DNA of 43,975 nt from Vogesella oryzae (lineage in GTDB: Bacteria > Pseudomonadota > Gammaproteobacteria > Burkholderiales > Chromobacteriaceae), in assembly GCF_902829295.1 (NCBI RefSeq), contig NZ_CADEPL010000029.1, positions 1 through 43,975 of the forward strand, read 5' to 3'. The notes beneath the pieces were generated by a model, which saw only the letters and a list, made by a program, of their open reading frames with translations, was not told where the DNA came from and searched no databases. Below are positions 1-43,975 of the stretch, in pieces. How positions within the stretch are numbered: the first letter of the stretch is position 1; each line of letters opens with the position of its first letter. The position numbers were made by a program, and so were the translations under genes.

Positions 1-768
1 GGCATCGCGGTGACCGGCACCATGGTGATCACCACCATCCTCACCTTCATGGTGGCGCGGCAGCAGTGGCAGTGGTCGCCGCTCAAATGCGTGCTGATCC
101 TCGGCAGCCTGCTGCTGGTGGACATCGCCTACTTCAGTGCCAATGCCTTCAAGCTGCTGGAGGGCGGCTGGTTCCCGCTGGCGATGGCGCTGCTGATCTT
201 CACGGTGATGACCACCTGGAAGCGTGGCCGCGAGCTGGTGCATGACAAGTTGGCCGCAGACGGCATGCCGCTGGCACAGTTTGTCGAGCTGATGGCGCCG
301 GCGGTACCGCGGGTGCAGGGCACCGCCATCTTCATGACCTCCGACCTGCACAGCACGCCGCATGCCCTGCTGCACAGCATGAAGCACTACAAGAGCCTGC
401 ATGAACGGGTGGTGATCCTGAAGGCGGAGGTGGCCGATACCCCGCATGTACCGGCAACCGAGCGGGTGCAGGTCGAGGTAATGGGCGAACAGTTCTACCG
501 CGTGCAGGTGCTGTTCGGCTTCATGGACGAACCGGACGTGCCGCAGGCGCTGGTGCAGTGCGAGGCGCAGGGGCTGGTGCTGGAGATGATGGACACCTCG
601 TTCTTCCTCGGCCGCGAAACGCTGATCCCCAAGGTAGGGGCGGGAGTGATGAGCCGCTGGCGCGAGAAGCTGTTCCTGGCGATGTTCCGCAATGCCGGCG
701 CCGCCTCGGCCTACTTCCGCCTGCCGCCGAACCGGGTGGTGGAGCTGGGCTCGCAGCTGGCGCTGTAG
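1..768 (+). CDS. kup: Kup-type low-affinity K+ transporter, C-terminal part (5' end outside window)
   Basis: Frame 1 is open from the first base (G-I-A-V-T-G-T-M) to TAG at 766-768, so about 255 C-terminal residues are seen and the start lies upstream. The AVTGTM and EGGWFPL stretches are hallmarks of the KUP/HAK/KT family, which takes up K+ with H+ across the inner membrane. Three hydrophobic segments are visible (about residues 8-20, 30-52 and 57-75 of the fragment). A roughly 170-residue soluble cytoplasmic tail follows, with the family's late RLPPNRVVELG ending. The gene is convergent with the diguanylate cyclase, with only 10 bases between the stops. The identification is firm; the number of missing N-terminal residues (probably more than 350) is inferred from the family length. 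Confidence 0.93.
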   Translation, partial: GIAVTGTMVITTILTFMVARQQWQWSPLKCVLILGSLLLVDIAYFSANAFKLLEGGWFPLAMALLIFTVMTTWKRGRELVHDKLAADGMPLAQFVELMAPAVPRVQGTAIFMTSDLHSTPHALLHSMKHYKSLHERVVILKAEVADTPHVPATERVQVEVMGEQFYRVQVLFGFMDEPDVPQALVQCEAQGLVLEMMDTSFFLGRETLIPKVGAGVMSRWREKLFLAMFRNAGAASAYFRLPPNRVVELGSQLAL

Positions 769-778
769 CGGCGGGCGT

Positions 779-1783
779 TCAGCCGGAAATAGTTGCGGTG
801 TTGGCGACGTAGTGACGCACGCGGCTGCGGCCGCCGGCCTTGGCGGCGTACATGGCGGCATCGGCATGCTGTACCAGCGCCTCGGCACTGCTGCCGTCCG
901 CCGGATACAAGCTGGTGCCGATGCTGGCTCCCAGCGCGACCAGGTTGCCGTCGAGGCTGAAGCTGCGGTTCAGCGCCGCCAGGATGCGCTGGCTGACGTG
1001 TTCCACCGACGGGCAGCCGGCCTCGTCGCGCAGGAACAGGATGAATTCGTCGCCACCGAGGCGCGCCACCAGGTCGCCCTCGCGGACAATCTGCCGCAGC
1101 TCGCAGGCGACGGCACACAGCGCCTTGTCGCCAATCACATGGCCGAAGCGGTCGTTGAGTTCCTTGAACAGGTCCAGGTCGACAAACAGCACCGCCAGGC
1201 CGCGCGCCTGCCGGCCGGCATCGGCGATGGCATCGCCCAGCTGGTGGTAGAACTCGGCGCGGTTGGGCAGACCGGTCAGCGCATCGTGGCGGGCCATGCG
1301 CAGCAGCGCCAGCTCGTTTTCCTTGCGCGGGGTGATGTCGACGTGGGAACCCATGATGCGCAGCGGGGTGCCATCGGCCGCGCGCTCCAGCACCCGGCCA
1401 CGATCCCACAGCCAGGTGATGCGGCCATCCGGGCCGATGGTGCGGTACTCGGCCTCGTAGCTATCGCTGTCGCCGCGCAGGTGGGCCTGGTAGTTGGCCA
1501 CCACCCGTTCGCGGTCATCCGGGTGCACCTTGGCATACCAGATGTCGAAGTTCGCAGCCATGTCGCCAGCCTGGAAGCCTTGCAGGTTGAACACCTGCAG
1601 CTCGCCTGTGGCCAGCAAACCCTGCCACAGGCACAGGCCGGTGCCATCCAACGCAGCATTCAGTTTTTCCTGCAGCGTGACATTTTCCTGCTGCAACGTA
1701 GCCAACTGCTGTTGCAGGCGGCTCAGCTCGTGTTGCAGCTGCTGGCGGTCAGGTCGACGGGGCTGGTTATCCATGTGCGGCAT
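779..1783 (-). CDS. PAS-GGDEF diguanylate cyclase
   Basis: This 334-residue protein makes the second messenger c-di-GMP from two GTP. Residues 10-45 are a glutamine/leucine-rich coiled coil. About 45-155 is a PAS/PAC sensor domain (the PAC end reads GSHVDITPRK), and 160-330 is the GGDEF domain. The catalytic GGDEF motif is intact at 243-247. An RxxD inhibitory site (R234, D237) sits five residues before it, which predicts product feedback. There is no signal peptide or membrane segment, so it should be cytoplasmic. The start is uncertain: ATG at 1783 and ATG at 1774 are both possible, and neither has a clear Shine-Dalgarno sequence. It is convergent with kup and has no operon partner. Confidence 0.93.
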   Translation of the reverse strand: MPHMDNQPRRPDRQQLQHELSRLQQQLATLQQENVTLQEKLNAALDGTGLCLWQGLLATGELQVFNLQGFQAGDMAANFDIWYAKVHPDDRERVVANYQAHLRGDSDSYEAEYRTIGPDGRITWLWDRGRVLERAADGTPLRIMGSHVDITPRKENELALLRMARHDALTGLPNRAEFYHQLGDAIADAGRQARGLAVLFVDLDLFKELNDRFGHVIGDKALCAVACELRQIVREGDLVARLGGDEFILFLRDEAGCPSVEHVSQRILAALNRSFSLDGNLVALGASIGTSLYPADGSSAEALVQHADAAMYAAKAGGRSRVRHYVANTATISG

Positions 1784-1919
1784 ACTGCGACAGGCAGCGC
1801 TGGTGGTTGGTGGGGTGGCGGATACTATAACAAGCCCTGCTCATGTCATGCGGGTAATGGCTGCCGCCCGTGGTCGCCATGCAGTGCTGCAACTGCCGGG
1901 GGTGGCGGCCAGCCGGTGC

Positions 1920-1941
1920 CTGCGGCCAACGTTGGCCGCAG
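1920..1941. repeat. 22-bp perfect palindrome made of two head-to-head 10-mers
   Basis: Two inverted copies of the dispersed 10-mer abut exactly, at 1921-1930 and 1931-1940. One extra C/G pair extends the palindrome to 22 bp. It lies about 30 bases past the stop codon of the minus-strand FAD oxidoreductase (stop at 1973), where a terminator stem would sit. No T-tract follows on the minus strand, so a rho-independent terminator role is unproven. Confidence 0.85.
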
Positions 1942-1972
1942 CTTGCCGCACCCGCCGGCATTGCGCGGCGAG

Positions 1973-3280
1973 TTAGCGCAGCTTTTCCAGCAGCTGGTAG
2001 TACCACATGCCGGCGGCCAGCAGCGGGTTGCCCAGCTTGCTGCCCAGCGGCACCTTGACGTGCTTGCAGGCGGCAAAGGTATCGAAGCTCGCCAGCGTGC
2101 CGGTAATCGCCTCGGCCATGATTTCACCCATGATGTGGCTGCTGGCCACGCCGTGGCCGGAGTAGCCCTGGCAATACCACACGTTGTCCGACAGCTTGCC
2201 CAGTTGCGGAATGCGGTTTACCACGATGCCCATCGCGCAGCTCCACTCGAATTCGATTTCCACGTCCTTGAGCTGCGGAAAGGTGCGTTCGATACAGGGG
2301 CGCAGTTCGGCGGTGATATCGCGCGAATCGCGACCGGAGTAGTTGGCGCCGCCGCCGAACAGCAGGCGGCCATCGGCGGTCATGCGGTAGTAATCCAGCA
2401 CGAAGCGGCAGTCATATACCGCCAGGTCCTGCGGGTTGAGCTGCTTTGCCAGCTCACCCAGCGGGCGGGTGGTAATGATGCCACCCATGGCCGGGAAGAT
2501 CTTGCCGCCCAGCTTGTCCTGTTCCAGCTTGTGGTACACGTCGCCGGCCAGCAGCACCTGCCTCGCGTTGATGCGGCCCTGCGCGGTGACGATGGCCGGG
2601 GTCGCACCGTGCACGATATCCAGTACCTCGGTGTGTTCGAAGATCAGTGCCCCCAGGCTGGCCGCAGCGCGCGCCTCGCCCAGACACAGGTTGAGCGGAT
2701 GCAGATGCAGGTTGCGGGTGTTCTTCAGCGCACCCTGGTAGAGGTCGGTGGCCAGGTGCTCACGCACGCCGGCGGCGTCCAGCAGCGTTACCTGATCGCC
2801 CATGCCGCGGCGCTGGGCCTCCTCAAAGCTGCTGCGCAACTCGGCCATGTGCGCCGGTTTCATCGCCGCATGCAGATGACCGTGCTTCAGATCGCAGGCG
2901 ATGCCGTACTTGGCCACGCGCTGCAGGATGATGTCGTGGCCGCGCCAGCGCAGCCACCAGATGAAATCGTCCACCGCGTTACCCAGCGTGTTGCGCATCT
3001 GTTTGCGCATTGCCTCGTCGCCAGACAGGCTGCCGGTGACCTGGCCGCCGTTGCGGCCGCTGGCGCCCCAGCCGATCTTGTTCTGCTCGACGATGGCCAC
3101 TTTCAGGCCGCGCTCGGCCAGCTCCACGGCACTGGCCACGCCGGTGAAGCCGCCACCGATGATGGCCACGTCGACTGCCACCGTGCCTTGCAACGGCGGG
3201 TAGTCGCTTTCCTGCTGGATGGTGGCGCTGTAGTAGGACGGGCTGCGTGGCTGACTGCCGCCTTGGTAGCGTGCATTCAT
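1973..3280 (-). CDS. FAD-dependent amine/gamma-glutamylputrescine oxidase-like protein (BauB/PuuB type)
   Basis: A 435-residue flavoprotein of the DadA/DAO superfamily. Its Rossmann dinucleotide motif IIGGGFTG lies at about residues 37-44, with the GASGRNGGQ stretch typical of PuuB-like enzymes after it. The ATG at 3280 is chosen because GGAG lies 8 bases upstream and the length matches the family (PuuB is about 426). The reading frame does extend further upstream, to 3508. It is the last gene of a cluster with a BauA transaminase and an MmsA/BauC dehydrogenase, the gene set of the Pseudomonas bau cluster, so oxidation of an amine or beta-alanine-linked substrate is likely. The exact substrate cannot be read from the sequence. 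PuuB activity is the main alternative. Confidence 0.85.
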   Translation of the reverse strand: MNARYQGGSQPRSPSYYSATIQQESDYPPLQGTVAVDVAIIGGGFTGVASAVELAERGLKVAIVEQNKIGWGASGRNGGQVTGSLSGDEAMRKQMRNTLGNAVDDFIWWLRWRGHDIILQRVAKYGIACDLKHGHLHAAMKPAHMAELRSSFEEAQRRGMGDQVTLLDAAGVREHLATDLYQGALKNTRNLHLHPLNLCLGEARAAASLGALIFEHTEVLDIVHGATPAIVTAQGRINARQVLLAGDVYHKLEQDKLGGKIFPAMGGIITTRPLGELAKQLNPQDLAVYDCRFVLDYYRMTADGRLLFGGGANYSGRDSRDITAELRPCIERTFPQLKDVEIEFEWSCAMGIVVNRIPQLGKLSDNVWYCQGYSGHGVASSHIMGEIMAEAITGTLASFDTFAACKHVKVPLGSKLGNPLLAAGMWYYQLLEKLR

Positions 3281-3616
3281 GTCTGACTCCGTAATGCGGA
3301 AATAGTAGGTAGCCCGGTTAAGCCGCAGGCGCATCCGGGGATCAGGCTGCATCCGGGAATGCTCAGGTGGACAGGCGGGCAAAGTAGGGGAGTGCTGCGC
3401 AGGCAGCGGAGTCAGGCGGGGTCGGGGTGCGGGTTGCGCGCGTGGCGGCAATGGTACTGTGCCCAGAACGCCAGTACGGCATTGATCACGCCCAGACGGG
3501 CGTGACAACGCGGGGGCTGCATAGGGCAGCGCCCGCGTGTGATGCTGTGCTGGCCGTGGAGGCGTGGCATGGCGGGGTAGCCGGCAGCCACCGGGCGGTG
3601 GCTGCCGTGGCCCGTG
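3281..3616. other. Intergenic gap of the bau cluster
   Basis: 336 bases with no supported gene separate the dehydrogenase stop from the oxidoreductase start. They contain a strong hairpin just after the dehydrogenase stop (annotated separately), a small hairpin at about 3489-3504 (ACGCCC/GGGCGT) and the GGAG ribosome site of the oxidoreductase. The size of the gap and the hairpin suggest that the oxidoreductase may have its own promoter; I could not pick one out. Confidence 0.6.
3582..3607 (-). terminator. Hairpin after the semialdehyde dehydrogenase gene
   Basis: GGCAGCCACC (3583-3592) pairs perfectly with GGTGGCTGCC (3597-3606) around a GGGC loop, with one more C/G pair outside. It begins 10 bases past the stop of the minus-strand dehydrogenase. 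There is no U-run, so it may stabilise the mRNA 3' end or attenuate rather than terminate efficiently. Confidence 0.5.
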
Positions 3617-5110
3617 TTACAGGCTGGGGAAGGCGAATTGCGACGCCTCGTGGTTGGCGCGCTGCGGCCAACGTTGGGTAATGGTCTTGCGCTTGGTGTA
3701 GAAGCGCACGCCATCCGGACCGTAGGCATGCAGGTCGCCAAACAGCGAACGCTTCCAGCCGCCAAAGCTGTGGTAGGCCACCGGTACCGGCAGCGGGACG
3801 TTGACGCCCACCATACCGACTTCGATCTCGTCGCAGAACAGGCGCGCGGCTTCGCCATCGCGGGTGAACAGGCAGGTGCCGTTACCGTATTCGTGGTCGT
3901 TGATCAGCTGCATGGCTGCTTCCAGACTGCCGACGCGTACGATGCACAGCACCGGCCCGAAGATCTCCTCGCGGTAGATGGTCATCTCCGGGGTCACCTT
4001 GTCGAACAGCGTGCCGCCGACGAAGAAGCCCTGCTCATGGCCAGCCACCGACAGCTGACGGCCATCCACCACCAGCTCGGCCCCCTGGGCCACGCCGCTG
4101 TCGATATAGCCCTTCACCTTGTCGCGTGCCGCGCCGGTGACCAGCGGGCCCATGTCCAGACCGCAGGAAGTACCAGCGCCGATCTTCAGCGCCGTAATCT
4201 TCGGCACCAGTTTTTCTACCAGCTTGTCGGCCACCTGGTCGCCTACCGCCACCACCACCGAAATCGCCATGCAGCGTTCGCCGCAGGAGCCGTAGGCCGC
4301 GCCCATCAGCGCATTGACGGTGTTATCCAGATCGGCATCCGGCAGTACCACGGCGTGGTTCTTGGCGCCGCCCAAGGCCTGCACGCGCTTGCCGCGCTTG
4401 GTGCCTTCGCTGTAGATGTACTCGGCAATCGGCGTGGAGCCGACGAAGCTCAGCGCCTTAACTTCCGGCGCCTCGATCAGCGCATCGACGGCAGCCTTGT
4501 CGCCGTGCACCACGTTGATCACGCCCTTGGGCAGGCCGGCCTCATGCAGCAGCTGGGCGATGAACAGCGTGGAGCTCGGGTCGCGCTCGGACGGCTTGAG
4601 GATGAAGCAGTTGCCGCACACGATGGCCAGCGGATACATCCACAGCGGCACCATGGCCGGGAAGTTGAACGGGGTGATGCCGGCCACCACGCCCAGCGGC
4701 TGGTGGTCGGACCAGCTGTCGATATTCGGGCCGACGTTGCGGTTGTATTCGCCCTTCAGCAGCTCCGGTGCGCCGCAGGCGTATTCCACGTTCTCGATGC
4801 CGCGCTGCAGTTCGCCGACCGCATCTTCGATGGTCTTGCCGTGCTCTTCGCTGATCATGGCGGCAATCTTGTCGCGGTTGGCTTCCAGCAGCTGCTTGAA
4901 GCGGAACATCACCTGCGCACGCTTGGCCGGCGGGGTGTTGCGCCAGGCCGGGAACGCCGCCTTGGCCGCGGCTATGGCGGCCTGGATGGTGGCCTCATCG
5001 GCCAGCGCCACCTGGCGCACGGCTTCGCCGATGGACGGGTTGAACACCGGGGCGGTGCGGCCAACGTTGGTGACGAGTTCACCATTGATCAGGTGTTGTA
5101 CGGTAGTCAT
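3617..5110 (-). CDS. mmsA: CoA-acylating (methyl)malonate-semialdehyde dehydrogenase
   Basis: This 497-residue protein is an NAD-dependent ALDH-superfamily enzyme that converts malonate or methylmalonate semialdehyde to acetyl- or propionyl-CoA plus CO2. N149 (in PFNFP) and the nucleophile C280 (GSCGERC) are in place. The general-base glutamate of ordinary ALDHs is missing: the site reads LGGAKNH, which is the signature of the CoA-acylating MMSDH branch. The ATG at 5110 has an AGAGAG site about 10 bases upstream and matches the family length. It lies 66 bases downstream of the BauA transaminase, so here it probably handles malonate semialdehyde from beta-alanine (the BauC role). Two copies of the dispersed 10-mer lie within it, at 3663 and 5056. 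Confidence 0.93.
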
Positions 5111-5176
5111 GTCTAGTGCTCTCTTTATCTGGGAATCTGCTTGGCCGCACGCGCCGTGGCGTGCGGCGAATGTCAT

Positions 5177-6517
5177 TTACGCGAGTTGGTTCAGCACGCT
5201 GCCTACCGCATCGAACAGCGTGTCCAGCTGTTGCGCCGTGGTGTTGAAGGTCGGTCCGAACTGCAGCGTGTCGCCACCGAAGCGCACGTAGAAACCGGCC
5301 TGCCACAGCTTGATGCCGGCCTCGTACGGGCGGATGGCGGCGTCGCCATCGCGGGCAGCCAGCTGGATAGCACCGGCCAGGCCGCAGTTGCGGATGTCCA
5401 GCACGTGCTTGCTGCCGCGCAGGGCATGCAGTTTTTCCTCGAACACCGGTGCCAGCGCGGCGGATTGCTCGATCAGCTGGTCACGCTGCAGCAGGTCCAG
5501 GGTGGCGAGGCCAGCGGCGCAGGCTACCGGGTGGCCGGAGTAGGTGTAGCCGTGGGTGAATTCGATCATGTGCTCGGGCGTGCCCTGCTGCATGAAGGTG
5601 TTGTAGATCTCGCTGGAGGCAATCACGGCACCCAGCGGAATCGCGCCGTTGGTGACCTGCTTGGCGGTGTTGATGATGTCCGGGGTCACGCCGAAGTACT
5701 CGGCGCCGGTCCACTTGCCCATGCGGCCGAAGGCGGTGATCACCTCGTCAAAAATCAGCAGGATGCCGTGCTGGCTGCAGATCTCGCGCAGGCGCTGCAG
5801 ATAGCCCTGCGGCGGCACGATCACGCCGGCGGAACCGGACATCGGCTCCACGATCACCGCAGCGATGTTGGAGGCGTCGTGCAGCTCGATCAGTTTCAGC
5901 AGTTCATTGGCCAGCTCCACGCCGCCGGTCTCGGCCATGCCCTTGGTGAACGCCATGCCCGGCTGCAGGGTGTGCGGCAGGTGGTCGGCATCCATCAGTT
6001 GGCCGTACAGCTTGCGGTTGCCGCCGATGCCACCCAGCGCGGTGCCGGCGATGTTCACGCCATGGTAGCCACGGGCGCGGCCGATGAAGCGGGTCTTGCT
6101 CGGCTGGCCCTTCAGGCGCCAGTAGGCCTTGGCCATCTTCACCGCGGTGTCGGCGCATTCGGAGCCGGAGCCGGTGAACAGCACGTGGTTCAGCCCGTCC
6201 GGCATGATGCTGGCAATCTTGTCTGCGAGGCGGAAGGCTAGCGGGTGACCGTACTGGAAGCCCGGCGCGTAGTCCAGGGTGCCCAGCTGGCGGGACACCG
6301 CTTCCTGGATTTCCGCACGGTTGTGGCCGGCGCCGCAGGTCCACAGGCCGGACAGGCTGTCGAAGATGCGGCGGCCCTTGTCGTCGATGAAGTAGTTGCC
6401 CTCGGCGCCGACGATGATGCGCGGATCACGCTTGAAGGCGCGGTTGGCCGTAAACGGCATCCACTGGGCATCGAGATTCAGGTCGCTGACGGCAAATTGG
6501 TCGTTGCTGTTGTACAT
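5177..6517 (-). CDS. bauA: Beta-alanine:pyruvate (omega-amino acid) transaminase
   Basis: A 446-residue class III PLP aminotransferase, close in recalled sequence to the Pseudomonas omega-amino acid:pyruvate transaminase. It shares the WMPF-ANR-F start, the FDSLSGLWTCGAGH block and the FQYGHPL block. The PLP lysine is K286 (NTAKQVTNG), D257 (FDEVITAFGR) contacts the pyridine nitrogen, and TGSGSECAD binds phosphate. It would move the amino group of beta-alanine to pyruvate, giving malonate semialdehyde and alanine; the next gene then oxidises the semialdehyde. The start at 6517 has a strong AGGAGCC about 8 bases upstream. A LysR gene is divergent from it, as bauR is in Pseudomonas. Confidence 0.95.
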   Translation of the reverse strand: MYNSNDQFAVSDLNLDAQWMPFTANRAFKRDPRIIVGAEGNYFIDDKGRRIFDSLSGLWTCGAGHNRAEIQEAVSRQLGTLDYAPGFQYGHPLAFRLADKIASIMPDGLNHVLFTGSGSECADTAVKMAKAYWRLKGQPSKTRFIGRARGYHGVNIAGTALGGIGGNRKLYGQLMDADHLPHTLQPGMAFTKGMAETGGVELANELLKLIELHDASNIAAVIVEPMSGSAGVIVPPQGYLQRLREICSQHGILLIFDEVITAFGRMGKWTGAEYFGVTPDIINTAKQVTNGAIPLGAVIASSEIYNTFMQQGTPEHMIEFTHGYTYSGHPVACAAGLATLDLLQRDQLIEQSAALAPVFEEKLHALRGSKHVLDIRNCGLAGAIQLAARDGDAAIRPYEAGIKLWQAGFYVRFGGDTLQFGPTFNTTAQQLDTLFDAVGSVLNQLA

Positions 6518-6572
6518 GACGTGGCTCCTGTGAGCGCTGTGTTGATGCCGCCAGCTTGCATTAAGAAGGTAG

Positions 6573-6597
6573 GTGAGTTAAATCACATCTTTCTCAC
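6573..6597. promoter_or_regulatory. Candidate LysR operator in the bauA/bauR divergent region
   Basis: The roughly 100 bases between the divergent genes contain the imperfect dyad GTGAGTTAAATCAC (6573-6586). A nested longer pair, GTGAG (6573-6577) and CTCAC (6593-6597), overlaps it. LysR regulators commonly bind interrupted AT-centred dyads in such positions. The assignment rests on position and symmetry only. Confidence 0.4.
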
Positions 6598-6621
6598 GTT
6601 AAGTTGAGTAATTACCAAACA

Positions 6622-7539
6622 ATGAGCAAGAAGCCATCCCTGGGGCAGGTCAGTGATTTCGATATCCGCCTGCTGCGCCTGTTCAAGACCGTGGCCGAGT
6701 GTGGCGGCTTCTCGGCAGCGGAAAGCGTGCTGGGCATCAGCCGCTCGGCGATCAGCCTGCACATGGGCGATCTGGAAAAACGCCTCGGCATCCGCTTGTG
6801 CCAGCGCGGCCGTGCCGGCTTTGCGTTGACCGATGAAGGCCGCGAGGTGCTGCACGCCAGCCACACCGTGCTGGCGGCCATCGAGGCGTTCCGCAGCCAG
6901 GTCAACCAGCTGCACCAGCAGCTGCGCGGCGAGCTGAACATCGGCATCGTCAACAGCCTGGTGACGCAGTCGCGCATGCGCATCACCCAGTCGCTGCGCG
7001 CGCTGAGCGAGCAGGGGCCGGGGGTGCACATCAATATCGGCATGATGACGCCCAGCGACATCGAGCTGAAGGTGCTGGACGGCCAGCTGCACGTCGGCGT
7101 GGTGCCGCTGGTCAGCCCGCTGGCCGGGCTGGATTACATCCCGCTGTACGACGAGCACTCGCTGCTGTACTGCAGCCAGGGGCACCCGCTGTTCTGGCGC
7201 GACGATGCCGACATCAGCGCCGCCGATATCGCCGCCTCGCCGGCGGTGATTCCGGGCTTTCGCCTGCCGCCGGAGGCGCAGCAGTGCCAGCAATTGCTGG
7301 ACGGCAGCGCCACCGCCAGCGACCGCGAAGGCATTGCCTTCCTGATCCTGACCGGCCGCTACATCGGCTACCTGCCGGACCACTTTGCCGCCAGCTGGGT
7401 GGCGCAGGGCAAGCTGCGCGCCATCTGTCCGGCCGAGCGCCACTATCAGGTGCCGCTGACGGTGGTGACGCGCAAGGGGCGGCGGCCGAATCTGGTGCTG
7501 GAAAAATTCCTGGCCGAGCTGGCGGTCAGCAACGGCTGA
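6622..7539 (+). CDS. LysR-family regulator of the beta-alanine cluster (BauR-like)
   Basis: This 305-residue protein has an N-terminal winged helix-turn-helix at about residues 14-72 (GGFSAAESVLGISRSAISLHMGDLE is the recognition region) and a C-terminal LysR substrate-binding domain. The SLHMGDLEKRLGIRLCQRGRAGF stretch resembles regulators found beside omega-amino acid transaminases. It is transcribed away from bauA, so control of that cluster and autorepression are likely. A TTG at 6604 would add six residues. I prefer the ATG at 6622, although neither start has a good ribosome site. Confidence 0.85.
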   Translation: MSKKPSLGQVSDFDIRLLRLFKTVAECGGFSAAESVLGISRSAISLHMGDLEKRLGIRLCQRGRAGFALTDEGREVLHASHTVLAAIEAFRSQVNQLHQQLRGELNIGIVNSLVTQSRMRITQSLRALSEQGPGVHINIGMMTPSDIELKVLDGQLHVGVVPLVSPLAGLDYIPLYDEHSLLYCSQGHPLFWRDDADISAADIAASPAVIPGFRLPPEAQQCQQLLDGSATASDREGIAFLILTGRYIGYLPDHFAASWVAQGKLRAICPAERHYQVPLTVVTRKGRRPNLVLEKFLAELAVSNG

Positions 7540-7585
7540 AGCGGCTGGCCGGCTACCGTTGCCGCCGCTTTTATCGCATGCTGCA

Positions 7586-7605
7586 TGCGGCCAACGTTGG
7601 CCGCG
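7586..7605. repeat. 18-bp palindrome of two head-to-head 10-mer cores
   Basis: GCGGCCAAC at 7587-7595 abuts its complement at 7596-7604; the left copy is the full 10-mer and the right copy has G for the last A. It sits 47 bases after the stop of the LysR gene and 20 bases before the AraC-type gene, where a terminator would be. There is no T-tract. Confidence 0.8.
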
Positions 7606-7623
7606 TAACCGGGACTGAATCCG

Positions 7624-8430
7624 ATGGATAGCCAAGGCTTCAACGACGATACCTACCAGGCCGTACTGCGCTACCACCTGGCGTGGCGGCAGCGCGATCT
7701 CGACGCCATTCTCGCCTGTTACCACCCGGACATTGCCTATCACGATCATCTGCAGAACCGGGTGTTCACCCTGGCCGAGTTGCGGGACTACGTGCAGGCC
7801 GCGCTGCCCGCTGGCAGCAACGAACACCTGGCACACAGTGACCGCATCCGCGTGGATGGTGACACCGCCTTCATCCAGTACCGGCTGGCGCTGCAGGGCG
7901 GCCGCGCGCTGTTTTGCAGCAGCGAGGCCATCACGGTGCGGCAGGGGCAGCTGAGCTGCATCCACGAATACGCCACCCTGCAACGGCAAGATAGCCAGCA
8001 GGGCGGCGCTGACAATCGCAGCGCGCTGGCGCGGCTGGGGCTGTCGGCGCGGCAGCTGGGCCGGTTGGCCGCCGATCTCGACAGCTATTTCCGCCAGCAG
8101 CGGCCGTTTCTCGACCCGGACTGCAATCTGCAGGCGGTAGCGGCGGCTACCGGCTACAGCCGCAACCAGCTGTCCTATCTGCTCAACCAGGTGCTGTGCC
8201 GCCGTTTCTACCAGTACGTCAACGAGGCGCGGGTGCGCTACCTGCTGGCGGAACTGGCCGGCCAGCCCAGCCGGCAGCGCATCGACGAGCTGGCGTTTGC
8301 CGCCGGCTTCAATTCGCTGTCGGCGTTCTACCGCGCCTTCCGTGACCATACCGGCATGACGCCGTCGGCCTATCTGCGCCAGCTTGCCTGCGTGCCCGCA
8401 GCAACGACAGCCCCCGCCAGCGCCGGCTAG
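7624..8430 (+). CDS. NTF2/SnoaL-like domain fused to an AraC-type DNA-binding domain
   Basis: 268 residues. Residues 8-118 look like a SnoaL/NTF2-like alpha+beta cone domain: an AVLRYHLAWRQRDLDAILACYHPDIAYHDH start and repeated aromatic/beta segments through to the IHEYATLQ stretch. Residues 146-252 are an AraC/XylS double helix-turn-helix, with the second helix pair reading IDELAFAAGFNSLSAFYRAFRDHTGMTPSAYL. In AraC proteins the N-terminal domain is usually a cupin, so this sensor is atypical. It lies 33 bases before a FAD oxidoreductase in the same orientation and probably controls it. The ligand is unknown. Confidence 0.85.
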   Translation: MDSQGFNDDTYQAVLRYHLAWRQRDLDAILACYHPDIAYHDHLQNRVFTLAELRDYVQAALPAGSNEHLAHSDRIRVDGDTAFIQYRLALQGGRALFCSSEAITVRQGQLSCIHEYATLQRQDSQQGGADNRSALARLGLSARQLGRLAADLDSYFRQQRPFLDPDCNLQAVAAATGYSRNQLSYLLNQVLCRRFYQYVNEARVRYLLAELAGQPSRQRIDELAFAAGFNSLSAFYRAFRDHTGMTPSAYLRQLACVPAATTAPASAG

Positions 8431-8463
8431 GGTAGGCCCGTGACTAACGGGGAGGGTGGCAGA

Positions 8464-9855
8464 GTGCAGGCAAGCGAAATCAGTTTGTGGATGGACCAGC
8501 TGGGCAGCGTGCCGGCGGCGCCGCCCTTGGCCGGCGATACCGCTGCCGACGTGGTGATTGTCGGAGCCGGTTACACCGGGCTGTGGACCGCCTATTACCT
8601 GAAGCAGCTGGCACCGGCGCTGGATGTGGTGGTGCTGGAGGCGCACACCGCCGGTTACGGCGCCTCCGGCCGCAATGGCGGCTGGGTGATCGGCGAGCTG
8701 GCCGGCGAGGACCGGCTGCTGGCCGGCCTGGATGCCGGGCAACGTGCTGCTTGCCTGGCGCTGCTGCGCGACATCCCGGCCGAGGTTGGCCGCGTGGTGG
8801 CGCGGGAAGGGCTGGACTGCGACTTCCGCCACGGCGGCGTGCTGTATTGCGCCGCACGCTATCCGGAACAGGCAACCCGGCTGCGCGCGCAGCTGGCGCA
8901 CTGGCATGCGCATGGCCACGGTCCGCAAGACTTTGCCTGGCTGGAGGTCGCCGCGCTGCAGCAACAGCTGCGGCTGGCGCAGCCGTATGGCGCGGTGTTT
9001 TCGCCGCATGTCGCCACCATCCAGCCGGCGAAGCTGGTGCGCGAGCTGCGCCGCTGCGTGCAGGCGCTGGGGGTGCGGCTGTACGAACACAGCCCGGTCA
9101 GCGCCATCCGCCCGCATGAGGCGGTGACCGCACAGGGGCGGGTGCGTGCCCGCTGGGTGGTGCCGGCGCTGGAGGCCTACACCGCCGGCGTGACCGGCGT
9201 GCGCGCCCAGCAGATTGCGGTGCAGAGCATGATCATCGCCACCGAGCCGCTGCCGCCGGCGCTATGGGCGCAGATCGGGCTGGCGCACGGTCAGGCATTC
9301 AGCGAATGGAGCCGGCTGGTGAGTTACGGCCAACGTACCCGCGACAACCGGCTGGTGTTCGGTGCCCGTGGCGGCTATCGCTTCGGCGGCAAGTTGCGGG
9401 CGTCGTTTGCCCTGACCGCAGACGAGGTGGCGCTGCGGCGCAAGCTGATGCTGGAGTTGTTTCCGATGCTGGCGCAGGCGCGCATCACCCACGGCTGGGG
9501 CGGCAACCTTGGCGTGGCGCGCGGCTTTGCGCCGCAGGTGGTGGTCGATGCGGCCAACGGTGTGCTGAGCGCCGGCGGCTATGGCGGCGAGGGCGTCGGC
9601 GCCAGCAATCTGGCTGGCCGCACCCTGGCGGCACTGATCTGCGGCACGCAAGATGCCATCTTGCAGATACCGTGGCAGACCACGCCGGACAGGCTGCGGC
9701 GCTGGGAGCCGGAGCCGCTGCGCTGGCTGGGCTACAACGGCATCATCCGCAGTTTCGACTGGGAAGACCGGGTGCTGAACGACCCTGGCAGTGCTGGCTG
9801 GCAGCGCCGGCTGGCACAAGGGTTGGCCGCCGGCATGGAAGGCTTGATGCAGTAG
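8464..9855 (+). CDS. DadA-type FAD-dependent oxidoreductase
   Basis: A 463-residue paralogue of the BauB/PuuB-like protein upstream. The FAD motif VVIVGAGYTGLWTAYYL is near residue 30, GASGRNGGW near 70, and the late GGYGGEGVGASNLAGRTLA stretch completes the FAD site. The GTG at 8464 is preferred because GGGGAGGG lies about 8 bases before it; an in-frame GTG at 8440 overlaps that ribosome site. It probably oxidises an amine or amino acid with O2 or a quinone as acceptor; the substrate cannot be deduced. It follows the NTF2-AraC regulator and is convergent with fdsD, with 10 bases between the stops. The 10-mer lies inside it at 9549. Confidence 0.85.
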   Translation: MQASEISLWMDQLGSVPAAPPLAGDTAADVVIVGAGYTGLWTAYYLKQLAPALDVVVLEAHTAGYGASGRNGGWVIGELAGEDRLLAGLDAGQRAACLALLRDIPAEVGRVVAREGLDCDFRHGGVLYCAARYPEQATRLRAQLAHWHAHGHGPQDFAWLEVAALQQQLRLAQPYGAVFSPHVATIQPAKLVRELRRCVQALGVRLYEHSPVSAIRPHEAVTAQGRVRARWVVPALEAYTAGVTGVRAQQIAVQSMIIATEPLPPALWAQIGLAHGQAFSEWSRLVSYGQRTRDNRLVFGARGGYRFGGKLRASFALTADEVALRRKLMLELFPMLAQARITHGWGGNLGVARGFAPQVVVDAANGVLSAGGYGGEGVGASNLAGRTLAALICGTQDAILQIPWQTTPDRLRRWEPEPLRWLGYNGIIRSFDWEDRVLNDPGSAGWQRRLAQGLAAGMEGLMQ

Positions 9856-9865
9856 CGGCGGCGGC

Positions 9866-10096
9866 TTACTGCGCGGCAGGCTGCCAGCTGTCGTCGGCCT
9901 GCAGCGCCTCGCGCACGATGGGGCTGAGGTTGGCCGCATCCTGCTGCAGGATTTGCTGCAGCGCGCGGCGCATGCGTGGCTCCCAGAAGCGCTTGATGTG
10001 CAGGGTGATGCCGGCCAGTGCTTCCTGCCGGTCCGGCATGGCTTCGAAGAAGCTGCCGATCTGGTTGGCCATGTGGGTCAGGTGTTGGGTATCCAT
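9866..10096 (-). CDS. fdsD: Formate dehydrogenase delta subunit
   Basis: This 76-residue protein reads HLTHMANQIGSFFEAMPDR then HIKRFWEPRMRR, the signature of the NAD-dependent formate dehydrogenase delta subunit family. It is the fifth gene of the operon, the position it holds in Cupriavidus. It is thought to assist assembly of the molybdenum enzyme; no catalytic residues are expected. It starts 14 bases after the fdhD stop. A copy of the 10-mer (9929-9938) lies inside it. Confidence 0.9.
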   Translation of the reverse strand: MDTQHLTHMANQIGSFFEAMPDRQEALAGITLHIKRFWEPRMRRALQQILQQDAANLSPIVREALQADDSWQPAAQ

Positions 10097-10110
10097 GAGC
10101 GTTCTCGGGG

Positions 10111-10956
10111 TCAGTCGCAGTGGGTGTCGGGGGCGGCGGCGCGGATGCGCTCGGCGTGGCTGTAGGCCACCCAGCGTTCCGGTCTGGCAAAGCCGATCAG
10201 GCACAGCCCGGCCGCCTGCGCGAGGTCGGTGGCCAGCCGGGTGGGGGCGGAGATCGCCACCAGACAGCCAAAGCCGGCGGTAACGGTTTTCTGCACCATT
10301 TCCATGCTGGCGCGGCTGGTCACCACCACGAAGCCGTCCAGCACGGCGGGGCGCGATTTCAGCACCGCGCCGATCAGCTTGTCCAGTGCATTGTGGCGGC
10401 CAACGTCTTCGCGCACCACGCGGATGCTGCCATCGTCGCCGCACCAGGCGGCGGCGTGGGTGGCACCGGTCAGTTGTTGCAGCGTCTGGTGCTGGCGCAA
10501 GTCCGCCAGCGCGCGGCGGATGGCCTCTTCGTGCACCACGCCGGGGTGGGCCAGTGGTTGCAGCGGTCGCACCGCGTGCGCCAAGCTCTCGGTGCCGCAC
10601 AGGCCGCAGCCGGTGCGGCCGGTCAGATTACGGCGCATTTCCTTCAGCCGCGCAAAGCGGGCGCTGGCGATCTCCAGTTTGACGGTAATGCCGTCGCAGC
10701 CGCTGTCCTGCTGGATGTCGAACACCTCGTGCACGCTATCGACGATGCCTTCGCTGAGCGCAAAGCCGAGCGCGAAGTCCGCCAGGTCCAGCGGTGTCGC
10801 CAGCATCACCGCGTGCGAGATGCCGTTGAATTCCAGCGCCACCGGCAGCTCTTCCGCCAGCGTGTCCTGCTGTGCGCTCACCGTGCCAGCCTGCCAGGTT
10901 TGCACCTGGCAGCGGCTGGCGCCGGCGGGGGCGGGTGCTTGTTCCGGAGCCATCAT
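10111..10956 (-). CDS. fdhD: FdhD sulfurtransferase for the formate dehydrogenase Mo cofactor
   Basis: A 281-residue protein carrying the CxxC pair C117-GL-C120 (TGCGLCG) of FdhD, which passes sulfur from a cysteine desulfurase to the Mo-bis-MGD cofactor. The later REDVGRHNALDKLIG and SRASMEMVQK blocks are FdhD hallmarks. Its ATG overlaps the fdsA stop (ATGA), so translation is coupled to fdsA. In fds operons this gene is also called fdsC. Confidence 0.95.
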   Translation of the reverse strand: MMAPEQAPAPAGASRCQVQTWQAGTVSAQQDTLAEELPVALEFNGISHAVMLATPLDLADFALGFALSEGIVDSVHEVFDIQQDSGCDGITVKLEIASARFARLKEMRRNLTGRTGCGLCGTESLAHAVRPLQPLAHPGVVHEEAIRRALADLRQHQTLQQLTGATHAAAWCGDDGSIRVVREDVGRHNALDKLIGAVLKSRPAVLDGFVVVTSRASMEMVQKTVTAGFGCLVAISAPTRLATDLAQAAGLCLIGFARPERWVAYSHAERIRAAAPDTHCD

Positions 10957-13811
10957 GCCTTGCCTTCGTTGCTAGCGGCCTGCTCCAGCAGCTCAAGCTG
11001 GGTTTCGTTGAAACGCTGGTAGTCCTGCTGCCATTCCGACGGCTGCGTGACCGGCAGCACCTGCACCGCGGTGACCTTGTATTCCGGGCAGTTGGTGGCC
11101 CAGTCCGAGTTGTCGGTGGTAATCACGTTGGCGCCGGATTCCGGGAAGTGGAAGGTGGTGTACACCACGCCCGGCTGCATGCGCTCGCTGACCTTGGCGT
11201 GCAGCACCGTTTCGCCGGCGCGGCTTTGCACGCCGACCCAGTCGCCATCCTTGATGCCGCGTTCCTCGGCATCGTGTGGGTGGATTTCCAGCACATCTTC
11301 CGCATGCCAGGCCACGTTGTCGGTGCGGCGGGTCTGCGCGCCGACGTTGTACTGCGACAGGATGCGGCCGGTGGTGAGGATCAGCGGGAAGCGGCGGGTG
11401 ATCTTCTCGTCGGTGGCCACGTACTGGGTGACGAAGAACTTGCCCTTGCCGCGCACGAAGCCGTCGATGTGCATGGTCGGGGTGCCATCCGGCGCAGCGT
11501 CGTTGCACGGCCACTGCACGCTGCCGAGTTTGTCGATCTTCTGGTAGCTGACGCCGGCAAAACTCGGGGTCAGTCGCGCGATTTCGTCCATGATCTGCGA
11601 CGGATGGCTGTAGTCCATCTTCAGCCCCAGCGCGTTGGCCAGCAGCTGGGTGACTTCCCAGTCGGCGTACTTGGCCAGCGGTTTCATCACCTGGCGCACG
11701 CGCGAGATGCGGCGCTCGGCGTTGGTGAAGGTGCCGTCCTTTTCCAGGAACGAGGCACCGGGCAGGAACACGTGCGCGTACTTGGCGGTTTCGTTGAGGA
11801 AGATGTCCTGCACCACGATGCATTCCATCGCCGACAGCGCGGCGGTGACGTGCTGGGTGTTGGGGTCGGACTGCACGATGTCCTCGCCCTCGCAATACAG
11901 GCCCATGAAGCTGCCGGACAGCGCGGCGTCGAACATATTCGGGATGCGCAGGCCCGGTTCCGGGTCCAGCGTCACCCCCCACGCCTGCTCGAACAGCTGG
12001 CGGGTGGTGGTGTCGGAGATGTGGCGGTAGCCCGGCAGCTCGTGCGGGAACGAGCCCATGTCGCAGCTGCCCTGCACATTGTTCTGGCCGCGCAGCGGGT
12101 TGACGCCGACGCCCTCGCGGCCAACGTTGCCGGTGGCCATCGCCAGGTTGGCAATGCCGATCACCATGGTGGAGCCCTGGCTGTGCTCGGTGACGCCCAG
12201 GCCGTAGTAGATGGCGGCGTTGCCGCCGGTGGCGTACAGCCGCGCCGCGCCGCGCACCAGCTCGGCCGGCACGCCGGTGATGGCGGCGGTAGCTTCCGGC
12301 GAGTTTTCCGGCTTGGCGACGAAGTCGCGCCAGTCGTGGAAGGATTTTTCTTCGCAGCGCTCAGCAATGTAGTCGTTGGCCAGCAGCCCTTCGGTGACGA
12401 TCACGTGCGCCAGCGCGGTGATCATTGCCACGTTGGTGCCCGGTTTCAGCGCCAGGTGGTAGTCGGCCTTGATGTGCGGGCTGCCCACCAGGTCGATCTT
12501 GCGCGGGTCGATCACGATCAGCTTGGCGCCTTCGCGCAGGCGTTTTTTCATGCGCGAACCGAACACCGGATGCGCATCGGTGGGATTGGCGCCGATTACC
12601 AGGATCACGTCGGAATGCTCCACCGACTTGAAGGTCTGGGTGCCGGCCGAGGTGCCCAGGGTCTGGCCGAGACCATAACCGGTGGGCGAGTGGCAGACGC
12701 GGGCGCAGGTGTCGACGTTGTTGTTGCCGAAGCCGGCGCGGATCAGCTTCTGCACCAGGTAGGTTTCTTCGTTGGTGCAGCGGCTGGAAGTGATGCCGCC
12801 GATGGAGTCCTTGCCGTACTTGGCCTGCAGGCGCTTGAACTCGCTGGCGGCGTAGGCGATGGCTTCTTCCCAGCTGACTTCGCGCCACGGGTCGGTGATC
12901 TTGCTGCGGATCATCGGCTTGGTGATGCGCTCCGGATGGGTGGCATAGCCCCAGGCGAAGCGGCCCTTGACGCAGGCATGGCCTTCGTTGGCCTTGCCGT
13001 CCTTCCACGGCGTCATGCGCACTACCTGGTTGCCTTTCATCTCGGCCTTGAAGCCGCAGCCGACGCCGCAGTAGGCGCAGGTGGTGATCTTGCTGTGTTC
13101 CGGCTGGCCGAACTGGATCACCGATTTTTCCTGCAGCGTGGCGGTGGGGCAGGCGTCGACGCAGGCGCCGCACGACACGCACTCGGACTCCATGAACGGC
13201 TGATCTTGTCCCGGTGACACGCGCGATTCGAAGCCGCGGCCGGAGATGGTCAGCGCGAAAGTGCCCTGGGTTTCCTCGCAGGCGCGCACGCAGCGGTTGC
13301 AGACGATGCACTTGGCCGGGTCATAGCTGAAGTACGGGTTGGACTCGTCCTTCTGGCTGTCCAGGTGGTTGGCGCCGGCCAGGCCGTAGCGCACTTCGCG
13401 CAGGCCGGTGACGCCGGCCATGTCCTGCAGTTCGCAGTCACCGTTGGCCGCACAGGTCAGGCAGTCCAGCGGGTGGTCGGAGATATACAGCTCCATCACC
13501 CCCTTGCGCAGGCTTTGCAGCTTGTCGCTCTGGGTGCGCACCACCATGCCGGCTTCGGCCGGGGTGGTACACGAGGCGGGAAAACCGCGGCGGCCGTCGA
13601 TTTCCACCAGGCACAGCCGGCAGGAGCCGAACGGCTCCAGGCTGTCGGTGGCGCACAGCTTGGGCACCATGCTGCCGGCCTCGGCGGCGGCGCGCATCAG
13701 CGAGGTGCCTTCCGGCACGGTGACCTGCTGGCCGTCGATTTCCAGGGTGACCATGCGCTCGGAGACGCGGGCCGGGGTGCCGAAGTCGGTGTCGTGAATC
13801 TGGGTGTTCAT
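10953..13811 (-). CDS. fdsA: NAD-dependent formate dehydrogenase, catalytic alpha subunit
   Basis: 952 residues. The N-terminal NuoG-like part has a [2Fe-2S] site (C53, C64, C67, C81), a His/Cys [4Fe-4S] site (H113, C117, C120, C126), and two ferredoxin clusters (C168-C178 and C211-C221). The molybdopterin domain starts with C245, C248, C252 and C280. The Mo ligand is cysteine C373 (RVCHSPT), not selenocysteine. It oxidises formate to CO2 and passes electrons to FdsBG. The ATG at 13811 is preferred, with AAGGA 8 bases upstream; an earlier in-frame start at 13838 would run into the fdsB end. The enzyme is cytoplasmic: no Tat signal is present. Confidence 0.97.
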   Translation of the reverse strand: MNTQIHDTDFGTPARVSERMVTLEIDGQQVTVPEGTSLMRAAAEAGSMVPKLCATDSLEPFGSCRLCLVEIDGRRGFPASCTTPAEAGMVVRTQSDKLQSLRKGVMELYISDHPLDCLTCAANGDCELQDMAGVTGLREVRYGLAGANHLDSQKDESNPYFSYDPAKCIVCNRCVRACEETQGTFALTISGRGFESRVSPGQDQPFMESECVSCGACVDACPTATLQEKSVIQFGQPEHSKITTCAYCGVGCGFKAEMKGNQVVRMTPWKDGKANEGHACVKGRFAWGYATHPERITKPMIRSKITDPWREVSWEEAIAYAASEFKRLQAKYGKDSIGGITSSRCTNEETYLVQKLIRAGFGNNNVDTCARVCHSPTGYGLGQTLGTSAGTQTFKSVEHSDVILVIGANPTDAHPVFGSRMKKRLREGAKLIVIDPRKIDLVGSPHIKADYHLALKPGTNVAMITALAHVIVTEGLLANDYIAERCEEKSFHDWRDFVAKPENSPEATAAITGVPAELVRGAARLYATGGNAAIYYGLGVTEHSQGSTMVIGIANLAMATGNVGREGVGVNPLRGQNNVQGSCDMGSFPHELPGYRHISDTTTRQLFEQAWGVTLDPEPGLRIPNMFDAALSGSFMGLYCEGEDIVQSDPNTQHVTAALSAMECIVVQDIFLNETAKYAHVFLPGASFLEKDGTFTNAERRISRVRQVMKPLAKYADWEVTQLLANALGLKMDYSHPSQIMDEIARLTPSFAGVSYQKIDKLGSVQWPCNDAAPDGTPTMHIDGFVRGKGKFFVTQYVATDEKITRRFPLILTTGRILSQYNVGAQTRRTDNVAWHAEDVLEIHPHDAEERGIKDGDWVGVQSRAGETVLHAKVSERMQPGVVYTTFHFPESGANVITTDNSDWATNCPEYKVTAVQVLPVTQPSEWQQDYQRFNETQLELLEQAASNEGKA

Positions 13812-13821
13812 CGTCTGTTCC

Positions 13822-15369
13822 TTACACTGCCGCGGCATCGGCGCCGAAGTCTTCGGGGAAATGGTTCAGCGCCGACAGTACCGGGTAGGGCGTCATGCCG
13901 CCCATCGCGCACAGCGAGCCGTGCAGCATGGTGTCGCACAGGTCGCGCAGCAGGTGGATCTGCTGCGGGCGGTTTTCATTCTGCTGAATGCGCTGGATTA
14001 CCTCGACGCCGCGCGTCGAGCCGATGCGGCAGGGGGTGCATTTGCCGCAGGATTCGATGGCGCAGAACTCCATCGCGTAGCGCGCCTGCTCGGCCATGTC
14101 GACCGAGTCGTCAAACGCCACCACGCCGCCGTGGCCGACCACCGCGCCTAGCGCGGCGAAGGCTTCGTAATCCAGCGGGGTGTCGAATTGCGATTCCGGC
14201 AGATAGGCGCCCAGCGGGCCGCCCACCTGCACCGCGCGGATCGGGCGGCCCGTGGCGCTGCCACCGCCAAAGTCATGCAGCAGCTCGCGCAGCGTCAGGC
14301 CGAAGGCTTTTTCCACCAGCCCGCCGTATTGCAGGTTGCCGGCCAGCTGGAACGGCAACGTACCGCGCGAACGGCCCATGCCGTAGCCGGCGTAGAAGGC
14401 GGCGCCGCGCGCCAGGATCACCGGCACGGTGGCCAGGGTAATCACGTTGTTGATGACGGTAGGTTGGCCGAACAGGCCGGCCAGCGCCGGCAGCGGCGGT
14501 TTGGCGCGCACCACGCCGCGCTTGCCTTCGATGCTTTCCAGCATCGCGGTTTCCTCGCCACAGACATAGGCGCCGGCGGCCTTGCGAACCTCCAGCTGGA
14601 AGCCGCGGCCGGAACCGAGGATGTCGTCGCCGAGGAAGCCGGCGGCAGTGGCCAGGGCAATGGCTTCATTCATTACCGCCACCGCGTGCGGGTACTCGGA
14701 GCGGATATAGATGTAACCGCGGCTGGCGCCCACCGCCAGCCCGGCAATGGTCATGCCCTCGATCAGCATGTAGGGGTCGTCTTCCAGCACCATGCGGTCG
14801 GAGAAGGTGCCGGAGTCACCTTCGTCGGCATTGCACACCACGTACTTCTGCGCCGCCTGCGCCTGTGCCACGGTGCGCCACTTGATGCCGGCGGGGAACG
14901 CTGCGCCGCCACGGCCGCGCAGGCCGGAATCCAGCACCGTCTGCACGATGTCGCCAGCGGTCATGGTGAGTGCGTTGCGCAGGCCGGCGAAGCCTTCGTG
15001 CGCCTGATAGTCGGCCAGTGACAGCGGGTCGGTGATGCCGATGCGGGCAAAGGTCAGCCGTTCCTGGTTTTTCAGGTACGGGATGTCGTCGGTCAGGCCG
15101 TGGCACAGCGGGTGCTCGCCGCCGGCCAGCAGCGTATCGAACAGCGCCGGCACGTCCTCGGCCTCGACCGGGCCATAGGCGACGCGGCCCTGTGCGGTCT
15201 GTACTTCTACCAGCGGTTCCAGCCAGAACAGCCCGCGCGAACCGTTGCGCACCAGCTCGATGGCCACGCCGCGGCGCGCGGCCTCTGCGGCCAACATGGC
15301 GGCGGTGTCGTCGGCGCCCAGCGCCAGTGCCGCGGAATCACGCGGCACGTACAGTTTGATTGCGCTCAT
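13822..15369 (-). CDS. fdsB: NAD-dependent formate dehydrogenase, beta subunit (NuoF-like)
   Basis: This 515-residue protein carries FMN, binds NAD(H) and holds a [4Fe-4S] cluster. Residues 1-100 are thioredoxin-like. GLRGRGGAAFPAG (149-161) and GEETAMLESIEG (271-282) are the FMN/NADH-site motifs. C441, C444, C447 (SCGKCTPCRIG) and C487 bind the cluster. It reduces NAD+ with electrons from FdsA. Its ATG overlaps the fdsG stop (ATGA). The 10-mer occurs at 15286. Confidence 0.97.
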   Translation of the reverse strand: MSAIKLYVPRDSAALALGADDTAAMLAAEAARRGVAIELVRNGSRGLFWLEPLVEVQTAQGRVAYGPVEAEDVPALFDTLLAGGEHPLCHGLTDDIPYLKNQERLTFARIGITDPLSLADYQAHEGFAGLRNALTMTAGDIVQTVLDSGLRGRGGAAFPAGIKWRTVAQAQAAQKYVVCNADEGDSGTFSDRMVLEDDPYMLIEGMTIAGLAVGASRGYIYIRSEYPHAVAVMNEAIALATAAGFLGDDILGSGRGFQLEVRKAAGAYVCGEETAMLESIEGKRGVVRAKPPLPALAGLFGQPTVINNVITLATVPVILARGAAFYAGYGMGRSRGTLPFQLAGNLQYGGLVEKAFGLTLRELLHDFGGGSATGRPIRAVQVGGPLGAYLPESQFDTPLDYEAFAALGAVVGHGGVVAFDDSVDMAEQARYAMEFCAIESCGKCTPCRIGSTRGVEVIQRIQQNENRPQQIHLLRDLCDTMLHGSLCAMGGMTPYPVLSALNHFPEDFGADAAAV

Positions 15370-15842
15370 GACGCCTCCTTCACTTGGGCCAGCACGCGGC
15401 CCAGCTTGGCGGCGTCAACGCGCGACAGCAGCTTGTCATCGAGCTGGATATTGGGGCCGGTTGCGCACAGCCCCAGGCAGTACACCGGCTCCAGACCGAT
15501 GTCGCCGCTGCGGCCATGCAGGCTACAGCCCAGTGCCTGTTCGGCGTGCGCGGTCAGCGCGCGGCTGCCGCGCGCCTGACAGGCTTCGGCCTGACAAATC
15601 TGCAGGGTATGGCGTGCCGGCGGGCTGGTGCGGAAGTGGTGGTAGAAGGTGATGACGCCGTGCACTTCGGCACGGCTCTGGTTTTGTGCGCGGGCGATGT
15701 CGGCCACCGCCCAGTCCGGGATGTAGCCCAGCGTGTCCTGCACCGCGTGCAGGATGGGCAGCAAGGCGCCGGCCTGCTGCTGGTGCGCCTGCAGGATGGC
15801 CTGGAGCTGCTGGCGCGCCAGGTCGTCTGAAGCTGTGGTCAT
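15366..15842 (-). CDS. fdsG: NAD-dependent formate dehydrogenase, gamma subunit (NuoE-like)
   Basis: A 158-residue thioredoxin-fold subunit with a [2Fe-2S] cluster held by C83, C88 (CQAEAC), C122 and C126 (CLGLC). The LGYIPDWAVADIA and GVITFYHHF stretches match NuoE/FdsG. It is the first gene of the fdsGBA-fdhD-fdsD operon. The ATG at 15842 has a strong GAGGAGCC ribosome site; a longer frame upstream has none. Confidence 0.96.
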   Translation of the reverse strand: MTTASDDLARQQLQAILQAHQQQAGALLPILHAVQDTLGYIPDWAVADIARAQNQSRAEVHGVITFYHHFRTSPPARHTLQICQAEACQARGSRALTAHAEQALGCSLHGRSGDIGLEPVYCLGLCATGPNIQLDDKLLSRVDAAKLGRVLAQVKEAS

Positions 15843-16077
15843 GGTGGCTCCTCTGTGAGCGTCGGTCTGCCGTGTCGGCATGTGGCTTTGCGCGATTGTC
15901 GCGCCGAAGGCTCGTGGCAATCTGTCTTTATCCGACTTGTAATGGCCGAGAACGCGCGGGGCGCCCGGTACTGTTAAGCATAATATCCGTTGGCCGCATG
16001 TGCCGGAGGTTGGCCGCAGGTGGGCAGCGTAGCGGAGCGCTGAGGGACGGGGCGACAGAGTGGCAGCCGCACAGGGC
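15843..16077. other. Upstream region of the fds operon up to the IS3 junction
   Basis: 235 bases without a gene. They hold the leader of fdsG, two tandem 10-mer copies (15989-15998 and 16009-16018), and the boundary with the broken IS3 element. The truncated transposase frame runs on to 15974 but is not homologous past about 16078. No fdsR regulator gene is present beside the operon, which in other bacteria often has one. I could not assign a -35/-10 pair. Confidence 0.55.
15989..16018 (-). repeat. Two tandem 10-mers 20 bp apart at the island edge
   Basis: GTTGGCCGCA at 15989-15998 is repeated at 16009-16018 in the same orientation. Start-to-start spacing is 20 bp, and similar bases follow each copy (TG and GG). 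They are the last copies before a 5.6 kb stretch without the word. Confidence 0.8.
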
Positions 16078-16483
16078 CCTGCCAGGTACGGATGTAAGTA
16101 ATGTCCGTCACCCAGATCTGGTCAGGCTGTGACGTCGTGAACTCGCGATTCAGATGGTTGGGGGCCAACAAGGAAGGGCGACCAGCAATGGGTCGTGGTG
16201 CCTTATAACCGCGATGTGCCTTGATACTGTGCTGCCGCATGATTCGGGCGACACGATGCTTGCCACATACCTCACCGATCTCGCGCAGATCACCCAGAAC
16301 GCGACGTGACCCATATACCCCGCCACTGGCTCGCCAGGAGTCACGAATCAACGCCAGCAATCTGGCATCTTCCTTGGCGTGATCAGACTCGGGGCGGTGT
16401 AGCCATTGATAGAAGCCGGCACGGGCAACTTGCAGCAAACGGCACATGGTCGTCAGTGGCCAGGTATGTCGATGCTCGTTCAT
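16078..16483 (-). pseudogene. IS3 transposase OrfB, truncated
   Basis: About 135 residues of the DDE transposase are seen: the HTH_21 region (RLLQVARAGFYQWLHRP), YGSRRVLGDLRE, then the first catalytic aspartate in WVTDITYIRTWQG. The second aspartate and the glutamate are gone, so it is inactive. The open frame continues with unrelated residues to 15974. In an intact element OrfB would be made as an OrfAB fusion by -1 frameshifting. Confidence 0.88.
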
Positions 16484-16494
16484 GAAGCGGGACC

Positions 16495-16779
16495 TTACTC
16501 GGACTCCCTGGCAAAGTACCGCGCGGCTTTTTTTAGAATATCTCGCTCTTCTTCTGTGCGACGCAGTTGCGCCTTCAGGCGAAGAATTTCGCTCTTGGCC
16601 TCGATCAGCTCGACAGCCTGCTTCTCCGAGTTATCCGGGGTGACGGCTTTCACCCACTTGTACAGGCTATGGCTGGAAACCCCAAGCCGGGTAGAAACCT
16701 CGGCCACAGAGTAGCCGCGTTCAGTGACCTGCTTGACGGCTTCAATCTTGACTTCTTGGGGGAAACGCTGCCTGCTCAT
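16495..16779 (-). CDS. IS3-family transposase OrfA
   Basis: 94 residues, complete. An HTH_8/HTH_23-type domain (VSTRLGVSSHSLYKWVKAV, about residues 28-46) is followed by a leucine-zipper coiled coil (AKSEILRLKAQLRRTEEERDILKKAA, about 61-86). This is the DNA-binding half of an OrfAB transposase. A run of seven A then G (16534-16527) near its end is the slippery site. The start codon has GGAGG upstream (ACAAGGAGGTGTC). Confidence 0.92.
   Translation of the reverse strand: MSRQRFPQEVKIEAVKQVTERGYSVAEVSTRLGVSSHSLYKWVKAVTPDNSEKQAVELIEAKSEILRLKAQLRRTEEERDILKKAARYFARESE
16527..16534 (-). promoter_or_regulatory. Programmed -1 frameshift slippery site (A7G)
   Basis: On the minus strand CTAAAAAAAGCC within orfA contains the A-AAA-AAG heptamer used by many IS3 elements. 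Slipping back one base joins orfA to the frame that leads into orfB without a stop (SRAVLCQG...MNEHRH). Confidence 0.75.
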
Positions 16780-16842
16780 GACACCTCCTTGTAGGGCCTA
16801 GTGTGAGGCTCACGAGGTATCTAGGAAAGGAGGGGCGATTCA

Positions 16843-17164
16843 CAATTTCCTCTTGATTTCTAAGCTCAGTCTCGCCCCCGCACTCTTTGTTGCTTTCATG
16901 AGTGGATTTCAGCAGGCTGTACCTCTTAAGAGCATGGTGCGCGTGTGTCTTTCCCTTTCCTTTTTGTATCAGAGACTTACCTGCAATCAAGATAGTAATA
17001 AATTTGGGCGCGGAATCCCCCGAACTGAGTAGCTCATTAAGCCTTCCAGGTGCATTCAGGTGTTCAAACTCATACGCAGCTTCAGCCCATTTCTGTGCTC
17101 TTTCACGCTTCTGAAGCCCCAGAAGAATCCTTTTTTCACCAAATACCTCACATTTGTTCATCAT
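16843..17164 (-). pseudogene. Small gene of unknown function, cut by the IS3 element
   Basis: ATG at 17164 overlaps the integrase stop (ATGA), so the gene was translated together with the integrase. About 107 residues can be read (start MMNKCEVFGEKRILLGLQKRE), charged and without a recognised domain, up to N-Q-E-E-I-V, where the IS terminal repeat begins. The remaining frame to 16742 is IS sequence. Base composition is lower in GC than the flanking fds genes. Function unknown. Confidence 0.6.
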
Positions 17165-18378
17165 GTAATCCTAAAGATAGGAGTGATCTTTTCCCCAGCC
17201 TTTAACGAATCAAGATGATCCGCCCAGGCCTGCATCATCCTTATACGCTCGGGCATGTATTCGGCGTAGTTGTAAGTTGCTCGAACCTTGTTTCGCTCTC
17301 CGTGCGCCAACTGCCGTTCAATGGCATCTCGATTCCACCCCTGTTCATTTAGTAGGGTGGATGCCATGTGCCGGAATCCGTGGCCAGTCATGGTGTCCTT
17401 GTCGTAGCCAAGCCGGCGGAGAGCTGCATTTACAGTGTTTTCGGACATAGGCCGTTTGCTGGAGCGAGCGCCCGGGAAGACGAACTGCCCGTGCCCAGTT
17501 AAAGGTTTTAGCTCGCGTAGTACATCAACGGCTTGTGATGACAGTGGAACTACGTGTTTTTCCCGCATTTTCATGCGTTCGGCAGGAATAACCCATTGTG
17601 CGGCGTCGAGGTCGATTTCCCGCCATTCGGCTTTGCGCAGTTCTCCCGGTCGTACAAATACCAGTGGGGCCAATTTCAGAGCGCATTTTGTTTCCAATGT
17701 GCCCTGATAGCCATCAATCGCACGCAGTAGCTCGGCAATCTTGGCCGGGTCGGTTATGGTGGGGAACGAGGTTTTAACTACTGGTGCCAACGCACCGGCT
17801 AGATCAACGGCCGGATTGTACTTTGCACGACCTGTAGCGATAGCGTAGCGGAACACCTGTTTGACGCTCTGCATGGCTCTGTGTGCCGTTTCTACTGCTC
17901 CGCGTCGCTCAATGCGCTGGAGGTTGGCCAGTAGTTCCGGTGCCTCAATATCAGCAATGGGACGACTACCAAGCCAAGGGAAAATGTCCCGTTCTAAACG
18001 GCGGATAATTCGTTCGGCGTGCCCATCCGACCAAATGGGCATGAACTTGGCAAACCACTCTCTCGCAACGGCTTCAAAGTTGTTTTAAGCCTGTAGCGCC
18101 TTGGTGGCCTTAACGACTTTGCGATGTTCGCCGGGGTCGATACCTTCGGCCAGCAGGCGGCGGGCTTCGTCGCGCTTTGCACGCGCCTCTTTGAGAGGCA
18201 CTTCTGGTTATACGCCAAGAGCTAGGGTTTTCTGCTTGCCGTTGAACCTGTAAGAGTGACGCCAGTATTTGCCAGTCTGGTTGACTAGTAGGTGGAGGCC
18301 TTTTTCGTCAGACAGCTTGGCCGGCTTTCCATCCATCTTGGGCTTGGCGTTCTTACATGCAGTATCGGTAAGTGCCAT
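17161..18378 (-). pseudogene. P4-family tyrosine recombinase (integrase) with two in-frame stops
   Basis: Reading the minus strand from ATG at 18378 gives MALTDTACKNAKPKMDGKPA, the DUF4102 arm-binding domain of P4-type integrases, in the same frame as the catalytic domain that ends at 17161 (405 codons). TAA codons occur at 18208-18210 (where G-V-Y-P is expected, a tyrosine codon turned ochre) and 18085-18087 (after K-A-L-Q-A). The catalytic part is otherwise intact: R of VRPGELRKAEW, HGFRHMAS (H-x-x-R), HGERNKVRATYNYAEY (H and Y nucleophile). An internal start at 18042 could give a 293-residue protein lacking the arm domain. It points away from ssrA, as island integrases next to ssrA often do. 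Confidence 0.9.
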
Positions 18379-18380
18379 TG

Positions 18381-18427
18381 TTGGTATCCGTTGTCGTTGG
18401 TATGTAATCTACCAACAGAGATACCAA
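18381..18427. promoter_or_regulatory. Four TTGGTAT boxes upstream of the integrase
   Basis: Two direct boxes (TTGGTAT at 18381-18387 and 18397-18403) face two inverted ones (TACCAAC at 18410-18416 and ATACCAA at 18421-18427). The inner pair forms GTTGGTA-N7-TACCAAC. The cluster starts 3 bases before the integrase ATG. Such clusters suit integrase arm sites or an autoregulatory operator; which one is not decidable here. Confidence 0.6.
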
Positions 18428-18475
18428 CGCAAGTGTTGGCATGTCAAGGCATCGCATGTCGTGTGATGACATAAG

Positions 18476-18508
18476 AAAAAACCCCGAAAGCCTTAAGCTA
18501 TCGGGGTT
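18476..18508 (-). terminator. Rho-independent terminator, minus strand
   Basis: On the minus strand AACCCCGA pairs with TCGGGGTT (18480-18508), with an inner AGC/GCT pair. A run of T follows the stem (A-run at 18476-18480 on +). It would stop transcription coming from the JetD-like side before the integrase. It also lies opposite the end of no recognised gene, so its transcript may be a lost gene. Confidence 0.7.
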
Positions 18509-18545
18509 CTGTCGTTATGTGCCGTTAGGCGTTTCATGTCTTGGA

Positions 18546-18647
18546 ATAAAGCATATGCTGTCGTAAACACGGAACCGAACCGGGTTCCCTATCCACCTCG
18601 ATAAAGCATAACTTGACGCATCGGAAAAAAATTAAGCAAAAAGTGTC
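18546..18647 (+). repeat. Left cluster of 18-bp iteron-like repeats
   Basis: Three forward copies of a degenerate unit near ATAAAGCATAAAGTGTCG lie at 18546-18563, 18601-18618 and 18630-18647. The pair at 18601-18647 matches the pair at 21011-21055 across its whole length, including the linking GCATCG and A-run. This makes a 45-bp imperfect direct repeat around the small ORF, JetD-like and TniQ-like genes. Confidence 0.7.
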
Positions 18648-18678
18648 AAAAAATTTACCTTTAATTCAATAGTAATTT

Positions 18679-18703
18679 TTGCCTTGCCTTGCCTTGCCTT
18701 GCC
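18679..18703 (+). repeat. Pentanucleotide tandem repeat (TTGCC)x5
   Basis: Five perfect, uninterrupted copies of TTGCC lie about 205 bases before the small ORF at 18908. Pentamer repeats can change copy number by slippage. Here the tract is intergenic, so an effect, if any, would be on promoter spacing and not on reading frame. Confidence 0.8.
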
Positions 18704-18907
18704 AAGGTAGCTGGCCTACCACGAGATAGTGAACAACTACAGACTTTCCGTAGCCGGCATCCTGAAAAAATGAATACACACATGCTGCTGATGGACAGCC
18801 TGCTTCGTCGACCACCAGTCACAGGCAACCCCATACCCTGCCTACCCAGAAAGAGTCGCTGTTGACCGGTTTTACCTCAACGAATACAAACGACCAACGG
18901 ACTTACT

Positions 18908-19120
18908 ATGTCAACAGCACATCAAATTGACCTGAGCATCGCACTTCAGAAACTCCATGAGCTGGCACTGGCGGATGGCGACCTCGGATACGAATATTGG
19001 TACAGCATCAGTAAATTGCTGAATCGCGCTGCCAGCATGCAAGATGAAATCGACTCGCTGACCCGAGAACTGGAAGCATGTCGAGCTAAGCACAGAGGGC
19101 GAGGGGGCGGGACAGACTAA
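18908..19120 (+). CDS. Small hypothetical protein, 70 residues
   Basis: MSTAHQIDLSIALQKLHELA then LADGDLGYEYWYSISKLLNR, with a helical, probably coiled-coil tail (MQDEIDSLTRELEACRAKH) and a basic/glycine end. No family recognised. It is convergent with the JetD-like gene, with 8 bases between the stops, which supports it being a real gene. No clear Shine-Dalgarno sequence precedes the ATG. Without homologues it stays a prediction. Confidence 0.5.
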   Translation: MSTAHQIDLSIALQKLHELALADGDLGYEYWYSISKLLNRAASMQDEIDSLTRELEACRAKHRGRGGGTD

Positions 19121-19128
19121 TGAGAGGG

Positions 19129-20127
19129 CTAGCTCAGCGCCATCAACGCTTGAAAACCTAAGGACTCCTGAGGAATCCAGAAACCATTGCTCCACAGGTC
19201 GCAGAGGGAGTTGCCCAGACTGTCGCCAAGCCAGTCTGCCGCCTGCTTGTGAACGCCCTCAGCCATTTGGCTCGCTCGCTCCCGTAGAACACCGTATTCC
19301 AGGAGCCACTTGTAGTGCTCGATAGCCGGGGCAACATGAGGGCAGCCCGGCTCCGCGGCCGCGTTGAGTTCCAAAGGGATGGCTATGCCTTTGGGGTCAA
19401 GGTCACCCAGATATTCGGCGCCAACACCGCCAACCTCATCCAGGACATCACCAAGCGCCCGCCCGCTACTGCGGAAGGCTTCACCCGAGCCATAGACAAT
19501 CGCCGCGTAACGCTGGGTCTTCAGATTCCACTGCCCAAAGCTCCAATAGCTGTTGTGGTTTTCGACAATGAGCACGGGTTTGCCTAGCGCTTCGGCTTTT
19601 TTGTAGGGCAGCGGGAGGGGGACGATGAAGGCGCCTAACACGTCGAGCGGGAGGCGCCCTGAAAACAACGTATTCCCCCGGCGCATGCTGTCTAGGCGCT
19701 TTTCGTCCCCGAAGATTTCGAGCGACCGTTCCTTGATGGGCACTGACACTACCCGCCCTCGATGTTCGAGCAGGAAGTCATTTATGGCTCGGGCTGCTTC
19801 CAGCATAGCGGGCTTAAGCTCTGGCCAAAAGCCGAGTTCGGGTACCCAGGGAACCGTCGCATAATCTCGGCGCGGAGCCTCCTCAGTCCGCACTAGCTGA
19901 ATCCAGTTGGGCATTGGGGGATTACCGCGCTTTTCCCAACTGCCGGCTGCAGGCAACTGGATGAGCTTGGCCACTTCCAGTCCACGCAAGTCAGCTAGCA
20001 GCAGTGCATTGCGGTCCGGATTATTCGCGGCCTCAGGGTGCAGTTCGAAGAATGCCCGGCGCACTTCCTGCAGGGGCACCCGTTTGCGGCTGCTTTGGTT
20101 CAGTCGGGCAAACAACTCGATGTTCAT
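19129..20127 (-). CDS. Stand-alone JetD-like (DUF3322/DUF2220) Toprim protein
   Basis: 332 residues. The C-terminal half matches the Toprim-like domain of JetD, the topoisomerase VI-like nuclease subunit of Wadjet anti-plasmid systems. The acidic residues are E189 (VLIVENHNSYW) and D242/D244 (YLGDLDPKGIAI), with VYGSGEAF between them. The N-terminal 100 residues look like the DUF3322 part (an ELHPEAANNPDRNALLLADL stretch, then NWIQL). No JetA, JetB or JetC condensin genes lie on either side, so it either acts alone or is a remnant of a larger system. It is a complete frame with all acidic residues kept. The assignment is from motif memory; a search is needed to fix the subfamily. Confidence 0.7.
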   Translation of the reverse strand: MNIELFARLNQSSRKRVPLQEVRRAFFELHPEAANNPDRNALLLADLRGLEVAKLIQLPAAGSWEKRGNPPMPNWIQLVRTEEAPRRDYATVPWVPELGFWPELKPAMLEAARAINDFLLEHRGRVVSVPIKERSLEIFGDEKRLDSMRRGNTLFSGRLPLDVLGAFIVPLPLPYKKAEALGKPVLIVENHNSYWSFGQWNLKTQRYAAIVYGSGEAFRSSGRALGDVLDEVGGVGAEYLGDLDPKGIAIPLELNAAAEPGCPHVAPAIEHYKWLLEYGVLRERASQMAEGVHKQAADWLGDSLGNSLCDLWSNGFWIPQESLGFQALMALS

Positions 20128-20196
20128 GCGCGCGCCCCATGTTTGTTAAGGTCAAAGTCGGCCAATTCCAGGGCCATTCAGACGATTGTCACGCGT

Positions 20197-20802
20197 ATGG
20201 ATGCAGGCAAAAGCGCTGCCTTCGCTCGCCGTGTCGGTCTAAGCAAAGCGACTGTGCATCATTGGCTGAGGGATGATGGCACGCCAACTCTTGGCGCTAG
20301 CTTGCAAATGGCTGCGCATGCGGGGCTGACATTGCCGGACTTGCTGTCCGGAAAGCTGGATGGGTGGGCGCCGCCCGTGCCCAATAGCCAGCTAGTACTA
20401 GACTTACGAGTAGAGCTGACGGGGAAACGCTCCGCTCCACGCACCCTGGATTGGGATGCCATCAAGGCAGAGTTGCGCAGCTTTATGTCACTGTCAGTAC
20501 CCATCAGCGTTGCAGAAGCTGGGCGGCGGCTCAATATCGACGACCGTCACTTGTACTTGCGTGCAAACCAAGAGGCTCGTGCACTGGGTGAGCGCTGGAA
20601 GCGCCATCTAGCCATGCAAAAAAGACAAGTCTTGGCGGAGGCAAGGCCCTATCTCATTGCAGCGTGTAGTGACATTGCGATGGAAGGAAAGGCAGTCAGC
20701 TTGCGAGAAATTGAATCTCGGGTGCCAGCTGCCGTTCTCGGTCGCATCGAGTCCCTGTTTGATGTGCTTGTCGATATCAAGAACGAGCTCGGCATCGCCT
20801 AG
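20197..20802 (+). pseudogene. TniQ/TnsD-like C-terminal fragment with two helix-turn-helix regions
   Basis: About 201 residues from ATG 20197 (the frame is open back to 20038). AAFARRVGLSKATVHHWLRD (8-27) is an HTH, followed by a TLGASLQMAAHAGLTLPDLLSG helix set. A second HTH near 110-130 (VAEAGRRLNIDDRHLYLRANQE) leads into R-W-K-R and a late VSLREIESRV repeat. This order resembles the C-terminal half of TniQ/TnsD target-selection proteins of Tn7-like and Tn5053-like transposons. The zinc-finger N-terminal half is missing: the homology starts close to the JetD-like gene's start at 20127, suggesting a fusion junction at about 20130-20190. It could also be an intact small HTH regulator. Confidence 0.5.
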
Positions 20803-20825
20803 ACACCAACTGCATCGCACAAGCA

Positions 20826-20846
20826 AAAGCCGGCTATGCCGGCTTT
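20826..20846 (+). terminator. Hairpin after the TniQ-like frame
   Basis: AAAGCCGGC pairs with GCCGGCTTT around TAT, 24 bases past the stop. A short T-run is part of the stem and a further TTT follows soon after (GTGCTTTGG). It is a plausible + strand terminator. Confidence 0.6.
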
Positions 20847-20926
20847 GTGCTTTGGTGAATGCTCTGCTGAAGGTGTTGGCGACCGCTACCGCTAATGTAC
20901 GACAACGACCTATGGCGTCCAGACGC

Positions 20927-20954
20927 AAAAAAGCCGGCTTACGCCGGCCTTTTT
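20927..20954. terminator. Bidirectional hairpin terminator
   Basis: GCAAAAAA-GCCGGC-TTAC-GCCGGC-CTTTTTGC: a GC-rich stem flanked by A-run and T-run, so it can work on either strand. It lies between the TniQ-like fragment and the repeat cluster. Confidence 0.65.
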
Positions 20955-21010
20955 GCATTACAAGCCTGAAAATACGAATGGCCGCTTCTCGGCGCTAACA
21001 CACTTAGCGA

Positions 21011-21076
21011 ATAAAGCAAAATGTGTCGCATCGAAAAATTAAGCATAAAGTGTCGTTGGCGACACTTTATGCTTAA
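21011..21076. repeat. Right cluster of iteron-like repeats with a 17-bp hairpin
   Basis: Forward units at 21011-21028 and 21038-21055 are followed by an inverted copy at 21060-21076. The last two form a perfect 17-bp stem (TTAAGCATAAAGTGTCG and its complement) around TTGG. The end geometry (forward and inverted units, GTGTCG next to the axis) is what transposon ends or recombinase sites look like. Confidence 0.75.
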
Positions 21077-21113
21077 CGGCACACGTTACATGTCTTCCGG
21101 TGACATGAGAATT

Positions 21114-21475
21114 TGGTGGAGGCGGCGGGAATCGAACCCGCGTCCGGAAGCCCTCTACGAAGAGTTCTACATACATAGTCGTGTCATTTGGATTTAATTA
21201 CTGACACGCCGACGGACAGGCTTGGCAGTAACGAGTTACCTTGCGTTTAACACCGGGTTAAGTAACCCAACCTGATGCGAGCTGGTGTGAAATGACTCTA
21301 CCGGAGTTGCCCCCACAGCCCACCAGCGAGCTGCTGTAGAGTCTAGCGGCGATTAAGCAGCTAGAGCGTAAGTTTCGTCGTTTGCGACTAAATAAACTCA
21401 GTGTTTTACGGGGTGACTGAAATCCCGGTATGCCCTCATCCGCTTTGCAACCCCCGTCGAAACCAGGTCGCCCCC
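21114..21475 (-). ncRNA. ssrA: Transfer-messenger RNA (tmRNA)
   Basis: One-piece tmRNA of 362 nt that rescues stalled ribosomes. The 5' end GGGGGCGACC (from 21475) pairs with GCCGCCTCC before the encoded CCA (21116-21114). The TPsiC arm GGTTCGATTCC is present. The tag frame at 21385-21353 reads ANDETYALAA then TAA. This tag is the one I recall for Neisseriales. The 3' end is the side facing the island, and tmRNA 3' ends are common attachment sites for P4-type integrases. Confidence 0.96.
21353..21385 (-). other. tmRNA proteolysis-tag reading frame
   Basis: GCA-AAC-GAC-GAA-ACT-TAC, then four codons for A-L-A-A and TAA, giving ANDETYALAA. The LAA end is recognised by ClpXP. Confidence 0.93.
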
Positions 21476-21531
21476 AGATGATTGTTATATTGTAGCGCAG
21501 GCGGGGGTTTCAAGGCCAGCGCCGGGTTAAA

Positions 21532-22956
21532 TTAATGTCCCTCGCCAGCCTTGATGATCTTCAGGGTATTGGTACTGCCCATCAGGCCCACGCTGTCGCC
21601 AACCGTTGCCACCAGGACGTCACCCTGGTTTACCCGGCCGCGTTCCAGTAGTTTGCGCTCTGCGGCCAACAGCAGTTTTTTCTGATCGCTGGCTATCGGT
21701 AACAGTATCGGGAACACGTCGCGATACAGTGCCAGCCGGCGATAGGTGCTGATTTCCGGTGTCAGGGCATAGATGGGAACGCCGCAATTGACACGGCTCA
21801 TCCACAGGGCGGTAGAGCCGGTCTGGGTAAGCGCAACCAGTGCTTTTACCTGGAGATGGTTGGCAGTAAATAGCGCCGCCATGGCGATGGATTGGTCGAC
21901 ACGGGTGAACTCGCGGTTAAGGAAGGCGCGTTCCAGCTGGTAGTCAGAGGAGGTTTCCGCCTCTAGGCAGACGCGGGCCATGGCTTCGACGGTTTCCACC
22001 GGATACTGGCCGGCGGCGGTTTCTGCCGACAGCATGACTGCATCGGTGCCATCCAGCACGGCATTGGCGACATCGGAAACTTCGGCGCGGGTTGGCACTG
22101 GGCTGGTAATCATGGATTCCATCATCTGGGTGGCCGTGATGGTGAGCTTGTTGCGCTCGCGTGCCAGCCGGATCATGCGTTTTTGCAATGCCGGTACTGC
22201 TGCGTCGCCGACTTCTACCGCCAGGTCGCCGCGTGCCACCATGATGCCGTCGGAGGATTCGATCAGGTCTTCCAGGTTGGTAATGGCTTCACAGCGTTCG
22301 ATCTTGGCGATGATGCGTGCCTGGCAGCCGGCGGCATGCACCAGTGTGCGCGCCATGTACAGGTCGGCGCTGCTCTTGGGGAAGGACACTGCCAGATAGT
22401 CGGCCTCCAGTTGCGCCGCAACCTTGATGTCATCGATGTCCTTGGCGGTCAGGGCAGGGGCGGACAGTCCGCCGCCTTGCTGGTTGATCCCCTTGTTGTT
22501 GGACAGCACGCCGCCAACTTTCACCCGGGTGTGAATCTGGTTGCCGATGACTTTTTCAACTACCAGCACGATACGGCCATCGTCCAGCAGCAAGACTGCG
22601 CCGCTATCGACATCCTGCGGCAGTTCCTTGTAATCCAGTCCGACGCGGGTGTCGTCACCCAGCTCGCAGTCGGCATCCAGAATGAAGGGTTGGCCGTTGC
22701 TAAGCGTAACCTTGCTGTTGGCAAAGCGGCCGACACGAATTTTGGGACCTTGCAGATCTACCATGATGGCGACCGGCACGCCCAGCCTGTCGGCGGTGCT
22801 GCGTACCAGACTGGCGCGGTCGATATGATCCTGCGCGCTGCCGTGCGAGAAATTGAGGCGTACCACGTTGACGCCGGCCTGAATCAAGCGCTCCAGTGTT
22901 TCTTCATCGCTGGATGCGGGACCGAGGGTGGCAACGATTTTTGTACGACGGGTCAT
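21532..22956 (-). CDS. pyk: Pyruvate kinase
   Basis: This 474-residue enzyme converts phosphoenolpyruvate plus ADP to pyruvate plus ATP. The N-terminal R33, N35, S37 and H38 set (VRLNFSHGS), the B domain (about 72-165), K218/E220 (IIAKIE) and MVARGDLAVEVG (239-250) are all in place. The TATQMMESM motif follows. The length fits the bacterial PykA/PykF family. GGAGA lies 8 bases before the ATG. It stands alone next to ssrA and is divergent from pepD. The 10-mer occurs in it at 21661. Confidence 0.96.
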   Translation of the reverse strand: MTRRTKIVATLGPASSDEETLERLIQAGVNVVRLNFSHGSAQDHIDRASLVRSTADRLGVPVAIMVDLQGPKIRVGRFANSKVTLSNGQPFILDADCELGDDTRVGLDYKELPQDVDSGAVLLLDDGRIVLVVEKVIGNQIHTRVKVGGVLSNNKGINQQGGGLSAPALTAKDIDDIKVAAQLEADYLAVSFPKSSADLYMARTLVHAAGCQARIIAKIERCEAITNLEDLIESSDGIMVARGDLAVEVGDAAVPALQKRMIRLARERNKLTITATQMMESMITSPVPTRAEVSDVANAVLDGTDAVMLSAETAAGQYPVETVEAMARVCLEAETSSDYQLERAFLNREFTRVDQSIAMAALFTANHLQVKALVALTQTGSTALWMSRVNCGVPIYALTPEISTYRRLALYRDVFPILLPIASDQKKLLLAAERKLLERGRVNQGDVLVATVGDSVGLMGSTNTLKIIKAGEGH

Positions 22957-23222
22957 GGTTGAGTCTCCGTTGGTTTTGTGTAGTTATGGTACAAAAACTG
23001 GCTGTAACTGGCAGCTTACATGGGTAGTTTTACTACTTTATTTGCTAGCGGCGCGTACAGACTGAGACAAAAACTGCACTTTGGGCGCAATGACGCTCTA
23101 AAGCGGCTGTGCTAGAGTTGGCAATCAAATCAATAAACGGGCGATCACGAGTCGCCCGTTATTCATTGCCAGTCTACTTTGGCATGAAATATCCCACCGT
23201 CTGCAAACAGGAGCATTTTCTC
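22957..23222. promoter_or_regulatory. pyk/pepD divergent region with hairpin
   Basis: 266 bases that must hold both promoters; neither is clear enough to call. A 9-bp stem AACGGGCGA/TCGCCCGTT (about 23136-23160) lies about 60 bases before the pepD start and is followed by ATTATTC-like bases. It could be a leader hairpin of pepD. The pepD ribosome site AGGAG is at about 23209. Confidence 0.45.
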
Positions 23223-24680
23223 GTGGTTAACATCGCCGCATTCGAACCCAAGGTCGTTTGGGAGCACTTCCAGACGCTGTGTGACATTCCGCGTCCGTCC
23301 AAACACGAGCAGGCACTACGGGATTACCTGAAGGGTTGGGCCGAACTGCGTGGTTTGGAGACCGTGGTCGATGCGGTGGGTAACCTGATCATTCGTAAGC
23401 CGGCCACGCCGGGTATGGAAGATCGTGCCGGCGTGGTGTTGCAGGGGCACCTGGATATGGTGTGTCAGGCCAATACCGGTACCGTGCATGACTTCTTCAA
23501 TGATCCGATCCGGCCGGTATTGCAGGATGGCTGGCTGATTGCCGAGAACACTACGCTGGGCGCCGACAACGGCATCGGTGTGGCGTTGGGGTTGGCCGCA
23601 TTGACTGCCGACGATATCGTGCACGGCCCGCTGGAAGTATTGCTGACGCTGGACGAAGAGGCCGGCATGGGCGGGGCGTTGGGGCTGGAGGCTGGACTGC
23701 TGCAAGGCAAGATGCTGATCAATATCGATACCGAAGAGTGGGGCGAGTTCTACATGGGCTGTGCCGGTGGTATCGATGTGAATGTGCGGCGCGATTACGC
23801 GCAGGAGCCGCTGCCGGCCGGCTATGCGGTGCGCCAGCTGGTGGTGTCGGGGCTGTGTGGTGGCCACTCCGGCGCTGACATTCACCTCGGTCGCGGCAAC
23901 GCCAACAAGGTGCTGGTTCGCCTGCTGCAAGAGTTGGCTACCAGTACCGATCTGCGCGTGGTCTCATTCAATGGCGGCACGGCCCGCAATGCCTTGGCGC
24001 GCGAGGCCTTTGCAGTGGTGGCCTATCCGGAGCAGGATGCGGCCAACGTTGCGGCGCAGCTGGATGCCTACCAGGCACTGATGCGTTTTGAGCTGGCTGG
24101 TGTGGATGAGGGGGTTGCCATTGCGACTAACCTGGCTACTGCGGAGCAGGTGATGGCGCGCGATGCCCAGCAAGTAGTGTTGGCCGCCTTGCATGCCGCT
24201 CCGCATGGCGTGAAGCGCATGAGCCAGCAGGTGAGCGGCGTGGTGGAAACTTCCAATAACCTGGGGGTGATCAGCTTGGCCGATGGCAAGGTATTTGCCA
24301 ATCTGATGGTGCGCTCGCTGCTGGATAGCGGCTTCCGCAATCTGGCCAGCGAGATCAGTGCCTTGTTCCGCCTGGCTGGTTTCGAGGTAGAAACCGAGGG
24401 TGGCTACCCGGGGTGGGCGCCGAATCCGGCCTCGCCGCTGCTGGCGTTGTTCCAGCGTGTTTACCGCCAGCAGTTCGGGGCCGACTCCGCCGTACAGGTG
24501 ATCCATGCAGGTCTGGAATGCGGCATCATCGGCTCCAAGTATCCGGAGATGGACATGGTGTCGTTCGGTCCGAACATCCGCGGTGCCCATGCGCCGGGCG
24601 AGCGGGTGGAGGTGGCCTCGGTGGGGAATGCCTGGCAGCTGCTGCAGGCGGTACTGGCCGCAGTGCCAGCCAATAACTGA
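23223..24680 (+). CDS. pepD: Aminoacyl-histidine dipeptidase (carnosinase-like, M20 family)
   Basis: 485 residues, the same length as E. coli PepD. It hydrolyses Xaa-His dipeptides with two zinc ions. Metal and catalytic residues are visible: H76 and D78 (GHLDMV), D115 (LGADNGIG), E145/E146 (LDEEAGMG). GGHSGADIHLGRGN is the lid/dimer-domain mark. The GTG at 23223 is chosen because AGGAG lies 9 bases upstream; the longer frame from 23109 crosses the leader hairpin. An intrinsic terminator follows. Three 10-mer-type sites lie inside it (23591, 24038, 24180). Confidence 0.94.
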   Translation: MVNIAAFEPKVVWEHFQTLCDIPRPSKHEQALRDYLKGWAELRGLETVVDAVGNLIIRKPATPGMEDRAGVVLQGHLDMVCQANTGTVHDFFNDPIRPVLQDGWLIAENTTLGADNGIGVALGLAALTADDIVHGPLEVLLTLDEEAGMGGALGLEAGLLQGKMLINIDTEEWGEFYMGCAGGIDVNVRRDYAQEPLPAGYAVRQLVVSGLCGGHSGADIHLGRGNANKVLVRLLQELATSTDLRVVSFNGGTARNALAREAFAVVAYPEQDAANVAAQLDAYQALMRFELAGVDEGVAIATNLATAEQVMARDAQQVVLAALHAAPHGVKRMSQQVSGVVETSNNLGVISLADGKVFANLMVRSLLDSGFRNLASEISALFRLAGFEVETEGGYPGWAPNPASPLLALFQRVYRQQFGADSAVQVIHAGLECGIIGSKYPEMDMVSFGPNIRGAHAPGERVEVASVGNAWQLLQAVLAAVPANN

Positions 24681-24700
24681 GTGCAGTTTCGAATTCGCTA

Positions 24701-24725
24701 AACCCGGCAAGTGCCGGGTTTTTTA
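24701..24725 (+). terminator. Intrinsic terminator of pepD
   Basis: AACCCGGCA pairs with TGCCGGGTT around a two-base loop, followed by TTTTT. It starts 20 bases after the pepD stop. Confidence 0.9.
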
Positions 24726-24742
24726 TTGCCTGCAACCGGACA

Positions 24743-24771
24743 TAAAAAAGCCGCTACCCGGGTAGCGGCTT
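24743..24771 (-). terminator. Intrinsic terminator of the chemoreceptor gene
   Basis: On the minus strand AAGCCGCTACCCGGGTAGCGGCTT is a perfect palindrome followed by TTTTTATG. It lies 20 bases past the chemoreceptor stop. Confidence 0.88.
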
Positions 24772-24790
24772 GTGGCGAAAGCAGTTGCGA

Positions 24791-26419
24791 TCAGGTGGTC
24801 TGGAAGCGGCGGAAGCTGCGGCTGATTTCCTCGGTCAGCTCGCTCATGCGGGCCGCGGCACTGGCGGCCTCGTTGGCCGCATCGCGGTTGCGCTGCGCAA
24901 TGGAAGTAATGCGCTGTACTTCACGCGAAACCTGTTCCCCCGAGCGCGCCTGTTCGGACAGTGCGCTGGCGATGCTTTGCACACTCTGACCAACGTTGTC
25001 GGTGCCGCTCTGGATGGCAACGATGGACTGGCCTGCCAGTTGCCCCTGGGTGGCGCTGGTGTGGGCGCGTTCGACCGACTGGTTCATGGCCTCAACCGCC
25101 TGCTGGGCGCTGATGCGGATGGCGCCGATCATGGCGGCGATTTCGCCGGTGGCCTTGGTGGTGCGTTCGGCCAACTTGCGTACCTCGTCAGCCACCACGG
25201 CAAAGCCGCGGCCCTGTTCGCCGGCGCGGGCGGCTTCGATGGCGGCATTCAGTGCCAGCAGGTTGGTCTGGTCGGCCACATCACGGATTACCGACACGAT
25301 GTTATCGATGGTTTGCGATTGGCGTCCCAGCTCGTTGATGCTGCCCGAGGTGTCGCGGATCAGTGCGCTGATGGCGTCCATCTCGCGCACCGCACCCTTG
25401 ATTACTTCTACACCCTGCTGCGCTTCGCCGCTGGCAGAGCGGGCGGCGGCTTCGGTGTCATCGGCACTGCGGTGCAGTTCCTGCACACCAACCGCCATTT
25501 GCTGAATCACGCTGACCATTTCGTCGGCGGCGCGATTCTGTTCGTCGGAACGGGCCATCAGGCGCTGCATGGTGTTCTGCAGTTCGCCGGAGGCGGCAGC
25601 GCTTTCCTGAACGCTGCGTTCTACAGTGCGCAGCGCGTCGTTCAATTCCTTGGTCATGCGCGACAGGTTGTACAGCAGCGAGGTGGTGTCGCCTTTGCGG
25701 ATTTTGACTTCCACGCCCAGGTTGCCGTGCGAGATTTCCTCCATCACCTTGGCCGCATAATCCGGTTCGCCACCAAGCTGGCGGGTCAGGGTGCGGGAGA
25801 GCAGCAAGGCAACAAAGATGCTGGCGCCCACGCTGACCACGATCGCCAGCAGCGATGCCACCATGGTGTCGCGCAGCGTACTGGTGGTGGTGGATTTTTC
25901 CTGTTCCATCACCTTGGTGTGGTAGGCGATCAGCTTGTCGAGCTGGATGCCGAGCAGTTTTTCCTGCGGTTCCAGTTTCTCGCTGACGATGATCGAGGCA
26001 TCCCATTTCTGGCGGGTGATCATCGGTAGCAGCTTGTCGACCAACCCGGTGAACTCGGCCAGCGATTGGCCGATCTTGCCCACCAGTTCAACCTCGGAAG
26101 CGTCGCGCGAAATGGCTTTCATCTGCTCGTATTGTTTACGGGCAACGGTCACCGAGTTCTTCAGGATGCCCATCTTTTCTTCCACCAGCTTGTCGTCGCT
26201 CTCCAGCAGAATGGTGCGCGCGGCGTTGGTGGAGGCCAGTAGCGCGCCGCTGAGGGTGCGCGAGTTCTGGATTACCGGGATACGGTATTCCACCAGTTCG
26301 GACACGCGGGACTGGATGGTGGTCAGGCGGTAGAGGGTGAAGGCTGAACCGAGAACCAGCAGCAGAATGACAGCGCCAAAGCCCAGGCCGAGGCGCTGGG
26401 CCAGAGATAGTTTCCCCAT
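24791..26419 (-). CDS. Methyl-accepting chemotaxis protein
   Basis: A 542-residue inner-membrane receptor. TM1 is at about 11-30, a four-helix-bundle (4HB_MCP) ligand domain at 31-187, TM2 at about 188-210, and HAMP at about 211-262 ([21 protein letters not shown]). The signalling domain includes the tip [20 protein letters not shown], which docks CheA/CheW. No CheR-tethering pentapeptide is present; the end reads RSFRRFQTT. The ATG at 26419 has AAGGA 9 bases upstream; a start at 26443 would add eight non-membrane residues. The ligand is unknown. Confidence 0.94.
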
Positions 26420-26562
26420 GTTTGTTTTTCCTTGCTGAAGCACTTGTAGGTTGGAAATATGCCGGCTTGATGTTGAGCTTTAAAATGTGCCAGTCGTTTT
26501 ATATGTGGGACGATAGTAAAGCGTGAGCGTGGTTTGTTGAAGTGTAAAGGCGGACAGGGGAG

Positions 26563-26588
26563 GACTGGTTCCGTATTAGGAACCAGTC
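26563..26588. terminator. Hairpin between the chemoreceptor and nudC
   Basis: GACTGGTTCC pairs perfectly with GGAACCAGTC around GTATTA. It could end the nudC transcript or lie in the chemoreceptor leader. No T-run on either side. Confidence 0.4.
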
Positions 26589-26604
26589 ATGCAACAACAA
26601 AATT

Positions 26605-26618
26605 GCCGGCTTGCCGGC
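26605..26618 (-). terminator. Short GC hairpin after nudC
   Basis: GCCGGC-TT-GCCGGC starting 10 bases past the nudC stop. On the minus strand AATTTTG follows, a weak U-run. Confidence 0.45.
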
Positions 26619-26627
26619 TATGGCAAC

Positions 26628-27416
26628 TTAATTGCGTTCTTGCTGCAGGCTGGACAGGTGGTCGAGTAGCAGAAAATGCGCAATCGAACGTGGCGGCGGC
26701 GTCAGGGGCAGGTTGTCGATGTCGAACCAGGCGGCGTCTTCGATTTCGCCTGGCTGTGGCGTTATGTCGCCGCTGTCGTATTCGGCCACGAATGCCAGCA
26801 TCAGCGAGTGCGGAAATGGCCATGACTGCGAACGCATGTAGCGCAAGGAGCGCAAGCGCACACCCACTTCTTCAAAGGCTTCGCGGTGCACGCTTTCCTC
26901 TACGCTTTCTCCTGCTTCGACAAACCCTGCCAGTGCGCTGTACATGCCGGGGGCAAAATGCGGGCTGCGGGCCAGCAGTACTTCGCGCCCCCGGTAAATC
27001 AGTACCATCATCGCCGGCGATAGCCGTGGATAGTACAGCTCGTCACAGCTCGGGCAGTGTTTGCCATGATCGTGGGCATTGCTGAGAAGTGGTCCGGCGC
27101 AGGCACCGCAGTAGCGATGGGTTTGCTCGAAGCGGCGCAGCTGTGCGGCGCGCGCCAGCAACGGGGTGTAACTGGCAGGCAGGGTTAGCAATGCCTGTCG
27201 CAGGCTGACTTTTTGCCAGCTGTCGGGCGGTGGCCCAAGCAATTCGGTGGCAAACAGGTTGGCCGCAGAGTTGTGGCCAATGTAGCGGACGCCGGTATGC
27301 AGTGCCGGGGCGGCTTCCGGTAGTTGCTCGGCAAAAAGGTACAGTCCGTTGCCATCGAAAACACACCACTGTATCGGGAGCTGCGGATCGGGGCTGGTCG
27401 GGAGGTTCAGGCTCAT
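26628..27416 (-). CDS. nudC: NAD-capped RNA hydrolase / NADH pyrophosphatase
   Basis: 262 residues. The NudC zinc ribbon is complete (C103, C106, C121, C124). The Nudix box GFVEAGESVEESVHREAFEEVGV (164-186) has all the acidic residues. The family motif SQPWPFPxS reads SQSWPFPHS (196-204), with a proline replaced by serine. It removes NAD caps from RNA and cleaves NADH. The ATG at 27416 is used because further upstream the frame overlaps the ABC gene; there is no clear ribosome site, so it may be translated by coupling with the gene upstream, 31 bases away. Confidence 0.93.
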   Translation of the reverse strand: MSLNLPTSPDPQLPIQWCVFDGNGLYLFAEQLPEAAPALHTGVRYIGHNSAANLFATELLGPPPDSWQKVSLRQALLTLPASYTPLLARAAQLRRFEQTHRYCGACAGPLLSNAHDHGKHCPSCDELYYPRLSPAMMVLIYRGREVLLARSPHFAPGMYSALAGFVEAGESVEESVHREAFEEVGVRLRSLRYMRSQSWPFPHSLMLAFVAEYDSGDITPQPGEIEDAAWFDIDNLPLTPPPRSIAHFLLLDHLSSLQQERN

Positions 27417-27447
27417 GGCAGGGGTGTGAGGGTGTGGTGGCACGATT

Positions 27448-28149
27448 CTACGCCGAGCGTCGGTAGTCCTCCAGCGCGTGACGAGCGGTCTCATCAGTGC
27501 GGGTGGTGTCTCCAAGCGGTGTTGCCGCATTCTGGTCGAGGTCGATCAAGTGGTCTGCAAGCTGGCTGGCCAGAGCCCGGTCCTGCAAGGTGATTACGAT
27601 GGTGCGGCCAGTCAAGGCCAGGCGTTGCAGCTGTTGTAACAGCTGTCTGCGGGCGGTGAGGCAGAGACTGGTGGCCGGTTCATTCAGCAACACAACTGGT
27701 GCGGTACTGACCAGACAGCGGATGATGGTGGCTAGCTGCTGTTCAGCGCTGGTTAGCTGGCAGAAGCGCTGCTCGGCAAGGTGCAGTAAGCCAAAGTCGC
27801 GCAGGAGCTGGTTGGCAAGCTGTTGATTGTTGTCATTGCCGCGTCGCCACCAATGGCTGGTTTGCTGCTGCAGCACATAGCGGCCTAGTTGCTGTCGGCA
27901 GTGGTTGCTGACACTTTGCTGCAGGCAGGTCAGGCGCCGGAGCCTGTCAGCATGGGCAGCTTGACCGAATAGTTGGCCGCAAACGAAGTCGCCGCTGCCT
28001 GCGAGCGAGGCAAGCAGTTGGCGACGGCTATTGGGTGTCCCGCCGGTGATGATGGTCAGGCGGTTGGCTGGTATGTAGAGCGGTAGTGACTGCGTGGCGC
28101 GGCTGTCGGGGGCGATATGGAGTTGCAATTCGTAGGCAGGGCACAGCAT
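27448..28149 (-). CDS. Degenerate ABC-type ATPase subunit, Fur-box preceded
   Basis: This 233-residue protein has the layout of a siderophore/haem/cobalamin importer ATPase (FecE/HmuV/BtuD type), but the nucleotide site is degraded. Walker A reads ITGGTPNSRRQLL (the lysine is R), the signature reads LTSAEQQ instead of LSGGQ, Walker B reads VVLLNEP (D to N156, E157 kept), and the H-loop histidine is Q189. It probably binds ATP poorly or not at all. The start at 28149 has AAGGAG 7 bases upstream. No permease or binding protein is near. A 27-bp Fur-type palindrome lies 70 bases upstream. Confidence 0.75.
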   Translation of the reverse strand: MLCPAYELQLHIAPDSRATQSLPLYIPANRLTIITGGTPNSRRQLLASLAGSGDFVCGQLFGQAAHADRLRRLTCLQQSVSNHCRQQLGRYVLQQQTSHWWRRGNDNNQQLANQLLRDFGLLHLAEQRFCQLTSAEQQLATIIRCLVSTAPVVLLNEPATSLCLTARRQLLQQLQRLALTGRTIVITLQDRALASQLADHLIDLDQNAATPLGDTTRTDETARHALEDYRRSA

Positions 28150-28170
28150 CCGGGTGCTCCTTATATAGAA

Positions 28171-28194
28171 AAGCGCAACCATGTGATTGCGCTT
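28171..28194 (-). terminator. Leader hairpin before the ABC-like gene
   Basis: AAGCGCAA pairs with TTGCGCTT around eight bases; on the minus strand TTTTC follows. It lies between the Fur box and the AAGGAG site, so it can act as an attenuator or as the terminator of the upstream gene. Confidence 0.5.
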
Positions 28195-28220
28195 GTGACT
28201 TCAGCTACATCGCAAATGTT

Positions 28221-28247
28221 ATCAAATGATAATCAATATCATTTGAT
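28221..28247. promoter_or_regulatory. Fur box
   Basis: Two perfect 11-base arms, ATCAAATGATA and TATCATTTGAT, flank ATCAA. The core TGATAATCAATATCA differs from the 7-1-7 Fur consensus TGATAATnATTATCA at one position. It lies upstream of the ABC-like gene and predicts iron repression. Confidence 0.8.
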
Positions 28248-28261
28248 GTTGCAATGTCTGG

Positions 28262-29293
28262 TCAGAATGTGGGCAGGCTGGCGCTGCAAAGGCGTGCTTC
28301 CTCTTCCAGGCGTTGAAACAAGTCGGCAACGCTGGGTACGTCATCAATCAGCCCTTGAACTTGGCCAATAAGCTGCACGCCACGTTGGTGGTCGCCCTCT
28401 TCAATGGCGAGGCGGATGGATTCGGTAGCGGCACCAAACTGCGCCAGCTGGCGTAGTTGCTGCGGTTCACGTAGCAGGCCGCCAGCCACGACTTGCAATA
28501 ACGGTAGCTGCATACGGCGTGCTGCGCCGGCTGCTCTCCACGCTGCCTGCAGCAGGCCGAGTGGTTTGCGGGTGGCGCGGCGGGCGGCAGGGGTGTCCAT
28601 TACCCGGCACCATAAGCCATCAAAATTTCTCGAATATAAGGTATCAGCGACCGTGCGCTGACGAATCAGGTCTTTTGTGTGTTGATGGACAGGGCTCTCG
28701 CGGGTCATGGCAAGCCGGCTGCCCATGGCAACGGCATCGGCGCCAAGGGCAAACGCGGCTACAAGGCCTTGGCCGGTGCCGAAGCCGCCAGCGGCAATGA
28801 TCGGCAGGTCGGTGAGTCGGCGGATGGCGGGAATGAGAACCAGAGAAGTGACCTCACCGCCATGTGCCGCTGCTTCGTGACCGGTGACCAGCAGGGCGTC
28901 CACACCGATGTTGGCCGCGGATAGGGCATGCTTTTCCGTAACGACAGTGGCAATCACTTTGCCGCCATAGGCGTGGGCACGTTTGACGATCCAGTCGCCT
29001 TTGCCGAGCGAGAAGTTGATCACAGGCACCTGCTCTTGTAGTGCCACTTCTGCATTTTCCCGGGCGCCGGGCATCATCAGTGTGCAGCCGATGCCAAAAG
29101 GCTTGTCGGTCAGCTCGCGGATGCGGTGAATGGCCTGCCTGGCTTGTGCGGGATTGAGCGGACCGGTGGCAAGAATGCCGAGGCCGCCTGCGTTGCTGGT
29201 GGCGGCCACCAGTTCCGGGGTGGCGATGTAGCTCATGCCGGGGCAGAGTAGTGGTCTTGTAACGCCGAATGCTCGAGTGAATCGGGTCTGCAT
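28262..29293 (-). CDS. Nitronate monooxygenase / 2-nitropropane dioxygenase family
   Basis: A 343-residue FMN-dependent TIM-barrel protein of the NMO/FabK family. The GHEAAAHGG stretch (about residues 138-146) holds the catalytic histidine, LPIIAAGGFGTG binds phosphate of FMN, and the start CPGMSYIATPELVAATSNAGGLG is typical. It would oxidise alkyl nitronates such as propionate 3-nitronate. It may equally be a FabK-like reductase, but the length and GHEAGGH-type motif favour NMO. Divergent from the small membrane protein. Confidence 0.85.
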   Translation of the reverse strand: MQTRFTRAFGVTRPLLCPGMSYIATPELVAATSNAGGLGILATGPLNPAQARQAIHRIRELTDKPFGIGCTLMMPGARENAEVALQEQVPVINFSLGKGDWIVKRAHAYGGKVIATVVTEKHALSAANIGVDALLVTGHEAAAHGGEVTSLVLIPAIRRLTDLPIIAAGGFGTGQGLVAAFALGADAVAMGSRLAMTRESPVHQHTKDLIRQRTVADTLYSRNFDGLWCRVMDTPAARRATRKPLGLLQAAWRAAGAARRMQLPLLQVVAGGLLREPQQLRQLAQFGAATESIRLAIEEGDHQRGVQLIGQVQGLIDDVPSVADLFQRLEEEARLCSASLPTF

Positions 29294-29370
29294 GTCGTTG
29301 TGCCTGTGTGCTGTGCTGGGGTGCGCTATTCTTGTCGCATTCCTTGATAAATTTCAAACGGTTGTTTGAT

Positions 29371-29559
29371 ATGTATTTGGTGCTGATAGGCTGGTTGTAT
29401 TTTGTGTTGATGCTGGCGGTGGGGCAGAACTCCCTCATGCAGTCCATGCTGGTGCTGTTATTGCTGGGTGTGACGCCGACCTGGCTACTGTTGTGGATCA
29501 AGGTGCGGAAGCACCGGCAGCGCATGAGACAGCAACAAGAAGATGATCGTGGGGCTTGA
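29371..29559 (+). CDS. Small membrane protein, 62 residues
   Basis: MYLVLIGWLYFVLMLAVGQN plus a second segment MLVLLLLGVTPTWLLLWI give two membrane helices. A basic, glutamine-rich cytoplasmic tail follows (KVRKHRQRMRQQQEDD). No family recognised. It ends just where the rpsB promoter begins. No strong ribosome site is seen; the frame extends to 29308. Confidence 0.6.
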   Translation: MYLVLIGWLYFVLMLAVGQNSLMQSMLVLLLLGVTPTWLLLWIKVRKHRQRMRQQQEDDRGA

Positions 29560-29585
29560 GTGCGCGTTGGCGGGAATGCTAGAAT
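29556..29585 (+). promoter_or_regulatory. Sigma-70 promoter of rpsB-tsf
   Basis: TTGAGT (29556-29561) and TAGAAT (29580-29585) are separated by 18 bases, about 105 bases before rpsB. It overlaps the end of the small membrane-protein gene. Confidence 0.6.
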
Positions 29586-29591
29586 TGCGAG

Positions 29592-29692
29592 TTCCCTCAA
29601 TTTCGGGGGAAATTACGCACATCCGTACGCAATAGGGTGCCCGCAAGGGTTGACTGTACGGATGGAGGCTTAACCCTTTTGGAGATTAAAGA
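29592..29692 (+). promoter_or_regulatory. Structured rpsB leader
   Basis: ATCCGTAC (29621-29628) pairs with GTACGGAT (29656-29663), enclosing a CCC-GCAA-GGG tetraloop hairpin. A TCCC/GGGGA stem lies just before. In other bacteria S2 represses its own mRNA through such a leader; that role is inferred. GGAG lies 9 bases before the rpsB ATG. Confidence 0.55.
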
Positions 29693-30421
29693 ATGTCCAC
29701 CAATGTGACCATGCGTCAAATGCTTGAGGCCGGCGTACACTTCGGCCACCAAACCCGCTTCTGGAACCCGAAGATGGCTCAGTACATCTTTGGCAGCCGC
29801 AACAAGATTCACATCATCAACCTGGAAAAAACCCTGCCGCTGTTCGTGCAGGCTCAGGACTATGTGCGTCGTCTGGCTGCCAACAAGGGCACCATTCTGT
29901 TCGTGGGTACCAAGCGTCAGGCGCGTGAGATCGTCCGCGAAGAAGCCAGCCGTGCTGGCGTTCCGTTCGTGGATCATCGCTGGTTGGGCGGCATGCTGAC
30001 CAACTACAAGACCGTGAAGCAGTCTATCAAGCGTCTTGAAGACAAGCGTGCCCAGCTCGAAGCTGGCGACCAGTCCGGTTTCAACAAGAAAGAACTGCTG
30101 GATATGCAGCGCGAAGTTGAAAAACTCGAGCGCTCGCTGGGTGGTATCAAGGATATGAAAGGTCTGCCGGACGCGATCTTTGTTATCGATACCGGTTACC
30201 AGAAAGGTACCATCGTTGAAGCCAAGAAACTGGGTATCCCGGTTATTGGTGTGGTTGATACCAACAACTCGCCGGAAGGCATTGATTACGTAATTCCGGG
30301 TAACGACGACTCCAGTCGCGCCATCCGTCTGTACGCTCGTGGCATCGCCGACGCCGTACTGGAAGGCCGCGCTCAGTCGCTGCAGGAAATCGTAGCTGCT
30401 GCTGAAGCAGCCGCCGAGTAA
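29693..30421 (+). CDS. rpsB: 30S ribosomal protein S2
   Basis: 242 residues, with the full S2 signature [21 protein letters not shown] at the start and [19 protein letters not shown] in the middle. It binds the 30S platform late in assembly and is needed for S1 binding. The strong GGAG site and highly biased codons fit heavy expression. First gene of the conserved rpsB-tsf-pyrH-frr series. Confidence 0.98.
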
Positions 30422-30431
30422 GTTCTTGGCG

Positions 30432-30457
30432 AAAAGGGGCGAAAGCCCCTTTTTTTA
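30432..30457 (+). terminator. Terminator/attenuator between rpsB and tsf
   Basis: AAAAGGGGC-GAAA-GCCCCTTTT with three more T. A classic intrinsic terminator inside the operon. It could reduce tsf relative to rpsB. Confidence 0.85.
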
Positions 30458-30494
30458 AATCCTCCGGAACGTATTTATTTTTAAGGAGTTAGTC

Positions 30495-31361
30495 ATGGCG
30501 GAAATCACCGCAAAGATGGTATCCGACCTGCGCGCTGCGACTGGTCTGGGCATGATGGAGTGCAAGAAGGCTCTGGTAGAGGCTGATGGCGATTCTGCCA
30601 AGGCTGAAGAGATTCTGCGCATCAAGTCCGGTAACAAGGCATCCAAGATGGCTGGCCGTGTTGCTGCAGAAGGTATCATCGGTTCTTTCGTTGCCGGTGG
30701 CGTTGGCGCCCTGGTAGAAGTGAACTGCGAAACTGACTTCGTAGCCAAAGACCCGACCTTCATCGCCCTGGCTACTGCAGCTGCCAAAGCAGTTGTTGCG
30801 GCCAACCCGGCTGATGTTGAAGCGCTGGCTGCTGTTGAGGTTGATGGCCAGTCCGTGGAGGAAACCCGCAAGGCAGCCATTGCCAAGCTGGGCGAAAACA
30901 TGACCATCCGTCGTTTCGTTCGTTACGAAACCGACGGCGCTATCGCTACCTATCTGCATGGCGCCAAGATCGGCGTTATCGTTGATTACAAAGGCGAAGA
31001 GCAAGTGGGCAAGGACGTGGCTATGCACATTGCCGCTTCCAAGCCGATTTGTGTTTCCAAGGATCAGGTTCCGGCCGAAACCCTGGAGCAAGAGCGCAAG
31101 ATCTACACCGCACAAGCTGCAGAATCCGGCAAGCCGGCTGATATCGTGGCCAAAATGGTTGAAGGTCGCGTGAACAAGTTCCTGGCGGAAGTGACTCTGG
31201 TTGGTCAGCCGTTCGTCAAGAACCCGGACGTTACCGTAGAGAAGCTGCTGGCTGAGAAATCCGCTTCGGTGAAGGCATTTGCCATGTTTGTCGTTGGCGA
31301 AGGCATCGAGAAGAAGGTTGTGGACTATGCTGCTGAAGTGGCTGCTGCTGCCAAGCTGTAA
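30495..31361 (+). CDS. tsf: Elongation factor Ts
   Basis: This 288-residue protein is the guanine nucleotide exchange factor for EF-Tu. The EF-Ts signatures [16 protein letters not shown] (about 11-26) and the core [11 protein letters not shown] (about 76-86) are present; the TDFV stretch displaces Mg2+ and GDP in EF-Tu. AAGGAG lies 8 bases before the ATG. Confidence 0.98.
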
Positions 31362-31382
31362 TTCGTAGTCAAGTTGTACCAA

Positions 31383-31414
31383 GAACGGCACCCTGCAAAA
31401 CAGGGTGCCGTTTC
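31383..31414 (+). terminator. Intrinsic terminator after tsf
   Basis: AACGGCACCCTG pairs with CAGGGTGCCGTT around CAAAA; TTTC overlaps the end. The stem is 12 bp. Confidence 0.85.
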
Positions 31415-31449
31415 GCAAACAGAATTCAAACCTATTGCCAGAGGTAATC

Positions 31450-32169
31450 ATGAGCCAAGTTCCCGCTTACAAGCGCATCCTGCTGAAATTGTCCGGCGAA
31501 GCCCTGATGGGAGATGACAGCTACGGGATTAATCGCAACACGATCGAGCAGATCGTGGTTCAGATCAAGGAAGTGGTGGATCTGGGCGTGCAGGTCGGCA
31601 TCGTGATTGGTGGTGGCAACATTTTCCGTGGTGTAGCACCAGCCGCTTCCGGTATGGATCGTGCTACTGCAGATTACATGGGCATGATGGCGACAGTGAT
31701 GAATGCGCTGGCGCTGAAGGATGCCATGACCAAGGTTGGCCTGATCGCGCGTGTGCAGTCCGCGCTGACCATGCAACAGATTGCCGAGCCATATGTGCGC
31801 GGTAAGGCAATGCAGTACCTGGAAGAAGGCAAAGTGGTGATTTTTGCTGCCGGCACCGGTAACCCTTTCTTTACTACTGATACTGCTGCAGCGCTGCGTG
31901 GTATGGAGATGAACGTCGATATCATGCTGAAGGCAACCAAGGTCGACGGCGTCTATACCGATGATCCGAAAAAGAACCCGGATGCCGTGCGCTACCAGAC
32001 CCTGACTTTCGACGAGGCGATTTCGCGTAACTTGAAAGTGATGGATGCAACCGCTTTTGCGCTGTGCCGCGATCAGCACCTGAATATCAAGGTATTCAGC
32101 ATTTTCAAGCAGGGTGCGCTGACCCGTGTCGTGCTTGGCGAAGACGAAGGCACGCTGGTACACTGCTGA
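31450..32169 (+). CDS. pyrH: UMP kinase
   Basis: 239 residues of the amino-acid kinase fold; it makes UDP from UMP and [28 protein letters not shown] and the late [18 protein letters not shown] block are PyrH marks. The ATG at 31450 has GAGGTAA 7 bases upstream; an earlier in-frame start at 31405 lies inside the terminator region and is rejected. Confidence 0.97.
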
Positions 32170-32184
32170 TTTAGTGATTCCATA

Positions 32185-32223
32185 AAGGCGGAAACGGCGT
32201 AAAGCCGCTTCCGCCTTGTTTTT
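32185..32223 (+). terminator. Intrinsic terminator between pyrH and frr
   Basis: AAGGCGGAA/TTCCGCCTT with an inner CGGC/GCCG stem, followed by GTTTTTC. Third in-operon terminator of this series. Confidence 0.85.
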
Positions 32224-32244
32224 CAGAATGCAACGGGAGTAATC

Positions 32245-32802
32245 ATGATCAATGACGTAAAAAAGTCGGCTGAACAGCGCATGCAAAAGTCGCTGGAAAC
32301 TTTCAAGACCGACCTGACCAAAGTGCGTACCGGCCGTGCCCACACCGGTCTCTTGGATCATGTGATGGTGGATTACTATGGCAGCGATGTGCCGGTAAAC
32401 CAGGTGGCGAACGTAACCCTGATCGATGCCCGTACCATTGGTGTGCAGCCGTGGGAAAAAAACATGCTGGCCAAGGTGGAGAAGGCTATTCGCGATAGCG
32501 ATCTGGGTCTGAATCCGTCCTCGATGGGCGAGATCATCCGCGTGCCGATGCCGGCACTGACCGAGGAACGCCGCAAGGACCTGATCAAGGTGGTTCGCGC
32601 CGAAGCCGAGGGTGCCCGCGTGTCCATTCGCAATGTGCGTCGCGATTGCAACAACGACCTCAAGAACCTGCTCAAGGACAAGGAAATCACCGAGGACGAA
32701 GAGCGTCGTGGTCAGGACGAAGTGCAGAAGTTCACTGACAAGTACATTGCCGAAGTCGACAAGGCGCTGGCAGCCAAAGAAGCCGAATTGATGGCCGTGT
32801 AA
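32245..32802 (+). CDS. frr: Ribosome recycling factor
   Basis: 185 residues, the usual RRF length. It splits post-termination ribosomes with [24 protein letters not shown] at the start, [21 protein letters not shown] in the hinge region, and the long charged C-terminal helix are typical. GGGAG precedes the ATG. Confidence 0.98.
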
Positions 32803-32812
32803 GGAGCGTTGC

Positions 32813-33562
32813 GTGTTTGCAAGTTCCACGCAGGGCGTGCCGGAGGTGCAGTCTGTGCCCCGGCACATTGCCATCATCATGGATGGCAATGGTCGTTGGG
32901 CCAAAAAACGTTTGCTGCCCCGAGTGGCGGGTCACAAGCGGGGCCTCGATGCGGTACGCGATACGGTCAAGCACTGTATCGATCTCGGCGTCGGCTATCT
33001 GACATTGTTTGCCTTTTCCACTGAGAACTGGCGGCGTCCGGCAGATGAAGTCAATTTCCTGATGGAGTTGTTCTTTGTGGCGCTGGAGCGTGAAGTTGAG
33101 CGTCTGCATCAGAGCAATATCCGATTGCGAGTTATCGGTTCGCGTGATCGCTTTTCTGCTGCCATCTGCCAGCGTATCGATGCGGCAGAAGCCAAGACGG
33201 CGGGCAATAGCGGTCTGGTGCTGACCATCGCGGCAGATTATGGTGGTCGCTGGGACGTGCTGCAGGCGGTAAATCGTCTTCATGCCTCAGGGGTGACGGA
33301 CATCGACGAGGCCAGCCTTGCGGCCAACCTGTCGATGGCTTATGCGCCAGAGCCTGATTTGTTTATCCGTACCGGTGGCGAGCAGCGCATCAGTAATTTC
33401 CTGTTGTGGCAGCTTGCCTATTCCGAGCTCTATTTCACTGATTTGTTATGGCCTGACTTTGGCAAGGATGCGCTGGATGTGGCGCTGGCTTCCTTCCGCA
33501 GTCGCGAACGGCGGTTTGGTCGTACCAGTGAACAATTGCCGCAAGCCCATCGCCGAGGCTGA
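32813..33562 (+). CDS. uppS: Undecaprenyl diphosphate synthase
   Basis: This 249-residue cis-prenyltransferase makes the C55 carrier for peptidoglycan and LPS. The catalytic aspartate is in [15 protein letters not shown] (about residue 25), and the SEN motif (FAFSTENW) and the [15 protein letters not shown] stretch are complete. GTG at 32813 with AGGAG directly after the frr stop. Confidence 0.96.
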
Positions 33563-33565
33563 TTC

Positions 33566-34381
33566 ATGCTGATAACCCGCGTCATTACGGCGTTGTTACT
33601 GTTGCCCATCATGCTGGGCGCTGTGTTCTATTTTCCGGCCCCGCTGTGGGCGGCGTTTTCCTGGCTGGTTGTTGGTCTGGCGTTGCGGGAGTTCTCTCGC
33701 ATGGCTGCTATCAAAGGTTGGCCGCAGGTGATCTACCTGCTGTTCAGCTCGTTGTTGGCAGCCGGTTTTTGGCAGCTGCCGGTCGCAGGGCAGGGGCAGG
33801 TAGCGGATGTTGTGCTTATGCTGGCATTGCCGGTGTGGCTGCTGCTGGCGCCGCTGTGGTTGGCACAGCGCTGGCCATTGCCGCGTGGTGTCAAAGCCAT
33901 GCTGTTGGGCTGGGTGCTGATGTTTCCGGCTTGGCTTGGCTTTTTGGCCTGGCGGCCGGATGATGCGACAGCCAGCGGTATGCATTTGCTGGCCGTTATG
34001 GGTTTGGTGTGGATTGCGGATATTGCCGCCTATTTTGCAGGCAAGGCCTTCGGGCGACGTAAGCTGGCCCCGTCTATTAGTCCTGGCAAGAGCTGGGAGG
34101 GTGTGGTCGGCGCCGTGCTGGGCGTGGCGGCGTATGTCTGGTTGGTGCTGCAGCTGGGGTGGCTGCAGCTGGATCTGCCGTTGCCAGGCCTGTTGCTGCT
34201 CGCGCTAGGGTTGACCGCCGTGAGTGTGGTCGGTGATTTGCTGGAGTCCTGGTTCAAGCGTAGTGCCGGCATCAAGGACAGTAGCAATCTGTTGCCTGGC
34301 CACGGTGGTGTCTATGACCGTATTGACAGCCTGATTGCGGTGCTGGCGGTGTCTGCAGCCTTGCAGCGTCTGTTTGCCTGA
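33566..34381 (+). CDS. cdsA: Phosphatidate cytidylyltransferase
   Basis: A 271-residue polytopic inner-membrane enzyme that makes CDP-diacylglycerol from phosphatidate and CTP. About eight hydrophobic segments are visible. The signature S-V-V-G-D-L-L-E-S-W-F-K-R, then IKDSSNLLPGHGGVYDRIDS, lies near the C-terminus with its metal-binding aspartates. It starts 3 bases after uppS. Confidence 0.96.
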   Translation: MLITRVITALLLLPIMLGAVFYFPAPLWAAFSWLVVGLALREFSRMAAIKGWPQVIYLLFSSLLAAGFWQLPVAGQGQVADVVLMLALPVWLLLAPLWLAQRWPLPRGVKAMLLGWVLMFPAWLGFLAWRPDDATASGMHLLAVMGLVWIADIAAYFAGKAFGRRKLAPSISPGKSWEGVVGAVLGVAAYVWLVLQLGWLQLDLPLPGLLLLALGLTAVSVVGDLLESWFKRSAGIKDSSNLLPGHGGVYDRIDSLIAVLAVSAALQRLFA

Positions 34382-34404
34382 GCAATTCTTGCCTTAAGGT
34401 TTTC

Positions 34405-35583
34405 ATGAAGCTCCAAAAAATCACGGTTTTGGGATCGACCGGTAGTATCGGCGGCAGTACGCTGGATGTGGTGGCGATGCACCCGGAGCGCTATCAGGTA
34501 TATGCGCTGGCTGCCAATAGTCAGGTCGATAAGCTGTTCGAGCAATGTCTACGCTTTCGCCCGGAATTCGCTGTGCTGGTGGATGTTGCTGCCGCCTCCC
34601 TGTTGCGTAATCGCCTGGCTGAGGTGGGTAGCCGTACCGAAGTGTTGCACGGCGCGGCGGCGCTAGAAGCTGTCGCCACTGCCGATCAGGTCGATATGGT
34701 AATGGCGGCAATTGTTGGTGCCGCCGGTTTGCGGCCAACTATCGCTGCGGCATTGGCTGGGAAGCGCATTCTGCTGGCAAACAAAGAGTCGCTGGTTGTG
34801 GCCGGTGATTTGTTCATGCAGGCGGTGCGCAATGGCGGTGCCGAGTTGCTGCCGGTGGATAGCGAGCATAATGCGCTGTTCCAGTCGCTACCCGCCGGAT
34901 TTGATGGTGATCTTGCTGGCGCGGGTATCGAAGAGCTGATTCTGACTGCATCGGGTGGTCCGTTTCGCCAGCATACTCTAGAGCAACTGCAGCAGGTTTC
35001 GGCGGAAGATGCCTGCCGGCATCCCAACTGGGTGATGGGGCGCAAGATTTCGGTCGACTCCGCTTCATTGATGAACAAGGGTCTGGAAGTTATCGAGGCG
35101 CACTGGCTGTTTGCTACCCCGCCGGAGCGCATCAAGGTGGTGGTTCATCCGCAAAGCGTGATTCATTCCATGGTGCGGTACTGCGATGGTTCGGTGATTG
35201 CCCAGTTGGGGACGCCAGACATGCGTACTCCTATTGCATATGCGATGGCTTGGCCGCAGCGTATTGCTGCGCCGGTGGCGCCGCTGGATTTCATGGCCTT
35301 GTCGTCGCTGACCTTTGAACAGCCCGATCTGCAGCGTTTCCCATGTCTGCGGTTGGCCTTCGACTGTTTGCATGCTGGTGGGGATGCGTCGGCTGTATTG
35401 AATGCGGCCAACGAGGTGGCGGTGGCTGCATTCCTGTCTGGTCGTCTGGCTTTCTTGCAAATTCCCCGATTGATCGAGAGAGCGCTGGAGCAGAGTGACC
35501 TGGCATTGAGCCGGGATCTTGATGGCTTGCTGGAGAAAGATGCCATGGTGCGCAATATCGTACAGGGCTGGATTGCCGGATGA
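34405..35583 (+). CDS. dxr: 1-deoxy-D-xylulose 5-phosphate reductoisomerase
   Basis: 392 residues; second step of the MEP isoprenoid pathway. NADPH motif LGSTGSIGGSTLDV (9-22), metal ligands in PVDSEHNALFQ, the loop SGGPFR, and MGRKISVDSASLMNKGLEVIEAHWLF are all complete. It supplies precursors used by UppS upstream. Its stop overlaps the rseP ATG. 10-mers at 34730 and 35403. Confidence 0.97.
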   Translation: MKLQKITVLGSTGSIGGSTLDVVAMHPERYQVYALAANSQVDKLFEQCLRFRPEFAVLVDVAAASLLRNRLAEVGSRTEVLHGAAALEAVATADQVDMVMAAIVGAAGLRPTIAAALAGKRILLANKESLVVAGDLFMQAVRNGGAELLPVDSEHNALFQSLPAGFDGDLAGAGIEELILTASGGPFRQHTLEQLQQVSAEDACRHPNWVMGRKISVDSASLMNKGLEVIEAHWLFATPPERIKVVVHPQSVIHSMVRYCDGSVIAQLGTPDMRTPIAYAMAWPQRIAAPVAPLDFMALSSLTFEQPDLQRFPCLRLAFDCLHAGGDASAVLNAANEVAVAAFLSGRLAFLQIPRLIERALEQSDLALSRDLDGLLEKDAMVRNIVQGWIAG

Positions 35584-36917
35584 CGGTGCTGGCATTCCTG
35601 TTGGTCATCGGTGTGCTGGTGACCTTTCATGAGTTTGGGCACTTTCTTGCTGCTCGCGCTTGCGGCGTCAAGGTGCTGACCTTTTCCATCGGTTTTGGCC
35701 GGAAGTTGTTTTCCTGGCAGCGTGGCGAAACCGAGTGGCGAATTGCGCTGATCCCGCTGGGTGGCTTTGTGCGCATGCTGGATTCGCGCGAAGGCGATGT
35801 GCCAGACGGAGATCGTGACCGCGCTTTCGATGCCCGTCCGGTATGGCAACGCATGATTGTGGTGGCGGCTGGTCCGGTGGCCAACCTGTTGTTGGCTGTG
35901 TTGCTGTTTTCCTGGACGATGTCGGGCATGCAGACTTCTCAGCAGCCGCTGGTGGGAACTGTGGTTGCCGAAACCGCAGCTGCCGCTGCGGGTTTGCGGG
36001 CAGGAGATCGCGTGCTGGCTGTAAATGGTCGCAATGTGCAGGATTGGGGGGAGTTGCGCGGCACACTGGAGGATGTTATTGCCGACGGCGGCAAGCCGCG
36101 ATTGCTGATCCAGCGGCAGCAGCAACAATTGTCGGTGTCGCTGGATTTGCTGCGCTTCAATTTGCAGACGCTGGATCAGCATACTTTTGCCCGGCTGGGG
36201 CTGATGCCGGTTCGATATTTGCCCAAAATTGGCGCGGTGTTGCCGGGTGGCGCGGGCGAGCGTGCCGGCCTGCGGTCTGGTGATGTGTTGCTATCGGTTG
36301 ATGACAAGCCGGTGGTGAGTTGGGAAGGCTGGGTGCAGTGGGTGCAGAATCACCCGGGCAAGCTTATGCAATTGCGCGTGCTCCGCTCTGGCAAGGAACT
36401 GCCTTTGTCATTGCGTCCAGACTCGGTGGAGCTGGATGGACAGCAGCTTGGGCGTATCGGCGTGGCTCCTGTGCTGGACGAAGTATGGCTTAAGCAGTCA
36501 TTGCAGACTCGCTATGTCGGCGCGAGGGACGCTGTTGTTGCCGCAGTAAAACGTACCGCCGATTTGAGCGCCAGCTCGCTACGGATGATGCTGGCCATGT
36601 TCGGTGGAACCGTATCGCTTGATGCGTTAAGCGGTCCGTTAACCATTGCCGAATATGCCGGCAAGAGCGCGGATGCCGGGATCAATGCGTTGCTGGAATT
36701 CATGGCGCTGATCAGTGTCAGTCTTGGGGTGTTTAATCTGCTCCCTATACCTGTATTGGATGGTGGACACTTGCTGTATCATGTCGTCGAATTGATTCGG
36801 GGGCGGCCGCTCCCGGAACGTGCGTATGAAGTCGGGCAGCGCTTGGGGATGGCATTCATCATGACTGTCATGCTGCTGGCCCTATTCAATGACTTCGCCC
36901 GGCTGCTGGCCCAATAG
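35580..36917 (+). CDS. rseP: Site-2 intramembrane zinc protease
   Basis: This 445-residue inner-membrane protease cleaves anti-sigma factor RseA-type substrates and signal-peptide remnants. The zinc motif H17-E18-F-G-H21 is in TM1. Two PDZ regions (about 110-185 and 205-290) follow, then the LDG motif (NLLPIPVLDGGHLLYH), which supplies the third zinc ligand. ATGA overlap with dxr. Confidence 0.96.
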   Translation: MTVLAFLLVIGVLVTFHEFGHFLAARACGVKVLTFSIGFGRKLFSWQRGETEWRIALIPLGGFVRMLDSREGDVPDGDRDRAFDARPVWQRMIVVAAGPVANLLLAVLLFSWTMSGMQTSQQPLVGTVVAETAAAAAGLRAGDRVLAVNGRNVQDWGELRGTLEDVIADGGKPRLLIQRQQQQLSVSLDLLRFNLQTLDQHTFARLGLMPVRYLPKIGAVLPGGAGERAGLRSGDVLLSVDDKPVVSWEGWVQWVQNHPGKLMQLRVLRSGKELPLSLRPDSVELDGQQLGRIGVAPVLDEVWLKQSLQTRYVGARDAVVAAVKRTADLSASSLRMMLAMFGGTVSLDALSGPLTIAEYAGKSADAGINALLEFMALISVSLGVFNLLPIPVLDGGHLLYHVVELIRGRPLPERAYEVGQRLGMAFIMTVMLLALFNDFARLLAQ

Positions 36918-36926
36918 GGAAAACTA

Positions 36927-39221
36927 ATGAATAAACGTTTTATTGCCGCTGCTGTTTCTGCCGTTTTCATGTCGCCGCTTTGGGCTGCCGACAGTTTCGT
37001 CATCAAGGATATTCGTGTTGAAGGGTTGCAGCGCACCGAGCCTGGCACCGTCTTCAACTACCTGCCATTGAAGGTAGGTGACAGCTTTACCGAGGATAAA
37101 GCCTCCTCAGCGATCAAGGCACTGTTTGCCACCGGTTTTTTCAATGATGTCCGCGTCGAGACTGACCACGATGTAGTCGTGGTGTCGGTGAATGAGCGTC
37201 CGGTTATTTCGCGCCTGGATATCAGTGGTGCCAAGGAGTTCAACAAGGATCAGCTGGTCAAGGCACTCAAAGATAACGGACTTGCCGAGTCGCGTATTTT
37301 TGATCAGGGCCTGCTGGATCAGGCAATCCAGGAACTGAAACGTCAGTATTTCAGCAAGGGCAAGTATTCGGTTGAAATCGTCCCGCAAATTACCAAACTC
37401 GATCGCAACCGGCTGGCGATTACTCTCGATATCGTCGAAGGTGTTACTGCCAAGATCAGCAGTATCCACATTGTTGGTGCGCGCCACTTCAATGAAGCCG
37501 ACTTGCTGGACGAGTTTTCCCTGACGACCTCCGGTTACATGACCTGGCTGTCCAAGTCCGATCAGTACTCGCGGCAGCAACTTTCGGCCGATCTGGAAAA
37601 ATTACGCGCCTTCTACCTGAACCAAGGTTTTGCCGAGTTCAATATTGACTCGACCCAGGTTTCCATCAGTGCAGATAAAAAAGAAGTTTACCTGACGATC
37701 AATATCACCGAGGGCCTGCAGTACAAAGTGTCCGAGGTGCGCTTGGCCGGTGATCTGAAAGTGCCGGAAGCAGAGCTCAAAAAATTGCTGACGGTTCAGC
37801 CAGGGGCACTGTTCAATCGCGAGAAGGTTACCGAGTCGGTTACCGCGCTTTCTGACCGGCTGGGGGCCGAGGGCTATGCCTTTGCCAATGTAAATGTTAC
37901 TCCCGAGTTCGATAAAGATAAGCAAAACCTAGTGCTGACCTTCTTTGTTGATCCGGGTCGTCTGACCACCGTACGTCGAGTCAGCATTGCCGGTAACTTG
38001 CGTACCCGCGACGAGGTGATTCGTCGTGAATTGCGTCAGCTGGAAAGCTCGCAGTACAACGCTGCGGCGATCAAGCGCAGCAAAGAGCGCCTTGAACTGT
38101 TGGGCTACTTCGAAACGGTTGATGTCGAAACCCCGCCGGTGGCCGATACGCCTGATCAGGTCGACATGCTGGTAAACGTGAAGGAACGCTCTACCGGCGC
38201 GATCCAGGCCGGCATCGGCTATGCGCAGGATGATGGTCTGCAACTGTCGGCATCCGTGTCGCAATCCAACGTATTGGGTTCGGGCAAGTCGGTATCCGTC
38301 AACTTCAACCAGGGCAAGTCGTCCAAGGTCTATGCGGTTTCGTTTACTGACCCGTATTACACGCCGGATGGTGTCAGCATCGGCTATGACGTGTACCACC
38401 GTATTAGTACTCCGTATAACTCGAACACCTCCAGCTACGATCTGTACAAGAACGCAACGACCGGTGCAATGATGCGTTTCGGGGTGCCGGTTACCGAGTA
38501 CGATCGCATCAATTTTGGTTTGGGCGCCGAGTTCAGCAACCTCACGCTGAGTAGTGACAGCCCGGAACAGTACCAGGCGTTTGTTGCGGAAAACGGCAGT
38601 CGCAACAAGACGCTGCTGAGTACGGCTGGCTGGTCTCGCGATACCCGCGACAGTGCGTTGTGGCCAACCCGTGGCTACAACATGAGCGTCAATGTCAACG
38701 TGGGCTTGCCCGGTGGTGATCTGCAGTACTACCGCGTTACGCATAGCGAGAACTGGTTCTGGCCGCTATCAAAGAACGTAACCTTCGCGCTGGGTGGCGA
38801 TGTGGGTTATGCCAACAGTTATGGCCAGACCAAGACCCTGCCGTTCTTCCAGAATTTCTATGTGGGTGGTTTTGGTTCTGTGCGAGGCTATGACAGTGGC
38901 AGTCTGGGGCCGCGAGACTCCAGTGGCGATGCACTGGGCGGGACGCGTAAAGTGAGCGGTTCGGCCGAACTGCTGTTCCCGTTCCCGGGTATGCGCGACA
39001 ACCGTAGCCTGCGTGCCAGTGTCTTCTTTGATGCCGGTACGGTGTGGGATGACAAGATCAGTTCGACCTCGGCAACGGATGCGCTGCGTTACTCGACCGG
39101 CGTCGGGCTGGCATGGCTGTCTCCGATCGGGCCGATGAAGTTCAGCTATGCCTTCCCGCTTGCCAAGAAAGAGGGTGATAACGTGCAACGCTTCCAGTTC
39201 CTGCTGGGGCAGACCTTCTAA
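36927..39221 (+). CDS. bamA: Outer-membrane protein assembly factor BamA
   Basis: 764 residues. A signal peptide (about 1-21) ends MSPLWAA|D. Five POTRA domains fill about 22-420, and a 16-strand barrel follows with the conserved loop-6 motif VRGYDSGSLGPRD and a C-terminal F. It inserts beta-barrel proteins into the outer membrane. It lies 9 bases after rseP and 9 bases before skp, as in most proteobacteria. No 10-mer copy lies in this long gene. Confidence 0.98.
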   Translation: MNKRFIAAAVSAVFMSPLWAADSFVIKDIRVEGLQRTEPGTVFNYLPLKVGDSFTEDKASSAIKALFATGFFNDVRVETDHDVVVVSVNERPVISRLDISGAKEFNKDQLVKALKDNGLAESRIFDQGLLDQAIQELKRQYFSKGKYSVEIVPQITKLDRNRLAITLDIVEGVTAKISSIHIVGARHFNEADLLDEFSLTTSGYMTWLSKSDQYSRQQLSADLEKLRAFYLNQGFAEFNIDSTQVSISADKKEVYLTINITEGLQYKVSEVRLAGDLKVPEAELKKLLTVQPGALFNREKVTESVTALSDRLGAEGYAFANVNVTPEFDKDKQNLVLTFFVDPGRLTTVRRVSIAGNLRTRDEVIRRELRQLESSQYNAAAIKRSKERLELLGYFETVDVETPPVADTPDQVDMLVNVKERSTGAIQAGIGYAQDDGLQLSASVSQSNVLGSGKSVSVNFNQGKSSKVYAVSFTDPYYTPDGVSIGYDVYHRISTPYNSNTSSYDLYKNATTGAMMRFGVPVTEYDRINFGLGAEFSNLTLSSDSPEQYQAFVAENGSRNKTLLSTAGWSRDTRDSALWPTRGYNMSVNVNVGLPGGDLQYYRVTHSENWFWPLSKNVTFALGGDVGYANSYGQTKTLPFFQNFYVGGFGSVRGYDSGSLGPRDSSGDALGGTRKVSGSAELLFPFPGMRDNRSLRASVFFDAGTVWDDKISSTSATDALRYSTGVGLAWLSPIGPMKFSYAFPLAKKEGDNVQRFQFLLGQTF

Positions 39222-39230
39222 GGGCGGCGT

Positions 39231-39725
39231 ATGAGACTGAATCCTCTATTCCTAACGGGCCTGCTGGCTGCGCTGCTGTTATCCGGTGGCGCGCAGGCTG
39301 CTGATTTGAAAATTGGCTATATCAATACCGAACGCGTTTATCGAGAGGCGGCACCGGCGATTGTTGCGCAGAAAAAGCTGGAGAAAGAGTTTGCTCCGCG
39401 CGAGCAGGAGCTGAAACGGTTGGCCGCTCGTGGCAAAGAGCTTGAAGCGTTAATGGCGCGCAATCGTAATAGCGAAGTGGATCAGAAGGCTCAGGAACGG
39501 GAGCTAGCTTCGGTCGAGCGCGAATACCAGGCCAAGACCCGCGATTTTCGCGATGATCTGAACCAGCGCCGCAATGAAGAGTTTGCTGCGGTTCAGGAGC
39601 GGGCCAATCGCATCATCCGGCAGCTGGCCGAGCGCGAACAGTTCGATCTGATATTGCAGGATGCGGTGTATGTCAGCCCCAAACTCGATATCACGCCAAG
39701 AGTGCTCAAGGAGCTGGAGAAGTAA
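39231..39725 (+). CDS. skp: Periplasmic chaperone Skp/OmpH
   Basis: A 164-residue protein. A signal peptide (LLAALLLSGGAQA|ADLKIG) is followed by KIGYINTERVYREAAPA, the OmpH start. A long charged coiled coil forms the tentacles and YVSPKLDITPRVLKELEK ends it. It holds unfolded outer-membrane proteins for BamA. Confidence 0.95.
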   Translation: MRLNPLFLTGLLAALLLSGGAQAADLKIGYINTERVYREAAPAIVAQKKLEKEFAPREQELKRLAARGKELEALMARNRNSEVDQKAQERELASVEREYQAKTRDFRDDLNQRRNEEFAAVQERANRIIRQLAEREQFDLILQDAVYVSPKLDITPRVLKELEK

Positions 39726-39747
39726 GCTTCAGCAGCCAGGAAAACCC

Positions 39748-39775
39748 GAAGCCGACAGCCTGTCGGCTTCATTGT
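39748..39775 (+). terminator. Hairpin between skp and lpxD
   Basis: GAAGCCGACA pairs with TGTCGGCTTC around GCC, followed by ATTGTTG. It lies 23 bases after the skp stop and 18 bases before lpxD. Partial termination is likely. Confidence 0.7.
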
Positions 39776-39787
39776 TGATGACATCTG

Positions 39788-40831
39788 ATGAAACTTTCCC
39801 AAATTGTCGCCGTGCTGGGCGGCGAGCTGCGTGGCGAAGATCGCGAGATTAGCCGTCTTGCGCCAATGGGCGAAGCGGCAGCGCAAGAGATTACCTTTCT
39901 TGCCAATCCGAAATTCCGCAGTCAGCTGGCGAGCTGTCAGGCTGGTGCCATTATCGTCAAGCCGGCACTGGCTGATGAGGCGCAGAAAGAAGATCGCAGC
40001 CTGATCCTGATTGCCGATCCGTACCTTTATTTTGCCAAAGTTGCCACGTTGTTCAACCCGCCGGCAAAGGCACGTGCCGGAGTGCATGCCAGTGCCGTTA
40101 TCGGTGACGGGGCCCGTATTGCCGCCAGCGCCGAAGTGCGCGAACTGGTCAGTGTTGGCCGCAATGTGGTGATCGGAGAGCGCTGCATTCTGCATCCGGG
40201 TGTGGTGCTTGGTGATGACGTAGAGTTGGGTGACGACGTGGTGTTGTACCCGAATGTCACTGTCTATCACGGTTGCCGCTTGGGTAACCGCGTTGGCGTG
40301 CATAGCGGCACGGTGATCGGTGCCGATGGCTTCGGTCTGGCCTGGGCTGGCGACAGCTGGTACAAAATTCCGCAAACCGGTCGTGTCATCATTGAGGACG
40401 ATGTCGAGATCGGTGCCAACACCACCATTGATCGTGGAGCGTTGACCGACACCATCATTCGCAAGGATGCCAAAATCGACAACCTGGTGCAGGTGGCGCA
40501 TAACGTGGAGATCGGTGCACATACCGCCATTGCCGGTTGTGCCGGTATTGCCGGTAGTACCAAGATCGGCGCCAATTGCACTATCGGCGGCGCTGCGATG
40601 ATGGTTGGCCACATAGAGATTGCCGATCATACCCACATTGGCGGCGGCACGCTGGTATCCAAATCCATTCGTAACGCCGACAATTACGCGTCGTCGTTCC
40701 CGCTTTCCACCTATAAAGACTGGCTGACAAATGCCTCGCACTTGCGGCACCTGGATCAGCTGGTCACCCGTGTCAAACAACTTGAAAAAGCACTGAAAGA
40801 AGTGCAACAGAACAAGGACGTACAAGCATGA
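39788..40831 (+). CDS. lpxD: UDP-3-O-acylglucosamine N-acyltransferase
   Basis: 347 residues; third step of lipid A synthesis. An N-terminal uridine-binding domain (about 1-95) precedes a left-handed beta-helix of hexapeptide repeats. The catalytic histidine is in [12 protein letters not shown] (about 237). A C-terminal helix follows. Its stop overlaps the fabZ ATG (ATGA). The ribosome site is weak. Confidence 0.97.
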
Positions 40832-41301
40832 CCGACGCAGTTAACAACACCGACAACGCCGCAGTACACATCGACGTGCGCGAGATCATGAGCTATCTGC
40901 CGCACCGTTATCCGTTCCTGCTGGTGGACCGTGTTACCGAATTCGTGGCAGATACCCGCATCAAGGCGCTGAAAAATGTCACCATTAACGAGCCGTTCTT
41001 CATGGGCCACTTCGAGCAATATCCGGTAATGCCGGGCGTGCTGATCATCGAAGCGCTGGCACAGGCGGCAGGTATCCTGGCGATCAAGAGCCAGGGCCAG
41101 CGTGCCGAGAATGAGCTGTATTTTTTTGTCGGCATCGACAATGCCCGTTTCAAGCGCCAGGTGGTGCCGGGTGACCAGCTGGTATTCGAAGTGGAAACCA
41201 TCACCGTCAAGCGCGGCATCGGCAAGTACAGCGCCCGTGCACTGGTGGATGGCCAGGTGGCTTGCGAAGCCGAAATCATGTGTGCCAAGCGCGAGGTGTA
41301 A
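40828..41301 (+). CDS. fabZ: 3-hydroxyacyl-ACP dehydratase FabZ
   Basis: This 157-residue hot-dog-fold enzyme dehydrates 3-hydroxyacyl-ACP, competing with LpxA/LpxD for the same acyl-[16 protein letters not shown], the catalytic H in [14 protein letters not shown] and E in [10 protein letters not shown] are present. The ATG overlaps the lpxD stop. Confidence 0.97.
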
Positions 41302-41303
41302 GC

Positions 41304-42077
41304 ATGGCAATCCATCCTACCGCCATTATCGCGGAAGGCGCCAAGATCGCGCCGGATGTGGAAATCGGTGCCTACAGCATTATCGGGGCCAATGTCAGCA
41401 TCGACAGCGGCACCTGGATCGGCCCGCATGTGGTAATCGAAGGGCATACCAGCATCGGCAAGAACAACCGCATCTTCCAGTTCTGCTCGCTGGGTGCGGT
41501 GCCGCAGGATAAAAAATATGCCGGCGAACCGACCCGACTGGAAATCGGCGATGGCAATACCATCCGCGAATTCTGCACCTTCAATATCGGTACTGCGCAG
41601 GACGTGGGTGTTACCCGCATGGGCAACAATAACTGGATCATGGCCTATGTGCATCTGGGCCATGATTGCCAGGTCGGTAACAACACCATCTTCGCCAATA
41701 ACGCGACCCTCGGCGGGCACGTACATATCGGTGACTGGGTCATCCTGGGTGGCTTTACCAGCGTGCACCAGTTCTGCCATATCGGCGCCCATGCCATGAC
41801 GGCTTTCTCCAGTGCCGTGGCGCAGGATGTGCCGCCGTACGTGATGGCGCACGGCAACCGCGCGGTGCCCAGCGGCATCAACGCCGAGGGACTGAAGCGT
41901 CGCGGCTTCTCGCCGGAGCAGATCCGCAATATCCGCAATGCCTACAAGTCGCTGTACCGCAAAGGGCTGTCTTTTGACGATGCCAAGGCGGAAATCACCG
42001 CTGCGGCAGCAGGTAATGCCGAACTTGATTTGTTCGTGCAATTTTTCGAGACAGCCAACCGCGGCATTATCCGTTAA
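41304..42077 (+). CDS. lpxA: UDP-N-acetylglucosamine acyltransferase
   Basis: 257 residues; first step of lipid A synthesis. Hexapeptide beta-helix from the start ([20 protein letters not shown]), with the catalytic histidine in [14 protein letters not shown] (about 121). A helical C-terminal domain follows. The ATG lies 2 bases after fabZ. Confidence 0.97.
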
Positions 42078-42080
42078 TCC

Positions 42081-43250
42081 ATGACTGCAAAGCTGTTTAC
42101 CCGCCCGGGTGCCCTCAAGGTGGCCATGGTCGCCGGCGAGGCCTCGGGCGATCTGTTGGGTGCGCATCTGATGGACGCGCTGCGCCATGCCCATCCGCTG
42201 GTCGAGTTTGCCGGCATTGGCGGGCCGCGCATGGTGGCGCGTGGTTTTCATAGCCAGGTACCGCAGGAAAAACTGGCGGTGCGCGGCTATCTGGAAGTGC
42301 TGAAAAGCCTGCCAGCGTTGCTGCGTATCCGTCGGAATTTGCGCAAGACGCTAATAGCCGAACGGCCGGACGTGTTTGTCGGCATCGATGCGCCGGACTT
42401 CAATCTCGGCTTGGAGAAAAGCCTGCGCAAGGCCGGGCTGCGAACCGTGCATTATGTCAGTCCATCGGTGTGGGCCTGGCGGCCGGAGCGGGTAAGCAAG
42501 ATTGGTGAGTCTGCCGATCTGGTGCTGTGCCTGTTCCCGATGGAAAAGCCGCTGTACGACGCTGCCGGGGTGCATGCGACCTATATCGGCCACCCGCTGG
42601 CAGGCGAAATCCCGTTTACCCCGGATCGTGATGCCATGCGCGAGCAACTGGGGCTGCGCAAGCAGGGGCCGGTGTTTGCCCTGTTGCCGGGTAGCCGCCG
42701 CAGCGAGCTGGATTTCATGGGCGGGTTGTATATCGAGGTGGCTCGCAAGCTGCTGCAGGAGTATCCGGACGCCGAATTCCTGGTGCCACTGGCCACGCGG
42801 CCAACCCTTGATCAGTTCGATCAGCTGCTTAGCCGCCACAAGGCGTGGGATCTGCCGATCCGCAAGCTGATTGGCCATGCGCAGATGGCGATGATCGCGG
42901 CTGACGTGGTGCTGGTGACCAGTGGCACCGCCACGCTGGAAGTGGCGCTGACCAAGCGGCCGATGGTGATCAGTTACAAGCTGTCGTGGCTGACCTACCA
43001 GCTGGTCAAGCGCAAGCTCAAGTTGCCGTATGTCGGCTTGCCCAATGTGCTGGCCGGGCGTTTCGTGGTGCCGGAATTGCTGCAGAAGGATGCTACGGTA
43101 GAGAAGTTGGCCGCGGCAGTCAGCAAGCTGTATCAGGACCAGGATAGCCGGCAGGAAATCATCACCACCTTCGAGCGCCTGCACGAGGAACTGAAGCAGG
43201 ACTCCGCCAAGTTGGCCGCACGCGCGGTATTGCGGGTGGCGCGGTGCTGA
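42081..43250 (+). CDS. lpxB: Lipid-A-disaccharide synthase
   Basis: A 389-residue GT19 glycosyltransferase that joins UDP-2,3-diacylglucosamine and lipid [18 protein letters not shown] at the start, [12 protein letters not shown] and [10 protein letters not shown] are the family blocks. It overlaps rnhB by 7 bases. Sites of the 10-mer family are at 42798, 43107 and 43211. Confidence 0.97.
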
Positions 43251-43828
43251 TCTGCGGCGTGGACGAAGCCGGCCGCGGCCCGCTGGTCGGCGCCGTTTAC
43301 ACTGCGGCAGTGATTCTGGACCCGGTGCAGCCGATTGCCGGGCTGGCCGACTCCAAGGTGCTGAGCGAAGCGAAGCGCGAGGCGCTGGCACTGGAGATTC
43401 GCGCCAAGGCGCTGGCGTGGTTCATCGCCCGGGCCGATGCCGACGAGATCGATCAGCGCAATATCTTCCAGGCCACCATGCTGGCGATGGTGCGCGCGGT
43501 AGACGGATTGGCGATTGTGCCGGACAAGGTGCTGATCGACGGCAACAAGATACCCAAGACGCTGCGTTTGCCGGCCGAGGCCATCGTCAAGGGCGATGCC
43601 AAGGTGGCGGAAATCTCGGCGGCATCGATTCTGGCCAAGACCGCGCGCGACGCCGAAATGATCGCGCTGGACCGGCAATATCCGCAGTACGGTTTCGCCC
43701 GCCACAAGGGCTACCCGACGCCCGAGCATCTGGCGGCCATCGTGGCTCACGGCGTATTGCCACAACATCGACGCAGCTTTGCGCCGGTGCGGGCGCAACT
43801 GGCGGCCCAGCAGGGTAGCCTGTTCTAA
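43244..43828 (+). CDS. rnhB: Ribonuclease HII
   Basis: 194 residues; cuts RNA in RNA/DNA hybrids and at single ribonucleotides. The [12 protein letters not shown] motif holds the first D/E pair. [14 protein letters not shown] in VLIDGNKIP and the late D in [10 protein letters not shown] complete the site. GTG at 43244 starts inside the lpxB end. The bamA-skp-lpxDAB-fabZ-rnhB order is conserved in many Gram-negatives. Confidence 0.95.
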
Positions 43829-43869
43829 ACGCACGCACGCTCGCCGATCCGGCGCAAGCCAACCCACTT

Positions 43870-43975
43870 ATGCGCAAATCCAGTTTCCCGCCGGTCGTGA
43901 ATCCGGCAACCCGGCTGCTGATTCTCGGCTCACTGCCGGGCGAGGCCTCGTTGCAGGCCGGGCAATACTATGCCC
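43870..43975 (+). CDS. DNA-deoxyinosine (hypoxanthine) glycosylase, N-terminal part
   Basis: Only the first 35 residues are in the window; the frame runs off the end. RLLILGSLPGEASLQAGQYY is the opening block of the uracil-DNA-glycosylase-superfamily hypoxanthine glycosylases (family 6). Such enzymes remove deaminated adenine. The ATG at 43870 follows rnhB by 41 bases. The identification rests on this short block. Confidence 0.7.
   Translation, partial: MRKSSFPPVVNPATRLLILGSLPGEASLQAGQYYA

Follow-up and report, generated by a model that had tools for sequence, protein, structure and literature searches.

The locus and its word copies

The window, a stretch of 43,975 nt of Vogesella oryzae DNA, contains 25 exact copies of the ten-base word TGCGGCCAAC, 12 on the forward and 13 on the reverse strand, spanning it from 249-258 to 43211-43220 (Table 1). 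The first-pass annotation, which proposed the word as an undescribed DNA uptake sequence (DUS) dialect, had given at least 25 copies with the same split by strand and about 36 copies of a nine-base core, and our recount of the core GCGGCCAAC is likewise 36. One of the sites kept in all four named Vogesella genomes lies in an ORF (34405-35583) that resembles dxr. Bins with a GC content below 0.55 hold 0.10-0.16 copies per kb and those above 0.60 hold 0.74-0.78, but low GC itself lowers the expectation. The stretch beside the tmRNA, the single island annotated, has no copies.

Table 1. Exact copies of the putative uptake word in the window, and a word-free stretch for contrast.
Feature	Position	Strand	Basis
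Putative uptake word TGCGGCCAAC	249..258	-	exact-match scan
Word, left arm of perfect 20-bp inverted pair, intergenic gap	1921..1930	+	exact-match scan, pair list
Word, right arm of 1921..1940 inverted pair, spacing 0	1931..1940	-	exact-match scan, pair list
Word	3663..3672	+	exact-match scan
Word	5056..5065	+	exact-match scan
Word	7586..7595	+	exact-match scan
Word	9549..9558	+	exact-match scan
Word	9929..9938	-	exact-match scan
Word	13443..13452	-	exact-match scan
Word	15286..15295	+	exact-match scan
Word, direct pair with 16009..16018	15989..15998	-	exact-match scan
Word, direct pair with 15989..15998	16009..16018	-	exact-match scan
Word-free stretch (contrast, outside the signal): integrase, transposase remnant, JetD gene, beside tmRNA	16019..21660		
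Word, first after word-free stretch	21661..21670	+	exact-match scan
Word	23591..23600	-	exact-match scan
Word	24038..24047	+	exact-match scan
Word, Vogesella oryzae only among five aligned genomes	24872..24881	-	scan, alignment
Word, Vogesella oryzae only among five aligned genomes	27258..27267	-	scan, alignment
Word	27972..27981	-	exact-match scan
Word, identical aligned site in 3/4 named Vogesella	30797..30806	+	scan, alignment
Word, identical aligned site in 4/4 named Vogesella	33319..33328	+	scan, alignment
Word, Vogesella oryzae only among five aligned genomes	33717..33726	-	scan, alignment
Word in ORF 34405-35583, identical aligned site in 4/4 named Vogesella	34730..34739	+	scan, alignment
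Word, Vogesella oryzae only among five aligned genomes	35403..35412	+	scan, alignment
Word; in four named Vogesella, copy elsewhere in same gene	40154..40163	-	scan, alignment
Word; in four named Vogesella, copy 24 alignment columns further on	43211..43220	-	scan, alignment

Abundance beyond composition and codon use

TGCGGCCAAC is the commonest 10-mer of the window, where Markov models of orders 2-4 expect 0.45 to 0.89 copies and dinucleotide shuffles (n = 100) yield a mean of 0.35 and at most 2. The whole genome (3.4 Mb, 58 contigs) contains 2,273 copies (1,163 forward, 1,110 reverse), against 13 (6 + 7) of the same word read backwards, which served as the whole-genome control. Ranked by an order-5 Markov model in a 425-kb sample (424,671 bases, 12% of the genome), it is the top 10-mer, with 273 copies for 17.6 expected (z 60); the second-ranked is a poly-C/G 10-mer (86), nearly all of whose signal comes from runs at a single contig end. 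Both the genomic count and, within the sample, the rank agree with the first-pass predictions of roughly 1000 or more copies and of a place at or near the top against such a model. In a 525-kb sample, synonymous shuffling within genes produced 9.7 copies (no more than 17 in any of 40 rounds) where the real genes contain 209, and one-letter variants at positions 2-10 are scarce (0-18 each, against 349 exact copies).

The word is over-represented far beyond composition and codon models. A bias in codon choice or oligonucleotides, the genome being G+C-rich, had been named beforehand as an explanation that would undo the proposal, and it gains something from the two reading frames A-A-N and L-A-A, which dominate and contain 142 of the 209 in-gene copies, so that amino-acid use does shape where the word sits. 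Neither the synonymous shuffles nor the order-5 expectation comes near the observed counts, however, and related genera of similar G+C lack TGCGGCCAAC as an abundant word; with the Markov and shuffling controls ruling against it, we give a composition artefact practically no credence.

Placement in genes, gaps and strands

Placement was analysed in the 525-kb sample, which comprises 18 contig pieces and the 349 copies, with genes called by a home-made gene caller. Every piece carries the word, and the copies split 177 to 172 by strand with no sign of heterogeneity over the 18 pieces (p = 0.79). The six reading frames of the in-gene copies are used 72, 70, 34, 17, 9 and 7 times. Between genes there are 137 copies where 38 are expected, at a density of 5.70 per kb between convergent genes and 0.57 per kb between divergent genes. 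The earlier description of copies in both coding and non-coding DNA is borne out; that of copies read in all frames holds for the frames themselves, all six being used, but their usage is uneven.

Bacteria have short, very abundant and clade-restricted words of the Chi, KOPS or matS type, and a polar chromosome-maintenance word of this kind, acting in recombination, DNA translocation or segregation, would share those general features with TGCGGCCAAC. The first-pass annotation had argued from strand-neutrality against KOPS and Chi, and had held that a strong strand skew would tell against an uptake sequence; no such skew or polarity is seen within the contig pieces. The excess between convergent genes and the inverted pairs described below likewise misfit Chi or KOPS, and the presence of copies in all 18 pieces is unlike matS. 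We have therefore discarded a polar motif for its lack of strand bias and regard it as very improbable.

The sample contains 35 inverted pairs, 32 of them intergenic. None of these 32 lies between divergent genes, and 25 have a stop codon no more than 20 bp away (manual count from the pair list). Of the 8 positions that follow a pair, 3.8 are T for the -+ type (n 12) and 2.0 for the +- type (n 28). Such a position and T content are what a transcription terminator or REP-like element that had spread selfishly or to serve mRNA ends might display, but 209 of the 349 sampled copies are intragenic and occupy all six frames, and 35 pairs can comprise no more than 70 copies. A tie between DUS and terminators is also reported for Neisseriaceae by Frye et al. 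(2013, PMC3630211; cited here, like PMC4906244 and PMC12616744, from part of the text), so the tie of TGCGGCCAAC to terminators may be a by-product. We consider a terminator or REP-like origin a shade less credible even than a polar motif. TGCGGCCAAC is strand-neutral, lies in and between genes and forms inverted pairs at gene ends, as DUS do.

A dialect series in Chromobacteriaceae

The family was represented by 61 genomes, 13 of the word's own genus, inferred to be Vogesella, and 48 of nine other genera. TGCGGCCAAC occurs 1,871-2,895 times in each of the 13, 8-58 times in the 48, and at most 28 times per genome in 142 other genomes of the class. Two sister words were found, CTCGGCCAAC with 1,940 and 1,590 copies in genus g5 and TTCGGCCAAC with 183-2,168 copies in eight genomes. 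All three words contain the core CGGCCAAC and thus form a dialect series, TG-, TT- and CT-CGGCCAAC; in the sister words the bases 3' of the core lean to C/G, T, T/G and G. The words are clade-specific dialects, as in DUS. Among 399 genomes of the order, TCGGCCAAC exceeds 1,000 copies in two genomes only, both of this family, and the 386 outside the family have 186 or fewer. Genus g2 has one word-bearing species (G010) and nine that are word-free; no word stood out in the 120-160 kb sampled per genus from g2 (except G010), g3, g4 and g8. A weak GCTGGCCAA signal was seen in g8.

Laribacter, Lutiella, Pseudogulbenkiania and Chromobacterium are now mostly placed in Chromobacteriaceae. Five genomes of these genera, two of them Chromobacterium, are listed as without obvious DUS in the part of Frye et al. 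(2013, PMC3630211) used here, which describes eight Neisseriaceae dialects that all keep CTG at +6 to +8 and A at +10. CTG is absent from both strands of TGCGGCCAAC and its sister words, and a comparison by eye of CGGCCAAC with the CTG words was unconvincing as to homology. The first-pass annotation was right that the word is unlike the known Neisseriaceae words, lacking the CTG core of the eight dialects in PMC3630211; its proposal of an undescribed DUS dialect survives as a dialect of a separate series in the neighbouring family, and not as one of the GCCGTCTGAA family.

A ComP-like minor pilin

The annotation had pointed to a ComP-like minor pilin gene as the thing to look for, and to a lack of competence pilus genes as grounds for rejection. 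Such a pilin is present, as are the uptake genes ComEC, DprA and PilMNOPQ, although ComEC went undetected in G057 (330 contigs) and G058 (88% complete), both word-bearing genomes of the genus. The pilin was located with a curated alignment of 15 sequences (A1), and the G000 pilin is recovered at 108 bits by a profile from which it had been left out. Compared alone with the PDB, the G000 pilin has ComP structures as its best three matches, and 2nba, 2m3k and 5hz7 rank 1-3, over the soluble domain, in all three pilin searches; to judge from sequence, its nearest solved relatives are ComP. It has, like ComP (2M3K, 5HZ7, 2NBA; PMC4906244, in part), a type IV pilin N-terminus and the stretch ALLENAHF..(W/F)Y..G.(Y/F)K......WP.LP.

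Unlike ComP as described in those parts of PMC4906244, the pilin has two rather than four C-terminal cysteines and a very short tail after the last of them. Exactly two cysteines, 9-11 apart, follow residue 100 in 30 of 30 pilins, with one additional cysteine at residue 43 in G010 and G059; the DNA-binding DD region of ComP, with its four cysteines and two disulfides, was found in 0 of the 30, which are therefore without a DD region held by two disulfides. The G000 pilin reached no Pfam family at E 0.001. The G049 and G038 pilins pass PF16732 (ComP_DUS), but higher scores go to other pilins of G000, G049 and G055, which leaves the family without discriminating power here. It was dropped as a receptor finder in favour of A1, since all 61 family genomes contain between one and four matches to it and its sole match in G000 is a different pilin, clustered with fimT-, pilV-, pilW- and pilY1-like ORFs. 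Net charge did not separate pilins of word-bearing from those of word-free genomes, several word-bearing pilins being acidic, and was rejected as a marker. The pilin also occurs in the word-free genera g2 (except G010), g3 and g8 and is thus not sufficient for the word.

A further difference from ComP lies in the genomic neighbourhood, which is identical in 13 of 13 Vogesella-type genomes: the gene belongs to a fimT-comP pair next to aroB and pilQ, with the fimT-type gene (PF12019 GspH in G000) preceding comP on the same strand by 420-559 bp, midpoint to midpoint. TGCGGCCAAC might accordingly be an uptake sequence whose receptor is another minor pilin, such as this FimT/GspH protein. The constant pairing would suit such a receptor, as would the lack of the second disulfide of ComP in the ComP-like pilin and the proposal (PMC12616744, in part) that the uptake signal sequences (USS) of Pasteurellaceae are recognised by PpdA/ComN, for which GspH and FimT/FimU family annotations also exist. 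It is nevertheless the ComP-like pilin that has known DUS receptors as its nearest solved relatives, and word-free genera likewise have fimT-type genes upstream of the pilin; on this analysis we judge a FimT-type receptor unlikely, though a more serious contender than the alternatives above.

Interpretation

We read TGCGGCCAAC as a DUS, the TG- dialect of the CGGCCAAC family, with a ComP-like minor pilin as its likely receptor, and assign this reading as a whole a probability of about 0.84. The best reading of the distribution is that Chromobacteriaceae have a separate family of uptake words with its own dialects, some sister genera using TT- or CT- dialects of CGGCCAAC. The word would serve as a self-recognition label on the bacterium's own DNA. 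A surface DNA receptor carried by a retractable type IV pilus, probably the ComP-like pilin of the fimT-comP pair, would bind it preferentially, natural transformation would then favour DNA of the cell's own kind, and we infer that the word raises DNA uptake. Copies would accumulate because uptake and recombination favour word-bearing DNA, and accumulation of this kind would account for copies on either strand, in every frame and in intergenic DNA, and for their scarcity in recent imports.

The words resemble Neisseriaceae DUS, as portrayed in the cited part of PMC3630211, in their length of about 10, in a genomic copy number of a thousand to several thousand, in lying in and between genes, in terminator-tied inverted pairs and in dialects that track phylogeny. 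They differ from them in the core, CGGCCAAC, and in that their dialects diverge at positions 1 and 2. Like the USS of Pasteurellaceae, said in PMC12616744 to have arisen independently of DUS for the same job, they are a separate family with a DUS-unlike sequence; from USS, as presented there, they differ in sequence, receptor candidate (ComN/PpdA) and clade.

All DUS in the papers cited here come from Neisseriaceae and have a single CTG core. A second word family of at least three dialects next to Neisseriaceae, with a recognisable but simpler pilin, would serve as an outgroup for studying how DUS originated. Naturally matched pilins and words would be material for solving the recognition code, and word-bearing and word-free species within one genus a contrast for the cost of gain or loss. 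The bearers with names are laboratory type strains of environmental origin, which would allow experiments without a pathogen. Whether the ComP-like pilins of Chromobacteriaceae read a wholly different core, GGCCAAC and not CTG, through a receptor with one disulfide is to our minds evenly balanced; if they do, the pilin-to-word code would be open-ended, beyond letter swaps around CTG. Genus g2, with G010 and its nine word-free species, would be an instance of a self-label in the course of being gained or lost. At residue 115 (G000 mature numbering) all 13 TG pilins have Thr, all 8 TT pilins Asp and both CT pilins Ser, but Asp also occupies this position in 6 of 7 word-free pilins. Correlation of pilin with dialect is confounded by descent, because dialect follows genus almost exactly. 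Residue 115 lies in the turn directly before the first C-terminal cysteine, and on the same GGCCAAC reading this turn may carry part of the code.

A family of putative uptake words in the Chromobacteriaceae

The recurrent 10-mer TGCGGCCAAC was proposed in the first-pass annotation as an undescribed dialect of the DNA uptake sequence (DUS). The DUS-type part of that proposal stands: from its sequence signature the word is predicted to work like a DUS, with a probability of roughly 0.84, and it represents the TG dialect of a real family of putative uptake words with at least three dialects in the Chromobacteriaceae. A place among the dialects of the Neisseriaceae word is not supported because the CTG core is absent from TGCGGCCAAC, whereas all eight DUS dialects carry it in the accessible text of Frye et al. 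(2013; PMC3630211). The same text reports that Laribacter hongkongensis, Lutiella nitroferrum, Pseudogulbenkiania sp. NH8B, Chromobacterium sp. C-61 and C. violaceum had no obvious DUS. The family is also undescribed within the open-licence PMC literature searched: the word is unreported in titles and abstract openings on uptake sequences in Vogesella, Chromobacteriaceae, Neisseriales, Chromobacterium and Pseudogulbenkiania, and unmentioned in those on natural transformation in Vogesella. In the accessible portions of uptake-sequence papers that contain the letters GGCCAAC, these belong to primers or oligonucleotides, and no DNA-uptake title was among the matches listed for papers containing the 10-mer itself.

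Abundance and placement of the word

A recount gave the first-pass figures again, with 25 exact copies in the window (12 on the plus and 13 on the minus strand; dinucleotide shuffles give 0.35) and 36 occurrences of the nine-base core. The whole V. oryzae genome (3,415,129 bases) holds 1,163 forward and 1,110 reverse copies, where roughly 1000 or more had been anticipated, and 6 and 7 of the word read backwards. Against an order-5 Markov model, the check proposed at the outset, TGCGGCCAAC is the top-ranked 10-mer (273 seen, 17.6 expected, in a 424,671-base sample). Poly-G ranks second because of the runs of 11-49 G at the start of contig C10 (positions 22-185 of extracted locus L103), which are probably a sequencing artefact.

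Genes were called with a home-made two-model caller (coding share 0.890) in 524,671 bases from 18 contig pieces. Of the copies in this sample, 209 lie in genes, 3 straddle a boundary and 137 are intergenic against an expectation of 38, with a density of 5.70 per kb between convergent genes versus 0.57 per kb between divergent ones. Codon bias, named by the first-pass annotation as a potential refutation, is ruled out as the source of the word, since synonymous-codon shuffling within genes leaves a mean of 9.7 copies (largest 17 in 40 shuffles) versus the real 209. A polar motif is disfavoured by strand counts of 177 and 172 that lack heterogeneity across contig pieces (p = 0.79), which bears out the strand neutrality first claimed. 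For each one-letter variant at positions 2-10 there are 0-18 copies, and position 1 is tolerant (C, 96; G, 84; A, 22). Intergenic gaps hold 32 of the 35 close inverted pairs. No divergent gene pair flanks any of these 32, and for 25 of them a stop codon is no more than 20 bp away. The accessible text of Frye et al. describes intergenic regions as especially tolerant of DUS and links inverted pairs with terminators (PMC3630211).

Copies are sparse at low GC, with 5 in the seven 5-kb bins below 0.55 and 298 in the 79 bins at or above 0.60. Genes for an integrase and JetD, together with the remnant of a transposase, lie in a word-free stretch of the window. This stretch and the copy-poor bins fit unlabelled imported DNA, with the proviso that low GC alone lowers the expectation.

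Features of the window and the candidate pilin gene of the V. oryzae genome (G000)
Feature	Position	Remark
IS-type transposase pieces	window 15974-16779	beside tmRNA gene
Phage-type integrase	window 17161-18042	beside tmRNA gene
Wadjet JetD, type III	window 19129-20127	PADLOC, 336 bits; four ORFs scanned
Region with these three features	window 15974-21475	beside tmRNA gene
Word-free stretch	window 16019-21660	beside tmRNA gene
Presumed RseP-like protein	window 35580-36914	
ORFs whose word sites differ from four named Vogesella	window 39788-40831; 42081-43250	
ComP-like pilin	G000:C22:14342-14737	A1 profile, 108 bits

Dialects and their turnover

Across 61 family genomes in ten genera (g1-g10), TGCGGCCAAC has 1,871-2,895 copies in all 13 genomes of g1, inferred to be Vogesella, and 8-58 in the 48 others. 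The TT dialect TTCGGCCAAC has 183-2,168 copies in eight genomes (G010 of g2, G036 and G037 of g6, G038 of g7, G045 of g9 and G046-G048 of g10) and 8-78 in the remaining 53; both g5 genomes are rich in the CT dialect CTCGGCCAAC, with 1,940 and 1,590 copies, and none of the 59 others exceeds 165. When 9- and 10-mers were ranked unsupervised in 20-60 kb per genus, the dialect word was the top 10-mer in g5, g6, g7, g9 and G010 and third in g10; no such word appeared in the samples ranked from g3, g4, g8 and the rest of g2. The dialects share the core CGGCCAAC, followed by a preference for C/G, T, T/G and G. G010 holds 1,368 copies of TTCGGCCAAC versus 11-36 in each of G001-G009 of the same genus, so that either the word was gained or lost inside g2 or G010 is misplaced. 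In g8, which has no clear word, slight excesses of CTCGGCCAAC in G040 and G043 (92 and 85 copies) and of GCTGGCCAA in the samples may reflect a dialect that decayed or was imported.

In 399 genomes of the order, a count that covers the TT and CT forms, TCGGCCAAC exceeds 1,000 copies only in G010 and G038, both of this family, and reaches at most 186 in the 386 genomes of other families. Some of the latter stand two- to fourfold above the reversed control (116 vs 27 in G288, 102 vs 23 in G187), an excess far smaller than in word-bearers. Counted in a further 142 genomes of the class, TGCGGCCAAC peaks at 28; beyond the family, this count of the TG form took in a single genome from the same order.

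For a window protein that we take to resemble RseP, the nearest named relatives among the matches listed were four Vogesella species (60-61% identity), followed by Gulbenkiania mobilis (51%) and a Laribacter MAG (47%). TGCGGCCAAC occurs 13, 14, 14 and 8 times in the Vogesella loci, each 21,332 bases long, and the Gulbenkiania locus has eight copies of TTCGGCCAAC and one of TGCGGCCAAC; none of the three dialect words was found in the Laribacter locus. The alignment of window genes that have two or more orthologues in the Vogesella loci shows 13 sites where some species carry the word; the window is among the holders at nine, three of them common to others.

A candidate receptor

Pfam ComP_DUS has one to four matches in each of the 61 family genomes and none in 14 control genomes, and cannot single out the receptor because other pilins score higher. 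Alignment A1, of 15 curated pilins sharing an ALLENAHF...WP.LP stretch (the V. oryzae sequence not among them), finds its best PDB matches in the three ComP structures (2nba, 2.8e-21; 2m3k, 8.9e-19; 5hz7, 3.7e-18). Its profile located in V. oryzae the ComP-like minor pilin that the first-pass annotation had suggested seeking, whose own top three PDB matches are 2m3k (1.4e-6), 5hz7 (6.2e-6) and 2nba (1.4e-4). In all 13 g1 genomes the pilin gene comes after a fimT-type gene, with aroB and pilQ close by; in 16 of 17 genomes from other genera it is preceded on its own strand by a fimT- or pilY1-type match, usually at a distance of 2-6 kb. Of the competence pilus genes also sought, PilMNOPQ adjoin the pilin gene in V. 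oryzae, which has DprA and ComEC as well. ComEC occurs in 59 of the 61 genomes, with no match in G057 and G058, both word-bearing members of g1.

Judged from such comparisons, this candidate would on balance be likely to read the word. The cysteines count against a receptor role: Neisseria ComP carries four that form the DD region (PMC4906244), and DUS binding reportedly depends crucially on its disulfides (PMC12061091), whereas all 30 pilins compared here have just two at the C-terminus. The pilin is present with the word absent in g2 (except G010), g3 and g8, the copy in G039 has an internal stop, and in the four g4 genomes, all word-free, A1 gives only 60-66 bits, from other pilins. Word-bearing and word-free pilins cannot be told apart by net charge. 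TG pilins form a single branch (support 100/100), which is not independent evidence because dialect and genus nearly coincide. Residue 115 is without exception Thr in TG (13), Asp in TT (8) and Ser in CT (2) pilins, and Asp (6) or Tyr (1) in word-free ones, a pattern that may offer a lead on dialect, confounded by descent.

Further related pilins occur in some genomes: two in tandem in G045 (C3:1518684 and 1519223; locus L153), and a second one, at 106-111 bits, in G003 (locus L165), G005, G007 and G008.
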